Assembly: GCA_950295325.1 (NCBI GenBank)
Contig: OX485803.1
Location: forward strand, 24,986,001 to 25,050,000
DNA length: 64,000 nucleotides
From: Polytrichum commune
Lineage: Eukaryota; Streptophyta; Polytrichopsida; Polytrichales; Polytrichaceae
Direction: 5' to 3'
Part shown: positions 1 through 64,000 of the stretch, piece by piece
Layout of the letters: each line of letters begins with the position of its first letter
Position numbering within the stretch: position 1 is the stretch's first letter
Made by a program: the position numbers and the translations under genes
Notes under the pieces: generated by a model
What the model was told of the DNA's origin: nothing
Database searches by the model: none
The model's input: the letters and a program-made list of their open reading frames with translations, nothing else

Positions 1-267
1 CGTCACAGTGGGTCATCAAGTGTTCTAGGTTGTGTCCATTGGCGATTTACATAGAAACAACATGCGAGAAAATATAGGGTGCAATATATTTGTAAGACAA
101 AAGAATTATACTTTGTTTAGATCTACATTAGGCTCTATTTTATGTCCACAAATGATTTATATATAACATATGGTTTTATCAATTGTGCTAATTTACTTCT
201 ATTCGTTTTTGTAAATTAGCCTAAGAAAAACTAGAACAAATCATTTTTTGGAGGATGAGTATGTATA
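1..267. other. AT-rich sequence, nothing recognised
   Basis: No coding signal or repeat was recognised in this stretch, which leads into the dispersed repeat that follows. Confidence 0.5.
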
Positions 268-830
268 GAAGGTGAGTTTAAAAGTTATGTTTAAAAAAAA
301 AAGTAGTGGGGTTTCATTGGAAACATGAATGGAATCTCAATCATTATGGATCAAATTCGGTTCACTCCATGTTCATTGTGGAGATGAACTTTGGTTCATT
401 GTGGATAAAACAATAACAATATGGTTTTTATAGTGTTACAAGCACATTGAGCTAGTTTTGACTTTCCATTGTCATTTTGCACAACTCCTTCAGCCACATA
501 ATGATGCCATTTTTAGATTGTTTTGTCATTTTGCTATGTTTCCTTTTAGGGTGAGGAATGAGGTGATATGTAGTATTTTGCATAATTACAAGATTCAAAG
601 AAACTTAAGGACCAAGATAAATAGCCATAACATTACTCAGCTGATGAGTTATGTTTAACTGCCTTGACTTCAAATTCAATTTGAAGCAGTGGGATTACGA
701 CATCTAAAGTCTTTTATTCTCGAATCTATTATTGAGCATTACACAACTCATCAGCTGAGTAATATTATGACCCCTAAACAAATACTTGATTCTCGCACGT
801 GTATGCCAATTTTCTGTAGAGGTGCCTTCC
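268..830 (+). repeat. Dispersed repeat R1, copy 1 (with nested MITE)
   Basis: This stretch matches 31933-32480 in the same orientation. Shared landmarks, in order, are 'agcacattgagctagtttt', 'tcattttgca', 'actaagataaat' or its variant, and 'gtgtatgccaat' followed by 'aggtgcct'. The two copies are clearly diverged. Copy 1 carries a foldback element at 626-769 that copy 2 lacks, so copy 2 serves as an empty site. No coding capacity was recognised and the class is unknown. Confidence 0.7.
626..769. mobile_element. Foldback MITE in R1
   Basis: Arms of 29 bp at 626-654 and 741-769 are inverted copies (27 of 29 match). The outer arm sequence begins CATAACATTACTCAGCTG. The homologous position in R1 copy 2, near 32418-32427, reads straight through without it, which shows insertion. 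A diverged relative lies at 14745-14850. No TSD longer than a few bases is clear, so the superfamily is unassigned. Confidence 0.75.
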
Positions 831-3800
831 CCAAGACCCCACCACCCAAAACCATTCTACTCCACCAAACTTGGGCACTGTTTTTACGAAAGTCCATCTA
901 CTCTCAAAATCTCTGAAAGAAAGTCTTCAGGCACATCCCTCAATGAGCTGCTTTTCTTATGAATGTCTTTCATTTAAAGGCAATTGACTTTGAAGTTGAC
1001 GTTGAAGGTTTATTAGTGATGAGAAGGCTCACTTTTATTTTATTGGCTCTGTCTATAGGACAAAGACTATGCATCAACTTCTTCGTTTCAAGAGCAAATT
1101 TCCTAACCACTTTGTGTTCACACTTGGACGTTACTTGTTCTTGTTATTTTTGGTCCACTTTATGTAATGTGGATGTTAACTATAGTTTATATATATATAT
1201 ATATAAGTGCTCCCTAAAATGCATTGAAAGAAATCTAGTTAACTATAGTTATTTCGGTAGTTCTTGATTATTTATTTTAAAATTTTTGGGTGATAAATGA
1301 GTAGCTTCAATCCTTGACCTGTATTTGAGAAGAAGGTGCAAAAAAATCTAAGAAAGGTTTGGTATAGTGAATAGCCATGAATTGGCATGAGCAAAGTGGA
1401 CGACTACAATTGTAGTCTTTCATAATAAAGGACAGAGCCTCACGGTTCTACCGTTTTCTTGTTTTTCTTAGATGGAGTGGCTCTTTATTTAAGTAGGAAA
1501 GACCTGATATGGGGCATGTTTATCAAAAGCCATTACGCCTTGAGAACCCTTAAATTCTCATTGGTTGAGAGTGTCACAAGCCCTCGCTTTAGGTTTACAA
1601 GAGGACAATTTCGGACTACAACCCATAACATTTGCACTAGATAAAAATCTACATTGAATCCCACATGACAAGTATGGATAATGTTGGTTGGGATTGCTGG
1701 ATGTTTTTTGAGATGAATCTTGAAGATAGGCACAATGGAATGTGTGAAGGAAATTTGGGTTTTAACTTAGAGCTTATGACCTCCAAAAGACTTTGGGTTA
1801 TAGTTCATTGATTTCTCTATGCTCTCATCCAAGAAGCGGGGTATCATGGTCACTTAACCCCTAAATGCTCAAGCCTGCACATTTTCAGGCATTTCCAACA
1901 TCCATGCTACAAATGGTTGTCATGTAGCAAAATAGAGTTTGTTTCCTTGAAATCCAATCGTACGGATGTGAACTAGACTACCATATATTCATGTTGCGAA
2001 AATGTTAAATCAATTGGACCACATTTTCTAGGTCAGATGATGTATGAACAAGGCCTTCATCCATTGGGGGGGGGGGGTGGGGTAGCAAGAATGAATATAT
2101 ATGGTTTGAAATATGGGAGATCACCCTTTTTCATGGAGCAAGCAACACGTGCACTCATTTTGGGGGGGGGATGTTAAACTTCCCCCCCCCCCCCCCCACT
2201 TCACAAACTTTTCAGGGGAGGTAGATTCGGGAGGGGGCAGCGGAAAATCCATATTTTCTAGACCTGACCGAAAATTGTTGCCCACCCACCCAACTTCAGA
2301 AAAACCATTGACCTTGCATTTTTTTAAGGCCACTTATCCACAAATCCCATATTGAGTGCACTTCACCTTCAAGGTCCGAAATCCAATATATATGTTCACT
2401 GCCACTGAGTAAATAAATAATTAACTGGGATTTCATTTTCAAAGTGAAAGTGCCAAAAAAACATGTAATTAACTTGGAAGTCAAAAATATTACAAAACCC
2501 TCATTAGGACTGAGGTTATAATTTTTGTGACTTATCATTCAAAAGGTCTTTGTCATTCTAAAATGGAACTAAAATTAGTGATTTATTTTTTATAAGTTAA
2601 ATATTATAGTCTAGTTAATACCTTCTACTTTCACAAAGTATTCATATGCATTTAAACTAATTAAGTGTGATTAAATGTAACTAAGTATAATTAATTTTGA
2701 TTAATTCCAGTAAATATAATTCATATTTAATTAGTCTTAATTAATTTGGTAAGCATAATTTTTGATTTAATTGGGCTAAATCAGAATTAATCAAGATTAA
2801 TTAAATTTAATTAATTAAACATGTGGGTAGCTCATGGGACCACCTCCGGAAACAAGCAAATGCCAACCTAACAAAAAAGCCTACATCCTTGGAGAATGGG
2901 GTTTTTAGAGTAAAGGCACCCATAACCGATCACTTAAGAGATTTTGCACTAGCTCTTGAAAAGCATAAGGCGGTGCAAAATTGACCCTTGTAAGAAGATA
3001 AAAATTAGGGAGACTGTAAATTTTTTGGTAGTTTTATTCCTTAAAAATATTGAAATTATTATGAGTTTTTGAAGCCAAAAGTTGGCTTGAACATATTACC
3101 AATGTCTAGAGCTACCTTAACCGCTCATTTAAATCACTCATTCCTCCTAACTTTAGCAATTAAAACCAAGGACATGTGTCATGGCACTATTGGTTCCGGC
3201 CTAATTGCAATTGAGTCCCAAACTGATCGAAATTCCGGTACCCTATAGATTGCCATTGGGGTCTTTGATCGGGAATAAGTGCCTCTACTAAGGTAGAAAT
3301 ACCCAAACCGGTTAACCACCCTCTACATGTGCACTAGACTGCCGTCATAATAGTGAAGTGCCATTTATGAAACTAATCATGGCGAGGCGGCAACTTCAAT
3401 GCATGTACACTTAGTGTAGCCAATGGGAGTCAAGTTTTAATGTACTCATGAGGTAACCGATTTAGGTGATGTTCTGTATAGAAATGCAGATTATTGTGTT
3501 CATTGTAGGGAGAATCTAGTGAATGAGTGGGGTTTTTGACAACTTTCCACTTTGGAAAATTATAGAATTTTTTTGTACAGGGCATAAAAATATGAAACAA
3601 CTTGCATTCTTCATGATTCCTTCTCGTCTATCTTGGAAAAGTATCTCATGATTGTAAGACCATATCTTCAATGCCAATCACCTTATTTTCACAGGTTATG
3701 ATATTTCTACCTTATATATGTTATTTTCACTCACATGCTAGTGGCCACCACCCTACACCAATAAATACAATCCATCCCATTAGATTGTCACCTAATGAAT

Positions 3801-4692
3801 CGCAAACCCCAACAGAATATTAGGTTGCGACCCATTTCAGGTTGCACAAGCACTTAAGGGTTAACAACCATGACTTAATGCCTTTAGTGTCTATAAACAC
3901 CCTTCCTAGAATCGTTGGTATCCTCCAAAACATAGCACATCTAGTTGTATTAAAACACAAACATAGGATAAACGTGCATTGCTAATCGCTTTACGAAAGG
4001 TGTACGTAGTAGGCCCCTAGGACCTAGTCTTCTACTCCTTAGCAACGGAGCTTATTTATTCGGTAGATCAAAGCCTAGCGGTCGGCTAAGGTTTAAGTTC
4101 TAACCTCGTAGGTCCATACGAGATCTAGAAACGGGAAAGAAAATCCATAAAGAGTTCAAGTCAACGTTGAAAGAAGGTTTTTCTCCCGCAATGTCAACCT
4201 CGTGAGTCAACGCAATGCTTGCCTTTAGCATCGAGAAGTAGCTTACGCATAGTCATCTCATATTTGTGACCACTAGTTTTAGCCCTCCCATGCGGTGAAG
4301 GCACCATCTCTTTGGCATGAGAAACCCTTTTAATCATGAGATGAACATCGAGTATCAAGCTCTCTTTACGCCAAGGTCATATTGACGGAACAAGAATATT
4401 GGGGGTATGCATAGGAAAGGTATCTTCCCAAACTTGCACATTGTTAATCCTTAAACCCGCCTCAATTTCTACAAGTCCTTGTTCAAATCTCCACATCACT
4501 TTCAACGGTGTATTGAACTTGAATTCGTACATAATATCAAGTTACACAAGGAAGAAAATAATAAGAATACAATCATAAGTGACATTGATGGCAATATATT
4601 CAGTATGTTTGTCGATCCAGTGGGGATTCATGTTGGGTGTTTGATTCCGTAATTTCAACTATTCTACAATATCCCATTTATAAGATGAATGA

Positions 4693-4695
<3 letters not shown>
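831..4695. other. AT-rich intergenic DNA, no gene recognised
   Basis: No frame shows recognisable protein similarity. Visible structure is limited to a short TA run near 1188-1205, G or C homopolymer runs near 2066-2080, 2161-2168 and 2182-2197, and a TTAATTAAxx-rich stretch at 2640-2820. The homopolymers resemble the G-run ends of the hAT-like MITEs seen elsewhere in the window, but I could not pair termini or find a TSD here. Confidence 0.5.

Positions 4696-4756
<61 letters not shown>
4696..4756. repeat. (CT)n microsatellite
   Basis: About 30 uninterrupted CT units. Such a perfect run is likely length-variable. Confidence 0.97.
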
Positions 4757-4758
<2 letters not shown>

Positions 4759-7700
4759 CCTTATGATGTAAGTGGGCTCCAATTGCAAAATAGTTTAGGA
4801 TTCAATACGTACAATGGCTCCAACTTGCACATGATTGACCCTTGGAGGACTCAAAGGTTGTCCTCAAGGCCTCAACATATGTGTCATTTGCCCTACAACC
4901 TGCAATGACCTCACATGTTGACCTCACATGAAAAGTGTCTATGTTCATGAATAGTTCTGTATGTATAGGAAATCAAAGGTGGCTTCCAACTTTCACACTT
5001 AAATGATCTTATTTCAAACATGAGTATTTTGAAATAAAGATCATATTACAATTGTCCACAACTGCACATTGGTTGATCATAAGAAACAACATCACAGTGG
5101 CAAAAGTCTACTAGATACTATCTATAGTCCTTGTTCTAGAGGCCATGTATGTAGAGAATCACATCTCCCCAAAATTATGGAAAAAATAGATCAAAATAAC
5201 ATCTTTCATGGGTTAAAAGAATGTACTATTGACCATTCTTTCAAGGGAGAATGTTATTGGGATGCGAATACCCAAAAAATACCCAATATTGTTAGGTTTG
5301 CAAATGAGTCATTGATGCAAGATGTGTCCAACACATGTGCTCTAAAAACTCACATATTATGCTAAATTCACCCAAAATCGTTACAGTCGTAATTCATTCT
5401 ATTGTCTCCCATAAATGCACCCATTGTCAATGCACATGAATCCTAAACATTTCACTTGCATGAAAGTTGAAACAACCCCATTAGCGTGTAACACCACTAG
5501 CATATTTTGGTGTCTTATTAAACCAAATCTATATTGATTCGATATAGTATGCTGAATTTCTCGGATAGTGCCAGAAACAATGTGCTCCACCATTAGAATT
5601 TTTTTGAATAGTTTCTTAGGTGAAATGTACAAGATTGTTTCAAAGATTGAAAGTAACAATTTTAAGACTATTCAACTATGAAATCAACACCAAAGACTCC
5701 AAATCCAATTGGAATGATACAAACCCTCCGCCCTTTAAGAGATTTGTTCTTACTTGAGCTCCTTCATCCATGAAGATTAGTTCACATAGATGCCTCAAAC
5801 CCCAAGCCGTTGTGTAGCTCAACGATTTTTTAATTTTGGCATTTTTTTCTTCAGTAAATTGTTATGTGATTTCTAGAAATTTTCCCTTGTATTAACTTTC
5901 TAGAATAATCCCCAAATATTATTAAAATTGGATGAAAATTGTCAAATTTTGAATGCATGTGTATACTTTTAGATGGACATTTGTGTTATCATCCACATGT
6001 GGCTTCATCACTCCAATGATTGTCGCTAAGCATTCCTCTCATGAGAATTTGAGAATGGTATAGTTGAGTAATTTTACGTTGCTTATAACTTACTTTTTGT
6101 GTCAATTTGTTTATTGCGTTTCGGACTTTCCATGATTTCGACAATTGACTTTGTAATGATGCACGGAAGAGTTTTCCCCCAAAGCGTTTTTGCTAAGCAT
6201 TGAAGTAAAGTATTGTATGGGCCTTACGGACCGAGAAATTTGAACCCTCTTCATGTGTTACGAAAAAGTATGGAAGGTAGACGGCGCGGATCCCATCACA
6301 TTCCCAAAATTGCACCTTACGCACTCCCCCTAGATCCGTAATTGAAAAGCACCTAAAGCCGTTTTTTTGTCATGGAAAAAAGGTGAGTCAATTCTAAGTG
6401 AAAACGGGGGTGGTTTTTTGGGAGGTGTCATGTTAGTTTTGAAGGTTGGGCAAAAACTAGGGTTCATTGCTAATGTGTCTCATTTTTAATCCATGTAAGA
6501 TTTATCTAGGATTCATGTAAATACTATGCAAGATTTTAGGTTGTTGGTATTGGGTGGAGTGTTAGTTTTAAAGCGTGAGCAATTTGGGTGTGAAAACAAG
6601 GTTGGTTTTAAGTGAAAGATGGGACGGTTCCCGGCAAAAAGCAGGGTTGGTTCTACATCAAAACATGGGACTATTGGGAGCCATTTGCATTGAAATTAGT
6701 GTGGGGCTGGGAGGGCAGGAGTCAGGTTGCTAAGGGTAAATCATATTTATTACAATTTTATATTCATATAGTGTGTTCTTGATTTAGTCTCTTGTTTCTA
6801 CCAAGTCTTAGCCAACTTCCTGAGGCAGTCATGCATACCACTAATCTTTGTGGACTTCTAAAATAGGTTGAAGTACTCGAAGGGACATTTTGAGCAAGCT
6901 CTACCCTTAACTCAATTACCTATTTGATTATTTAATTGATCGTTGTTTTTTTGTTTGTTTGTTGACAACAATCATTTATGTGACCTATTTAGAGTGTAGG
7001 TTATTAGAGCTACCAGCGACTCAACACCTATAGCACAAACCATGTGGTTTTATTCAATTTTATAGCACTTAAAGCCTGAAAGAAAACTTGATGTAGGAGC
7101 CTACATATTGACAAGGTGACTGGGGAGCTCACTACTTATGCACTAACCATGCTAGGGCAAAACAAAACGACCCGCACATTAGTACCTTAGATGCAGGGTT
7201 GTAGTCATCAAACATGGAACCAATGTATGGGTTAGTTTGCCCTCCCCCGCAGTAATGATATGTGTGGAAAGATGACTTTAATGAGGGGCTATAATATAAT
7301 GACATGCGATGGAGAAATTCTAACAATTCATCGGTCATCGTGAAAATATCTTCAAACTAGTTTTTGAATATCGTTTTGAAACACTCTACATTCCTTATAA
7401 ACTAGGTTGTCTAACGGGGTATGTGTTTTTTCAGAGGCCCTTGATTCTCCATGTAAGATTCCTCCTAGAAATTGGTCGACATGTTGTTTGGTGTAATGGC
7501 TCCAAGGACTCCAAAATTTAGATCTATCATATTGGGGTTAGTTTCTTCATCAAAATGAGGTGCGTGGTACACTGTTGGAATGCCCTATTTTTTCATGTTA
7601 GAATGACATTTCAAAATTATGTAATATAATATCAGGTCATTTTTAGTGGATGCAATCGCCATATTAGTTTTTAAAATGGACCTAAACTCTAGATAAACAT

Positions 7701-8040
7701 CTCCACATTTGGATGAATGTGATCATGTTTGAATGACGATTTCCAATATCATCCATGTGTGGCTTTATTACTCCAATGATCGTCATTAAAAGAAACTAGA
7801 CGGTGACGGTGGAAATTTCGAGCAAGAATGAGGACAAGGCACATCTCCCACAACTCAAATCCCTTCCAATAAGTTTTAATGGATTTTGCTAAAGAATAAA
7901 GAATTAAAAAAAGAGTTATGATTATATATATACTTCGAGGTATACATACATAAATGATTAGAATGGAATATTGAGAAAGGTGTTTCTTAATAACTCATTA
8001 TATATGAATATATACATTTTAAATTGAACTGGACATGTAT
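4757..8040. other. Intergenic DNA, no gene recognised
   Basis: Several reading frames of 60-100 codons occur (for example 5069-5365, plus strand) but none has a recognisable domain or a paralogue in the window. I treat them as chance frames. No clear repeat boundary was seen. Confidence 0.45.
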
Positions 8041-8590
8041 ACGAGGTATTTGTTTATTACCCTACGAACGCTCATGCTATGAGGGATTTACAAAAGTTGC
8101 TTCCCTTCGAACGTAGAGCAAGTCCAAACTCTTTGAAACACACCACATGCTCATTTTGATTAGAACGTTAATGTCGTAAGAAAAGCCACCTTGTTGTGGA
8201 TGATCTTTGGACGCATTCATAAGGTATTTGTATATCACCCTCTGGACGCACATGCTAAGAGGGATTTACAAAAGTTGCAGTCCTTGGACCTTACAGCCAG
8301 GCCAAAACCCGTGCAGCACATCACGTGCTCAATATGAAAATGCACATGTCGTCATACTGTACCCAAAGCTACCTCACTGTTAACGATCACTGGACTCATG
8401 CACACGGCATTTGTTTATCACCCTATGAACGCACGTGTTGTGGATGATTTACAAAAGATGCATCCCTTGGGCCTTAGAGCAAGTCCAAAATGTTTTCGCA
8501 ACACATCACATGCTCCATGCATTTCGAATGTAAATGTCGTAAGAATGTAGCAAAAGCTACCTTGTTGTAGACGATCTCTAGGCCCTTGTG
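8041..8590 (+). repeat. Three diverged tandem copies, about 180 bp unit
   Basis: The landmark 'gatttacaaaag' recurs at 8085, 8263 and 8446 (spacings 178 and 183). Each copy has the same order of blocks: 'gtatttg', 'caccct..gaacgca' or a variant, the landmark, 'gcaagtccaaa' or a variant, 'acatcac.tgctc', and a closing 'gctacc..gttgt'. Copies run about 8041-8220, 8221-8403 and 8404-8590. It is satellite-like but short, and no protein is implied. Confidence 0.85.
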
Positions 8591-9767
8591 ATGATGCTCT
8601 CGTGGTGGCATCAAGATTCGTTCGTTGACATGTGCTTGACAATTATTGTGTGCATCGAAATATCTCACAATAGTCTACTCCCGAACGGACCAACTTAGAA
8701 TTCGGTGCACCAATGGAGAGCCGCCACGTGTCGTTTCAAAGGATGGGTCCTTGCCCAATCGGATCTCCTTTATGAACTTGGATGGGCGCATGACTTGCCG
8801 ATGCAAAAAGGAGGGCGTGTATTTAAAGCCTATCAAGCAACGAATCACACGCCGTGAAAAATGGTGGTATATTTAGATTTTAAATATAAAGAAGAAATGG
8901 CCCAAGATGGCAATGGCCCAACCAAACTTTGTGGAAGGCGATGGCTTGTGGAATTAATATTTTGTTCGGCAAAAAGCTCATAAAGCCGTTTGGATCGAGG
9001 GCCAATGTGTAATAGGTGAGGTTCAAGAGACAGGGCATTATCGAAAATAAAGACCTCCAACATAATATTATTCAGATCAACATAAGGTCAATGGGCTCAC
9101 ATTCATGCCGGTACTTTGATACATGCATATACTTTCTTTCTTTTCTTATTCAGATCCATAACATAGTGTTTTGTGGGACTGATAGTATTCCATGGAATAT
9201 TCCCGGATATTTCCCACATTCAGACTGTATACATGCGAGTGTCTTTAGGGAAGTGCGTTTATGAAATGTAAGGACACTTGCGCAAGGGCAGGAGCGAAAG
9301 ATGAGTGCCTTTAAATTTCATAATGCACAACCTGAAGGACGTTCCCTTGCATAAAGATCATGTACAATGGGCATTCCATTGTAATGCATCGTACAACCGA
9401 CATGTATGTGGACTCTCTTAAATGATGGACAAAATTTGAAAGAACGTAAAAGAAGTCAGAGGTGTTTTATGTCTTCAAAAGACGAGGGGTTGACAACGTC
9501 TTTGCATTTAGTCGCAATGTGGTCAAGGGATGTGCCACCTCCACCCCATTACTAAAAAATGGAAATGGGAGGCTCTTTTGGTGTGTGGCTTTTGCTTGTG
9601 GAAGCACAATATACATGATGGGTTCAATAACCCCCCGACAAGGAGTCATTTCAAGCTTCTTTATAAAGAGCTTTGGCCCGATTTTCCCCCATACTAGGTT
9701 GACCCCCTCCAAAGTCTATTGATATTATGAAGAGTGACTCCTACGTTGACATCCCATGGGGCCTACC
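8591..9767. other. Intergenic DNA with a MITE fragment near 9145-9205
   Basis: The stretch 9145-9205 shares 'cagatccataaca', 'gtgggactgata' and 'attcca.gg' with the foldback elements at 26829-27021 and 35260-35389, so it is a fragment or relative of that family. A possible matching end lies near 9061. Nothing else was recognised. Confidence 0.55.
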
Positions 9768-9768
9768 C

Positions 9769-9810
<42 letters not shown>

Positions 9811-9812
9811 CA
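9768..9812. repeat. (CA)n(TA)n compound microsatellite
   Basis: An uninterrupted CA run passes directly into a TA run. Confidence 0.95.
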
Positions 9813-11039
9813 TACTACATGTCCTAAGGGAGTAAACAGGAAAAGCATGTCCTATTTCGATTTTGACCCTCTTTTGCAAAAGGGGGTTGAATTTGCAAAG
9901 ACGCGGAGACCACTTTTGGATGTACGGATTTGCTTGGCTCAAGAGAAAAAGGCAAGGAAGGCTACTAATCAAGTTCAGAGTGGTGACGGAGTCTTCTATA
10001 GTCGTTTTGTCTCCTCATGCAACCATGTTGGCTCTTGACACTTGTTTTGCTATGAGAGTTTTGCCAAGATCCGCCCCGACTAAGTTCCCATGCACCGACC
10101 CAAAACCTTAGAAACCCAAAAAATCCTCAAGTTTTCCTTATAGTTGATAAATGTCAAATGAATCGATCCATTCTCGCAAGTCTATGGAGGGATAGATGGA
10201 TGTATATAACTTAGATCTTTTACTTCATAGTATATTCGTGTGATTTGTTGTTTAACTCGTTTTGTATCTCTACTATGTTTAAGCCAATTTTCTAAAACAA
10301 TCATGCATACCACGATGGACTTCCAAAAAGGCCAATTTAAGCACCCTCTATATACTTTACCCATAGGTGGATCGTCATCTCCATTTGAAGTGGTCTACCT
10401 ACATCTATGGGCCGCAATTTAATCTATATAGCGAAACCGGGAGCTTGCTTGAACTACTTAAGCTCAAAGACCACTCGATGTTCAACCAAAAAGGCCTTTG
10501 AACTCCCGGCTTGACTTTCCACAAGAGGCACTCCTTAAAGCACTGGGAGCCGATTCTTATTAGCTACCGCCTACCCAATTCACGGTACCTATTTCACTCC
10601 CACTCCCAATCGGTAAACTTACCTTCCTCAAGGTCAAAATCTTTGGAATATTTCACTCCCACTCCCAATTGGTAAACTTACCTTCCTCAAGGTCAAACTC
10701 TTTGGAATATTATAAGGTGAGGCAACAACTTGTGGTGGCAAACTCCCAAAACAACTATACAACAATGCTTGAACCTTTAACCAACCACTACGTTCATGTT
10801 GGAACATCTCGAGTTGTGGGTTCATGTATCAAACAAAATGTTCTTGAGATGGTGAATATAGAGAATTCGGTATCACTTTCTAAGTCCAAGAAATGACTGA
10901 CAAAATGCAAAAAATCTAAAGGAAGAGCAATTCACCTTTAAATGATCATTGTGCCTTAGAGGTAGTCAAATGAAAGATTTTGAGAAGCTCTACAAGAGGG
11001 AGCAATGTCATGCTGAAAAAGAGAAAAATATTTAAAGAC
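9813..11039. other. Intergenic DNA, no gene recognised
   Basis: No domain was recognised in any frame. The only clear structure is the 59 bp tandem duplication at 10590-10707, listed separately. Confidence 0.45.
10590..10707 (+). repeat. 59 bp tandem duplication
   Basis: Two adjacent 59 bp units, 10590-10648 and 10649-10707, each starting 'tatttcactcccactccca' and ending 'ctttggaa'. They differ at only about two positions, so this is a recent event. Confidence 0.95.
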
Positions 11040-11345
11040 CTGGGTGGTGGGCACTTTGTTGGAATCTCAATGACATGCGTTAGTGGTTATGACATAAAAC
11101 CTCCTATATACTAGAAATTTATAAAGAAAAATAAATTGTACGTAATAATGATAGACTAGAAAATGGGCTCATGTTATTTATGCTAAGCTTCTCAATGTAA
11201 TGTGATAAATGCCACCACTATATGGATCAAAAAATTAAAACTTGAAATAAATAGACCTTTATTACATATACAATCAACGTTCACTTTCCAATGAGAGATT
11301 TATTGAAGATTTTTCCATTCATAGGATGTAACTTGTAGTAATATG
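11040..11345 (+). repeat. Dispersed repeat R2, uninterrupted copy
   Basis: The left part matches 34735-34816 and the right part matches 39785-39990. In this copy the two parts are contiguous, so it acts as the empty site for the 5 kb LINE at 34.8-39.8 kb. Landmarks are 'atgacat.aaacc.cct' on the left, and 'ctagaaaatgg.ctcatg' and 'cactttccaatgaga' on the right. Confidence 0.75.
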
Positions 11346-11914
11346 ACCCTGAAACACATGTCATTGAAGCTAAGACAATAATAGCATCTAAATTGACCAT
11401 TTGTCAATGGAAGACTATATGGGAGCATACTTAAATTTTACTACCTCATTCAAAAATGTCATGTGAGCCAACACATTGTTTACAAAATCCTTCAATGCAT
11501 ATACCATGCATAATCTATTCCCCATTACCCCTAAAATACCGGCAAACCTAGAAGTGATTCTATTGCTTTATATCATTCTCAATATAAACAACAACCTTTT
11601 GTATTTGTAGTAACCCAACAAAAGAAACTTGTGGAGCAGAATTAAAAGGAACCTCATAATTGCTTCAAGGTTTTGTTTAAATGACATGAATGTATGTTAT
11701 AAGAGAACAAATCATACATACGGACAACCACTAGGGCCTATTCCACATGTATCATACTCAAAGATTACATAAACTCGTGTTACGTACATAAAAAGATTTG
11801 ACACTACTAGCTCAATTGGTCACAATGACGTTCCCTCCTATTGGTGAAGGGCAAATAATGACATCATTCAAATTGGTTGGTACAATAACAAATATGACCA
11901 CTCAGCCATTGTTG
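11346..11914. other. Intergenic DNA, nothing recognised
   Basis: AT-rich. No domain, repeat partner or RNA gene was seen. Confidence 0.4.
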
Positions 11915-11922
11915 CCTTATAC

Positions 11923-12270
11923 CTCGGGGGGGGGGGGGGGGGGCAGTGTGTTAAAAAGTTAAGGATATAGGTGCGAACGTCCACTATTTTATAGGGGGGT
12001 ATTACTTTCAATTCTCTTCTTTTTTCCACATGCTATCATTAAAACATTTTCTACTTTGGGTTAATAGAAAAATGGCTTGCATTACTTATAATTCCAAATT
12101 ACCTATTGTTCCATACCCTATAGTACTTTAAAGATGTCCAATGTCATTTTCGATACCCTATATTACTCTTAAGTCCATTTATAATTTTTTGTCCCCATGT
12201 TTTTAAAATACCCTATCATTTGTTCGCACGTATATTGCTACTCCAACCAATGACTACCCCCCCCCCAGAG
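11923..12270. mobile_element. hAT-like MITE with G-run ends, copy 1
   Basis: A 348 bp unit starts CTCGGGG... and ends ...CCCCAGAG (reverse complement CTCTGGGG). It is flanked by an exact 8 bp direct repeat CCTTATAC at 11915-11922 and 12271-12278. A second copy in inverted orientation lies at 14995-15339. An 8 bp TSD with short C/G-rich ends fits the hAT superfamily. No transposase is encoded. The G run at the end explains one of the homopolymer tracts of this genome. Confidence 0.88.
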
Positions 12271-12453
12271 CCTTATACATGCCCTAGTATTTTTATACCC
12301 TTAATGTAACTTTCAGTAGGACATATATACGTTACAACATTACATATACGTTCACATGTGCTCACACATACTTGAGAGGCATCAATATTAGAAATAAGTT
12401 GACAACATGCCCTCCCCGCAAAATTATATATATATATGGCACAAATTGAAAAT

Positions 12454-12942
12454 TTAATTGCAAGGCAATAACCAGGATACAACCAAAATGAGCGAACCAA
12501 TGCAACCCGAGTGGAGATCAAGAAATAGTGCCCATTTGTGCCTAACCTTCTGAGTGACAAGTAAGTTACTCCATGTCATAATAAAACCTTTGACTCCCCA
12601 CGTCGAATCAAATTCATTATGAACGTCCTCGTAGGGCACATCCAGGGCCTTTTCCAAATCCTTGAGAGTCCGTTTCCACTCAATTTTACCAAAATCATGC
12701 AGGGCCTCCCGAACGCCTTGACGTAACCGGTTGGCCGCTTTGTTTCGCCGAGGTGGCACTACACGATTGGCTCTGAGCACACAGGTTTGCAGACGATAAC
12801 CTCGACATCCGAGCCGGTTATGATCATCTAAATCGGATATGTTGAAGAAGACGACAGGTGACCCACTGTTTAGGTCACCTGCGCGGCTCAACAAAGCGGC
12901 CAACCGGTTACGTCCGGTAATCGTTTTATTAGAACCGGTCAT
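12454..12942 (-). pseudogene. LINE C-terminal fragment (zf-RVT tail region)
   Basis: This 162-codon minus-strand frame looks like a lone gene but is explained by comparison inside the window. Its middle part, with 'GKIEWKRTLKDLEKALDV', 'PYEDV', 'EFD..W.V.G.I.T', 'NL..T.KVR', matches the broken C-terminal translation of the LINE at about 21560-21770, which reads 'GRLEWQHTF', 'DLGKAPDVAYEDV', 'EFDKVW', 'TWKVR'. It is therefore a detached, 5'-truncated LINE tail in the opposite orientation. The N-terminal 60 codons, rich in Arg and Asn, have no partner and extend over a foldback repeat, so they are probably not part of the original protein. Confidence 0.65.
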
Positions 12943-13043
12943 CAGTGCAGAACAGGTTCTGTCCAGCTAGCTCGCCCTCGCGGGCTCGCCACCTTGACAG
13001 ATCCGGTTCTGCACTGATAACCGGTTCCAATAAAACGATTACC
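12916..13043. repeat. Foldback element, 128 bp palindrome
   Basis: Outer arms GGTAATCGTTTTATT (12916 onward) and its inverse ending at 13043 extend through 'GAACCGGT.ATCAGTGCAGAAC' with few mismatches, giving arms of roughly 38 bp around a GC-rich centre. It overlaps the start of the minus-strand LINE-tail frame. Confidence 0.85.
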
Positions 13044-13678
13044 TAATACGTAATGGGCCATCGCAAAGTGTTAAAAACCATATCATTTCGTTGGCGCCAG
13101 ACCATCCACGGAGCTCCCCGCACAAACTACATCGACATGAAATTCTCAAACACCATTACCCCAACGGAATTAGCAATCACATGCAAATGCTCAAGTGTAG
13201 ACACGGAAAAGAAAAGAAAAAAATCGTAGCCGAATTAGCAACCGGAAAAGGACTCCCAAGGACTACTACCCGTACACGAAGCCGCCACACATGCTAACAC
13301 TTGGGCGGGAGTTGGGCACGAGATGGGAGGGGGTTAAGTTCATGTGAGGGAGTGACCATAAAGTGGCTCCACTCCACCAATAGCCATGGCCTAATGATTC
13401 TTGCACCCCTTTCGCACGAGCCATGCATTCAAAAGCAAGCAATGAGGTACAATAAGGTAGTCGACTCCAAGAGAGCCCCGGCCCGAGTTTGAGAGCTCGA
13501 ATTCAAGGGAGCCGTCCCCATGCCGGCAATCGAATCTGCATGGGCGTCGCATTAAAATTCGCATTGAGACACTCTAGCCTCCGTAACATCACGCCCGTGT
13601 GTGGCAACCAAAGTGCACGTGATACATGTGTGGTTGCGTGATATTAGAGAATTTGTGTAGCGTGTGACATTGTGAAAT
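13044..13678. other. Intergenic DNA, GC-richer, no gene recognised
   Basis: Composition is less AT-rich than its surroundings and short frames occur (13091-13297 and 13301-13492, plus strand), but none has a recognisable domain. Confidence 0.4.
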
Positions 13679-13686
13679 GACACAAA

Positions 13687-14096
13687 CACGGGGAGGTCAC
13701 TTCATTGTCAAGTTGACACCACGTGCGGACAAAGTTTGCTACCCCTATATTACATGCCATATATAAATTTAAAATTTATGATATTTTTTCTACATATACA
13801 TAACCATTTATAGTATCTTTTGTATACTTTTTTGAAATTTTTTGTCATCTTTATTTATTTTAATAATTGTTTTAGTTCAATTATGTGTCATTCTAGTTAG
13901 AAACGGTGTGTTTTATGAAAAAAACAAACCATCAAATTTAGTTACCACTTTTAACTATGTCATAGGTAATGTGTATATCTACTCATGAAATTTTTTTGAT
14001 AAAATTTTGACCCATTTTGGTGGTGCAACTTACCAAAAGAAGATTTTTTTTGGCCGCACGTGGTGTTCAACTTGACAATGGAGTGATCTACCCATG
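13687..14096. mobile_element. hAT-like MITE, second family, copy 1
   Basis: A 410 bp unit has long imperfect inverted ends: left CACGGGGAGGTCAC, right (inverted) CATGGGTAGATCAC. Both continue into a shared 'CATTGTCAAGTTGA' and 'CACCACGTGCGG'. An exact 8 bp TSD GACACAAA lies at 13679-13686 and 14097-14104. It is homologous in inverted orientation to 31512-31928. The interior is AT-rich and non-coding. Confidence 0.88.
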
Positions 14097-14104
14097 GACA
14101 CAAA

Positions 14105-14986
14105 GTCAACGTTGTAGTGACGATGATGATGATGATGACGATGATACGTGCAAGCATGTGGTCTGAATCCTTTGGTGAAACTCGTGATATATATGGGAGG
14201 GAAACGTGACAACGTGGAGGGAGATTTTGAATTGAGCACATCCGTTCTGTAGGGTTTTGGGAGTGTGACATTAAGGAGGGTGATGTTACGGAGGTTAGGG
14301 GTGTACTAAGGTTGGATGAGTCCTTAAATGGTTTGATTGATTGATTTATTTATTTATAACTAGCCCACTTCTCCTAGGATATGAAACACGAGGCTGGTGA
14401 GATGGTCACCAAATCCAAATTGAGGTTGTACCCACTTTTTGCACAATTTTTGGGGAAGCTCATATGAATATCTTATTCGATATCAAAGTGAAGTATATAT
14501 AAATAGCCTACCCATAATCATCTTTCGACACTCACTCAAAACCCACCATGGTGTGAAGGGTTTATTTGAATCAACTTTACATTACGGTAATCTAGATTAT
14601 ATGAAGTAAATTTAGGTTTGATTGTGATGAATATATGATCTTCAATGCTAGCTTAGATATATTATGGCGTAAACAATCAACACCCTCATAATGTTATTCT
14701 CTAAGCATGACATTACGTGTCTAATGAGATATGTTTCTGGGACTTGCAGTACATTCGAGAATAAAGCCTTCAAATGTCGGAATCCCAACACTTGAAATTG
14801 AATTTGAAGTTAGGACGACTGAACATAACTCACCAGTTCAGTAATATATTGAGCTATTGAAAACAACTTCGCCGATATTATTGTCACACTCCACTAAAGA
14901 AATAAACAAAGTGAATCGTAAATCCTTCACCAAAAGTTGAGAGGTAGCCTAGTAAAACGTGAACCCTTCAGTTGGATGAGTATGAA
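14105..14986. other. Intergenic DNA, no gene recognised
   Basis: Contains only short AT-rich frames, apart from the MITE fragment listed at 14745-14850. A short GAT-type repeat lies just inside its left edge near 14120-14150. Confidence 0.4.
14745..14850 (-). mobile_element. Fragment of the 626-769 foldback MITE family
   Basis: The reverse complement carries, in the same order as the 0.6 kb copy, 'gagttatgtt', 'cttcaaattcaattt', 'gggatt.cgacat.t' and 'tattctcgaat'. Only one arm is evident, so the copy is truncated or decayed. Confidence 0.7.
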
Positions 14987-14994
14987 GGTTCAAG

Positions 14995-15339
14995 CTTGGG
15001 GGGGGGGGTAGTCATTGGTTGGAGTAGCAGTATACGTGCGAACAAATGATAGGGTATTTTATAAACATGAGGGCAAAAAATTATAAATGGACTTAAGAGT
15101 AATATAGGGTATCAAAAATGGCACTAGACGTCTTTAAAGTACTATAGGGTATGGAATAATAGGTACTTTGGAATTATAAGTAATGCAAGCCATTTTTCTA
15201 TTGACCCAAAGTAGAAATTTACATAATGATAGCATGTGAAAAAAAAAGAAAGAATTGAAAGTAATACCCCCTTATAAATAGTGGTTGTTCGCACCTATAT
15301 CCTTAATTTTTCAACACACTGCCCCCCCCCCCCCCCGAG
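14995..15339. mobile_element. hAT-like MITE with G-run ends, copy 2
   Basis: A 345 bp unit in inverted orientation to 11923-12270. It starts CTTGGGG and ends CCCCGAG. Flanking 8-mers GGTTCAAG (14987-14994) and GGTTCAAT (15340-15347) form a 7/8 TSD. The interior retains 'tactccaaccaatgacta', 'gcgaacaaatgatagggta' and 'taatgcaagccatttttcta' (in either orientation), all shared with copy 1. Confidence 0.88.
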
Positions 15340-15347
15340 GGTTCAAT

Positions 15348-16375
15348 CTGTTTAGTTATGTTTTTTTCGTTAGCCCATCCCCACTACTTAGTGGATAACA
15401 TTTGGTCGGTAAAAGAGGTGCTCGATTGTCAAAGTTCTTAATGCCATTTACTAGTTCTTAGTACTCCTTAAAGGTATGGGTCTACTTTCCGAGGTTTATG
15501 TGATAGTTAGTAGGATGTACAAGTCCATAAGCAATCGTGAAGTCAAAATCCACATGGTCTATGAGAGTGAGATGATATTTAACACAAACTACTACAATGA
15601 GGGATTGATAACAATCACATATGAAGACGGTGATAAGATATGTGTGGTATGCATTTGAGTCTAGTTCAAGCGTAGAAACCCAAATCCCGCCCTCTTTTGG
15701 CATATAAGGATGTCAAGATTGGAGAATGCAATTTGCGGAGGGCTTGATTCTAGATGGGGTCCCATATGACATTTCCAAATGAAAATATTTTTGTTATTAG
15801 TAATAGTAGTAGTGATCATTATTATAAGAATGATAATGATGATGATACTAAAGATATTAATAAATCAAATAACTTCAAACAAATTTAGGAGTGGACTACC
15901 TCTCTTGTTGAGAACATAATATTCATTGAGTCGGTTCATGAAAAACACACATTCATAGCAGTGTATAATAGTTTCATTTATCATTGTAACCAAAGTGCCA
16001 ATCATTGTCATAAGAATATTCATATTCCATGAATTTACTTGGACAAATTGTGAGATTCATCGTAAACTATGCTAATAAATGGTAGTTGTGGGCAAACTCA
16101 TGCATTTTCAAGTTCTTAAGGTCCGAGGTCGATATTTTGCCAACAATTGTCAAATTTAACATAACATTGTTCTAGAGTGTTGTTCAATCACACTGCTTCT
16201 TAAAAGTATGTGTATAATTGGAGTCAAAATTATATGCTTCTAATGTTTTGTGTCCCAAGTCACTTGGGTCACAACACGTGTTTATCAACGGTGCAAATGA
16301 TGTTTCATAATCGCTAGTTCTGAGGAAACTTTTTTGTCCATACTTACTAAGATTATGGCTCCCTTTCATTTTCTA
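15348..16375. other. Intergenic DNA, no gene recognised
   Basis: Short AT-rich frames only, with no domain or repeat partner noticed. Confidence 0.4.
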
Positions 16376-16377
16376 TA

Positions 16378-17134
16378 CTGTTCTCCCTCTTTAGTATGAC
16401 ACATTTGGGAAACACCAAAAAAAAACCATATTATCGAGGTGTCGTCTTCTCATTAATATGACAAATGGCGTAAAGTTGTCATATTATTGAGGGAATACGA
16501 AAACATAAGTAATGTGAGCTTTAAAATATATATAACGAGTTTAAGCAATATGGATGGTATGAAATTATAACTCATAACTCCAAAAATATATAAATATTCT
16601 TAAGAACCCTTGAAAAAGGAGTCCAAAGATCTTTGGTGTTGCCTACCCAAGTTAGCAACTGTCATCTTATTTAAGTTTCCAACTAACTTTTGGAAACTAC
16701 TAATTTCATCAACACCAAAATATAAAGAGTTCTTCAATAAGACACTAGATAATAATGATGCATGACATTTAACATCAAGATACTGGTGATACTATATCAC
16801 CCGTGTACAAGGCAACATACTAGGCCAGAGGCCACTCTAACTCTAACCATGTCCATTCTACACTAGTAACCCTAATTATCATTAAGTTCCCGACAATAAG
16901 TGAAGTTCCCAAGTGAAAATGGATGGATTTTAGATGTACATAATATAGATGAAAGGAGTTCTAGCATTAACTACCTGTTTAATATGACAAAATGAAGATT
17001 CTAAATGTTGTATTATCGAGTGTTGTAGTCGTATAAAAGAGGGAATTTTGGACTAAAAAGTTTGGTCTCACAAAAATGTGTCGTAATATCGTGGGTGCTG
17101 TATAAACGAGCGTCATATTAATGAGGTTAGACTG
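16378..17134. mobile_element. Pogo/Tc1-mariner-like non-autonomous element
   Basis: The right end, read inverted, is CAGTCTAACCTCATTAATAT; the left end is CTGTTCTCCCTCTTTAGTAT. Both continue into 'GAC', and the sequence sits between TA dinucleotides at 16376-16377 and 17135-17136. CAGT..AACCTC ends with a TA target are the hallmark of plant pogo-like elements and their MITEs (established knowledge). The interior repeats 'aatatgaca' and 'atcgtg' motifs and encodes no transposase. The left end is more decayed than the right. Confidence 0.6.
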
Positions 17135-17425
17135 TAGTGCTTATCCCATCTACTTATGCGTTTGTTGTGAGAGTGAATTTTGAAGTACAACAATTTAACA
17201 ATTTGTAACTCATTGTAATTAGGAATGACGCACATGCGGTGTGTAGATCCTTTCTAAGTATTTTATCAAAAGAATTGTTGGGTTAAGTATACATCTTCAA
17301 GGACGCCGATGGGTGCAGGTATCGGGTGATAGTGAGCCCAACACGTCATGTCTTAATGACCCTCCCATGTGGCCGTTGGGTGACCAAAGGATGATTGTAG
17401 ATTAAATATATTGATTGCACTTATT

Positions 17426-18733
17426 GTGAGTTCCCATGAAGGCCGCTTGCCCACCACATTCTAGCGTGAATAAGACAAACCCGTCCAAATGAAGCAAGAA
17501 TCTAGTGGGGTAGGTTTTATATGTGCCAACTAGCTATTCCCATCTTCTCATATCCAGGATCACATACTAAACTCCTTGTCTTTCTTCTAAAACCGGTCTT
17601 CAATCCTTCGGTGACCGGTACTTGTAGGTTAAAGATGCTTTAGTGGACACATGGAAGTCTAGCGGACTGCTAAAATGTGGTTGGATGGCGCTTGTGCTTA
17701 ACTACATGCAACCACCTCCAACCCATTATTCTCTAGACTCTAGTGGGTGAACAACCTACATGGAAACTCACCCTTAATTAGCCCCCTCCATCACATGGAA
17801 GGAGGCCCTTAGCCCACATGTGCTTAAGTTATTAGCCTAAGCAAGAAGGTTGGTAATTCACTATTAGAAAATGTGTCTTAATATGACCGCAAAACGACCA
17901 CTTTGACCCCAAGTCGAGCGAGGTTTGAGTTTTCAAATCTAGTGTTGGATGTGTAGTCAACCTGGTCACTTGTTTGTGTTTTGTGAAACCCATGACTCAT
18001 GTCATGTCTACCTCCTGAACCCATACCGAGCCTCATCAATGGGTCATAAATTAAATTTGAATCGTATCATAAAAAAATATAGCTAACAAATCATGTCATG
18101 ATTATACAAATGCAAGGTATTTTAATCGGCAACTCTACCCACTGTAAATCTCCCCACATACTATTCTTCTGCTTGAACACAGAGAGAGGGAATTATCATA
18201 TACAAGTGTACCCATTATTCATCTCACATAAAACCCCTTACATAATATGCACTTCGGAGGTTGCTTTTAATTTGATTTGACACCGGACTTAGATTTAAAG
18301 ACTCCAAAGTTAGTTTTCATGTAGGCTACTTACCCACTAGATTCTAGATAATAGTGGGTCGGAGGTGCGACGCATGTAGTTAAGCACAAGCCGTCCTTCA
18401 ACCACATTATGGCAGTCTTTTAGTATGTGGAGGACCATGGACACAAGCAGCTAGACTTCCATGTGTCCACTAAAGAATCTTTAACCTACAAGTGCATGTG
18501 ACCGAAGGATTAAGACCGGTTGAAGACTCAAGAGAACCAATGATGGTCTAGAAATCCATCCTCGGTAACGGGAGGAGGAGGTTAGTAGGCATGCCCAAAT
18601 TTGAGAAGATGGGAGTAGTGTAGTTGGCACATATGAACCCTACCCCATCATATTCCCTCTACATCTGGGCGGGTTTGTCCTTATTCACACTAGAATCTGG
18701 TGGGAGAGTGGCCTACACGGAAGCTCACCCTTA
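17426..18733. repeat. Long inverted repeat, about 400 bp arms
   Basis: Arms 17426-17795 and 18318-18733 are inverted, diverged copies. Shared blocks, read in left-arm orientation, are 'gtgaataag.acaaacccg.cc', 'atatgtgccaacta', 'cccatcttctca', 'aaccggtctt.aatccttcgg', 'cttgtaggttaaagat', 'agtggacacatggaagtcta' and 'gcttaactacatgc'. The spacer is about 520 bp. 'Ctagtgggt' and 'ctcaccctta' recur at both arm boundaries. It could be a foldback transposon or two opposed copies of one repeat. No transposase was seen. Confidence 0.75.
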
Positions 18734-19714
18734 GTCTACTTGAGATCATTTGATGAATTGGCCACAAAGTTGTAGGCGGTCAAGCTCGTCGTTGATATTT
18801 GCCTCTATCCTAACAAGCCCAACCCACACTAGTAGCTAGGTGGCTAGGTTCATGGTATCTACAATTATATCTATAATTAGGTTACCTCTTTATCCATGCA
18901 AATAATCTTGGGTCAAAACTATATCACAAAACTTATAGCTTTGTCTACTCATTTACATAGCAAGTTAGCAACCATAATCAAAATTTATTTCTATATTTTA
19001 TTATCATGATAGTTAAATAGTGGGGAATGTCTATAAATTTGCATGGAGCAATCTAATTGCACACATCTACACGTATGTAAACTCATCCCATCATGAATGG
19101 AGGGGCAACCTAACTTCTTATAATGTCCTCTACATGAATGTCCTTGTTGTAAAATTACATACATGTTTTAATGTTTCATAGTGTATAATATGTATGCATT
19201 ACTAAGAAAACCAAAAAATTAATAATTAGATCTATGCATATTTTGTAACCCAAAGTCATAATCAATGCCCCTTTATTGTGCACCCATGTGCTACACGTAC
19301 CAAAACATTTTTCCTATAACATCTAAATTCACTTGTACTTAAATGGATATTTGTTTATATTAAAATATTTGTATTTGTATTAAAATATTTTGGAGTACAT
19401 GATGTACTTGTACAAGATATAGAGTACATATGGACACATGTATCCAACAACTTGTAGAGCTTAGGAATGTCTACGTAACCTCATGCATTGTGAAGGTAAA
19501 AATGCAAAGAGTTTTATCATAAAATTCATCAAAGTTGTATATTTAGATGGATGGACTCCATAAATGGTAGTAAAGACTGCAAATTGATCTAGATGGGCCA
19601 TTTGAAAACGATTCAACTTCAATCAATTGGGGGCTTGCTTCTGCTAGAGCCCATTCATTCGCAAGTGACTCGATAAACACCACAAAAAAGAAGGGACTGA
19701 TTGAAGTTGACGAA
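18734..19714. other. Intergenic DNA, no gene recognised
   Basis: AT-rich, with only short frames. Confidence 0.4.
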
Positions 19715-21770
19715 TTGGTGACCTATCACTTTACTCAACACCACATACAAGATTGTGCCGAAAGCTCTACAAAGACGCCTTCAACCTTTGTTGGTAGAGG
19801 TTAATAGGTTATTGATAGCGACCAAACTACATTTCTTCTCCTTAGATTTCTTCTTGTGATATTCCCCTTACACACAAATTAATTCAATGGGCTAAGGAAT
19901 CATGCTTCAGCAAAGCTTATGATAGAGTTGATTGGACGTTTAAGTTTCAAGTTATGGAGAAGTTAGGGATGCCTCACTTCTTTATTCACATGATTGGATT
20001 GTTGTTCCAAGATGTGGTTGTCTCTATCAATATTAATAATCAAGTCACGGAGCCGTTCGAATTGCATAGAGGAGTCCATCAAGGTTGCCCTTTAGCTCCT
20101 TACTTGTTCATTATTGTTGCAAAAGCATTGAATGCTCTAATTAAAAATGCAATGAAGATTGGCCTTGTTATAAGTATTCTCCTTCCTCAAAGTACCTCCC
20201 AACAAATAATTTGTCAATATGTTGACGATACCTCGTTTAGTGCGAGAGCAGAAGACTCCAATGTGGATAATCTTATCAAGATTCTCCATAATTTTGAATT
20301 TGTTTCTGGCCTTGAGATGAATTGGCACAAAAGCGTGGCATATTGGTGCAATCGATGAGCTCCACAAGAGTGTGGAGAGAAATCGTGGAAGGTGATGGCG
20401 CGTGCAATTGCTTTTCTTTCTTCATCATGCCTTGAGGATAATCTGCAACTTAATCTTTGGTGAAGGACAAAGTACCAAGGCTTGTATTTTGGAATCACTA
20501 TGAATAGGGGCTTAGTACTTTATAGGAAAGGTTTGCAATATTTCCATGATATTTGGGATCTTGGCATAAATTATTTTGTGGGATGGGAGGAAGCTCAAAC
20601 CAAAGTTTTCCTTGTGGAGATTTATTATGGGTTTTGGATCAAATTGTTGGAGTTCTATGCATCCTTTTGTGAGAGGATGCTCAACCAACTTGGTGCTCAA
20701 CCCACTTCTTAGGAATGGGTTGGTTTGTACAAAAACCTTAAAGACAAGATGCATGAGTGGGTGGTTAGTGCGGGCTACCTTAAATATTTTAGACTTGGTC
20801 TAGTGCAGTTTAGTGTAGAGTTCATGGGTACCTTCCCTATGGGTATCCATGGGTGGGTCACAATACTTTACTCCTATTGAGGTGAAACCGAATGTGAGGA
20901 ATACGGCTCCACTCACGACTTTCTTAGGGTGGATGTCACATGTTAGAGTGGATAGACCGTCACACGGAAGTGCTTAGTTCCAATTCACCTTGTTCTTTGG
21001 AAAGTTGGATCAAATTTTCTTTGACCCGGCACATTGGTGGTGGCTTGAGGTTACCCCTTTTTGGCATACTCAGCCAAGTTTGGTCGGATGTGGAATACTA
21101 CTCAAAAGGCTCGATCCCTGGGAAATGGCGGAATGAAATTGCTCCCTCCACTTCTCCAAGTTGAAATATTATTTGGCACAAGCACAAGGCACATAAGGAA
21201 GTTTTTTTTCCCCTTTATTGGTTATTCACAAGGTAGTGGCGTTGAATGAATGGTGTGGATGACTTTCAACGGCGATTGATGAGAGTTGTCCCCATTGTGG
21301 CCAACAGTCGGTGGAATCAGTGGAACACATGTTCTTTAGTTGCCCGTTGTTTAACAAGTTTTACGCTATACGGCTGACATCATTTGATAACTCTCAGCCA
21401 AAAGAGGTAGCCTTGGTCCTTGGATGATTTTCTCTATGGTATAGTGCCACTTTGATCGGCCTCTTAGCAAATCACTGAAACCTTGCAATCATATTTGGTT
21501 TTTCTCAAGGAATGTCTCCTATGGATTCTCCGGTGTGAACGGAATGGCTTGGTTTTTGATGCTATCCAATGGCCAATGGAGAAAACCCACCAAGTTGTGT
21601 GGGACTTGTTGTTGGACCATGGTAGACTTGAGTGGCAACATACCTTCTAGGACTTGGGAAAAGCTCCAGATGTTGCTTATGAGGATGTTCTTAGAGAATT
21701 TGACAAGGTTTGGTGTGTCCAAGGCCTCATTGTTACTCGCAACAACTTAGTGATTACTTGGAAGGTGAGG
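19715..21770 (+). pseudogene. Decayed plant LINE, RT to zf-RVT
   Basis: A non-LTR reverse transcriptase remnant broken by stops and frameshifts. In order: 'PITLLNTTYKIV' near 19720, the start of the LINE RT palm; 'FSKAYDRVDW' near 19905; 'LHRGVHQGCPLAPYLF' near 20060; the catalytic box 'QYVDDTSF' near 20215; and 'GLEMNWHKS' near 20310. The frame is then lost, but a zf-RVT finger 'CPHCGQQ...EHMFFSCP' is readable at about 21285-21345, and a C-terminal stretch to about 21770. The longest open piece is 19954-20358. It is L1-like by order (RT followed by zf-RVT). The endonuclease and ORF1 are not visible upstream, so it is 5'-truncated or decayed. It cannot be functional. Confidence 0.85.
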
Positions 21771-24204
21771 CCCTGGATGGGCATTATTTCTTGAGTTCCC
21801 TCGGCTCATGGTTTTTCCGAGGGATTGTTCCTTCTCCTTGCAATTGAAATTGTTTCAATTTATGCCCCAAAAAACAAGATAAACACCACAAATTACAAAG
21901 CTCCAACACGGACATGTGCAAGAATTAGATAAATGGTAAATTTTGGAGTAGAGTTATAAGATTTTATTTCGTGACACCTACCATGGGGTGTGCGGTAATA
22001 ACATGCCCCCCCCCCCCCGCCAAATTTGTTAGTAATTTTAATTAGGACTCATGACAAACTAAATCGAAATCTTGGACCTGAATTAGGGTTCAATCAGCTA
22101 AACCTAGAAATTATACCAAGATTTCTAATGGTAGATTTTGGCATTTAGCACTTTTAACCCCTACAGTAATTTGGCGACACTTCTTTTTTCTTTTTTTGGT
22201 GGGGGTGTATGTTATGACCGAGTATTCCAAATGAATAAGTTGAACTTGTGAAGATTCTCTAATGTGCTCTAACAACCGATCATAAAACCCTAAATCTTTG
22301 TGCCCTTTCCCCCTCCCAATGAGGTGTGAAGTCAGCTGTGTGGACCTTTTAAGGCTTCAACTGAACAAGTCTTATGTTAAAAAGAAACTGAAGTTCAATA
22401 TCAACATCTATGTTCTAAAAAAACCACTAACAACTATTAAGGCAACTTGGACACCTAGAGCATAGTTTAACTATAAGAATTCCTTGAAACTGAGTGTTTT
22501 CTTGTTTGCAAGATCAAGAGGATTTTAAAGCACTACAAAATATTATGTTTGGATACCGTATGCAAAAGCTATCAAGCTTTGAAGTTGCATTCGTAGGTGA
22601 CCTAGAACTAACATGTCTATTGGATGTACAAAGGGTGTACATCCTCATAATATATATGAAGTTATTGTGCAAAATTTTCAGTTGGTCATCATGTTAGATT
22701 AGGTGTTGGTTTGGGTATACATACCTTACTGTCAAAGAATTAGAGTTGGTTTTAGAAGGGACACATCCTCATCTTTAACTGAGATTGGATGAACATTCAC
22801 ATGATTTCACAATAAATGTATCCAAGGCGTCAAATTAATTCAAACGTGCTGATATTTGGGAAGGGTTGGGGTAGACCGAAGTCCTTAATTTGGATCCTAC
22901 GGAAACTTCAAAGTCCACGTGTCTTAGTTCGTAATGGTGTTACGATGGGTGACTTCCTAGCACTTGATTTTCACTGTATTGACAATAATATGGTCTACCC
23001 AATTGTGATGAAGATATGTGATTGAACTAGATATTCCAATCAACCATGTGGAAACTCAGGGGATTGTCCTTGAAGGAGATAGGTGCAAGCTGGTCTAATT
23101 AAGCTCATTCAAGGTGTCTATATTTCAAAGGAACCAATGTTGTTCAAGCTCTCAAGATCCCTATCGCTAAATGGGGGTTATGTCCAGAGTTCGGGAAGTT
23201 TTTGAAGCCTTAGTGGCTAATTGCCGGTAGTTGCTACGAAGGGTCGGATTTTTCCCAATTTACATCGGCAACAGCCGGTCTTTTGTAAAATCAATCGGCC
23301 AATTGCCTATATTTTCATATTTTCATTGGCCAATATCCGATTAAATGGAATTCATATCGGCACTAATTGTTTAAAAAATGTATGAAAAGTTATTAGAAAT
23401 CATTTCTTACTACAAATTCTTGAATAAGTGAAAAGAAAGGCATGTTCAAAACTTTAAATTTGAAGAGTTAATATCCTTGGCAGGAATTGAACCTAGCAAT
23501 GCCTTCACCGCTTGAAGGCCAAGGGTCCCCCAATTCTTCATAGAAGCAATTGGATTTGGTCATGGAAAGGTTGCATAATTCAAAAAGTTTAAGGTTTAGG
23601 GTACTTCCTCAAGTGCATCATCAGATGCCCCATACAAATAGCGCTCTGGATGCTTCCGGCTGAAATCCAATAACTCACAAGAAGAATCGGCTACATTTCC
23701 GGGACATTTTTTGGTCCATCGACTAATTGCCGGAGGATTGAAATTACAGTCGGATTGCCATCCGATGGTTGGAAATTTGGACTAGCCATGAGGGGAAATC
23801 CATCGGCTAATAATGAACTAGCCGTCGGTTTTCCCCGAACATAGGTTATGTCACTACGCATGTCACTACATTTTGAGTGCATGGAGACATCTATAATCGG
23901 AGTAAAAGATGCGTAATCGATCACTCCCATGTAGTGCTTCAAGTCCTCTTCTATGAAACGTGTTTAAAGGATGTTATATGAACAATAGATTGAAATTTAA
24001 AGGTGCATCTACAGCTGTCAGGTCATTAAGAAACACTAATTATATAATACTATACATACATTTAGATTTGACCATCATAATCTAGACCCTCTCAAATATG
24101 AAGGAATAACATAGTTTATGCCAAAGGCAATAAACTAATATTGGGTATACACTGGACATTATTCAATCTATATAAGAATTTAGGGGCCAATTACATTGGT
24201 GACT
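21771..24204. other. Intergenic DNA, no gene recognised
   Basis: Contains a C run at about 22007-22018 and a stretch at 23200-23900 rich in 'atcggc' and 'gccga' words in both orientations, the remains of some repeat. Frames of 60-80 codons show no domain. Confidence 0.4.
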
Positions 24205-24960
24205 AGTGACCTTGACCACTACTTCCAAAAACATCTCATTTGTCGAGAAATGAGTGATGATCCCACTCCTTTTAAAACAAAGGCACTTGAAATAGAAGTG
24301 ACCATGGGTGAGCATGCTAGAAAGTGAATGAGAAATGAGATAGAAATCACATGGTATTTTGCACGTTCAGAAATGGATGGTGTTTGGTGGTCACACGGAT
24401 TTTTCAACGAGAGACCCAAATAAGGTGTTTCAACGAAAAAGAAGGGTGACCATATCAGTGTCCGGGGAGATTTTTGGGCTTAACCGGTTGAGATCCCAAT
24501 GTTCCCAAGTCCAACTGGTAACATGTTGACATCTTTCGGTTTTTCTTTATTAATTTGAGGTATATTCTATAAATTCCTCTTAAATGGTTAATAAATTTCC
24601 TAAAGTGTTGAACTTCAACCAGTTATTTCTCAAACTCAACCGGTTCATATATGACTAGCGGTCAGTTCTTCGCCGTTCATTGGACCATATAAGAAGAAAA
24701 TAGAATGTAGAAATTAATTTTTAGAAATACCTGATTTCAGTAAGTTTACTTTAAGTCTTTTAAAATAATTAACTTATTTTTTATTCTCAATAAACAAAAC
24801 TTCCCAGTCTAAGTCTGCTTGACAATACGACCCACCTTCAAAAAAACAACAACGTGGATTTCTCTTGGTCTTGGTGTTCAGACCACTGACCGTGACCACA
24901 ATAAATTCTAAATCATTTTTCCTTTCGGTTACGGGTCACATGTGTTAAATGGTCCTAAGT
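24205..24960 (+). repeat. Dispersed repeat R3, copy 1
   Basis: Matches 25560-26045 in direct orientation: 'gagaaatgagtg.t.atcc.act', 'ggatgagaaagtg' or its variant, 'ggtgaccat.tca', 'cccagtct..gtc', 'gtggatt.ctctt', 'tcagacc.c'. Copy 1 holds about 300 extra bases in the middle (about 24470-24770). Part of that insert, near 24470-24530, resembles the leader of elements A and B. Confidence 0.7.
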
Positions 24961-25559
24961 ATCAAGTGGAGTCTATTGTTGAGAAAGTTGTGATTGACAT
25001 TCCTAATGGATAATGTCTTGTGAATGGGAACCCTTGAAAAGTTAAAGCAATTGTAAGGAAGTAGCTCCTTTCCCAATTGCCTTGACATGATATCTCAAAC
25101 AACCAAGTCCTTGCGAGAGCTTTACTTTGTTGACATGCGAAAGGCCTCGTAAGCCGTGTTATGTAGGCCATAAATGCTTCACCCAATCCCTCCCGAATCC
25201 CATGGCAAGACAACTAGGCCATGTTTACACTATACCGATTATTCAAATTAGTGTGTGTGGCACTAATTTCCAAAACGTGCACTATTTTGCCAAATCTCAA
25301 AATTGGTGAGGTCTAAATATTTTTATTGAGTGATACTCAGTTCATGAATACATGCTCATTTACTATACATTTTAAGAAAACCAATGTGTGGTCAAAGATG
25401 CGTGTAGAGTAATAAAACCAATTATAGGCAGAAGTGAATAGTGTCAGGATGTAAGATGCTTCCTAGATCTTTTGGTGACACTAATTTTATAGCATAGAGG
25501 AAAACATAGCATCACCTTCACTAGATTTCCACACGTCATATTAGCCCTCCCTCACTAAT
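24961..25559. other. Spacer between the R3 copies
   Basis: No domain or RNA gene was recognised. Confidence 0.4.
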
Positions 25560-26045
25560 TGGAATAATTAGTGTAGTGACCAATGAGCATGACCACTGCT
25601 TTCTAAATTCCTCATTAGATGAGAAATGAGTGGTAATCCAACTTTGTTTTACACAAGGTCACAAAAAACAAACGTCGCCATGTCAAAAAAATGGATGAGA
25701 AAGTGCCATAGAATTGTACATGTTAAAAAATGGTTAATGTTTCGTGGACACTCGGATTTTATTGCGAGAGAAAGTGAAGGTGACCATGTCAAAAGAATAT
25801 TGTGAATTTTTTGGTTTTAGTAAGTATAATCTCTAAAACAATCCTTATATGTGGCTATTTCTATTTTTATTTTCATTAAAAACATTACATCCCAGTCTAC
25901 GTCCACTTTACACTATGTCCCATGACCAAACTCCAAATAATGATGTGGATTCCTCTTTGTTTTGGTCTTCAGACCGCCAACAATGACCAAAAGTAATTCT
26001 AATTTTTTCTCAGGGAGGTCATATCCCCTTATATTATGTTAACCG
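25560..26045 (+). repeat. Dispersed repeat R3, copy 2
   Basis: Direct, diverged copy of 24205-24960 without the central insert of copy 1, so it gives the uninterrupted order of that repeat. Confidence 0.7.
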
Positions 26046-26828
26046 GATATTTGTTTGGGGGCTATTTACCTAGTAATTATGATTTTAAGAGACCCTTTTA
26101 GTAGGAAAAAAACTACTCGGTCTTAATTTCCAGCACCCTATAGGTAATTCTAAGTCCATATGTAGCCTAATTGTTGGCACGCTATAGTACTTATAAAACT
26201 TAGGCATTTACTCAAAAAGTGAAAATTGGGAGCAAGCGGCACCACCACTCCTAGGCTCGCAACCGAAACCCTAAACCAATTTGAAAATGGACCAATAATT
26301 CCAGCCCAGAGGCAAAAACTTTCCCTCCTCCGCTCGTGATATGCTTTTAGTGATGATTTCATCACTATATTGTACTAAAAATGTATTATTTTTCATCTGT
26401 CTACTAAAAGGACTAGAGATTATACTCATCCTAATATTTAAAAAAGAATCTTCCATGATTTTATTCGTACTCAAAATAGTAACATTTGGACTAATACCAT
26501 TTCATGCTCTTTAATGTTGGATGAATGAGAGGTACGCTCCTTTGCTATAATTCCCTCTCTCCCCTTCAATAGAGTCAAAACTATAGCCAAAAATCATTGT
26601 TTTATTTATTTATTGGGAAAAGAGGAGAAACTTAAAATGGAGTCTCATTTTGAGTGTAACTGGATAGCCTTGGAGAGTCTCTTTGAGATTTGAACAATGA
26701 CATATTCCATCTTTGTATAACTAAATGTGTTCTCCTTGTCTTGTCATTTGTATGCACATGTCTTATCCATGCACTTTCACCACTTGGTTTTTTTCTTTCC
26801 CCAAATACAAGAAAACTGAAGAAATGAA
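26046..26828. other. Intergenic DNA, nothing recognised
   Basis: AT-rich. No domain in any frame. Confidence 0.4.
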
Positions 26829-27021
26829 CATAACATTATCCAGCTGCTAGCAATCATTTCATTCTAATAACCTGAGTGATAGTGCTTGACCCAAGTTTAT
26901 CAGGCTAAAACTATTAGCAAGAGAGAATAAACTAGGCATATTCCATGGAATACTGTCAGTTTGAATGTGGGGAATACTGTCAGTCCCACAAAACATTGTT
27001 ATGGATATGAATAATGTTATG
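26829..27021. mobile_element. Foldback MITE, CATAACATTAT family
   Basis: The left end CATAACATTATCCAG (26829) is inverted at the right end as ATGAATAATGTTATG (to 27021). The interior right half shares 'gtcccacaaaacattgttat' and 'ggat.tgaataatgttatg' with the sharper palindrome at 35260-35389. Confidence 0.65.
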
Positions 27022-27144
27022 TTTCAACCCACATTCTTTCCATCCTAGAGAAACCATGTTGGACACCTAAGGGAAATGAAATGAACATTCTTTGAATAAA
27101 AAGAAACGCGAGGTGGGAGACTTTGGGAAAACTACCCATCATGT

Positions 27145-27925
27145 TGCAAATAGTGTGGCCTTTTTGCATGCCAATTTCATGGAACAAATGGTAAAGAAAA
27201 AGTCACAACATGTGCAAATTTCATGGCACAAACGGATCCGGATGGGCATCTAAAATTTTCCACTACAATATTCTCATGGGATCGATGGTAAGGTATCGAA
27301 CAAGAAACATATGAACCCTTATAAGATATAACACATGGGTCTCGAGATCCGCCCATACTCACAATCTACACAGGGCCTCATCTCACTAAGTTCAAAAACC
27401 CTATTTTTACGATCTTGTTTCATACATTGTCTTATGTCAAGGACAAAATATAAGCATGCTCGTATTTGAGGAATCGATGGAATATTCCCCCAAATCAATG
27501 AAGGAATATCCAAAAGATCATCGCAACATGTAACCGGTTTGGCCTTGGAAACGGTAGGCCCACAAATCCCTAAGGACAATGCCACAAATAGTGTGGGCTT
27601 TTTGCATGCCAATTTCATGGAACAAATGGTAAAGAAGAAGTCACAACGTTTGCAAATTTCATGGCACAAACAATCCGGATGGGCATCTAGAATTGTCCAC
27701 TACAATATTCTCATGGGATTGGTGGTAAGGTATTGAACAAGAAACATATGAACCCTTTAAGTTATAAGATAACGCATGGGTCTCGAGATCCGCCCATACT
27801 TACAATCTACACGGGGCCTCATGTCACTAAGTTCAAGAACCATCTCTTGTATATCTATGAGTTTACGATCTTGTTTCATACATTGTCTTATGTCAAGGTC
27901 AAAATATAAGCATGCTCGTATTTGA
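27145..27925 (+). repeat. Direct duplication, about 435 bp period
   Basis: The stretch from 'aatagtgtgg.ctttttgc' at about 27150 to 'gcatgctcgtatttga' at about 27474 is repeated at about 27584-27918, including 'catgccaatttcatggaa', 'ctcatgggat.g.tggtaag' and 'tctcgagatccgcccatact'. Divergence is a few percent with small indels. The period is about 435 bp, leaving about 105 bp between the homologous parts. Confidence 0.9.
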
Positions 27926-28504
27926 CATTGATGATCAAACTACAACGTCCGCATGCATCCACGGGCTGCATGTTTGATTTTTAAAACCCTTCAAGAATAT
28001 CAAGGTACTTGACCAATTCCAAAAGTGTGTTCGAAGAATGATTCAATTTTAGATAGAGTCATTCTTGACAAAATTAGCTTGAAATGGGAAGTATGTAGTT
28101 CAAATACATGCGTTTGTGCATGGACAGGCCCAGTCTAAGCCTCTTGAACACTACAAAAAATTTGGTTGGCAAGGAAACAACATGCAAATAGAATCAACGC
28201 GGTCCGCATGCAATTGTCCATGAACGGCCGATGGCACCTATAATTGTGTGCCAATGGGTCATACTACACCCCCATTGAATTGAGGTCCCAATTACACCAT
28301 CTCTAGAAGTGTGGTGAATGTGTTGGATGCAAACAACATCAATACCATGGATATAATGTATCATATATGAATATGGTAAAAACGTAGCATGAAAAGGAGC
28401 TTGGGCTCCCAAGTTGCCAACATGTTGCCAAAGTTAAGGTATGTGGGCCTTGCTTGATTACTTTTCTTAACCATACACCTATTATTGTGAGTGGTGTGTG
28501 ATCA
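27926..28504. other. Intergenic DNA, no gene recognised
   Basis: No domain was recognised in any frame. Confidence 0.4.
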
Positions 28505-28900
28505 TGTGTGGATCTAAGGGCCACTTCACACACGAGACTGAGAGCCCATGACCATATCACTTCAAGCACTCTCATTGGTGGAAAAGGCAGAGCCGGTCCA
28601 AGTTTGCTTCACACTATGCTTGAGGGACCAACAGAGTATGTGAATAATGCAAGATGTATGGAAAGTCTACATGGATTCCTACATGGCATCAAATGAATCA
28701 TTTTTCATGGTCATTTGGACTTCACACATGAGATTGGGAGGTAGGTCTAACACAAAACCGGAAGACCATGGCACTTTGGACGCTAACAACTGTTGGTTTA
28801 TTATATTTAACCATGTGTGAGGACCCGCATGAATAGAAATTCTTTGAAATAGCATTTGGTTTAGAGCCTGGTCACATATGACATCACACTACACTTAAAT
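28505..28900 (+). repeat. Dispersed repeat R4, copy 1
   Basis: Matches 40385-40790 in direct orientation, with shared 'gggccacttcaca', 'cttcaagcactctcattggt', 'gagccggtccaa', 'tacatggcatcaaatg' and 'catatgac.tcacactaca'. Non-coding. Confidence 0.8.
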
Positions 28901-29553
28901 TGATGTGCTCTTGTCTTTGTTTGTTTGATACAACTATTAAGTTACATGCTATGGATGAAAAAAAAAGTTCAATATCTTTCTCACCATATTGTGAAAGTGA
29001 ATTTTATGTGTAATAAAGGCCTACTTTATCATGAATCAGATTTTGTATATGTAGTGGATTCATTTATCACATTAAATTGAAAAGATTAGTATAGATACAC
29101 GAGTCCATTTTCTATCGTGTTGTTAGTACAAATGCATTTATTTTTTTATGTATATACTTCTTGTTTGTAAGGGGTTTAATGTCATGATGACCCACACACG
29201 TCATGTAGGTTTCTAATGAAGAGTTTAAGAATAGACACCAAATGACATGTGTTTAGAAGGGATTGGACTATGTGTTTGTAATTTGTTAACGATTTCAAGC
29301 TCAACATAATCAAGAGGAACCTCCATGATCAATTGATAAGTCCAAAAACTGAATCACTTCAATAATAATAATAATAATATGAACTCCGAAAGTTGAGGCA
29401 AATGGCTATGATCACGTTTTGTAACTAGCAATCATCTTGTACTAATTGTGTGTTTTGAGAAGTGGGTGCAGAGCTAAGCACGTCCATATAAAGCTTGCTT
29501 AACTAATATACTTAGCTCAAACCATTGGCACGTTTTCCATGATGTATTGGGAC
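28901..29553. other. Intergenic DNA, nothing recognised
   Basis: AT-rich, with a short AAT run near 29361-29378. Confidence 0.4.
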
Positions 29554-29562
29554 AATCTAATT

Positions 29563-29808
29563 GGCCGGGGATTCGTGGCACTCACTAAAAATCATCCGTG
29601 CGGATGAAAAAAACACAGGAATCATCTAAATGGCTATTTTTGGGAAATTTGATTCCGGAAATAGAGTCAAAGGCCCCGAATTAGTCTGGTGACGTCACAT
29701 TCGAATGAATCGGCCCTCAACCCCATAGGGAGGCTTTTTTTATTGGAGCCACTTCATCCACGATATCTTGGATGGATGATTTTTAGTGAGTGCCACGAAT
29801 CCCCAGCC
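29563..29808. mobile_element. Mutator-like MITE with 9 bp TSD
   Basis: Inverted ends of about 36 bp: left GGCCGGGGATTCGTGGCACT, right (inverted) GGCTGGGGATTCGTGGCACT, both continuing into 'CACTAAAAATCATCC'. An exact 9 bp direct repeat AATCTAATT lies at 29554-29562 and 29809-29817. A 9 bp TSD with ends beginning GG fits Mutator-like elements. The interior of 246 bp total is non-coding. The near-perfect ends suggest a fairly young copy. Confidence 0.92.
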
Positions 29809-29817
29809 AATCTAATT

Positions 29818-31503
29818 CGTATGTTGTTGGATGAAACTTGTGTAACGGTATTCATATACAGTCCTAATGTGTAGATTTGGTTGAGTGAATCTCAAAGTTA
29901 CACTTAACCTTGCAAAAGCTCAACGTGTTATAAAGTGTGGCTTGGTGACCTAATCCGGAGTCAACATACAAATGGTGGTTGGTAGGGTTGATTTTTAGAC
30001 TACATCCAAACGGTTGGAGTTAAAATAATCACTATGAATTGTTATTTTAAAAAATCGATATAAAACCATGTTCATATGGAAGACTTGATATTAACAAACC
30101 ACACATGAGATTTGTACCACAAACCCTAGGGTCTGAACCTCGTGTGGGCTTGTCCCTAGGCAATTTAGCTTTGCCCCAAAAGCCTAGACGACATAGGCTC
30201 ACAAAGCCCGAGCAAGGGAACTTGCAAAGCATGGCGTATTTGTTATTCACTAAACTCCCATGGGCTTGGCATGATGTTTCATGGCACCTAGGTACACTAA
30301 TCCATTCCGCATGAAGGGGTCTTCATAAAAGCAAGCAATCCCTGTATATGTCGATGGTCAAATCACCCTTTATGGACACCAATGAACTAATCTTGGGCCG
30401 CAAATGCCGATTATGGAGTCAAATAAGCTATAGTATAAAGTTGGGATTATAGAATGACAAGCTTTGGTTTCTACTCCCAATGGACGAGTTTGCCTAGATA
30501 CCACGAACCTCTCGCCGACTCCTATGCTGACTCTTATACCGACTCCTTCGTTCCTCTGACTCAGGAACATGCTTCGTGCATTCCGACAAAGCCCGAAACT
30601 TTTGAATGTTGAAGAACACGGCATATTTGGTGTTCAGTATGTTTCCATGTTCTTCGGTATCATGGCATCTAGGCACACAATTTTTTGGTCAATTCTCTGT
30701 TACGCAGGCTTCATGAAAGCAAGCGCCCTATAGGTCAAGTGTTGATTCCAATCAACTCATTCCAACTAGAGCCCATTAGACCACCGTAATACCATGGCAA
30801 CTTCAACATTCCTAACATTCCTAACATTCCTAGAAGTAAAAGTGCCACACATCACAAAATTATGGATATGAACCTCTAAGAACGGTAATGTGTGACACAA
30901 AATCAAATTATGGTTCAACATGCAAAGTGTTGAAACTACCATGACACTACAATAATTTGGGGTCTTTGCTTTCATTTTGGAATTAAATAGGTCAATAAGA
31001 GAGCAACTCCTTGTGGTTTCAATGGATGAGTTCACTTAGGGTATGTGGCCCAATTGTAGGCCTTTCCAACTCCACAATGATTTTGACCTTTGGATTGGAT
31101 TGAAAATAGTCTCATCAAGTTAGTAGTTGTGAATCAAAAAAAGTATCATTTCAACTCTTAGAATCAGAGAGAAGTTGTAGAAGTTACAAGAAGTCAAATA
31201 TTTGGGTGATCACATAGGCCCTTTCAATCATGTTAACAATTGAACCTAGAGTGAGGTCTATATTCACCACATAGGCCAATCTAATTGTGTGCAAGGACGA
31301 TAAAGTGGACAACTCTTGATCCCTACAAAGATTTTATTGAAAATGATACAAATCTATATATTAATTATAGATTTTGTAAAAATATTAACTTCAAAAATAT
31401 AGTAATTTACATAGCAAGCAATCTATGTTGACAAATGTTTCCCCCCCCCCCCCTAATGAAGCATACATATGTTAGAAGATGGTGCAAATGTGTGCAAGTA
31501 GAC
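29818..31503. other. Intergenic DNA with a diverged internal duplication
   Basis: Blocks at about 30190-30330 and 30585-30735 share 'acaaagcccga', 'catggca.ctagg.acac' and 'cttcat.aaagcaagc', an old direct duplication about 400 bp apart. A related 'cattccgacaaagct' recurs near 33373. No protein domain was recognised. Confidence 0.5.
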
Positions 31504-31511
31504 GACATGGT

Positions 31512-31928
31512 CCCGGGGGGGGGGGGTGCACTCCATTGTCAAGGTGAACACCATGTGCGATAAATAAAAATCTATTTTTTACATAAAGCATCACCAAAAT
31601 GGGTCAAAATTTTATCAATTTATTTTCATGAGTACATATACACAGTGTCTATTACAGAGTAAAGAATGGTAACCAAGTTTGATGATTTGTTTTTTTCCTA
31701 TAAAACATACCATTTCTAACTATAATGACGCATAATTGAACTAAAGCAATTACTACAAAAATGAAGATGACTAAAAATTTCAAAAAAAACATACAAAAGA
31801 TATTATCAATGTTTATGTATATGTAGAAAAATAGTAATAAAATTTAAAATTGTCTATGGCATATAATATAAGGTAGCAAACTTTTATCGCACGTGGTTAT
31901 GAAACGGAAGGGGTGTGATCGCCTTGAG
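31512..31928. mobile_element. hAT-like MITE, second family, copy 2
   Basis: A 417 bp unit, inverted relative to 13687-14096, sits between exact 8 bp repeats GACATGGT (31504-31511 and 31929-31936). It shares 'CACTCCATTGTCAAG', 'CACGTG' and the interior 'ccaaaatgggtcaaaatttt'. The left terminus has expanded into a G run (CCCGGGGG...). It has inserted at the left edge of dispersed repeat R1 copy 2. Confidence 0.85.
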
Positions 31929-31932
31929 GACA

Positions 31933-32480
31933 TGGTAAGTTAAGTTATGTAAGAAAAATAGTGGGGGTTTGTTGGAAACATGAATGAACTCAATCATTGT
32001 GGATTACCTTTGGTTTAATGTGGATGAAACAAGAAAAATGAGTTTTTCTTTTTTCTTTTTTCTTTTTAAAAAAAATGTTTTATGGTTAGAAGCACATTGA
32101 GCTAGTTTTCACTTTCTACTATCATTTTGCATAGCTCCCTCAACCGCACAGTCATGCCATCTTCAGTTTGCTGAGAAGTTTTTTCATTTTTTTTAATGTT
32201 TCCTTATGTAACAATCATCAAAAAAACAATACTCGAGGAACTCCACTCCAATACCACGAGGGAAAATTTGAACCCCTACTTTTATAAATAGAATAATAAT
32301 AAAAGGTGCAATTTGTTGCACAATTCTAAAATTTGTAATTACCTATAGGGTGGAGGAAAATGATGATAAGTAGGATATCGATAAATATAGGGTCCATAAT
32401 AATTCAGAGACTAAGATAAATTGCCCCTAAGCCAATACTCGGTTCTCACATGTGTATGCCAATCTATATAGGTGCCTGCC
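31933..32480 (+). repeat. Dispersed repeat R1, copy 2 (empty site for the MITE)
   Basis: Direct copy of 268-830. It reads 'agataaattgcccctaagcc' where copy 1 has the 626-769 foldback element. It also carries local T- and A-run expansions at about 32045-32080. Confidence 0.7.
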
Positions 32481-34734
32481 GTAGGGGTATTCATTATTAA
32501 TTACAAACCATTCCATATACCACTCATATGTAGGTGTTTAATTAACTCTTTATTGCCTTTGGGATCCCCACAAGCTTTCTTTCAAAAAGAGAAGCCATTG
32601 TGGAGCCACATCATGTCTTCAAACCCCCCCCCCCTGGCATGTATGTTTCAAGAATAAATAGGTGCGAGTCTCATATAATTTTGATTTAATTTGAATGAGA
32701 ATGATGCTCTGAACTTTTCTTTAAGAGTTTAGAAGGTCCCTAAGACTTGGAGGAGGAAGCAAATATTCTTTGCCTTGGGGTGTTGCCCACTTCCATGGTC
32801 AACCATTTTTAATAGTGTGGGCAGCCCCCCAAATCAAACAAATGTTTCAAAACGGGCATTCAAGCTCATAGTGAGAGACACTCATCATTTGGTCAATGAG
32901 CTTTGACCACCTCTAGAGTAGGCATATAAACTTTGAATTTAAAACTGAAATTCTAACATATGTGTATTTTGGATGTATCCAATGATTTCTTCTTCATGTA
33001 TTAAGGATCCGGATCCATCTTGTCATCGAATTTTAGAGGAAAAGAACAAAACCTTCACTTAGGCCACAACTAGATATTCTCAAATTTATAGAAATGAAAA
33101 GCTCCCCCCCCCCCCCCGGCGCGGATCTTCATCATGAAGTTCATTTCCTCATACAAAAGGCTTATCATAATATATGTTGATGACAATGGATTGATTTGTC
33201 ATCGGCGTCAAGGACAATATGAAAGTTCCAATTTCATTGGAATGCACCCGGTCACAATAAAAGGTTAAGTTGAGTGATCACATTTAATATGGCGCACATA
33301 CCTTCGACACGTAGTCTCGAATCCCATATTGCTTCTAGATATAACTTATCTTTGGAATCTTTTTCAAGCATTCCGACAAAGCTCTTAACTTAAGAATGTT
33401 GGGTCAGTACCTATCTAGTACTGTTGTGTGTTGTTGGATGATCCCAATAGTACATTTTCCATCCCCATGCAAGCATTTCACAAATGGCTAATGTAAGGTA
33501 GAAGTGCCCAATTCCGTGAGTGACCTCAATTTTGACACCCTTTTTTCCCTTTTAAAGTGGGCGCTTATGTATATCAATATGAACGTTGGCTGTAATACTT
33601 GAGGAGATAAAAATACAACTCGTAGATTGAAGGACAAAAATGATAATGATCAACACTGTCTAATTAGTTTGGGAGGGTCAAATGAGGTTTGTGACTTTAG
33701 ACATTTTTTCTAGAAAGTATATATACTTCAGTTCATGTGATCTTAGTGTCGTTGTGCTCCTAACATAATTGTTAATCCAACTAAAATGTTGGTTGATTTG
33801 TGTGGGTTAGGTAAGGCAACGTAGTGTTCAAAGCGTCTGTAATAGGCACTTCTACACTATGTGGCCTTCTTATGGACATTTCCAACTGCACAAACACATT
33901 CGATTGTTGGATCAACCTTGGAATCGCCTCGTCCAACAAACATGTGCAAATCACACAGATTGCCATTTTGAGAGTTAAAGTGTAAATTGAGATACAAAAG
34001 TTATAAGGTCAAAATAAATATCTTCATACCGTTGTAGGTGTTCATGTAGTATCCCCTCCCCATGTGGATTAAATGATCAAGCCTGGATGAAATCCAAAGT
34101 TTTGAGCACATAGTCCAATCTCATCGTAACTCGTGACTGTAAGTGCCTATTTCCTACAACAAGCCTTGCCATATACCTCTCAAATCTAGGTGTCCAATCA
34201 AGAAGTCTAATTGAGATGAACCACATAGGCCCACATGCCTTCACTTAGACATTTGATCCATTGTGTGTGTCCCTTATCAAGAAGTGTGGATTTTGCCCAA
34301 TTGTTTTTGTTTTGGAGCATCTATGTCCGGCTTCAGTTGTTCAACGGCCAAGTGCATGTGCTTCAAGATTGATGGTAGTAGATACAAGGAACCCTTGCAC
34401 ACTCACACTCAGAGTACAAGAATTTCCTAAAAGGAAAATTACAACTGGAGTTGACTCTAGAGTCTATTTCTTGTACCTTTCGGTTAGGTTTACACTCGGG
34501 GTCCAAGGCCGAAGAAACTCCCCAAATAGAGCGGTCATGTTGGTTGAGAGCAAAAAATTTGGGACACAAGGAGTTTGCACCAAAGTATGACAAAATAAAA
34601 ATGAATTGCTTTTACACCAAGTCAAGAAAACACTCCTCCTAGTTTCGAGAACCCCAATTTCAAGCTTGGGTCAATCTTGAGTCCATAAGTATGGTTTTGA
34701 GAGCCGTTTCTTCCTGGGGGGGTGGAATCTTCAT
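32481..34734. other. Intergenic DNA, no gene recognised
   Basis: Holds C or G runs near 32626-32635, 33104-33117 and 34717-34723 whose partner termini I could not identify. Frames up to 109 codons (34261-34590, plus) show no recognisable domain. Confidence 0.4.
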
Positions 34735-34816
34735 TGGAAACCTAAATGACATGTGTGGGTCACTATGACATTAAACCCCCTAATATATACAAGAAGATTA
34801 TAGAGAAAAACAAAAT
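34735..34816 (+). repeat. Dispersed repeat R2, left part of interrupted copy
   Basis: Homologous to the left part of 11040-11345. Homology stops at 'agaaaaacaaaat' (to 34816), where the LINE begins. Confidence 0.65.
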
Positions 34817-35259
34817 CCATATGAAGCATTTCCACCGACTCCCCTAACATCTTAACTCAACTACCCCAGGAAACTCTTGGAATTGCCGCATTCTCTCTCC
34901 TCCCAAGATATGCCACCACTCAGTGAACAACTAACACAAACACTTACTAACCTAGCCCACTAGGACACATCTACGAAGGTCTAGTAAAATTCATACTCAC
35001 CAAACACGGAGGAGCCAAACATCTCCCCATCCTAAAATACCTAGCTTTCTCCAAATCACCATAGACACCACCTTCCCCCTCAACAACTTACTACTTTCTG
35101 AAGATAGGTACAAAAGTCCATTCTACCCCTCACTAACCCCTCAGCAAAAATCTAACACATAAAATTTCCTCAAGATCATCTCCTTAACCAAGACAACATT
35201 CTCTACGACCATAACCTAGTACTCATCACAAAACTCATTTAACATACAAAACAACAAAC

Positions 35260-35389
35260 CATAACATTATTTAGATTCATAATAATGTTATGTGGGACTG
35301 ATATGATTCCATCGAATATTCCTTGATATTTCTCACTCGGAATCATATTAGTCCCACATAACATTGTTATGGATCTGAATAATGTTATG
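35260..35389. mobile_element. Foldback MITE, 130 bp, inside the LINE
   Basis: Arms of about 50 bp: CATAACATTATTTAGATTCA and its inverse ending at 35389 continue through 'ATAATGTTATGTGGGACT' and 'ATATGATTCC' with few mismatches around a loop of about 28 bp. Relatives are 26829-27021 and 9145-9205. It is the best-preserved copy in the window, and its presence in the LINE dates it after that insertion. Confidence 0.85.
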
Positions 35390-36455
35390 ACTATCAAAGA
35401 TAAACTCCTCAACATCCTTAAAACCCAACAAAGTAAAGACAAACACAATATTCACTCTGGCATAGTTATTGGACACCTTACCTTGCAAATCCAAAAATGA
35501 ATCCATGACAAAGATATTATAGCTACACTACCAACCATACAAATGCACCCAATCCTGGTCCAAATACATGACCATGGAGAATACTTCCAAACCACTATAC
35601 CCCTCGCTAGACTAACTTGGCTCTATGGGAAAAATACTTGACATTCACCGCTACAAACAACCATATCATCCCCCCCCCCCCCACCCAAGACTTTGCCACA
35701 GAAATCCCCCTCCTAATCAACCGCTACATCAAATCACTCCCAAAACGTGAACCACCTACCATACCCTTCTTAAATAACCGCCATACACTTCCATTGCCCA
35801 TATTGGACAACACCACACAAACCTTCCAACTCACCCATTCATACTTCTCTAGCCCCCTCACAAAATACTAGTCCCACATAGCAAAGACATAATCTTTGGA
35901 TCTTCAGGCCCCGCCTTTTCCACCCAATAGGCAAAAAATTGGATATGCAAACATAACCGACCTAGACATTCTCCCAAAGACCCTCAAATGGGCACAACTT
36001 GCTACTCGCATACACATAAACTCTACCACACCAATCATCATTAACCATGAAGATTGGTGAAACAATAAATTTAATCCACTCCAACATAATCAAAACCATA
36101 CCAATATTAACCATACCTCCCCCTTACCATGCAATACAATATATCACCCATTGTCCCAACATACTACAACAACAAAGAACCTCAACTTATAAATATCCTT
36201 ATAATTTTCCCATAAGTATCCCAACACAAATAAACACCTTGCTACACTCACTACGCACCACCCTCCTCTCATCATGCACCACCTACCCCACCACCCCTCT
36301 CCACAAATTGCCCTATCGCCCTCCAAAATCCCTAAAGTATGGCATGAAGTCCATCCACCACCAACCTCACTCCCAACACTTAACATCATGACCCCCTCCT
36401 CTCTACCACCATCAGTAATAAACATCTCCCCCTACACTTCCCACCCATCCAATCA

Positions 36456-36770
36456 TACTACATTGATGGATCGTTCACACCCCCTAATGGTGAGGGCAAC
36501 AATAACATTGCCATCGTAGGAGTATTTAATTGCCCACTACAAACATACATATCCGCTCGATTACCATGATACCCCAACATACTCTAAGTTAAATTACATG
36601 CACTATTATTAGCTATTAAACATACCAAAACACTCCCGATAGATACATATGTATACACATATAGCCTAAACAACTTATACCTACTCCTCAACCATATTAA
36701 AAACCCCTCCTACCAATACAACCATCTTGACAAACTCCTCATAACAAATATCATAATCATATTATAAAGA
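36456..36770 (+). pseudogene. RNase H-like domain of the LINE (decayed)
   Basis: The frame starting at 36456 reads 'YYIDGSFTPP', the first beta strand of type I RNase H with its catalytic Asp at 36465-36467, then 'IAIVGVFN'. After a stop at about 36568 the sequence continues as 'LHALLLAIKHTKTLP' in another frame (the helix that normally carries the catalytic Glu) and 'YVYTYSLNN' (the strand that normally carries a D at 'TDS'). Several catalytic positions are altered and the frame is broken, so it is inactive. RNase H downstream of an RT occurs in several plant and algal LINE clades. Confidence 0.55.
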
Positions 36771-37073
36771 TTCCCACCACAATATCATCCGTAAAGTAAG
36801 AGCACACACAAATATCTTTGGAAACAACAAAGCTAACAAATTTGTCCAAAAAGGAGTAGATGAACCATGAGTACTAGACGCCCCTTTTCACCTCATCAGC
36901 TATTAGACACCATACCGGCCCTCAACACCCCAAACTTCTAGACAACATGATGGATCAATCCGAAACCTCAAAAGGTACATCGAAAAGGAACATGTAAGTG
37001 CACTCACCTCACTTGTCACAAACACACTACCCTATGTAAGTAAATGGCTCTCCAACACCGACATCCACCATAA

Positions 37074-39640
37074 ATGGTCCAACCTTTTTGGGAAGCTTCA
37101 TCGATTACAGATGCACAAATCATGCAAGTCCTTAAATTCCATTACAGAAGATTCCTAGGCAATTATAGGAAAAAAAACCATGTCCTTAAAATCAACATAT
37201 CCCCAACATGTGACATTTGCCCATCATGTCAAATTGATACATGTCTCCACCTCATATCTTGTTGCACAAACAAACACATAAATAACCTCCTCACCAACCA
37301 ACATAATAAAGCAACACACGCACTAGCAAATACATTACTAGCCCACTCCATAACAAGGTGTTTCACATTAATTAACGCTGGCAAAACTAAAGATACCTTA
37401 CCTACCTGGCTATTCCCATGCACATGCTACTTACCAATATGCAAATACTCTACACATTTCAAACCAGACATAGTATGTATCCTATGAGCATGTGATGCTA
37501 TTTTTTGTTTTTTTTAAATTAAGTAAGATTTCAATGTAAACATGCATGTATATGAACTAGAAACTTCAAATGAGTAAGTATGAACATGCTATAGACATGA
37601 GATATCAAGATGTAAGAAGTGACAGGACTATAGCTTGTAAGAGACACATGATTAAGTTAGGATGGATATGTGCCCATTAAAATGATATATAGGAAGGGGG
37701 CAAAGAGTAGAAGAGAGGAGAGAAAGAAAATTGAATATATATAGTTTTTGAGCCCAAGGAGGGTTTTTTTTTTTTTTTTTTTTGTGATCAGGCTATGGCC
37801 TCACACATTGGATAAGATCATGGATTGATTTTTGTTGAGTTTCTATACACCCTCATTGGGATTACTAGAAGTTGCATTTTTTCTAAAGTAAATTGCGGAG
37901 ATCATTGTCTTCGTAACATTTTTGTCTTGATCCATAGGACTAATTGGAAGGCAAGTAAGGATATTTATTTTGTCACTAAGACTTTTGTCTATGAAGTGAT
38001 CGGCATAAGTTGTGAGTCTGTAACTGTGAGATGATAATACTTACTAGATGAGTTTTGTGCTCTTATGCAATTGTATACAAGACATTGAAGTTATTCAATC
38101 TATGGTCTGAGGTAACTTCGATTTGGATAAGTATAAATCATTATAATATTATGTTGAAACTATTGCCTCTCACCTATTGTACGTAAATGATTCCTACAAC
38201 TAAGTATTGACGATTGCCTTCAAAACCTCTAGAATGGAATTACATGGATAAAGACTCAATGTTTTCATAATCTTTTCCTTAAAGTGAAATCAATCGAGAA
38301 TGGTTGTTTGAGAATAGTACACAAAATTAATTAGGAAGAGATAGATTGTCTTGACTCTATAAAAGAGTGCGATTCCAAAATGTTATTTAAATTGATGAAG
38401 TTCATTTAAGTCTTTCATTGATGTTCTAAGAAGAATGACTTAATCCAAAATTGTATTGATGATGAGGAAGGCCATAGTCTCAGTGTATTTATAAACCATT
38501 AATAACAAAGGCTATATGTCATCGTAGTATATTGCTATGGAATGTCTGTTGCAAAGAAGTTTAGGAGGAATTTGTTTTTTGAAAGACTATTTCCAAAAAT
38601 TTGTTGCGAGAGCTCAAGAGTCATTGAAGACCATAAATTGGTAAGCTCTCCTTATTATCAAAGTACTTACAACCTGAAATAGTATAAAATCGAATTAGCA
38701 TAAGGTGCTAGACCATCGCCTGAAGTTTTCTTACCTGACAAAATAATCAAGGATGGATAAAGACCATAGTCTGACGGCATGATTACATTAAGGATTAACA
38801 AGGAATAACGGATATTCATGAGAAAAGCATTTTACTAACTTCTCGAGTTACCCTAAAAAGAATAATTAATTGAAGATTATTGCCTATACCAAAATGCCCT
38901 TGGCTTTGGTAATCAAGACTCAAATGGAATATTTTTGCAAGACTATTGCCGATGGTTGTGCATATGCTTGCACACATCACTTGGTCTTAATAAAATGAAC
39001 TTACTGCCAGAGTATTCCCAAAATAAATAGTGTGAGTTAAGTGATTGTCACAATTGTATGTACTGCGACTAAAGTGATTTTATCATCTTCATGCCAAAAT
39101 GGATCAATGATACACATAACACATAGAATTACTTGAAATGTTCTTGTAATTGTCCTAATAAAACTTATATGTGACACCTAGATGTTATACAAATCACCTT
39201 TTAAGTCTTCCTTGAGTGTTTCACTGGTTTTTGTCGTATCCAAAAAGCTAACATAGCCCAATCAATAGTCAAACCACCCTTCGCCCCAAACCTGAACTTC
39301 AAAGTACAAGTATTCGAATTTACATACTACAATGACAGATTCCCAATGGAAACCACCACCATAAAATTTGACAAATACACCATACTACAACCATTACTAA
39401 CCCAAGTAGGAAGGATAGTACTCCCACCCATCACCATCACCATCACCATAGGAATCGGAGGAACCATACATTATACAACCATTAAACACCAACAAGACCT
39501 CCACATCTGCACCTCTAAAATAAGGAAGCTAATGGAGACATTCTCACAAATAGCCATCAAATCCCTTACCCACATTACCCTAAACAAACGAAAACTAGAG
39601 AAGAACCAAGCCCCGATACCATTGGAATAACACGGTTATT
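37074..39640 (+). pseudogene. CCHC finger plus restriction-like endonuclease (RLE), split by an insertion
   Basis: The open frame 37074-37487 carries 'CPSCQIDTCLHLISCC', a C-x2-C-x6-H-x3-C finger, and ends 'KPDIVCIL' followed by a stop. 'KPDI' after such a finger is the first half of the PD-(D/E)xK nuclease of RLE-type LINEs (R2, CRE, Dualen-like clades; established knowledge). The second half appears to resume at 39230-39630, where the frame reads 'FEFTYYNDRF', 'KFDKYTIL', 'GRIVLPP', 'IGIGGTI', matching the E/D, K-KY and 'G.rG' landmarks of that fold. Both pieces share the same C/A-rich, G-poor codon use, unlike the 1.7 kb between them. Inferred, not searched. Confidence 0.5.
37490..39225. 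other. Insertion of different composition within the LINE
   Basis: This T-rich stretch interrupts the two halves of the LINE nuclease. It begins with T runs, has a run of about 21 T at 37767-37787, and contains words recurring in variant form ('gacta.tg.c', 'tatggc.t', 'gac.atag'). No protein domain, matching terminal repeats or clear TSD were found, so its class is unknown. Confidence 0.45.
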
Positions 39641-39784
39641 TATAAGCACAATAACTCTACCCAACAATCCACCTTAGGAACTAAACCACTCCTGCCCATA
39701 CCCTCACAAGCATGGGTTGAGAGATGGCGAATGGACAACACACGTCAATGTAAAAACAATGATGTTCCTTTTATTTTATTATTA

Positions 39785-39990
39785 AAGAAACAAAAATGTA
39801 TATGTATTAATCACATGCTAGAAAATGGACTCATGTATTTATATAAAGCTTTTTAGTTTAATGTGATATATGCTTGTACTACATATACAAGATATAAATC
39901 AAGATTTTAAACACGCCTTTATTACATATGAAATCCACTTTCACTTTCCAATGAGAAAGTTATTTTACATTTGTTCATCCATAGCATGTA
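39785..39990 (+). repeat. Dispersed repeat R2, right part of interrupted copy
   Basis: Homologous to the right part of 11040-11345: 'ctagaaaatggactcatg', 'tttattacatat', 'cactttccaatgaga', 'catag.atgtaact'. Confidence 0.65.
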
Positions 39991-40384
39991 ACTCATAGGT
40001 TGCATCAAACAAATAAAGACAAAAGCATAAAAACTTAACCACAATATGGAGAGCAAACTCAAGGGAGCCCATGAGCTCTTTAAAAGCCTCCAGTTTTTAA
40101 ACACCTAGAACCCCAAATGCAAAGCCTAACAAGAATGGAGATGGTAGTCATTGAGGAATATCGCCACATGCCAACGATGGATGAATACGTGAATTGGATG
40201 AAACCAACACACCGTATCGTCAGGTTTTTCTCCAACCCTTAGGGCCCCTTTTTGTACATCTACCTCCCAAGGGTTGGACCCTTCATATGAACTAAGCATC
40301 GTGCATTCATTCATGCGGACCCCGAGAATATAATCATGGATGCCGCAACTAGTGTAGATTCAGACTTGAGTTACACATTTTGAA
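39991..40384. other. Intergenic DNA, no gene recognised
   Basis: Short frames on the minus strand (for example 40126-40314) lack any recognisable domain. Confidence 0.4.
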
Positions 40385-40790
40385 GGAGACAAATGAGGGC
40401 CACTTCACAGCATGAGACACTAAGGGCCCATACCTAATTCACTTCAAGCACTCTCATTGGTGATAAAGGCGGAGCCGGTCCAACTTTCACACTATGCTCA
40501 AGGGACTAATGGAGTATGTGAATGCAAGATGGATGTAAAGTCTACATGGACACCTACATGGCATCAAATGGACCATGTTTCATGATCACGTGGAATGTTT
40601 TCAAAAACCACCTCTTGGCACTAACACTAACCCGGGAGACCATGGCCCTCTGAAATCTCACAACCATTCATTTATTATATTTTATCATGTGTGAAGACTC
40701 ACATGATATAGCATTAAAATTCATTGAAATAGCATTGGGTTGAGGATTTGATCACATATGACTTCACACTACATGATTTTGGAAGTGTCT
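40385..40790 (+). repeat. Dispersed repeat R4, copy 2
   Basis: Direct copy of 28505-28900, a few percent to perhaps 15 percent diverged by eye. Confidence 0.8.
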
Positions 40791-41147
40791 GGGGATGGCC
40801 CTTGGACACTTCCTTTGGGCTCTCAGAAATTCATGGTCACGTCCGAGAAGTGGCTTGATACTACAACTAGGGTGTTGATATGTAGGTTCAAAATTGAAGG
40901 TAAGTGAATCTAATTTGGTTACTCATCTCAAGTGAACACCTATATTTGAAATTGTTTGTGGTTAGGTTGGATCTAAGAACCGCCACTTGTAAAACATGCA
41001 ATTAAAAGACATCAAAGTGGTCCGATTTTTCTAACTACTAAAATTGTTTATAAAGTAAAGCAAATGAAACCATGGGTTTAGCCCCAAACCTTGAATTTAT
41101 GAAAACTAACACAAAGTCACCCAATTTTTCTTGATGTTTAAATTACC
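40791..41147. other. Intergenic DNA, nothing recognised
   Basis: AT-rich and featureless to inspection. Confidence 0.4.
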
Positions 41148-41404
41148 ATCACTATATTCGTTAATTTGAGACTTTCTCTTGTCTCAAATTAATATATGGA
41201 CCACAACAACATGGTCTAATGTTTGGGTCGTCCTACCTAAACCATCTTGATATGAGTTCTTAATTGGGTTCTTGATATGAACACCCGCTTCAAAGTATTT
41301 GCATCTTACAACATTCTCCAATATCTATGTGATTTTATCCATGTTCTTATATTTGTAACTGTCTCAAAATGCCGAAAAAGTCCCAAATTAACGAATATAG
41401 TGAT
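41148..41404. mobile_element. MITE-like element with 28 bp inverted ends
   Basis: ATCACTATATTCGTTAATTT plus 'GAGACTTT' (41148-41175) is inverted at 41377-41404 with one mismatch. The 257 bp unit ends 11 bp before the 5' end of element A. No clear TSD was found. Confidence 0.7.
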
Positions 41405-41415
41405 AAAGAGTAGAG

Positions 41416-41752
41416 TGTCACGGTATGCGGCGTTGACGGCCGCACCTTATCTGTTGGGTTTCATCCATCTAGATTTAGATGGATGAATCTTAGTTGTGGA
41501 GAGGAAGACTCCTAAGTGAGGAGCCTCCTCCTAGGCTTGGCATTCTTGCCAAGTCAAGTCTTGTGAGTGAGTCTGTGGAGAGAGCTTGTGTGAGGTGAAA
41601 ATTGAATGTGTTTTCAATAAATCTTGAGTTCTTCTTTCATTTCTTACACTCTTGGATTCTCCCATGGTGGAATGAGAGATAGCTTGACTCATTGTGTACA
41701 TTTGAAGAGAAATTTAAGCTCTTATGAGTGTTTGACTCTCTTCCTTATCACT
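41416..41752 (+). repeat. Terminal repeat X at the 5' end of element A
   Basis: The same sequence recurs at 50269-50602 near the 3' end of A and, interrupted, from 54442 at the 5' end of element B. All three start exactly at TGTCACGGTATGCGG. It holds three short hairpins (CCATCTA/TAGATGG, CTCCT/AGGAG, CTTGGCA/TGCCAAG) and an AATAAA at 41616-41621, as expected for a region containing the polyadenylation site. Homology with the 3' copy ends near 'ttccttat'. Confidence 0.88.
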
Positions 41753-43147
41753 TGGCAAAAATGTGTATGATTCCTTCTTTTCTCTTCAAATCTTGAGCTA
41801 TAACACTCAAGAAAGAGTGTGAGGACAAGTGGTGGCGGGATTGTGGAGTGGAAAACGACAAACATCACGGATTAGCGGAGCAACAAGAAGAGAGAGGTGT
41901 GCTTGTAAAGTTTACACATCACTTTGAATTGTGGTGAAAAATCTCTAAATACTACATGAAATTTCTTATCATGAGTTGCTCACAAGCATGAATTTGTGAA
42001 GTGGAAGGTGTAGGAGCATTGTTGATCCTCAAAATGGATCAAATTTTTAAGGAATTTATAAATAAATAATAAATAAATAAATAAAATGAGAGGGAGGCAA
42101 CCTGCCTCCCTCTGCAGTCGGCCCCTGGCCAGCAGGCTGCTGCTTCCTGCCAATGGTGCAGGCTTAAGGCCCACATTTTGATGATAGGCAAGGATTTTGG
42201 GCATAATCGGTTGAGACCCGGGTGTTTGTAAGTCCAACCGGTTACATATTAACAATCATTTTTAAAATTTTAATTTTAATTAATTCATGCATTAATGAAT
42301 TGAAAACCAAATTTTTTAAAATTAAATTAAAATTTTTTTTCTTATGTTTCCTTTCAATTTCGAATCTTTTCTTTTCTCTCTAAGGGTTAATATCTTGGGA
42401 ATTGAGAAAGACGGATTTTGACAAAAACTTTGTTTTCATTAATCAAGAACACAAAGAAGAAACCCAAAGCTCTTATGAAATATTAAAATACTTGGAATTT
42501 ATTTTAAGGGTTGTGTTGCACGAAATTTCCAAGGGGATGCCATTGGAGATTGGGTGGCATGTGGAATTTCCATTCGGCCTAAAATAAATTATTATTAGGG
42601 TCGAATTGTATTTATCAACACATATTCCTGACATTGTTGTAAGAAGGGATTCTTAGGTAGTAATGGGGAGATGAGAGATGTGCATAGGTATCATTTTTTT
42701 TTCATGGCAATAGGAAGCCCTCATTTTTTACCCCCAACTGCAGGCGGGTGCCAGTTGGTTGCGGTAGCTTTCAATTTCTGCTTAAGTGTTGTTTTGGGGA
42801 AGAAGATCCAATGTTATTATTGCATTATTCCTTGTATTTTGTTGTGGTATCTTCCCGTATGGCAGACTGTAGTATTGGAGTGTTCCAGTAATACCCTATT
42901 TTGTGTTGTCCTAGATTGTTATAGGATATTGTGGGGGCGAGGTCGGAGTATTGACCGACGGAACCCTTGTGTATGCACCAAGTGGGCGGTGTTTGTATTC
43001 CCTTATGGTGAGGCTGGATTGATAACCAACAGATCATAAATTTGGTGGTGTTTGCAGGTACATGTTGTCTTTCACCTTTTGACCCTTCATCTTGATACTA
43101 CATTAGTTTAGGTTGTTGGGTCCAGTGATCGAACCCATTGCGGGTTT
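41753..43147 (+). other. Element A untranslated leader
   Basis: A 1.4 kb leader is shared with element B (57478-58877) from 'cgacaaacatc.cggattag' to the Gag start. It contains an AAAT-type run, a conserved hairpin GAGGGAGGC/GCCTCCCTC near 42092-42113, and a block near 42195-42245 ('cggttgagaccc', 'aagtccaaccggttacat') also found near 24480. No convincing tRNA primer-binding site could be picked. Confidence 0.7.
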
Positions 43148-44700
43148 ATGGTTACAACTCGGAGCCAACATTATCGATCTCCGTCTCCGGCATCATCGGA
43201 AGGTCAATCCTCGGACCTCTTGGGCGTTGAACCAGTGATAGCACCCAACGAGGCTTTTCAACCTACTTCGGTGTGGGGGACTGCCACTCGGTCTCACGTC
43301 CTTTGTGTAGGATTCTTTGACGAGATGGAGGAAGACACGCGAGGCGGCATCCGGGATTGATTTTCCGGTCGAGCGGGGACTATTTCCCTACAAGATTAGA
43401 AAATTTGGTTTAGGACATGGATGAGGGAGAAACGTCAACGCAATACCAGTTTTAATTGTTAGTATACGTTCGAGGTACTGCCTCAACATTTAGAGCACGA
43501 GGCTCTCCAGACTTATGAGCAATGGACGAAGGCTCATTGGATGAAGCTGCGTCATGTCAAGTGGTACTGGAAGACTCGAGTTGAGTTGGTATCTGCATTG
43601 AAGGAAGGCGCAACTTCCAATTTGATGGCCGTTCCTGAGGTTAAGTCGGAGGTATCGGAGGGAGTATATGTGGTGAATGTGGACGGTGTTTCTCCTAGTG
43701 AACCCAAGGATAAGGGTTTTGCTCCCGCTGCGGCGAGTACGTCTAGTCCAATTCTTCCACTTTCTCGTTATGCCCAGGCTACACAGGCGGTATTAGCCTC
43801 TTTAGGGGCTCCGCTTTATTTTGATCATTTGCAGGAATTCCAATTCCATTTGGAGGAAGAATATGGAGGTTTCCGCCGAGATCAGATGCAGAGGATCCAT
43901 GACTTTTGACGGGAGAAAGAGGATACACCTTGTACCATGTACACGAGGTTGGCGAGGTTTGCTAGAGAATCTGGAGGTGTTTTTCGCAGAGAGCCAGTTG
44001 GTGAAGATTTTTTTGTCAGATTGACAAACACCTTATTGACTTGGCGTTGTCCATGATCATCATGGATTATGGTGCCCGGGTGACACTTGCGGAGGCTTTC
44101 ACCATTGTTGAGTAGTGTGATCGTGCCTTGTGTCAGCACGACGTCACTGAGTTAATATCCATGCTAGTGGATTATAGCAAATCCCGGAAGGTTTCAGTTG
44201 CGACTGCAGGATTGGCGGAGACAGAGGTGGACAAGACCTTGTATTGTTGGTCTTGTGGGCAGGCCAGCCACGCTAAGAAGGATTGTCCTTCCAAGCAAAG
44301 GCAAACCCAGACCGTAGGTAATCTGAAGCGGAAACCATTTGTTCCCATGAAGGATTCAACGAAGGGGGTGGATAAACATTACCCAAGCAGTTGACGTGTT
44401 CCCATTGTGGGCGGAACAATCACATGGTGGAGAGCTGCTTCGCTCTCCAATCAGAGAAACGTCATTCTTCCGATTGGGAAAAGACGTTGGAGGCGAAGAT
44501 TGAAGCATTGGAGGAGAGGTTCAAAAGTTTGGCGTCATCCGGCCAAATCTTGGACTCACCGTCCTCCTCCGCCGCTAAAGCTAGTTCTTCCACTCCGGAT
44601 TATTATATGTTCGGAGCCTCGGGGGAAATGGTGAGTTCCGCAGCAGTGACACAGGCTCAATCCGTGTTACGAGCCACGCCCTCAACCACAATGGAGTCTG
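43148..44700 (+). pseudogene. Gag of element A (broken)
   Basis: Collinear with the intact Gag frame of element B. It starts MVTTRSQHYRSPSP at 43148 and stops at 43358. The frame reopens at 43541 and at 44128, and includes a CCHC knuckle 'CWSCGQASHAKKDC' near 44261 and a second, 'CSHCGRNNHMVESC', near 44397, which bind nucleic acid in retroviral-type Gag. In this copy the reading frame passes from the second knuckle to the protease-proximal region without a shift, suggesting one Gag-Pol frame in the ancestor. At least four stops or frameshifts are visible. Confidence 0.85.
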
Positions 44701-45900
44701 TGAATAACTTACGAGCTCGGGACAATGGTCCCGCGGATCAAATTGGCCAGTCCCGTCTGCCATTATCTTTTGGATTAACGGATGTTGTCCAATCTGTCAG
44801 TGGTCGTCATTCGAGCTTGGAGGCTTCGAATCCGGCGACTGGCGTGGTGTACACTTTGGCATCCAAAGTGTTGCATACCCCTTTGTTCACGGCAATGGAG
44901 TGGTTGTCGCCATAGTTCTAATCTGCTAAGGTTTTGCACTTAGCGGTTAGGATTTTGGAAGGGAAGGCATCCTCACCTTCTTTGACCGTGGCCCAAGCCA
45001 CCACGGACATCTCTGCTTCTGAAGATCTCAAGGAAGTGGCCAAACAGCGAGCGAGACTTGCCGCAGAGACCATTGCGTCTTCTGACGCACACACCTCAGA
45101 TTACAGGGGACTGACCACGTCTTATGACTCACCAGAATCCGCGGGAGCAACTTATCTGTCTGATGTAGCTGCTAGACCTGCTCGCAGGCGCCGCGGCATT
45201 CAACTTGGCGTCGTGCGTATGGTGAATGATACCGGCATTTTGGTGGTCAGTCGGACTGGGGGCAATGTCACTCGGGTTGCTCCCCGTTGCGTGGTGATGG
45301 ATTCAGGGCACAACCGGTTATGATCAGTAAGAGGCTTGCCCATGAGTTGGGGTTGATGGCCAAGGATTTGGCTCTTTGCCCATTCACCATTGTCACATCC
45401 ATTGGTCACGTGGAGCAGGCTACAGGTTATACGCGGGAGCCATTACATCTTAGCTTTCGAATGAAACCTGGAGATACACCCGCACCTCTTCTTCTTAGGT
45501 GTGTGGTAACGGATGCGACCAACTATGACATTTTAGTTGGTCAGCAAGCACTTTACCCTTTTGGTTTTGGTTTGGACAACTGGACTGAGGTGGCGTGGAT
45601 CCGACCAGGTTGGTCGGCTGGGGATGGCCGCAGGAAACTTATTCTTGTGGCATTCGCGGCGGCCGCGACCATAGCACCATTATCCATGGTTTTTGGATGT
45701 GGTGCTATTGTGAACACATTGTCTTATGGTTTCGCATTGTTGGAGGAATCATTGGCATTCATGGGGAGTATATATGATCAACGGGATATGGCACCTAAGG
45801 GTGCATTGGTGCGCCATTCCAAGGATCCCCTTCCCCCTGGCGTGATTCCGCCGAGCTATTCCGGTGATGTGAGGATAATGTCCTCTCTCTCGCCTCTATG
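44700..45900 (+). pseudogene. Protease and linker of element A (broken)
   Basis: The region runs from the post-Gag segment ('PLSFGLTDVVQS', 'HTPLFTAMEWLSP') to an aspartic-protease active site 'CVVMDSG' near 45289-45309, followed by 'ISKRLAHELGLMAKDL' in the next frame. One base is missing right after DSG compared with element B, so the frame breaks at the active site. The conserved linker 'NYDILVGQQALYP' and 'PLSMVFGCGA' follows, leading to the methyltransferase. In retroelements this enzyme cleaves the Gag-Pol polyprotein. Confidence 0.8.
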
Positions 45901-45939
45901 ATACCGGTCATACCTGATAGCCCATCGGCGTTGGCACAC

Positions 45940-46830
45940 CCCATTTTGTGGCGCCCGCGAGACGCGGGAATCACTTTGGTGGAACTGTCACACTCATCAG
46001 TGAGGCCGACTTATGGCACTTGGGTCCAGTGGATATGGTGATTGCGGGATGGCCATGCCAGGGCCATTCACGTGCTGGAGCAGGCCGAGGTCTAGAGGAT
46101 CCCAGGTCTAGTATATTTTCGGACCTCGTCCGCCTCATGCAGAGGTGGTCTTCCCACCAACCTTCCCCTCCAGGGTATATCTTCTAGAGTGTACCTTTGT
46201 TGGGAGACTCTCGGGACAAGGTGTTGGAAGGCAGTCATTATGTTCGTCAACACCTTAGAGATCCTATTTTTGTGGATGCCGCGAGCATTGGTTCTTATGC
46301 CCACCGGCCTCAGTGGATTTAGACCAACCTCGTACCGTCATCTACTTTAGCATTTTCTGCAGTGCCTCCACCTTTTGATTAGAAGGTGGATAACATCTTG
46401 GATCCAAACCAGACCTCTTTGCCGATTGTTCGAGATGATGTACCTTCGTTGGCATTGGTCAATAAAGTGGGGGCACCACGGTGGGCCTTTCCCACGTTTA
46501 TGACGTTTCCACAGTCATTCGCATTCCGCGATCAGGGGCCGGGTATGGTGTGGGATTCTCACACCAAATCATTGGCTAACGAACGGGAGTGGGCCATGGG
46601 ATTCCGCACTGGCACCACCGCAGCTCCTGGCCTTTATGAGGGCCAACGACGCTTCGTGTTGGGCAAAGCCATGGATCTTCATACCATGGTGTGGACTCTT
46701 GGTTTATGCCTTGCATTGCAACGACATCATGGTGACCAGTTGTTGTCTCTGGGGGCAGAGGATTCTGGTCAGGGGATACAACGGTCCATATCCATGGAGG
46801 AAGGAATTGAGGTCATGGTTGGAAAAGCCG
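45940..46830 (+). pseudogene. C5-cytosine DNA methyltransferase domain of element A (motif I deleted)
   Basis: Readable parts are 'LISEADLWHLGPVDMVIAGW' leading into the catalytic 'PCQGHS' (Cys codon 46056-46058, motif IV), 'VPLLGDSRDKVLEG', 'DAASIGSYAHRP' (motif VIII region), then a long C-terminal part absent from element B's visible portion: 'GPGMVWDSHTKSLANE', 'REWAMGF' (motif IX-like) and 'RRFVLGKAMDLHTMVW' (motif X). The first part of the domain, motif I to III, is missing: 'gtggaactg' joins directly to 'tcacactcatcag', a deletion of about 195 bp relative to 61714-61908. The ENV motif is interrupted by a stop near 46185. The domain sits between protease and RT in the polyprotein order. 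The fold is a cytosine methyltransferase by its PCQ, ENV and motif X order. It is inactive here. Confidence 0.85.
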
Positions 46831-47039
46831 AACGAATCTTTCAATTCAAGCAGCAGGTTATGGAGGAACTCCGAATTCAACGGGTTTATACTACTTTGGT
46901 TTTTTCACCTCCGGTGATGGCTTCATCATCACATATTGGTGGTGATGAAGAGGGGATGGACTCTATTGCTAGCACAAAGGTTGGGGGCATGGTTAATACC
47001 CCCCCCCCTCTCATTAGCAGTTAGAGTCCGTGCTAGCAC

Positions 47040-47845
47040 CAGGTGGCTATTTTCTAGTGGAGAAGGAAACCACAAAGTTTGATGATTGGCCATTAGAATT
47101 GGGCCCTCATCTCACTGGTGTTGAGGCATAAGAAATACGAGCATTTATTTGCTCGTACCGTAGGTGTTTTGCCTTTAGCCTTTAAGATCTTGAAGGTTAT
47201 TAAGGAAAACCCATCCACATTCAGTTGGAGGACGACCATCCCATTTTTCGGAGACCTTATAGGCTCAATGTTTCCGAGCGGATTGGCGTTTAGGCTCGTT
47301 GCCGAGAGCTCTTGGCAACAAGGATAATCGAGTTGTCCAACGGGGAGTATATTTGTGCTATGGTTATGCCATCGAAGAAGGACATCTTTGGCAATTGGAT
47401 GGAGAAGCGGATGTACGGGGATTACCCTCCAGTTAACCGGAAAACCAAAACGGACCGGTATCCCATGCCAATTCCGGAGGAGTTGTTCGATGCCCTCGGA
47501 TTTGCTTGAGTCTTTAGCACGTTGGACTTGAGATCCGGCTATCACCGGCTCCCATTATTTATGGGAGACCGGGTGAAGACTACATTCTGGGGAGTTGATC
47601 AGGATGGGAAGGATCAACTGTACCATTGGAAGTTTCTTCCATTTGGCCTCAAGAATGCACATGCTGAGTTTTAAAGAGTGATGGACCAAGTCCTCTCTGG
47701 CTTGCCATTTGCTCGGTGTTACATTGATGATGTGATCATCTTCAGCAGGATACCACATGAGCATGTTAGGCACCTGCAAGTTGTTTTTGAACGCTTATAG
47801 CGGTGGGGATTGCGCTTACACCATGACAAGTGCTTCGACGTCTAG
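47040..47845 (+). pseudogene. Ty3/gypsy reverse transcriptase of element A (broken)
   Basis: After 'FLVEKETTKFDDWPLELGPH' the RT fingers and palm are readable across frames: 'QLEDDHPIFRRPYRL', 'RIIELSNGEYICAMVMPSKK', 'GDYPPVNRKTKTDRYPMPIP', 'FSTLDLRSGYHRLPL' (first catalytic Asp), 'WKFLPFGLKNAHAEF', and the catalytic box YIDD at 47720-47731 followed by 'VIIFS'. Stops and a frameshift near 47330 and 47508 and further stops near 47672 and 47798 make it non-functional. Sequence order and the 'FLPFGL' and 'YIDD' boxes assign it to the Ty3 class rather than copia. Confidence 0.88.
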
Positions 47846-48240
47846 ATGTCTCCAAATCTTTCCAGTTGCATACGGACTGGAGTTCATTGGGCTTGGGAGC
47901 AGTTCTCACTCAGAATGATGACTTTGGCCGGGAGTATGTTGTTGCTTACGCGTCGCTAAGCAACAATACGGTGGAGGCCAATTATTCATCTTATGAGGGA
48001 AAAACATTGGCAGCGGTATGGGCTATTGCCCATTTCCAGCCATATCTTTATGGTCAGCACTTTACTTTGGTGACTGACCATTAGCTGTTACGGTGGCTTA
48101 TGGAGTCGGATAAGCTTACTCGCAAGCTCGCCATGTGGGCTTTGTTGTTCCAGGAGTATGACTTTGAGGTGGTGCACCGTAGTGAGATTACCGTCTTGGA
48201 TGCAGATGGATTCTTACCCAATCCAAGTCCTTTGGATGAG
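47846..48240 (+). pseudogene. RNase H of element A
   Basis: Ty3-type RNase H: 'FQLHTDWSSLGLGAVLTQND' carries the first Asp, 'NYSSYEGKTLAAVWAIAHFQ' the Glu, and 'FTLVTDH' the third acidic residue. A single stop (TAG at 48082-48084) then interrupts 'DH-LLRWL'. The remainder 'RKLAMWALLFQEYDFEVVHR' follows in frame. It degrades the RNA strand during reverse transcription. Only this one break is visible in the domain. Confidence 0.88.
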
Positions 48241-49398
48241 GACTTAACCGGGGCCAGGTGGTATGGAGATTGTGATCGAGAGGCAGTTCCAGGTTGGCAC
48301 GTTGTTGCTTACCTCATTTTATTTTCTGGTGCGGCTGTTGAGGTTTCGATACAGTGCTGGGATGATGAGACTGATCGACCTCAAGCTATTGCGGATATAT
48401 GGGAGAATCTTCCCGTATTGCATAAGCTTCAGCAGGGGACCTTTCTTTCGTCCACCTCGGCAATAGAAATGGATAGGATTGGACATCGAATAACAAGGTT
48501 CCGTTGGGAGAACGGTTTGTTATTTCGATTGTGGTCGGATGGGACAAGGTGTATTGTCCCTAGACCGGATCAGAGGGCCTCCTTGGTGCGACAAGTGCAC
48601 GAGGAACTTGGCCATCCTGGCATACGTAGGACACATTTGATGTTGCGTGGCCAATATTGGTGGACTGACATGTATCAGCATGTGGATGCTTATATCGGGA
48701 GGTGTGAAGTTTTTGACCGGGTCAGGTCTAGCTTGAACACCTTGTCACCTCAGTTACAAGCCTTACCTATCATGGGATTGGGCTACCGTTGGTCGCTGGA
48801 CTTTGCAGGACCGTTGGTTGTCACAATACGTGGAACAAAGTACGTGTTGGTGATGGTGGAGCATTTTGGCAAGTGGATTGAGCTTGTTGCTTTACCCCAA
48901 AACTCTACAGAGTTGGCCACGGCCGCCTTTTTGGATCGTGTTTTGGTACGTTTTGGAGCACCGGCTGAGGTATTGACGGACCAAGGGAAGGAGTTCCTCG
49001 GTGTTTTTGAGGAGTTGTGCACTAAGACGCTCATAGATCACCGCACCACCTCTCGGGATCATCCGAAGGCGAATGGTTTGGCTGAACGGGTTGTTCAGAC
49101 AACCAAACGTGGCTTGAGGAAGTATGGATTACTTCGAGGGAGCCATCGGCATTGGGACGTTATGTTGCCTTGGATTGCTATGGGCTATCAATTTAGTAGG
49201 CATGCCTCTTTGGCGTCCTACAGCCCGTATCAGTTGTTGTATGGACGTGAGCCTATACTCCCGAGTTCTATTCGGGAAAAGCTAGCTCATGTTGTGGACT
49301 TGGATGACCCAAATATTTGGGCAGAGTATTTGCAGGAGCGGGCTCAATTCTTCCAAAGGGCCATGCCTATGGTCATGGAGAAATTTTCCATTGCTTAG
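48241..49398 (+). pseudogene. DDE integrase of element A
   Basis: This is the main part of a 432-codon open frame (48100-49398). The zinc-binding N-domain reads 'VHEELGHPGIRRTH', then 'CEVFDR' where CxxC is expected, so the second Cys has become Phe. The catalytic triad is complete: 'DFAGP' (D at 48799-48801), 'TDQGKEF' (D at 48979-48981) and 'NGLAERVVQ' (E at 49084-49086), spaced 59 and 34 residues apart. The frame ends at a premature stop (49396-49398) but continues in the same frame from 49411. The damaged zinc finger and stop suggest loss of function. In life it would join the cDNA to host DNA. Confidence 0.9.
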
Positions 49399-49410
49399 CA
49401 CTGTGACACT

Positions 49411-49872
49411 TTGCGTTATGCACGCATTCGCAGTGGTGCATACCGACCTCAGTTGCGGAGATTCCAGCAGGGGGATTATGTTTATCTCCAACGTAAGGTG
49501 CCTACGACATTGGATATCAGGGCAGGGCGCACTATCCTTCGGGTGAAGGAGGTGTTGTCGAATGGTTTGTTGTTGTTAGAAGGCAAGGATGGCAGGGAAT
49601 GTCGCGAGCATTCCAAAAACTGTGCCCCATGTCATCTATCCATTAAGGGTACAGTTCATCCTGAACTGGTCGTCGTGCTAGAGGGTCTTTCATGTTTTGT
49701 GTGTGGAGAGAAGAAAGGAGCGGCTATTATGCTCTTGTGTGATCAATGTCAACATGGTTGGCACATGGCATGTTTGAGGCCATCATTGACTTCTCTACCA
49801 TCTGGACAGTGGAGTTGTCCTCGCTATCGAGGATCTTCGGTACTTGGTACTTCTACCAATCGTATTCAATGA
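49411..49872 (+). pseudogene. Integrase C-terminal domain fused to a PHD finger (element A)
   Basis: In frame with the integrase. The segment 'FQQGDYVYLQRKVPTTLD' and 'TILRVKEVLSNGLLLLEG' resembles the SH3-like integrase tail (GPF/GPY region). From 49693 to 49827 follows a PHD finger of C4HC3 pattern: C-F-V-C, then 'LLCDQC', 'GWHMAC', 'SGQWSC', with the last position of the final CxxC being Tyr (TAT at 49825-49827) instead of Cys. PHD fingers read the methylation state of histone H3 tails. Placed where many plant gypsy elements carry a chromodomain, it may guide integration. One changed ligand makes this copy probably unable to fold fully. Confidence 0.85.
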
Positions 49873-50145
49873 TCATGTGTGGTTTTCATCATCTTGTGCA
49901 TGTCCAAATGGAAAATGAGGAATTATGGCTTAGAAATGCAATCAACATGAGGCGGTTGATTTAATTCTTTGAAATCTGATGGCCAAACATCAGAGGCGAT
50001 TAAAGATGGGGCTCACATTGCACCCAACCTACAGTTCATCGGAATGACGTTTACCATACTAGTTAGTTGTGGAGCAATCTTTTATTATCCATGCCCTTTG
50101 GATTGGCATTGGTCCTAGCTGCTTGGTAGGACTCCACAGTCGGCT

Positions 50146-50154
50146 GAGGGGGGG
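50146..50154 (+). other. Polypurine tract of element A
   Basis: GAGGGGGGG lies two bases before the TGTCGAGG... repeat Z. Its position after the last coding domain and before terminal repeats fits a plus-strand priming site. Confidence 0.65.
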
Positions 50155-50156
50155 CA

Positions 50157-50266
50157 TGTCGAGGTGTGTTGTTTATGTGTGACTTTGTTATGTTTTAGAA
50201 TTGTTTATATATTAGTGGTGGTTGGTACTCGAGCTGTAGTGACATATGATCGTTATTTACACGACA
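50157..50266 (+). repeat. Terminal repeat Z (first copy) at the 3' end of element A
   Basis: 110 bp starting TGTCGAGGTGTG and ending ACACGACA, with TGTCG/CGACA ends inverted to each other. A second copy is at 50603-50708. No copy is present at the 5' end of A or B. Confidence 0.85.
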
Positions 50267-50268
50267 TC

Positions 50269-50602
50269 TGTCACGGTATGCGGTGTCGACGGTCGCACCT
50301 TATCCGTTGGGTTTCATCCATCTAGATTTAGATGGATGAATCTTAGTTGTGGAGAGGAAGGCTCCTAAATAAGGAGCCTCCTCCTTGGCTTGGCATTCTT
50401 GCCAAATCAAGTCTTGTGAGTGAGTGTATGAAGAGAGCTTGTGTGAGATGAAGATTGCATATGTTTGCAATAAATCTTGAGTTCTTCTCCCCTTTTTTAC
50501 ACTCTTGGATTCTCCCATTGTGGAGTGAGAGATAGTTTGACTCATTGTGTGCATTTGAAGAGAGATTAAAGCTCTTATGAGTGTTTGACATTCTTCCTTC
50601 TC
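50269..50602 (+). repeat. Terminal repeat X (second copy) at the 3' end of element A
   Basis: 334 bp matching 41416-41752 at roughly 90 percent by eye, with AATAAA at 50469-50474. It lies between the two Z copies. Confidence 0.88.
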
Positions 50603-50708
50603 TGTTGAGCTGTGTTGTTTATGTGTGATTATGCTATGTTTTAGTGTTGTTTATTAGTGGTGATTGGTACTCGAGCTGCAGTGACACACGATCGCTATTT
50701 ACACGACA
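50603..50708 (+). repeat. Terminal repeat Z (second copy), outer 3' end of element A
   Basis: 106 bp starting TGTTGAGCTGTG and ending ACACGACA, nearly collinear with 50157-50266. It is followed directly by AGAG, which matches the 4 bp before the element's 5' end. Confidence 0.85.
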
Positions 50709-50712
50709 AGAG

Positions 50713-53150
50713 GTATTTAAAAAAACATGTTTTTTAACGTACTAGGATGGGTGGGCCAAGCTAGCCTTGCTTAGGCTGGTCCAAAATTAAGGGCAATGAA
50801 TCCCATGCGCATAACCTATTTAAGATCCTAAAATTCTCTCAAAGTTTAAGAATTGAAAAAAAGAAATCCCAAAATTTTCACCCGACTTTCTAAATGGGCT
50901 CTGATACACAACTCATCATTAGTGATCTATTAATAGAAAAACTTTATCAAAGAAGAATCAAACCAACGGTTTCGTCCCTCTTTGAGAGACTTTACAAATA
51001 ACTCTATTGTATGTTCAGTAGGTAGTCAACCTAATCGTGGAAACTTCACTATAATCCTTTGACTAGACAAAGACTATTGACTTTGACATTACATAAGATA
51101 TTAATATGAGTTGAACAAATGTTTTGAGGAAAATAGGTGCATCTTATAGCATACGTACTTCTCTTGCAGCAAAAGTGGATTTCTTATCCTAGGAGTAGTG
51201 GGTGCACTTGTAAATGTGTTTGTTTCCGGCCCACTTGCGTTATACCATGTAACTAGTATAACATGTGTGAAAAATAGAATGTTAAAGATACGGGAAGTTG
51301 AGCCTTCTTTTTTGGATGAGGGTGGATGAAAATTGTAACTTCATGATTGAACACATATGAAATAAACTCCTCATGCGCAAAACCTCAAGGGGGAACATGA
51401 AGGTTAATTTCATATTATCCATATTTGTTTGAAAAATGATAAGTGGAATAATACCCAATCTAAATTGTATACTCTGTAAGCTGAACTTTCATAAATGACC
51501 CTTTTGTGCACCCACGTGATTCCATATGGGCTATGTTGAATGCACCAGTCAAGGTGTAGATGTAAGAACAAATATCATAAAGATGTGCATTGAAAAAGAA
51601 ATTAAAGTGGTCCGATATTGCTAACTATTGTATGTTCATTACATTGAGTATCCCAATTATTGAGTGTTATTATTTGGAGTTGCGTAGTGTAATTTAATGA
51701 GAATGTAATATTTTGCCAAGCAAAGTCGTTTATGTTCTACAATGTCCGAACAACCTATTGAACTTTCATTAGTAAAAACTGAACTCTTGAGTAAGACATT
51801 ATTGCACTTGTAACTCCGAATAGTAGTACACACTAATTGGGATAATCAATAAAGTCAACATAAGTGGGGGAACCTAGGATTCTTCACTTTGACAATGAAT
51901 AAGATATTCATAGGTGTTTAGATATTTACATGGAAAAAGTTGCAACCTTGATTTCGATTTGCTACTCATCTTGTACCAATTGCATTTTATTATCCTAGGA
52001 CAAGTGGGTGCAATGGTACAATTGTACGCTTTAGACCCGCTTACTTTATATCATGTATTGTAGTGTTTGAGATATGTGTTACGAGATTAATTCTACGTAA
52101 TATTGCTAACCCTCATGCTCCCTCAACCTTTTTAAATAAGAGGAATATCGTGTTTGATGGGGACCTTGCCACGGCATTAAAAGTTAGGTCGTCAAATTTT
52201 GTAAAATATAACATGTTTATTTCCAACCCTTGGCCGTATTATCCTCCTACCTAGGATGAGTGGTATGTGGAGCTTAACAATGTAATGTCTACATGTAACA
52301 TGGCATCTTCATGGTCATTGGTAACAATACTCTATGACATGCATCATGACAAAATCTTCATTAATATATGAATCTCAAACCACCCGTACATTTGAAGATG
52401 CAACACAATCAAGTTCACTACATGAATTTTGTCATTTTGAGATTAGCATGGTTCACTTTAAATTTCAAAATACAAGTCCCATGCCCTCTTTGCAATTTTG
52501 GAATCCTAAACCTTATGCATGAATTTTACTCCATGAAATGAAATTTTACTCAAATGAAAGGTCTTTGGAGAGCCTTTCACTGGTATCATGGGATTTATAA
52601 AAATTATAAAAATCATGGCCTTTCTTATCAAGTACTTATAGGCATTATCTTGTGGACCATTTAGGAGCAATATTGCCTTTAACAATAGTACATGGGATGC
52701 TAGGAAGGTGAAGCAAACGTTATAGCAAGGTTTCTTAACTACGCTATAATTGCTTGGGGAAAAAGCTCTTAAGACTCAAAGAGTGAGACCGTCTATGATG
52801 ATGTCCTTGCCAAGTTCGATGCTGCATGGGGTGGCAACAACCTCCTCTACCATAGGTTGAATTCTAAATTCATGTGGAAAAATCGTACATCCAATGTTGG
52901 CTTGTTAACACTACAAGAGAAACAAGGGTTTTTAGTACAGTGTTTTAGCATGCATGTGCTAATTGGACCAACACTTCATGAAAAAAGGGAAATCGACATG
53001 TTTCTAGTATAACTGTTGGAAAATAGTCATTGTGGACACATTGACATCCTGATGTTGTTTATAGGACGACTCACATCGTCCTATAAACAATCAGACAATT
53101 TGCCCAATAGATTGTGTGAATTATGGTCAGTAATTTTTAGGGCGTATGTG
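50713..53150. other. Intergenic DNA, no gene recognised
   Basis: AT-rich. Frames of about 60 codons occur (52063-52254, 52334-52522, plus) without recognisable domains. A block near 52560-53000 ('cttagatgctgcatgggg'-like words) could be an eroded retroelement Gag, but I cannot support it. Confidence 0.4.
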
Positions 53151-54010
53151 GAAAATCATATACACAGTAAATAGTAGACAATTTCCAGTATATAATAAAT
53201 AAAAAATTGTTAATAATATAATAATACACTATAAATAGTAAATAAGAATAGCATATCATTAATAGAAATAATATAATAATATAACAAAATAATAAATATC
53301 AGACCATAAATAGCAAATAATATACTATGCACAGTAGATAAGAATAACATATTAGAGGTAATAAATAATATACTATATAAAATAGATAATAATAAAATAC
53401 TATAAATTATAAACAGAAGACCATTAATAGTACTAATATACTATGAAAAATTGAAAATTAAATAGAAGACTATAAATAGTAAAAAAACTATATACATTAA
53501 ATAATAATAACATACTGAAATTTTAAAGAATAAAGATAATATTAAAGAATATTAAAGAATAAACATCAGACCATTAATAATAATAATATACTATGAATAT
53601 TGAAAATTAAATATCATACTATAATTAGTAAATAATATACTATATACAATAGATAATAATAATAAACATCAGACCATTAATAGTAATAATATACTATAAA
53701 TAGTAAATATCATATCATAAATAGTAAATAGTAAACTATATACAATAGAGAATAATGACATACTGAAAATAATAAATAATAAAACTATAAAAAACTATAG
53801 ACTATAAACAGTGAATATTAGGCAATATATAGTAAAATGATAATATAAATAGTAAATACGAGGCAGTAAATAGCAATTACGAGATACTTAATAATAAATA
53901 ATAGGTAGTATACAACAAATACTGGATAATAAATTATAAGCAGTAAATAATAGACAGTACATAATATATGCCGTATATAGTTGATATTATATTATTTACA
54001 GTAAATAAAA
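53151..54010. repeat. A/T low-complexity tract of degenerate 'aatagtaaataat' words
   Basis: About 860 bp built almost entirely from variants of 'actataaatagtaaata' and 'ataataataatata', with 'cat.agaccattaatagtaa' recurring near 53271, 53411, 53569 and 53667. The order looks like a decayed short-period tandem array. Confidence 0.75.
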
Positions 54011-54068
54011 AATAAAAAGTAACTTGGGGCCTCTATATATAAATGCTTTAAATACTTCTAACATATCA

Positions 54069-54300
54069 TGCGCGGAATGGTGGCTTAGTGGCTAAGGCTT
54101 CTATGTGGGAGCCAAGAGGTTCAAGGATCAAATCCCTTGGTTCCGCCCTTGGCTTAGCCTACTAGGTAAGTGTCTAGACACTTAGAACTATAGGTGCTTA
54201 TAGATGGCAAGGCTCGGGAGGTGAGGATTGGATTTACTAATGGTGGATATCTCTTTTAAATGACACTCATTTGTTAAAAAATAGGACCACTCATTATTCC
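54069..54300 (+). mobile_element. Possible tRNA-derived SINE
   Basis: A tRNA-like head begins near 54072 with 7 bp acceptor-stem complementarity (GCGGAAT with GTTCCGC). The pol III A box TGGCTTAGTGG is at 54081-54091 and the B-box core GATCAAATC at 54126-54134. A non-tRNA body follows, ending in an A run near 54278-54283. ACATATCA occurs at 54061-54068 and 54301-54308 and could be a TSD, though the second copy lies 17 bases past the A run. The anticodon arm does not form a clean 7-base loop, so it is not a functional tRNA. Confidence 0.5.
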
Positions 54301-54615
54301 ACATATCAACCAATGATAGCCCTACACATGCATGTACGTTTTAACGTTAAGTAATAATTTAGTGTGGAGCCCGTAAAACTTTTAGTATTTTTAGACATCA
54401 TAAACAATGGTCCTAAACATATTGGCTATGTCCAAATAGACTGTCACGGTATGCGGCGTCGACGGCCGCACCTTATCCGTTGGGTTTCATCCATCTAGAT
54501 TTGGATGAATGAATCTAGATGTGGAGAGGAAGGCTCCTAAGTGAGGAGCCTCCTCCTTGGCTTGGCATTTTTGCCAAGTCAAGTCTTGTGAGTTAGTGTG
54601 TGGAGAGAGCTTGTA

Positions 54616-55588
54616 TGTCGCAACCCTTGCTAGGTCCCTTAACAATCTTGCCAATTTTCGTTTCTAGCGAAGGTTACGAGCGCTAACCATTCGCATTCCG
54701 CCATGCTAATGGATAGCTCCTCTTACCCCGGACCAATAGTTCATAGGAGGGGAACCAACCCTCCTACTTTGATTTCGGGACTCACCCCTTTAATCGGTAA
54801 CCACTCCTTAGATGTGGACTTCCATCCATGGAAGTCCAATCTTATGTTGATCATCGCGTTGCCGGAGCAACACTACAACAACCCGAAGCATACTAGGCAA
54901 CTATGGCCTCACAATGGGCCAAAGCCCACGGAGGCCGTGCCGTTCGGCCTCGGGTGGGTGAGGCCACACCACCTCACCCATGTAAGCCTCTAGGACTCTA
55001 CGCGGGGCCCCTACCCCACCGTCAACCAACCTCTTGTCTCTCTACCAAGAGTTGGGGCCAAGTGGACATTTTCCCTTAGCCGCTGGGCCTAGAAGCCCCC
55101 AGCAGCTTCAGACCATCATAACTTCCTTGTATGATGTCTGATTCCAGCAACCAACCACTCCATCTTCATCTACGCTTCACGTAGATGCCGATGGACTCCT
55201 CACTTGCCCCATTCGGGCAAGTCTTGAGGAAGTTATGCCTGTTTGAACCTTGGCAGTCCCGGGAATCACTCCCAGGCACTGCTGTACCAGGGCGCTGTCC
55301 CGGGACAGCACCCCACTCAAATGGCCATAACTCCTAGCTCACACCTCCGATTGAGGTGTTCTTGAGCATTCTAGAATCACTACGCCATGAGCTACGCATA
55401 GCTCATGGCCTTACCCTTGTGCCTCCTAGTCTTCGTGGATGGGAGGCGTTCCCAACGCCCGGGGACCTCATCCACACTAGGATCACTTGGGCCCTCTCAC
55501 CAACGGCGCCACAAGTCCCGGGTGTCACTCCGGGGTCCCCCTTGTGCCCATGGTGTTTCGGGCACTCCTCATGGAGAGGTGCGCGACA
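54616..55588. mobile_element. Solo-LTR-like element, palindrome-rich, with TSD
   Basis: 973 bp from TGTCGCAACC to GCGCGACA, flanked by an exact 5 bp TSD TTGTA (54611-54615 and 55589-55593). A second, inverted copy lies at 55881-56764. TG...CA ends with a 5 bp TSD fit an LTR left alone after recombination. It contains many short perfect palindromes, including GCCATGAGCTA/TAGCTCATGGC (55384-55409), GGACTTCCAT/ATGGAAGTCC (54816-54837), CATCTACG/CGTAGATG (55167-55187), CTTGCCC/GGGCAAG (55203-55221) and CTGTCCCGGGACAG (55295-55308). Frames of up to 110 codons inside are not recognisable proteins. Confidence 0.85.
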
Positions 55589-55880
55589 TTGTATGAGGTG
55601 TAGATTGCATGATTTTGCAATAAATCTTGAGTTCTTCTCCCTCTACTTACACTCTTGGATTTTCCCTTGGTGGAGTGAGAGATAGCTTGACTAATTGTAT
55701 GCATTTGAAGAGAGATTTAGAGCTATTGTGAGTGTTCTACTCTCTTCTTATTCACTTGGCAAGAATGTTTGATTCTTTCTCTTTTCTTCAAATCTTGAGC
55801 TACAACATTCAAGAAAGAGTGTGAAGACAAGTGGTGGCGGGATTGTGGAGTGGAGAACGACAAACCTCGGGGGGTGCACC

Positions 55881-56764
55881 TGTCGCGCACCTCTCCATGA
55901 GGAGTGCCCGAAACACCATGGGCACAAGGGGGACCCCGGAGTGACACCCGGGACTTGTGGCGCCATTGGTGAGAGGGCCCAAGTGATCCTAGTGTGGGTG
56001 AGGGCCCCGGGCGTTGGGAACGCCTCCCACCCACGGAGACTAGGAGGCACAAGGGTAAGGCCATGAGCTATGCGTAGCTCATGGCGTGGTGATTCTAGAA
56101 TGCTCAAGAACACCTCAATCGGAGGTGTGAGCTAGGAGTTATGGCCATTTGAGTGGGGCGCTGTCCCGGGACAGCGCCCTGGTACAGCAGTGCCTGGGAG
56201 TGATTCCCGGGACTGCCAAGGTTCAAACAGGCATAACTTCCTCAAAAATTGCCCGAATGGGGCAAGTGAGCAGTCCATCGGCATCTACGTGAAGCGTAGA
56301 TGAAGATAGAGTGGTTGGTTGTTATGATCAGACATCATACAAGGAAGTTGGTTGACGGTGGGGTAGGGGCCCCGTGTAGAGTCCTAGAGGCTTATATGGG
56401 TGAGGTGGTGTGGCCTCACCCAACCGAGGCCGAACGGCACGGCCTCCATGGGCATTGGCCCATTGTGAGGCCATAGTTGCCTAGTATGGTTCGGGTTGTT
56501 GTAGTGTTGCTCCGGCAACGCGATGATCAACATAGGATTGGACTTCCATGGATGGAAGTCCACATTGGGGAAATGGGTTACCGATTAAGGGGTGCGTGAG
56601 TCCCGAAAGCAAAGTAGGAGGGTTGGTTCCCTCCTATGAACTATTGGTCCGGGGTAAGAGGAGCTATCCATTAGTATGGCGGAAAGCGAAGGGTTAGTGC
56701 TCGTAACCTTTGCTAGAAACGAAAATTGGCAAGATTATTAAGGGACCTAGCAAGGGTTGCGACA
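55881..56764. mobile_element. Second solo-LTR-like copy, inverted, nested in the hAT-like element
   Basis: 884 bp from TGTCGCGCACC to GTTGCGACA, the inverse of 54616-55588, with a deletion of about 85 bp near 56347. The flanks GCACC and ACACC match in 4 of 5 positions. It sits 15 bp inside the left end of the hAT-like element, so it inserted later. Confidence 0.85.
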
Positions 56765-56996
56765 ACACCTTTCATTAAAATCTAGAATCACGTGCGTTCA
56801 CTGCATACTCTAAAAGCCCCCTATATACAAGTTATTTTTTGTGAAATGAAGTAATACACATACAATTGCAATAATAAATATACAAGTGACAATATGTATA
56901 CACAAAAAATATCCATTCATATATAGTCATTAACATAAGTATACAAATATACTTTTGAACAATAATCAACCCCTATAATATGTATAACAAAATATC

Positions 56997-57188
56997 CTAG
57001 CTTTCATCAGCAAAGTCGTTGAAAACTTTTTCATCTCCCGGATGTAACTCATAAACATTTGATTCACCAATATATGTCATTGTAGCCAATGCAATTATTG
57101 TCTCTAAGTCTACCATCAAATGATCAGTAAGATCATATGTCCACTTGTTGTTAGCCCCTTTTTGATACCAACATAAACCAATCTCCAC
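56997..57188 (-). pseudogene. Unassigned 63-codon frame in the hAT-like element
   Basis: The frame reads 'MEIGLCWYQKGANNKW' to 'NDFADES'. Upstream on the same strand, past one stop, a protein-like stretch 'WVEYRDPIDLMYRP' continues, so this may be the C-terminal end of a transposase or a captured exon. I do not recognise the family. The amino-acid composition is plausible for a real protein, but the frame is short and lacks a start context. Confidence 0.3.
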
Positions 57189-57477
57189 GTTTCATGGACG
57201 GTACATCAAGTCAATTGGATCCCTATACTCCACCCAACGATTACAAAACTTCCTTCGCATCCAATATGAAAACTTATGATATGTAGTATAGTAACAGTAC
57301 CATACAAGTACAATTATTGTATATTTTTTAAAGGCCTTCCATATATGTACGTAACTATAAATTATAATATGTATATCATATGTATACGTAATACGGCAAG
57401 GTCCAAATCAATACCCCTCCTGTGCACTCACATATACTCGTACATGTTTAGTACAGTGCACCCCCCGAGCGACAAAC

Positions 57478-58877
57478 ATCGCGGATTAGCGGAGCAACAA
57501 GAAGAAAAATGTTGCTTGTGAAGTTTACACATCATTTTGAATTGTGGTGAGAAATTTCTCAATTCTACACGGAATTTCTTTTTATGAGTTGTCTATAAGC
57601 ATGAATTTGTGAAGTGGGAGGTGGAGGAGGCATTCTTGATCCTCAAAAGGGATCAAATTTTTGGCAAAAATAAAATAAAATAAAATAAAATAAAAATTGA
57701 AGGAGAGGGAGGCAGCCTGCCTCCTTCTGCAGCCGGCCCCTGGCCCCTGGCTTGCAGACTGTCTGCGGCTGCCGGCGTTTGCTTGCGGCTGTCGGCGTTT
57801 GTCTGCGGCCGTCGGCGTCTGTCAGCGGCTGCTGGCGTTTGTCTGCGTTCGCTGGCGGCTGACGGCGTTTTTCTGCGGCCGCCGACGTCGGTCAGCGGCT
57901 GTCGGTGTTTACAGTATGCTGCCTGCCACGCTTGCTGTTGTCTGCTGCTTGTGTGCTGCTGTCTGCTGCCTATCTGCTGCCTGCAGACTTAAGGGGTGGA
58001 AGGTTAAGTGATGATAGGCAAAATTTTGGGCATAATCGATTGAAACCCGAGTGTTTGCAAGTAAAATCCGTTACATTTTAACAATCATTTTTATTTCCAT
58101 TTTTATTTATTTATTTTATTTATTTATTTAATTATGTTTTTTTTCAAGTCCTTATTTTTCTTTTCTCTCTAAGAGGTTAATTTCTTATTTTCATTAATCA
58201 AGAACACAAGATGAACCCCAAACTTCTTATGAAATATTAAGGTAGTTGGGATTCATTTGGGGGATTGTTTTAAGGATCACCGAGGGATTGCCATAAGGAG
58301 TGGTGTGGCATGTTGGATCACCATTCGACCTATGTTGAGGTCGAATTGTGTTTATGGACACAGGTTCCACAAGTTTTCTTACGCATTGAAATTTGGGTTG
58401 TAATGGAAGGATAGGATATGTGCATTTCTTTTTCCAAAGCAACAGGGGCTTGTCATTTTGACCACCAATTGCAGGCGGGTGCCAGTTGGTTGCGGTCGTT
58501 TTCCATTTCTGCTTAAGTGTTGTTTTGGGGAAGAGGATCCAGTGTTGTTCTTGCATTGTTCCTTGTATTTTGTTTTGGTACCTTCCCCTGTGGCGGGCTG
58601 TAGTGCTAGGTGTTCTAGCACTGCCCCATTTTGTGTAGTCCTAGATTGTGATAGGGTACTGTGGAGGTGAGGTCGGGTTAATGACCGACGGGACCTTTGT
58701 TTGTGCACCAAGTGGGTGGTGCTTGTTTTCACTTGTGGTGAGGCTGGAGTAATGACCAGTAGACCATAAGTTTTGGTGGTGGGTGCAGGTACAGGTTGCC
58801 TTTGACCCTTTTTCTCTTTATACCTGGATACTAATTCATTTGGGTTGTTGATTCGGTGACCATTCCCTTGTGGGTTT
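57478..58877 (+). other. Element B untranslated leader
   Basis: Collinear with 41862-43147 of A. It includes an (AAAAT)n run at about 57666-57693, the hairpin GAGGGAGGC/GCCTCC, a GC-rich 20 bp minisatellite absent from A, and the conserved block 'ggcgggtgccagttggttgc' before the Gag start. No primer-binding site was identified with confidence. Confidence 0.7.
57761..57910 (+). repeat. 20 bp GC-rich minisatellite in the element B leader
   Basis: Seven units of 'gtctgcggctgtcggcgttt' type, six of 20 bp and one of 30 bp, with point variants. At the matching place in element A there is only a short 'gcagtcggcccctggcc' stretch, so the array expanded in this copy or lineage. Confidence 0.92.
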
Positions 58878-60424
58878 ATGGTTACAACTCGTACTCAACA
58901 CTATCGTTCCCCGTCCCCAGGAGCATCGGAAGGTTACCCCTCGGACCTCTCGGACGTTGAACCTATGGTAGCACCCAATGAGGTTTTTCAGCCTACTTCG
59001 GCGTGGGGGACTATCACTCGGTCTCACGTCCTGTGGGTGGGAACCTTTGACGATATGGAGGAGGATACTAGGGGAGGGATACGAGACCGGTTTTCCGGTC
59101 GAGCAGGGACCATTTCTCTGCAAGACTGGAAAATCCGGTTTCGTACGTGGATGCGAGAGAAACGCCAACGTAATACCAATTTTAGCGATTGGTATGCGTT
59201 CGAGCTTCTGCCTCAGCATTTGGAGCACGAAGCTCTCCAAACTTATGAGCAGTGGACGGAGACTCATTGGATGGAGTTACGCCAGGTGGAGCGGTACTGG
59301 GAGACTCGGGTTGAGTTGGTATCAGCATTGAAGGAAGGCGCAGCTTCTAGTTTCATGGCCGTCCCTGAGGTTAAGTCGGAGGTGCCGGAGGGATTATATG
59401 TGGTGGATGTGGAGGGAGCTTCTCCTGGTGAATCCAAGGATAAGGGTTCTACTCCCGCTGTGGCGAGTACGTCGAGCCCCATTCTTCCACTCTCCCGTTA
59501 TGCCCAGGCTACCTATGCGGCTTTAGCCTCTTTGGGGGCTCCACCAGTTTTTGAGCCGTTGCGGGCATTTGAGCTGCATCTACATGAGGAGTACAGAGGT
59601 TTCCGTCGGGACCAGATGCAGCGGATACAAGATTTTAGACGAGAAAATGACGATACACCTCGTACCATGTATACGAGGTTGGCGAGGTTTGCCAGAGAAT
59701 CTGGAGGTGTGTTTGCAGAAAGTCAATTGGTAAAGGTATTTTGGTCCAAGATTGACAAACGCCTCCTTGACTTGGCGCTGCCCAAGATCATCATGGATTA
59801 TGGTGGTCGGGCGACACTCGCAGAGGCATTCGCCATTGTGGAGCAGTGTGATCGTGCATTGTGTCAACACGATGCCACTGATTTGGTGTCTTTGCTAGTA
59901 GATTCTAGCAAATCCCGAAGAGTTCCGGTTGCGGCTGCGGGATTGGCAGAGGCCGAGGTGGACAAGACCATGTATTGTTGGTCTTGTGGGCAGGCCAGCC
60001 ACGCTAAGAAGGATTGTCCTTCCAAGCAAAAGCCAGCCCAGACTGTAGGTAATCTGAAGCGAAAACCATTTGTTCCCGCTAAGGATTCGACGAAGGGCAC
60101 GGGTAAACATTTACCCAATCAGTTGAATTGTTCCCATTGTGGGCGGAACAATCACACGGTGGAGAACTGCTTTGCTCTCCATCTTGAGAAACGTTCTTCT
60201 TCCGACCGGGAGAAGACGTTGGAGGCGAAGATTGGAGCCATGGAGGAGAGGTTCAAAAGCTTGGCATCATCCGGCCAAATCTTGGCCTCACCGTCTTCCT
60301 CCGGAGCTCAGGCTAGTTCTTCCACTCCGGATTACTATATGTTCGGAGCCTCGGGCGAGGTGGTGAGTTCCGCGGCCGTGACACGTGCTCAAGCCGTGTC
60401 ACAATCCATACCTTCGACCACAAA
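58878..60424 (+). pseudogene. Gag of element B
   Basis: An open frame from ATG 58878 (MVTTRTQHYRSPSP). The first 350 residues are capsid-like: acidic N-terminus, then 'GRAGTISLQDWKIRFRTWMR', 'ELLPQHLEHEALQTYEQW' and 'YTRLARFARE', resembling the plant retrotransposon gag domain. Two CCHC knuckles follow: 'CWSCGQASHAKKDC' at residues 367-380 and 'CSHCGRNNHTVENC' at 418-431, both C-x2-C-x4-H-x4-C. Compared with A, a net loss of 8 nt near 60427-60440 shifts the frame, so the open frame runs on to a false end at 60527. Gag itself looks intact, but the link to Pol is broken. Confidence 0.9.
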
Positions 60425-61077
60425 TGAATATGTGGCAAGCTCGGGACAATGCGCCCGCCGACCAAATTGGTCAGGCACGACTACCATTATCTTTTGGATT
60501 GGCCGATGCCGTCCAATCTGTCACTAGTCGTCATCCGAACGATGAGGTTTCACGTTCCGTGACCGACGTGGCACACACGTTGGCATCCAAGGTGTTGCAC
60601 ACACCTTTGTTCACGGCAATGGAGTGGTTGTCGCCAGAGTTCCAACCTGCTAAGGTTTTTCATTTAGCAGGTAGGATTTTGGAAGGGAAGACATCCTTAC
60701 CTTCTCTGACCGTGGCTCAAGCCACTACGGACATCCCTGCTTCTGAAGATCCTGAGGAGGTGGCCAAACGACGAGTGAGACTTGCGGCAGAGACCATTGC
60801 GTCTTTTGACGCACACGCCTCAGATGACAGGGCACCGACCACGTCTTACGACTCACCAGTATCCGCGGGAGCGGCTTATCTGTTTGATGTCGCTGCTCGA
60901 CCTGCTCGCGAGCGTCGAGGCATTCGACCTGGCGTTGTACGGATGGTGAATGATTCCGACATTTTGATGGTCGGCCGGACTGGGAGCAACTCTATTCGAG
61001 TTGCTCCCCAGTGTGTGATGATGGATTCAGGAGCACAGCCTGTTATGATCGGCAAAAAGATTGCGCAGGAATTGTGA
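60425..61077 (+). pseudogene. Protease region of element B
   Basis: In the +1 frame after the Gag shift, collinear with 44700-45340 of A. It ends with the aspartic-protease active site 'CVMMDSGAQPVMIGKK' (DSG near 61023-61031). A TGA at 61075-61077 follows 'KKIAQEL' where A has Gly, and the same frame continues open beyond it. Two lesions (8 nt frameshift, TGA) separate this copy from a continuous polyprotein. Confidence 0.85.
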
Positions 61078-62243
61078 TTGACGGCCGACGACTTGGCTCC
61101 TTGTCCATTTACCATCGTCACATCTATTGGCCACGTGGAGCGGGCCACTGGTTATACTCGGGAGCCATTACAGCTTAGCTTCCGATTCAAGCCTGGATAT
61201 TCACTCGCACCTCTTCTTCTTAGGTGTGCGGTGACGGATGCGACCAACTATGACATTTTAGTTGGTCAGCAAGCACTTTACCCTCTTGGTTTTGGTTTGG
61301 ACAACTGGACTGAGGAGGCGTGGATCCGACCAGGTTGGTCGGCTGGGGATGGCCGCAGGGAACTTATTCCCGTGGCTTTCGCGGCGGCCGCGACCATAGC
61401 ACCATTATCTATGGTTTTTGGATGTGGTGCTATGGTGGACACATTGCCTTATGGTTCCGCATTGTTAGAGGAGTCATTGGCATTCATGGGGAGTATAGAC
61501 GATCAACGGGATATGGCATCTAAGGATGCATTGGTGCGCCATCCCAAGGATCCCCTTCCTCCTTGGCGTGATTCCGCCGAGCTATTTCGGAGGTGCGAGG
61601 ATATTGTTCACTCTTTCACTCCTAGGACACCGGTCATAGCAGGTGTCCTCTCGGCATTGGCACATCCCATTTTATGGCAACCGCCAGACGCGGGGATTAC
61701 TTTGGTGGAACTGTTTGGGGGCATCGGCACAGGCTTAGCGGCCGTATTAGAGGCTGGCCTCACGGTTAGACGGTATGTCTATGTGGACAACTCTCAAGTG
61801 TCCACCCGTGTGGCTCGTCACCATTTTCACCATTTGATGGTATTGTACCCCCAGCAGTTACCTCCAACTGCCATTCGTGGGTGTTTTTCACGTCTCCCTC
61901 GTGATGTTACACTCATCAGTGAGGCCGACTTACGACACTTGGGCCCGGTGGATATGGTGATTGTGGGATGGCCATGCCAAGGCCACTCACGTTCTGGAGC
62001 AGGCCGAGGTTTAGAGGATCCCAGGTCTAGCCTTTTCTGGGACCTCATCCGGCTTATGCAGTGGTGGTTTACCCACCAACCTTCCCCTCCAAGGTATATC
62101 TTCGAGAATGTACCTTTGTTGGGAGACTCTCGGGACAAGGTGTTGGAAGGCACTTATTATGTCCGTCAACACCTTGGAGATCCCATTTTTGTGAATGCTG
62201 CGAGCATTGGTTCTTATGCCCACCGGCCTCGGTGGATTTGGAC
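61078..62243 (+). pseudogene. C5-cytosine DNA methyltransferase of element B, motifs I-VIII, cut by copia
   Basis: The frame is open from the TGA at 61077 into the copia LTR (stop 62254-62256). Residues 1-205 (counting from 61078) are the rest of the protease and a linker. The methyltransferase begins near residue 208: 'ITLVELFGGIGTGLAAVLEA' (motif I, SAM binding, FGGIGTG from codon 61714), 'YVYVDNS' (motif II), 'VDMVIVGWPCQGHS' (motif IV; catalytic Cys codon 61975-61977), 'YIFENVPLL' (motif VI, Glu codon 62104-62106), 'ASIGSYAHRPRW' (motif VIII). Motifs IX-X are missing here because the copia element starts at 62244; they are present in A. The PCQ and ENV residues needed for methylating carbon 5 of cytosine are intact. 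It is fused in the polyprotein between protease and RT. Target specificity cannot be read from this. Confidence 0.9.
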
Positions 62244-62435
62244 TATTGGGAAATGAGAGGAAGAAGCAAAGAGATCAGCGTAGCAAGCAAGAACACAATA
62301 CACAATGGTTGCATACAATGGAGAGAGTGATTAGCTCCTCCCCTTATGCCTTTATTTATATGTATGGGTTAGGACCAGCGTAGACAACCCATATGGGACA
62401 ATGTCACCGATGCAACCTAACACTATCTTGCAATA
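62244..62435 (-). repeat. 3' LTR of the copia element
   Basis: 192 bp. On the minus strand it starts TATTGCAAGATAG and ends CCCAATA, a TA...TA variant of the usual TG...CA. The left boundary is fixed by loss of collinearity with element A after 'gtggattt.gac'. Confidence 0.8.
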
Positions 62436-64000
62436 CTCCCACTTTGCGAGGTGGCATTGTACTCCAACCCCATTATTTTACTTAACCCCTCATGCCTATC
62501 TCTCGCTAAAGCCTTTGTTAGAATGTCCGCTACCATATATTGCGTTGGACAATATTCTAACTCTACAATTTTGTTTTCAATCTTTTCTCTAATGAAATGG
62601 TGTTGCACATCTATATGCTTCGACCTATCATGGTTGGTTGGGTTCTTAGCTAATGCCATAGAACCTTGGTTGTCGCACATGATGGTCGTGGCCTCCTCTT
62701 GTACACAACCTACATCCTCCATTAATTGCCTTAGCCAAATGGCCTCCCTCGTGCATCGGTTCATGGCCATGTACTCCGCCTCCATTGTTGATTGTGCCAC
62801 CGTTTGTTGCCGTTTGCTATTCCACGAAACGGCTCCCTCTCCGACAAAGAATACGTACCCGGACGTGGACCTACGGTTTTCCACATTGCCGGCCCAATCC
62901 GCATCCGAATACCCTTTGACATTAATATGATTGCCTCCGATGCGCAACTTCATATCTAAGGTGCCCTTCAAGTAGCGCATGATCCGTTTGACCGCCATCC
63001 AATGCATCGGACCGGGTTTCGACATATAGCGGCTTACCACGCTTACCGCAAATGCGAGGTCCGGTCTTGTGGCCACCATTGCGTACATCAACGACCCCAC
63101 CGCCTCTTGGTATGGAACGTCCTTCATTTCATGCAAATGCTCTTCGTGCTCGTCATCCGAAAGCTTCGGCAACGATGTCTTGGTGTCGAGCGGGGTTGCG
63201 ATGGGCTTGCAATCACTCATGCCGAATCGCTCCAAAATGGTTTCGATGTAGCTTCGTTGATGCATGGTGATGGTGCGCGACCTCCTATCCCTCTCGAAAT
63301 GAACGCCGAGGAAGAAATGCAACTCGCCGAGGTCGCTCATCTCGAATTCGCGCTCGAGGCTAGCCTTCAACTCGTTGATCATGTCCACGTCGTCCGACAA
63401 AATCACGAGGTCGTCCACATATATGATGACAATCACAATGTAGTTGCAAGTTTGCAAAACATACAACGAGTGATCCGCATGGCTCCTCGTAAAGCCTTTG
63501 TTCACGAAGAACACGTGAATGCATTCGTACCATGCTCGTCCGGATTGCTTCAATCCGTAGAGCGTTTTCCTCAACTTGCATACGAGATGCTCTCGGCCTT
63601 TTTGCACGAACCCCTCCGGTTGCTCCATGTAGATCACCACGTCCAATTCGCCGTTCAAGAATGCGGTCTTGACGTCCATTTGCTGTATCTCCAAGCCCAT
63701 GGCCGCCGCCAATGCGAGTATGACTCGAATGGTGTTGAATTTGGCCACCGGTGCAAAGGTTTCGCTAAAGTCTACGCCTTCCACTTGCGAGCACCCCTTT
63801 GCTACTAACCTTGCTTTGAAACGAACCACCACGCCTCTCGCATCTTTTTTCGTTTTAAACACCCATTTGCACTTCACGGCCTTGCGGCCCTTCGGCAACG
63901 GAGTTAACTCCCACGTGCCGTTGGCAATGAGAGATTCGAACTCCTCTTGCATAGCCAACTCCCACTCGCTCGCATCACTCGATTGAATGGCCTCTCTCAC
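62423..64000 (-). CDS. Copia Pol: reverse transcriptase and RNase H (N-terminus outside the window)
   Basis: 525 codons open without interruption, entering from the right edge and stopping 13 bases inside the LTR, as is common in copia. The RT starts 'EWELAMQEEFESLIANGTW', followed by 'KCKWVFKTK', 'RFKARLVAKGCSQ', 'DFSETFAPVAK', 'QQMDVKTAFLNGEL', 'LYGLKQSGRAWY' and the catalytic YVDD at about residues 194-197. RNase H follows with 'GYSDADWAG', 'TMEAEYMA' and 'CDNQGSMALAKNP', ending with 'DILTKAL'. This order is standard for plant Ty1/copia. Integrase and Gag would lie upstream, beyond the window. It is the only intact retroelement frame here. The Asp pairs of YVDD and the RNase H acidic residues are present, so it may be functional. 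Confidence 0.96.
   Translation of the reverse strand: MREAIQSSDASEWELAMQEEFESLIANGTWELTPLPKGRKAVKCKWVFKTKKDARGVVVRFKARLVAKGCSQVEGVDFSETFAPVAKFNTIRVILALAAAMGLEIQQMDVKTAFLNGELDVVIYMEQPEGFVQKGREHLVCKLRKTLYGLKQSGRAWYECIHVFFVNKGFTRSHADHSLYVLQTCNYIVIVIIYVDDLVILSDDVDMINELKASLEREFEMSDLGELHFFLGVHFERDRRSRTITMHQRSYIETILERFGMSDCKPIATPLDTKTSLPKLSDDEHEEHLHEMKDVPYQEAVGSLMYAMVATRPDLAFAVSVVSRYMSKPGPMHWMAVKRIMRYLKGTLDMKLRIGGNHINVKGYSDADWAGNVENRRSTSGYVFFVGEGAVSWNSKRQQTVAQSTMEAEYMAMNRCTREAIWLRQLMEDVGCVQEEATTIMCDNQGSMALAKNPTNHDRSKHIDVQHHFIREKIENKIVELEYCPTQYMVADILTKALARDRHEGLSKIMGLEYNATSQSGSIAR

Follow-up and report, generated by a model that had tools for sequence, protein, structure and literature searches.

Two decayed elements of one family

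The window, a 64,000-nt stretch of Polytrichum commune DNA, holds two members of a retrotransposon family that encodes a DNA methyltransferase (DNMT) and a PHD finger. Copy A is a whole decayed element on the forward strand at 41416-50708. Both ends are exactly those given in the preliminary description, and both are abutted by a 4-bp target duplication, AGAG (41412-41415 and 50709-50712). Its layout is A1-internal-B1-TC-A2-B2: the left repeat, A1 (41416-41746), starts TGTCACGG and is without the B part, B1 (50161-50266) lies 2 nt (TC) upstream of A2, and the 440-nt right repeat, A2-B2, spans 50269-50708. A1 and A2 are 91.2% identical, B1 and B2 85.5%.

The interior of copy A, all of it in the same orientation, opens with a broken Gag region (approximately 43135-45000; 81-87% identical to that of copy B) in which Pfam sees a weak zinc knuckle (0.026). 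A tblastn search with an intact copy as query then finds, in order, an aspartic protease region (45198-45604, two pieces, two stops), a decayed Dnmt3-like DNMT (45987-46724, three stops), a decayed reverse transcriptase (RT; 47315-47833, three stops), RNase H (47830-48165, one stop), the zinc-binding domain and DDE core of the integrase (48526-49305, no stops), the C-terminal region, or tail, of the integrase (49306-49677, one stop) and the PHD finger (49681-49830). Pfam recognizes the integrase zinc-binding domain (5.1e-14) and core (2.2e-12) in the frame at 48085-49395, and the PHD finger (PF00628, 2.2e-10) in the frame at 49399-49869; the frame at 46383-47021 has no Pfam match. The order Gag-protease-DNMT-RT-RNase H-integrase-PHD that had been proposed for copy A is thus confirmed. 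Between DNMT and RT lies a candidate leaky-stop site, TAG CAG TTA (47015-47023), which matches UAG CAR YYA. Relative to intact copies, the PHD finger of copy A has a Tyr in place of its last zinc-ligand Cys.

Copy B is interrupted. Its left part (54438-62243, forward strand) comprises A1 in two pieces (54438-54614 and 55589-55831), a leader, a Gag frame (58860-60524, with two CCHC-like knuckles by eye and a Pfam zf-CCHC value of just 0.27), a protease region (60910-61329; tblastn, one stop) and the beginning of the DNMT (61648-62243; PF00145, 2.3e-11, with FGG and PCQ motifs). At 62243/62244 the DNMT is broken by a Copia element that is no part of the family, inserted in reverse orientation (62244-64000, and on to ~67964) and identified by RVT_2 (4.6e-78) and, beyond the window, by Copia Gag and rve. 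Copy B resumes at the window-equivalent position 67965 and ends at ~72649. The same domain order had been claimed for copy B, "and beyond" the window: the extension is right, but within the window only Gag, protease and an initial portion of the DNMT are visible, and the part from RT to PHD is not. Past the window, Pfam identifies RT, RNase H and, of the integrase, the zinc-binding domain plus a portion of the core; the integrase tail and PHD are read only by three-frame translation of a piece without a Pfam match, the PHD in a different frame and with two Cys-to-Tyr changes. The target duplication of copy B is 3 bp only. Rfam finds nothing at its gathering threshold in the 64-kb window.

Genome-wide copies

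In the searched assembly (64 contigs totalling 408 Mb, with seven contigs of 42-78 Mb), 352 PF00145 candidates gave 123 scored matches, every one above cut-off; a few may be host genes. Twenty long loci, the best-scoring of the 29 among these 123 that have frames of at least 1195 aa, were picked by DNMT frame length alone, ignoring the PHD. Their layout is Gag-protease-DNMT / RT-RNase H-integrase-PHD: ORF1 (1366-1386 aa) ends with the DNMT, and ORF2 (1047-1048 aa) follows in the same frame after one UAG. The order Gag-protease-RT-RNase H-integrase with a DDE integrase is Ty3/Gypsy-like, with the DNMT placed between protease and RT. In intact copies the protease models are weak (5.5e-4 and 0.034, under their cut-offs), and Pfam lists neither a tyrosine recombinase (PF00589) nor, at the integrase end where the PHD lies, a chromodomain.

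That DNMT and PHD landed near copies A and B by chance now has a vanishingly small probability; genome copy counts rule it out. The PHD is present in 19 of the 20 copies picked by way of the DNMT, with both modules inside coding frames in all 19, and no terminal repeat, let alone an LTR pair, parts either from the RT. Scoring of the integrase tail with its PHD, which took the best candidates only and so favours full spans, gave 150 matches of 589 candidates; 147 span the whole PHD and three end within it. Of the 119 new relatives among the protein matches listed, 117 carry DNMT and PHD in one frame, the query itself containing both domains. The preliminary description had proposed a family, and a genome-wide collection of its copies; comparison of the 20 long copies bears the family out. 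Copies A and B are best read as aged, damaged members of a Ty3/Gypsy-like family that was active recently.

Split terminal repeats

The repeats of the family are split, A-internal-B-NN-A-B, where NN is a 2-nt spacer. A left end with A only, a right end with A-B and an additional B before A2 are common to all 16 copies compared. Across the 22 copies examined, the A-internal-B-A-B layout is found in 17 and A-internal-B only in three; in two an end was unlocated. The repeats of young copies are near-identical. A plain LTR pair is ruled out: two identical complete LTRs are absent. The ends are TG...CA, and a target duplication of exactly 4 bp is found in 18 of the 20 copies with both ends located; one of these 20, L028, is without a duplication. 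No tRNA primer site is seen by eye adjoining the left repeat of L019, the one copy inspected.

DIRS-like elements have a tyrosine recombinase and are not known to make a target duplication. The moss family combines split direct repeats, a DIRS-like trait, with 4-bp duplications and a DDE integrase. The B-NN-A junction within the element resembles two DNA-copy ends joined together; the template for both ends would then probably be carried internally, as in DIRS elements, with the DDE integrase carrying out integration.

The DNMT/RT junction

At the DNMT/RT junction of all 20 long copies, UAG is followed by CAR YYA, and ORF1 is open as far as this UAG in 16; a fixed-pattern search missed L011, L013 and L015, which were read separately. 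On contigs C1-C4, to which the count is confined because the site list gives 100 of 149 sites, the exact site lies 1045-1103 nt downstream of 44 of 82 DNMT matches. Of the 38 DNMT matches without an exact site, two (L012 and L023) were excluded beforehand and 20 of the remaining 36 were drawn as a sample of older copies; one draw (L080/L100) is L011, already among the 20 long loci. UAG CAR YYA is present in 16 of 17 sampled older copies. In old copies a short motif survives in part by chance, and the case for a leaky stop therefore rests more on lineages than on single copies: two subfamilies and an older group all retain CAR YYA, and these groups are not alike at the R and Y positions.

UAG CAR YYA is the type I readthrough context of tobamoviruses as described in PMC3542737, a context that the moss family shares. 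Together with the ORF that continues in frame, it fits type I programmed readthrough, which remains putative here. The DNMT does lie within the element, as had been proposed, but on the Gag side of the UAG, not in one continuous Pol frame; it would consequently be made at the level of Gag, and integrase-PHD by readthrough only. VdLTRE5 (UGA) and Tca2 also have a stop between their Gag and Pol frames, reportedly without CARYYA (PMC3441728); the moss stop, unlike theirs, is placed after a DNMT.

It is quite improbable that the UAG is not read through at all, ORF2 being expressed by re-initiation, by splicing or from an RNA of its own. A Met 14 codons past the stop in L019 would suit re-initiation, and two relatives (P0042 and P0044) manage with a single continuous frame. 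Against this stand the position of ORF2, in the same frame directly after the stop, the first Met of L025, ~115 codons into ORF2, and the retention of CAR YYA across groups that differ at its variable positions.

Relatives and known systems

The relatives listed are the best 120 of 276 matches. In those carrying both modules, named chlorophytes among them, the DNMT lies between RNase H and integrase; the order protease-DNMT-RT was read in P0037, P0042 and P0044, the latter two having a DNMT without a PHD and a single stop-free frame from Gag to integrase. The catalytic Cys is lost in the Tetrabaena protein P0007. Integrase and DNMT trees show the same split, between rows labelled "pre" and "post" (nine of the 15 "pre" integrase rows are without a DNMT in the same frame, and their label is assumed). 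The "post" group has 22 rows: 20 chosen by hand among the 120 listed matches, together with P0007 and P0012, neither of which shows an RT; rows under the length cut-off were dropped from these trees and from the comparisons of relatives. A fold search with relative P0004 (mean pLDDT 65) leads to the PFV and Ty3 integrases. Viral contigs scanned with the integrase-PHD alignment and with the DNMT yield no confirmed relative, and no Klebsormidium-named protein is among the matches listed (the best 120 of 276 in one list, most without an organism name).

Chromoviruses are Ty3/Gypsy elements whose integrase ends in a chromodomain, likewise a chromatin reader by type; in the moss family a PHD finger stands in its place. 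A methyl-CpG-binding domain has reportedly been captured by an arthropod retrotransposon: also an epigenetic reader, but of DNA methylation, and the title of that account names no pairing of histone reader with writer.

The preliminary description mentions methyltransferase-carrying retrotransposons in charophyte algae and dinoflagellates; such elements are published for Klebsormidium and a dinoflagellate (de Mendoza et al. 2018, PMC5890265). KnitGypsy-Dnmt3 of Klebsormidium nitens is already a DNMT-bearing Gypsy with DIRS-like repeats, and its intronless Dnmt3 is reported to be under purifying selection. It shares with the moss family the Gypsy domain set, a Dnmt3 inside the element and DIRS-type repeats. 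Compared by description, its Dnmt3 lies in the Pol frame, whereas the moss DNMT ends ORF1 before the UAG, and the main text of that paper makes no mention of the PHD that ends moss ORF2. SymbioDIRS-Dnmt3 is likewise a retrotransposon that encodes a Dnmt3 and has A-B-A-B repeats; it differs in that a tyrosine recombinase takes the place of the DDE integrase, the host is a dinoflagellate and the main text mentions no PHD (PMC5890265). Ginger1-9_HM has a Gypsy-type integrase/transposase with a C-terminal PHD, but is a DNA transposon with Ulp1 and no DNMT listed (PMC2836005). CR1 and L2 LINEs, also retrotransposons, encode their PHD within ORF1 or at the beginning of ORF2 and not on an integrase (PMC4120745). 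The literature search, which for PMC5890265 covered the main text, returned no account of a PHD in DNMT-bearing Gypsy elements. The split repeats, the UAG CAR-YYA junction and the relatives that encode DNMT and PHD in a single frame were not reported in the preliminary description.

Putative writer and reader: class and constraint

The DNMT is Dnmt3-like, with putative enzyme activity: it has the unrearranged motif order I-IV-VI-VIII-IX-X with the catalytic Cys and, as assessed on relative P0032, a Dnmt3 fold. The PHD finger scores 2e-10 in intact copies (Pfam) and has its C4HC3 zinc ligands in 17 of 17 complete rows. PHD fingers that read H3 unmethylated at lysine 4 (H3K4me0) typically lack the cage Trp, which would lie two positions N-terminal to the His; in all 18 rows a Gly occupies that position. 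By sequence kinship to known reader PHDs (the best 60 of 119 matches), the moss PHD resembles readers of unmodified H3 tails and is a candidate H3K4me0 reader. A K4me3-type PHD is rejected: neither ING nor BPTF turns up in the 60 of 119 matches listed, and the cage position has no Trp.

Constraint on the two modules bears on whether they are kept passively, the family merely amplifying its master's cargo and neither module aiding transposition. Within the two subfamilies, pN/pS is 0.96 and 0.50 for the PHD and 0.64 and 0.31 for the DNMT, compared with 0.13 and 0.16 for the RT (stop-free segments only, with few changes and post-insertion drift mixed in). This weak constraint, and the losses in P0042, P0044 and P0007, speak for passive keeping. 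However, between subfamilies dN/dS is ~0.1, zinc ligands are kept across deep divergences in the alignment of relatives, and the integrase and DNMT trees split alike. We judge passive keeping improbable.

What the element may do

On balance we favour, as probable, a reading that joins a recently active family, a leaky UAG, a packaged DNMT, targeting by integrase-PHD and an internal template. Most ribosomes would stop at the UAG, giving a high output of DNMT that enters the particle along with Gag; a small share would read through and add RT, RNase H and the integrase-PHD fusion. The Dnmt3-type enzyme would methylate the new DNA copy inside the particle, and the PHD, akin to binders of H3 tails with unmodified lysine 4, would anchor the integration complex in silent chromatin, so that new copies would arrive pre-marked, in a tolerated place.

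Several observations weigh against this reading: the weak pN/pS of PHD and DNMT, P0042 and P0044 without PHD or stop, the Cys loss of P0007, the lack of a target duplication in L028 and the 3-bp one of copy B, a SymbioLINE DNMT that produced no DNA methylation when tested in yeast (PMC5890265), and the mildness of the transition excess in copy A. Measured against L025, a relative and not an ancestor, transitions in copy A affect 13.8% of CG, 13.9% of CHG, 10.4% of CHH and 6.6% of A/T sites; the excess in symmetric contexts is mild and not CG-specific, and the decay of copy A is rejected as a sign of self-methylation.

The DNMT might instead target host DNA in trans, serving as a decoy or disturbing host methylation, and leave the DNA copy of the element alone, with the PHD steering the integrase only loosely. 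Gag-protease-DNMT would be abundant, since ORF1 ends with the DNMT before the stop, and the protease could release the enzyme. Yet the DNMT is fused to Gag and protease in the 16 copies whose ORF1 is open as far as the UAG, which speaks for packaging, and the order protease-DNMT-RT recurs in P0037, P0042 and P0044; action in trans seems rather unlikely. A wider version of the favoured reading is put forward as tentative: an old, green-lineage-wide Ty3-like clade with paired chromatin writer and reader, in whose moss branch a Gag-level Dnmt3, made by way of a tobamovirus-type leaky stop, would methylate the in-particle copy and the PHD would deliver it, pre-marked, to H3K4-unmethylated chromatin, with a DIRS-like template and a DDE integrase.

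DNMT-bearing retrotransposons pose a known puzzle: enzymes of this type silence elements, so why would an element encode one? Two features of the moss family narrow the answer. Its DNMT precedes a leaky-stop context, on the Gag side, from which a plentiful enzyme packaged in the particle is predicted, and it is accompanied by a finger of the histone-reading type on the integrase. A DDE-integrase element with DIRS-like split repeats also bears on how such repeats are copied. The many young copies in this genome and the many relatives make the question testable. Because DNMT and PHD belong to the family, and co-occur in its green-algal relatives, the element may mark its own DNA and choose its landing site.

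Genome-wide occurrence and reading frame layout

The element family and its anatomy are secure. ORF1 encodes Gag, protease and a methyltransferase (Gag-PR-DNMT) and has 1386 or 1366 amino acids where it is open; ORF2, of 1047 or 1048 amino acids, encodes RT, RNase H, integrase and a PHD finger. All 123 scored PF00145 matches (of 352 candidates) in the Polytrichum commune genome exceed the cut-off, although a few may be host genes, and 29 of them lie in open frames of 1195-1386 amino acids. The best-scoring 20 of these 29 long-frame loci were taken in detail (10 kb each), a choice that leans to intact copies; repeat ends and frame length divide them into two subfamilies. The PHD finger, which was not used for selection, is present in 19/20, and the sole exception, L009, is cut within the integrase tail. 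Among a random 20 of the 36 DNMT matches on contigs C1-C4 that lack the exact junction word (one, L011, already belongs to the long-copy set), the PHD finger stands at the expected distance in 10, precisely those whose integrase-tail match runs to its end; the tail is partial in 2 others and absent from the stretch in 8. A query of integrase tail plus PHD gives 150 scored matches of 589 candidates; the match covers the full PHD in 147 and breaks off inside it in 3, with a bias to full spans since only the best candidates were scored. By these copy counts (19/20; 147/150) neither module is confined to copies A and B, and the preliminary description's view of both as family traits stands.

Copies A and B

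Copy A runs from 41416 to 50708, exactly as first proposed, with the 4-bp duplication AGAG at both sides. It is decayed: stops fall within the tblastn pieces of protease, DNMT, RT, RNase H and integrase tail, and its PHD finger has lost the final zinc-ligand Cys. An AT-rich tandem array (53192-53756; periods 48, 76 and 96) lies between it and copy B, which starts at 54438 and does continue past the window, as had been suggested. The DNMT of copy B is broken by a minus-strand Copia element (62244-64000, on to ~67964) with RVT_2, Copia Gag and integrase; copy B restarts at window-equivalent position 67965 and ends at ~72649. RT, RNase H and integrase parts are found by Pfam beyond this insert, and the integrase tail and PHD are seen by translation only. 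The Copia element itself has long open frames. In copy B the left repeat and the leader contain two nested inserts (54615-57470), which break the repeat; their inverted arms of 469 nt (97%), 254 nt (91%) and 145 nt (93%) form a large palindrome enclosing a repeat remnant. GC-rich tandem repeats of 20 and 11 nt follow in the leader (57760-57983).

Split terminal repeats

The right end of the element is A2-B2 (439-666 nt), and the left end is A1 only. A second copy of B (105-107 nt) sits before A2 across a 2-nt spacer, which is GC in 15/16 compared copies and TC in copy A; none of the 16 has B at the left end. The outer ends are TGTCAC and ACACGACA. A 4-bp duplication flanks 18/20 copies with both ends located, the others being L028 (none) and copy B (3 bp). 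Three loci, L013, L016 and L024, are A-internal-B without A2-B2 and keep 4-bp target duplications, as judged by eye; such copies can arise by B1-B2 recombination or by insertion of one-unit DNA. In 15 fetched copies the repeats are 97.9-100% identical, indicating recent insertion. In L018, A2-B2 measures 666 nt, versus 520-560 nt in the other compared subfamily-1 copies, and its right end has a partial duplication within A.

DIRS elements have the same A-B-A-B plan, but the integrase of this family is of the DDE kind: a fold search with the relative P0004 (model mean pLDDT 65) retrieves foamy-virus and Ty3 integrases.

The stop codon between ORF1 and ORF2

In all 20 long copies the DNMT/RT junction reads TAG followed by CAA TCA, CAA TTA or CAA CCA, and ORF1 is fully open to this TAG in 16 of them; the following bases are CAG TTA in copy A and CAA TTA in copy B. 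Genome-wide there are 149 occurrences of the 27-base word 3' of the stop, against 0 in a reversed control; in a random draw of 20 from 90 listed occurrences, TAG directly precedes the word in all 20. Junctions could be aligned in 17 of the 20 random broken copies, with TAG in 17/17 and CARYYA in 16/17 (CAGTTA 7, CAATTA 7, CAATCA 2; the exception is CAGTTG), a short motif that old copies, which are not selected copy by copy, partly keep by chance. The weight of the leaky-stop case lies in lineages rather than in single old copies: CARYYA holds in each of the two subfamilies and also in an older group (81-88% identity to the reference), although these lineages differ at R and the first Y.

Tobamoviruses use UAG CAR YYA as their type I readthrough signal (PMC3542737). 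LTR elements with leaky stops are known and rare; two of them, VdLTRE5 and Tca2, are described as being without CARYYA (PMC3441728), unlike the junction of this family, which fits it. If the signal works here, DNMT would be produced together with Gag, and RT-RNaseH-integrase-PHD would be a minor extension product only.

Relatives and published elements

Gypsy elements with DNMT and DIRS-like repeats are already published for Klebsormidium; the main text of that paper, as distinct from its Figure 4c and supplement, which could show a PHD finger, makes no mention of one (PMC5890265). The presence of Dnmt3 in LTR and DIRS elements is noted again in a 2025 survey, which also names a ChloroDNMT group from chlorophytes and charophytes (PMC12344493). 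PHD fingers are carried by Ginger1-9_HM (PMC2836005) and by CR1/L2 LINEs (PMC4120745). The combination was not found in literature, mostly outside subscription journals, on PHD in Gypsy elements and on DNMT elements of bryophytes and green algae.

A protein search with integrase tail plus PHD yields 16 proteins, one from Tetrabaena socialis, all with the PHD that the query contained; a DNMT search yields 34, including 13 from Marchantia polymorpha (Gag-PR-DNMT or DNMT-RT pieces) and one from Sphagnum fallax. P0002 (PHD) and P0026 (DNMT) probably belong to one contig, since source and contig size (8955) are identical. A third search, with DNMT, integrase and PHD of P0014, gives 276 matches; among the 120 listed, DNMT and PHD share a frame in 117/119 new proteins (Haematococcus lacustris and Monoraphidium neglectum among them), 102 of the 117 in the order RT-DNMT-INT-PHD. 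The query contained both domains, and these counts therefore speak to a common architecture, not to its frequency. P0042 and P0044 have DNMT without PHD, and the DNMT of P0007 (Tetrabaena socialis) has lost the catalytic Cys. The DNMTs of P0009 and P0015 are degenerate, with motif I lost and the catalytic Cys kept. Residues 1552-1606 of P0014, after the PHD, weakly match a Tudor-like model, short of its cut-off (PF21743, 8.4e-5).

Integrase and DNMT trees both set DNMT-before-RT elements apart from DNMT-after-RNase-H elements (support 100/99 and 100/100), the DNMT position being assumed for 9 of the 15 integrase rows. This separation would fit either a single early DNMT capture followed by a move, or two captures.

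A possible role for the two modules

The most likely reading of these sequences, conjectural at each functional step, is that the element methylates its own DNA copy inside the particle and that the PHD finger would steer that copy.
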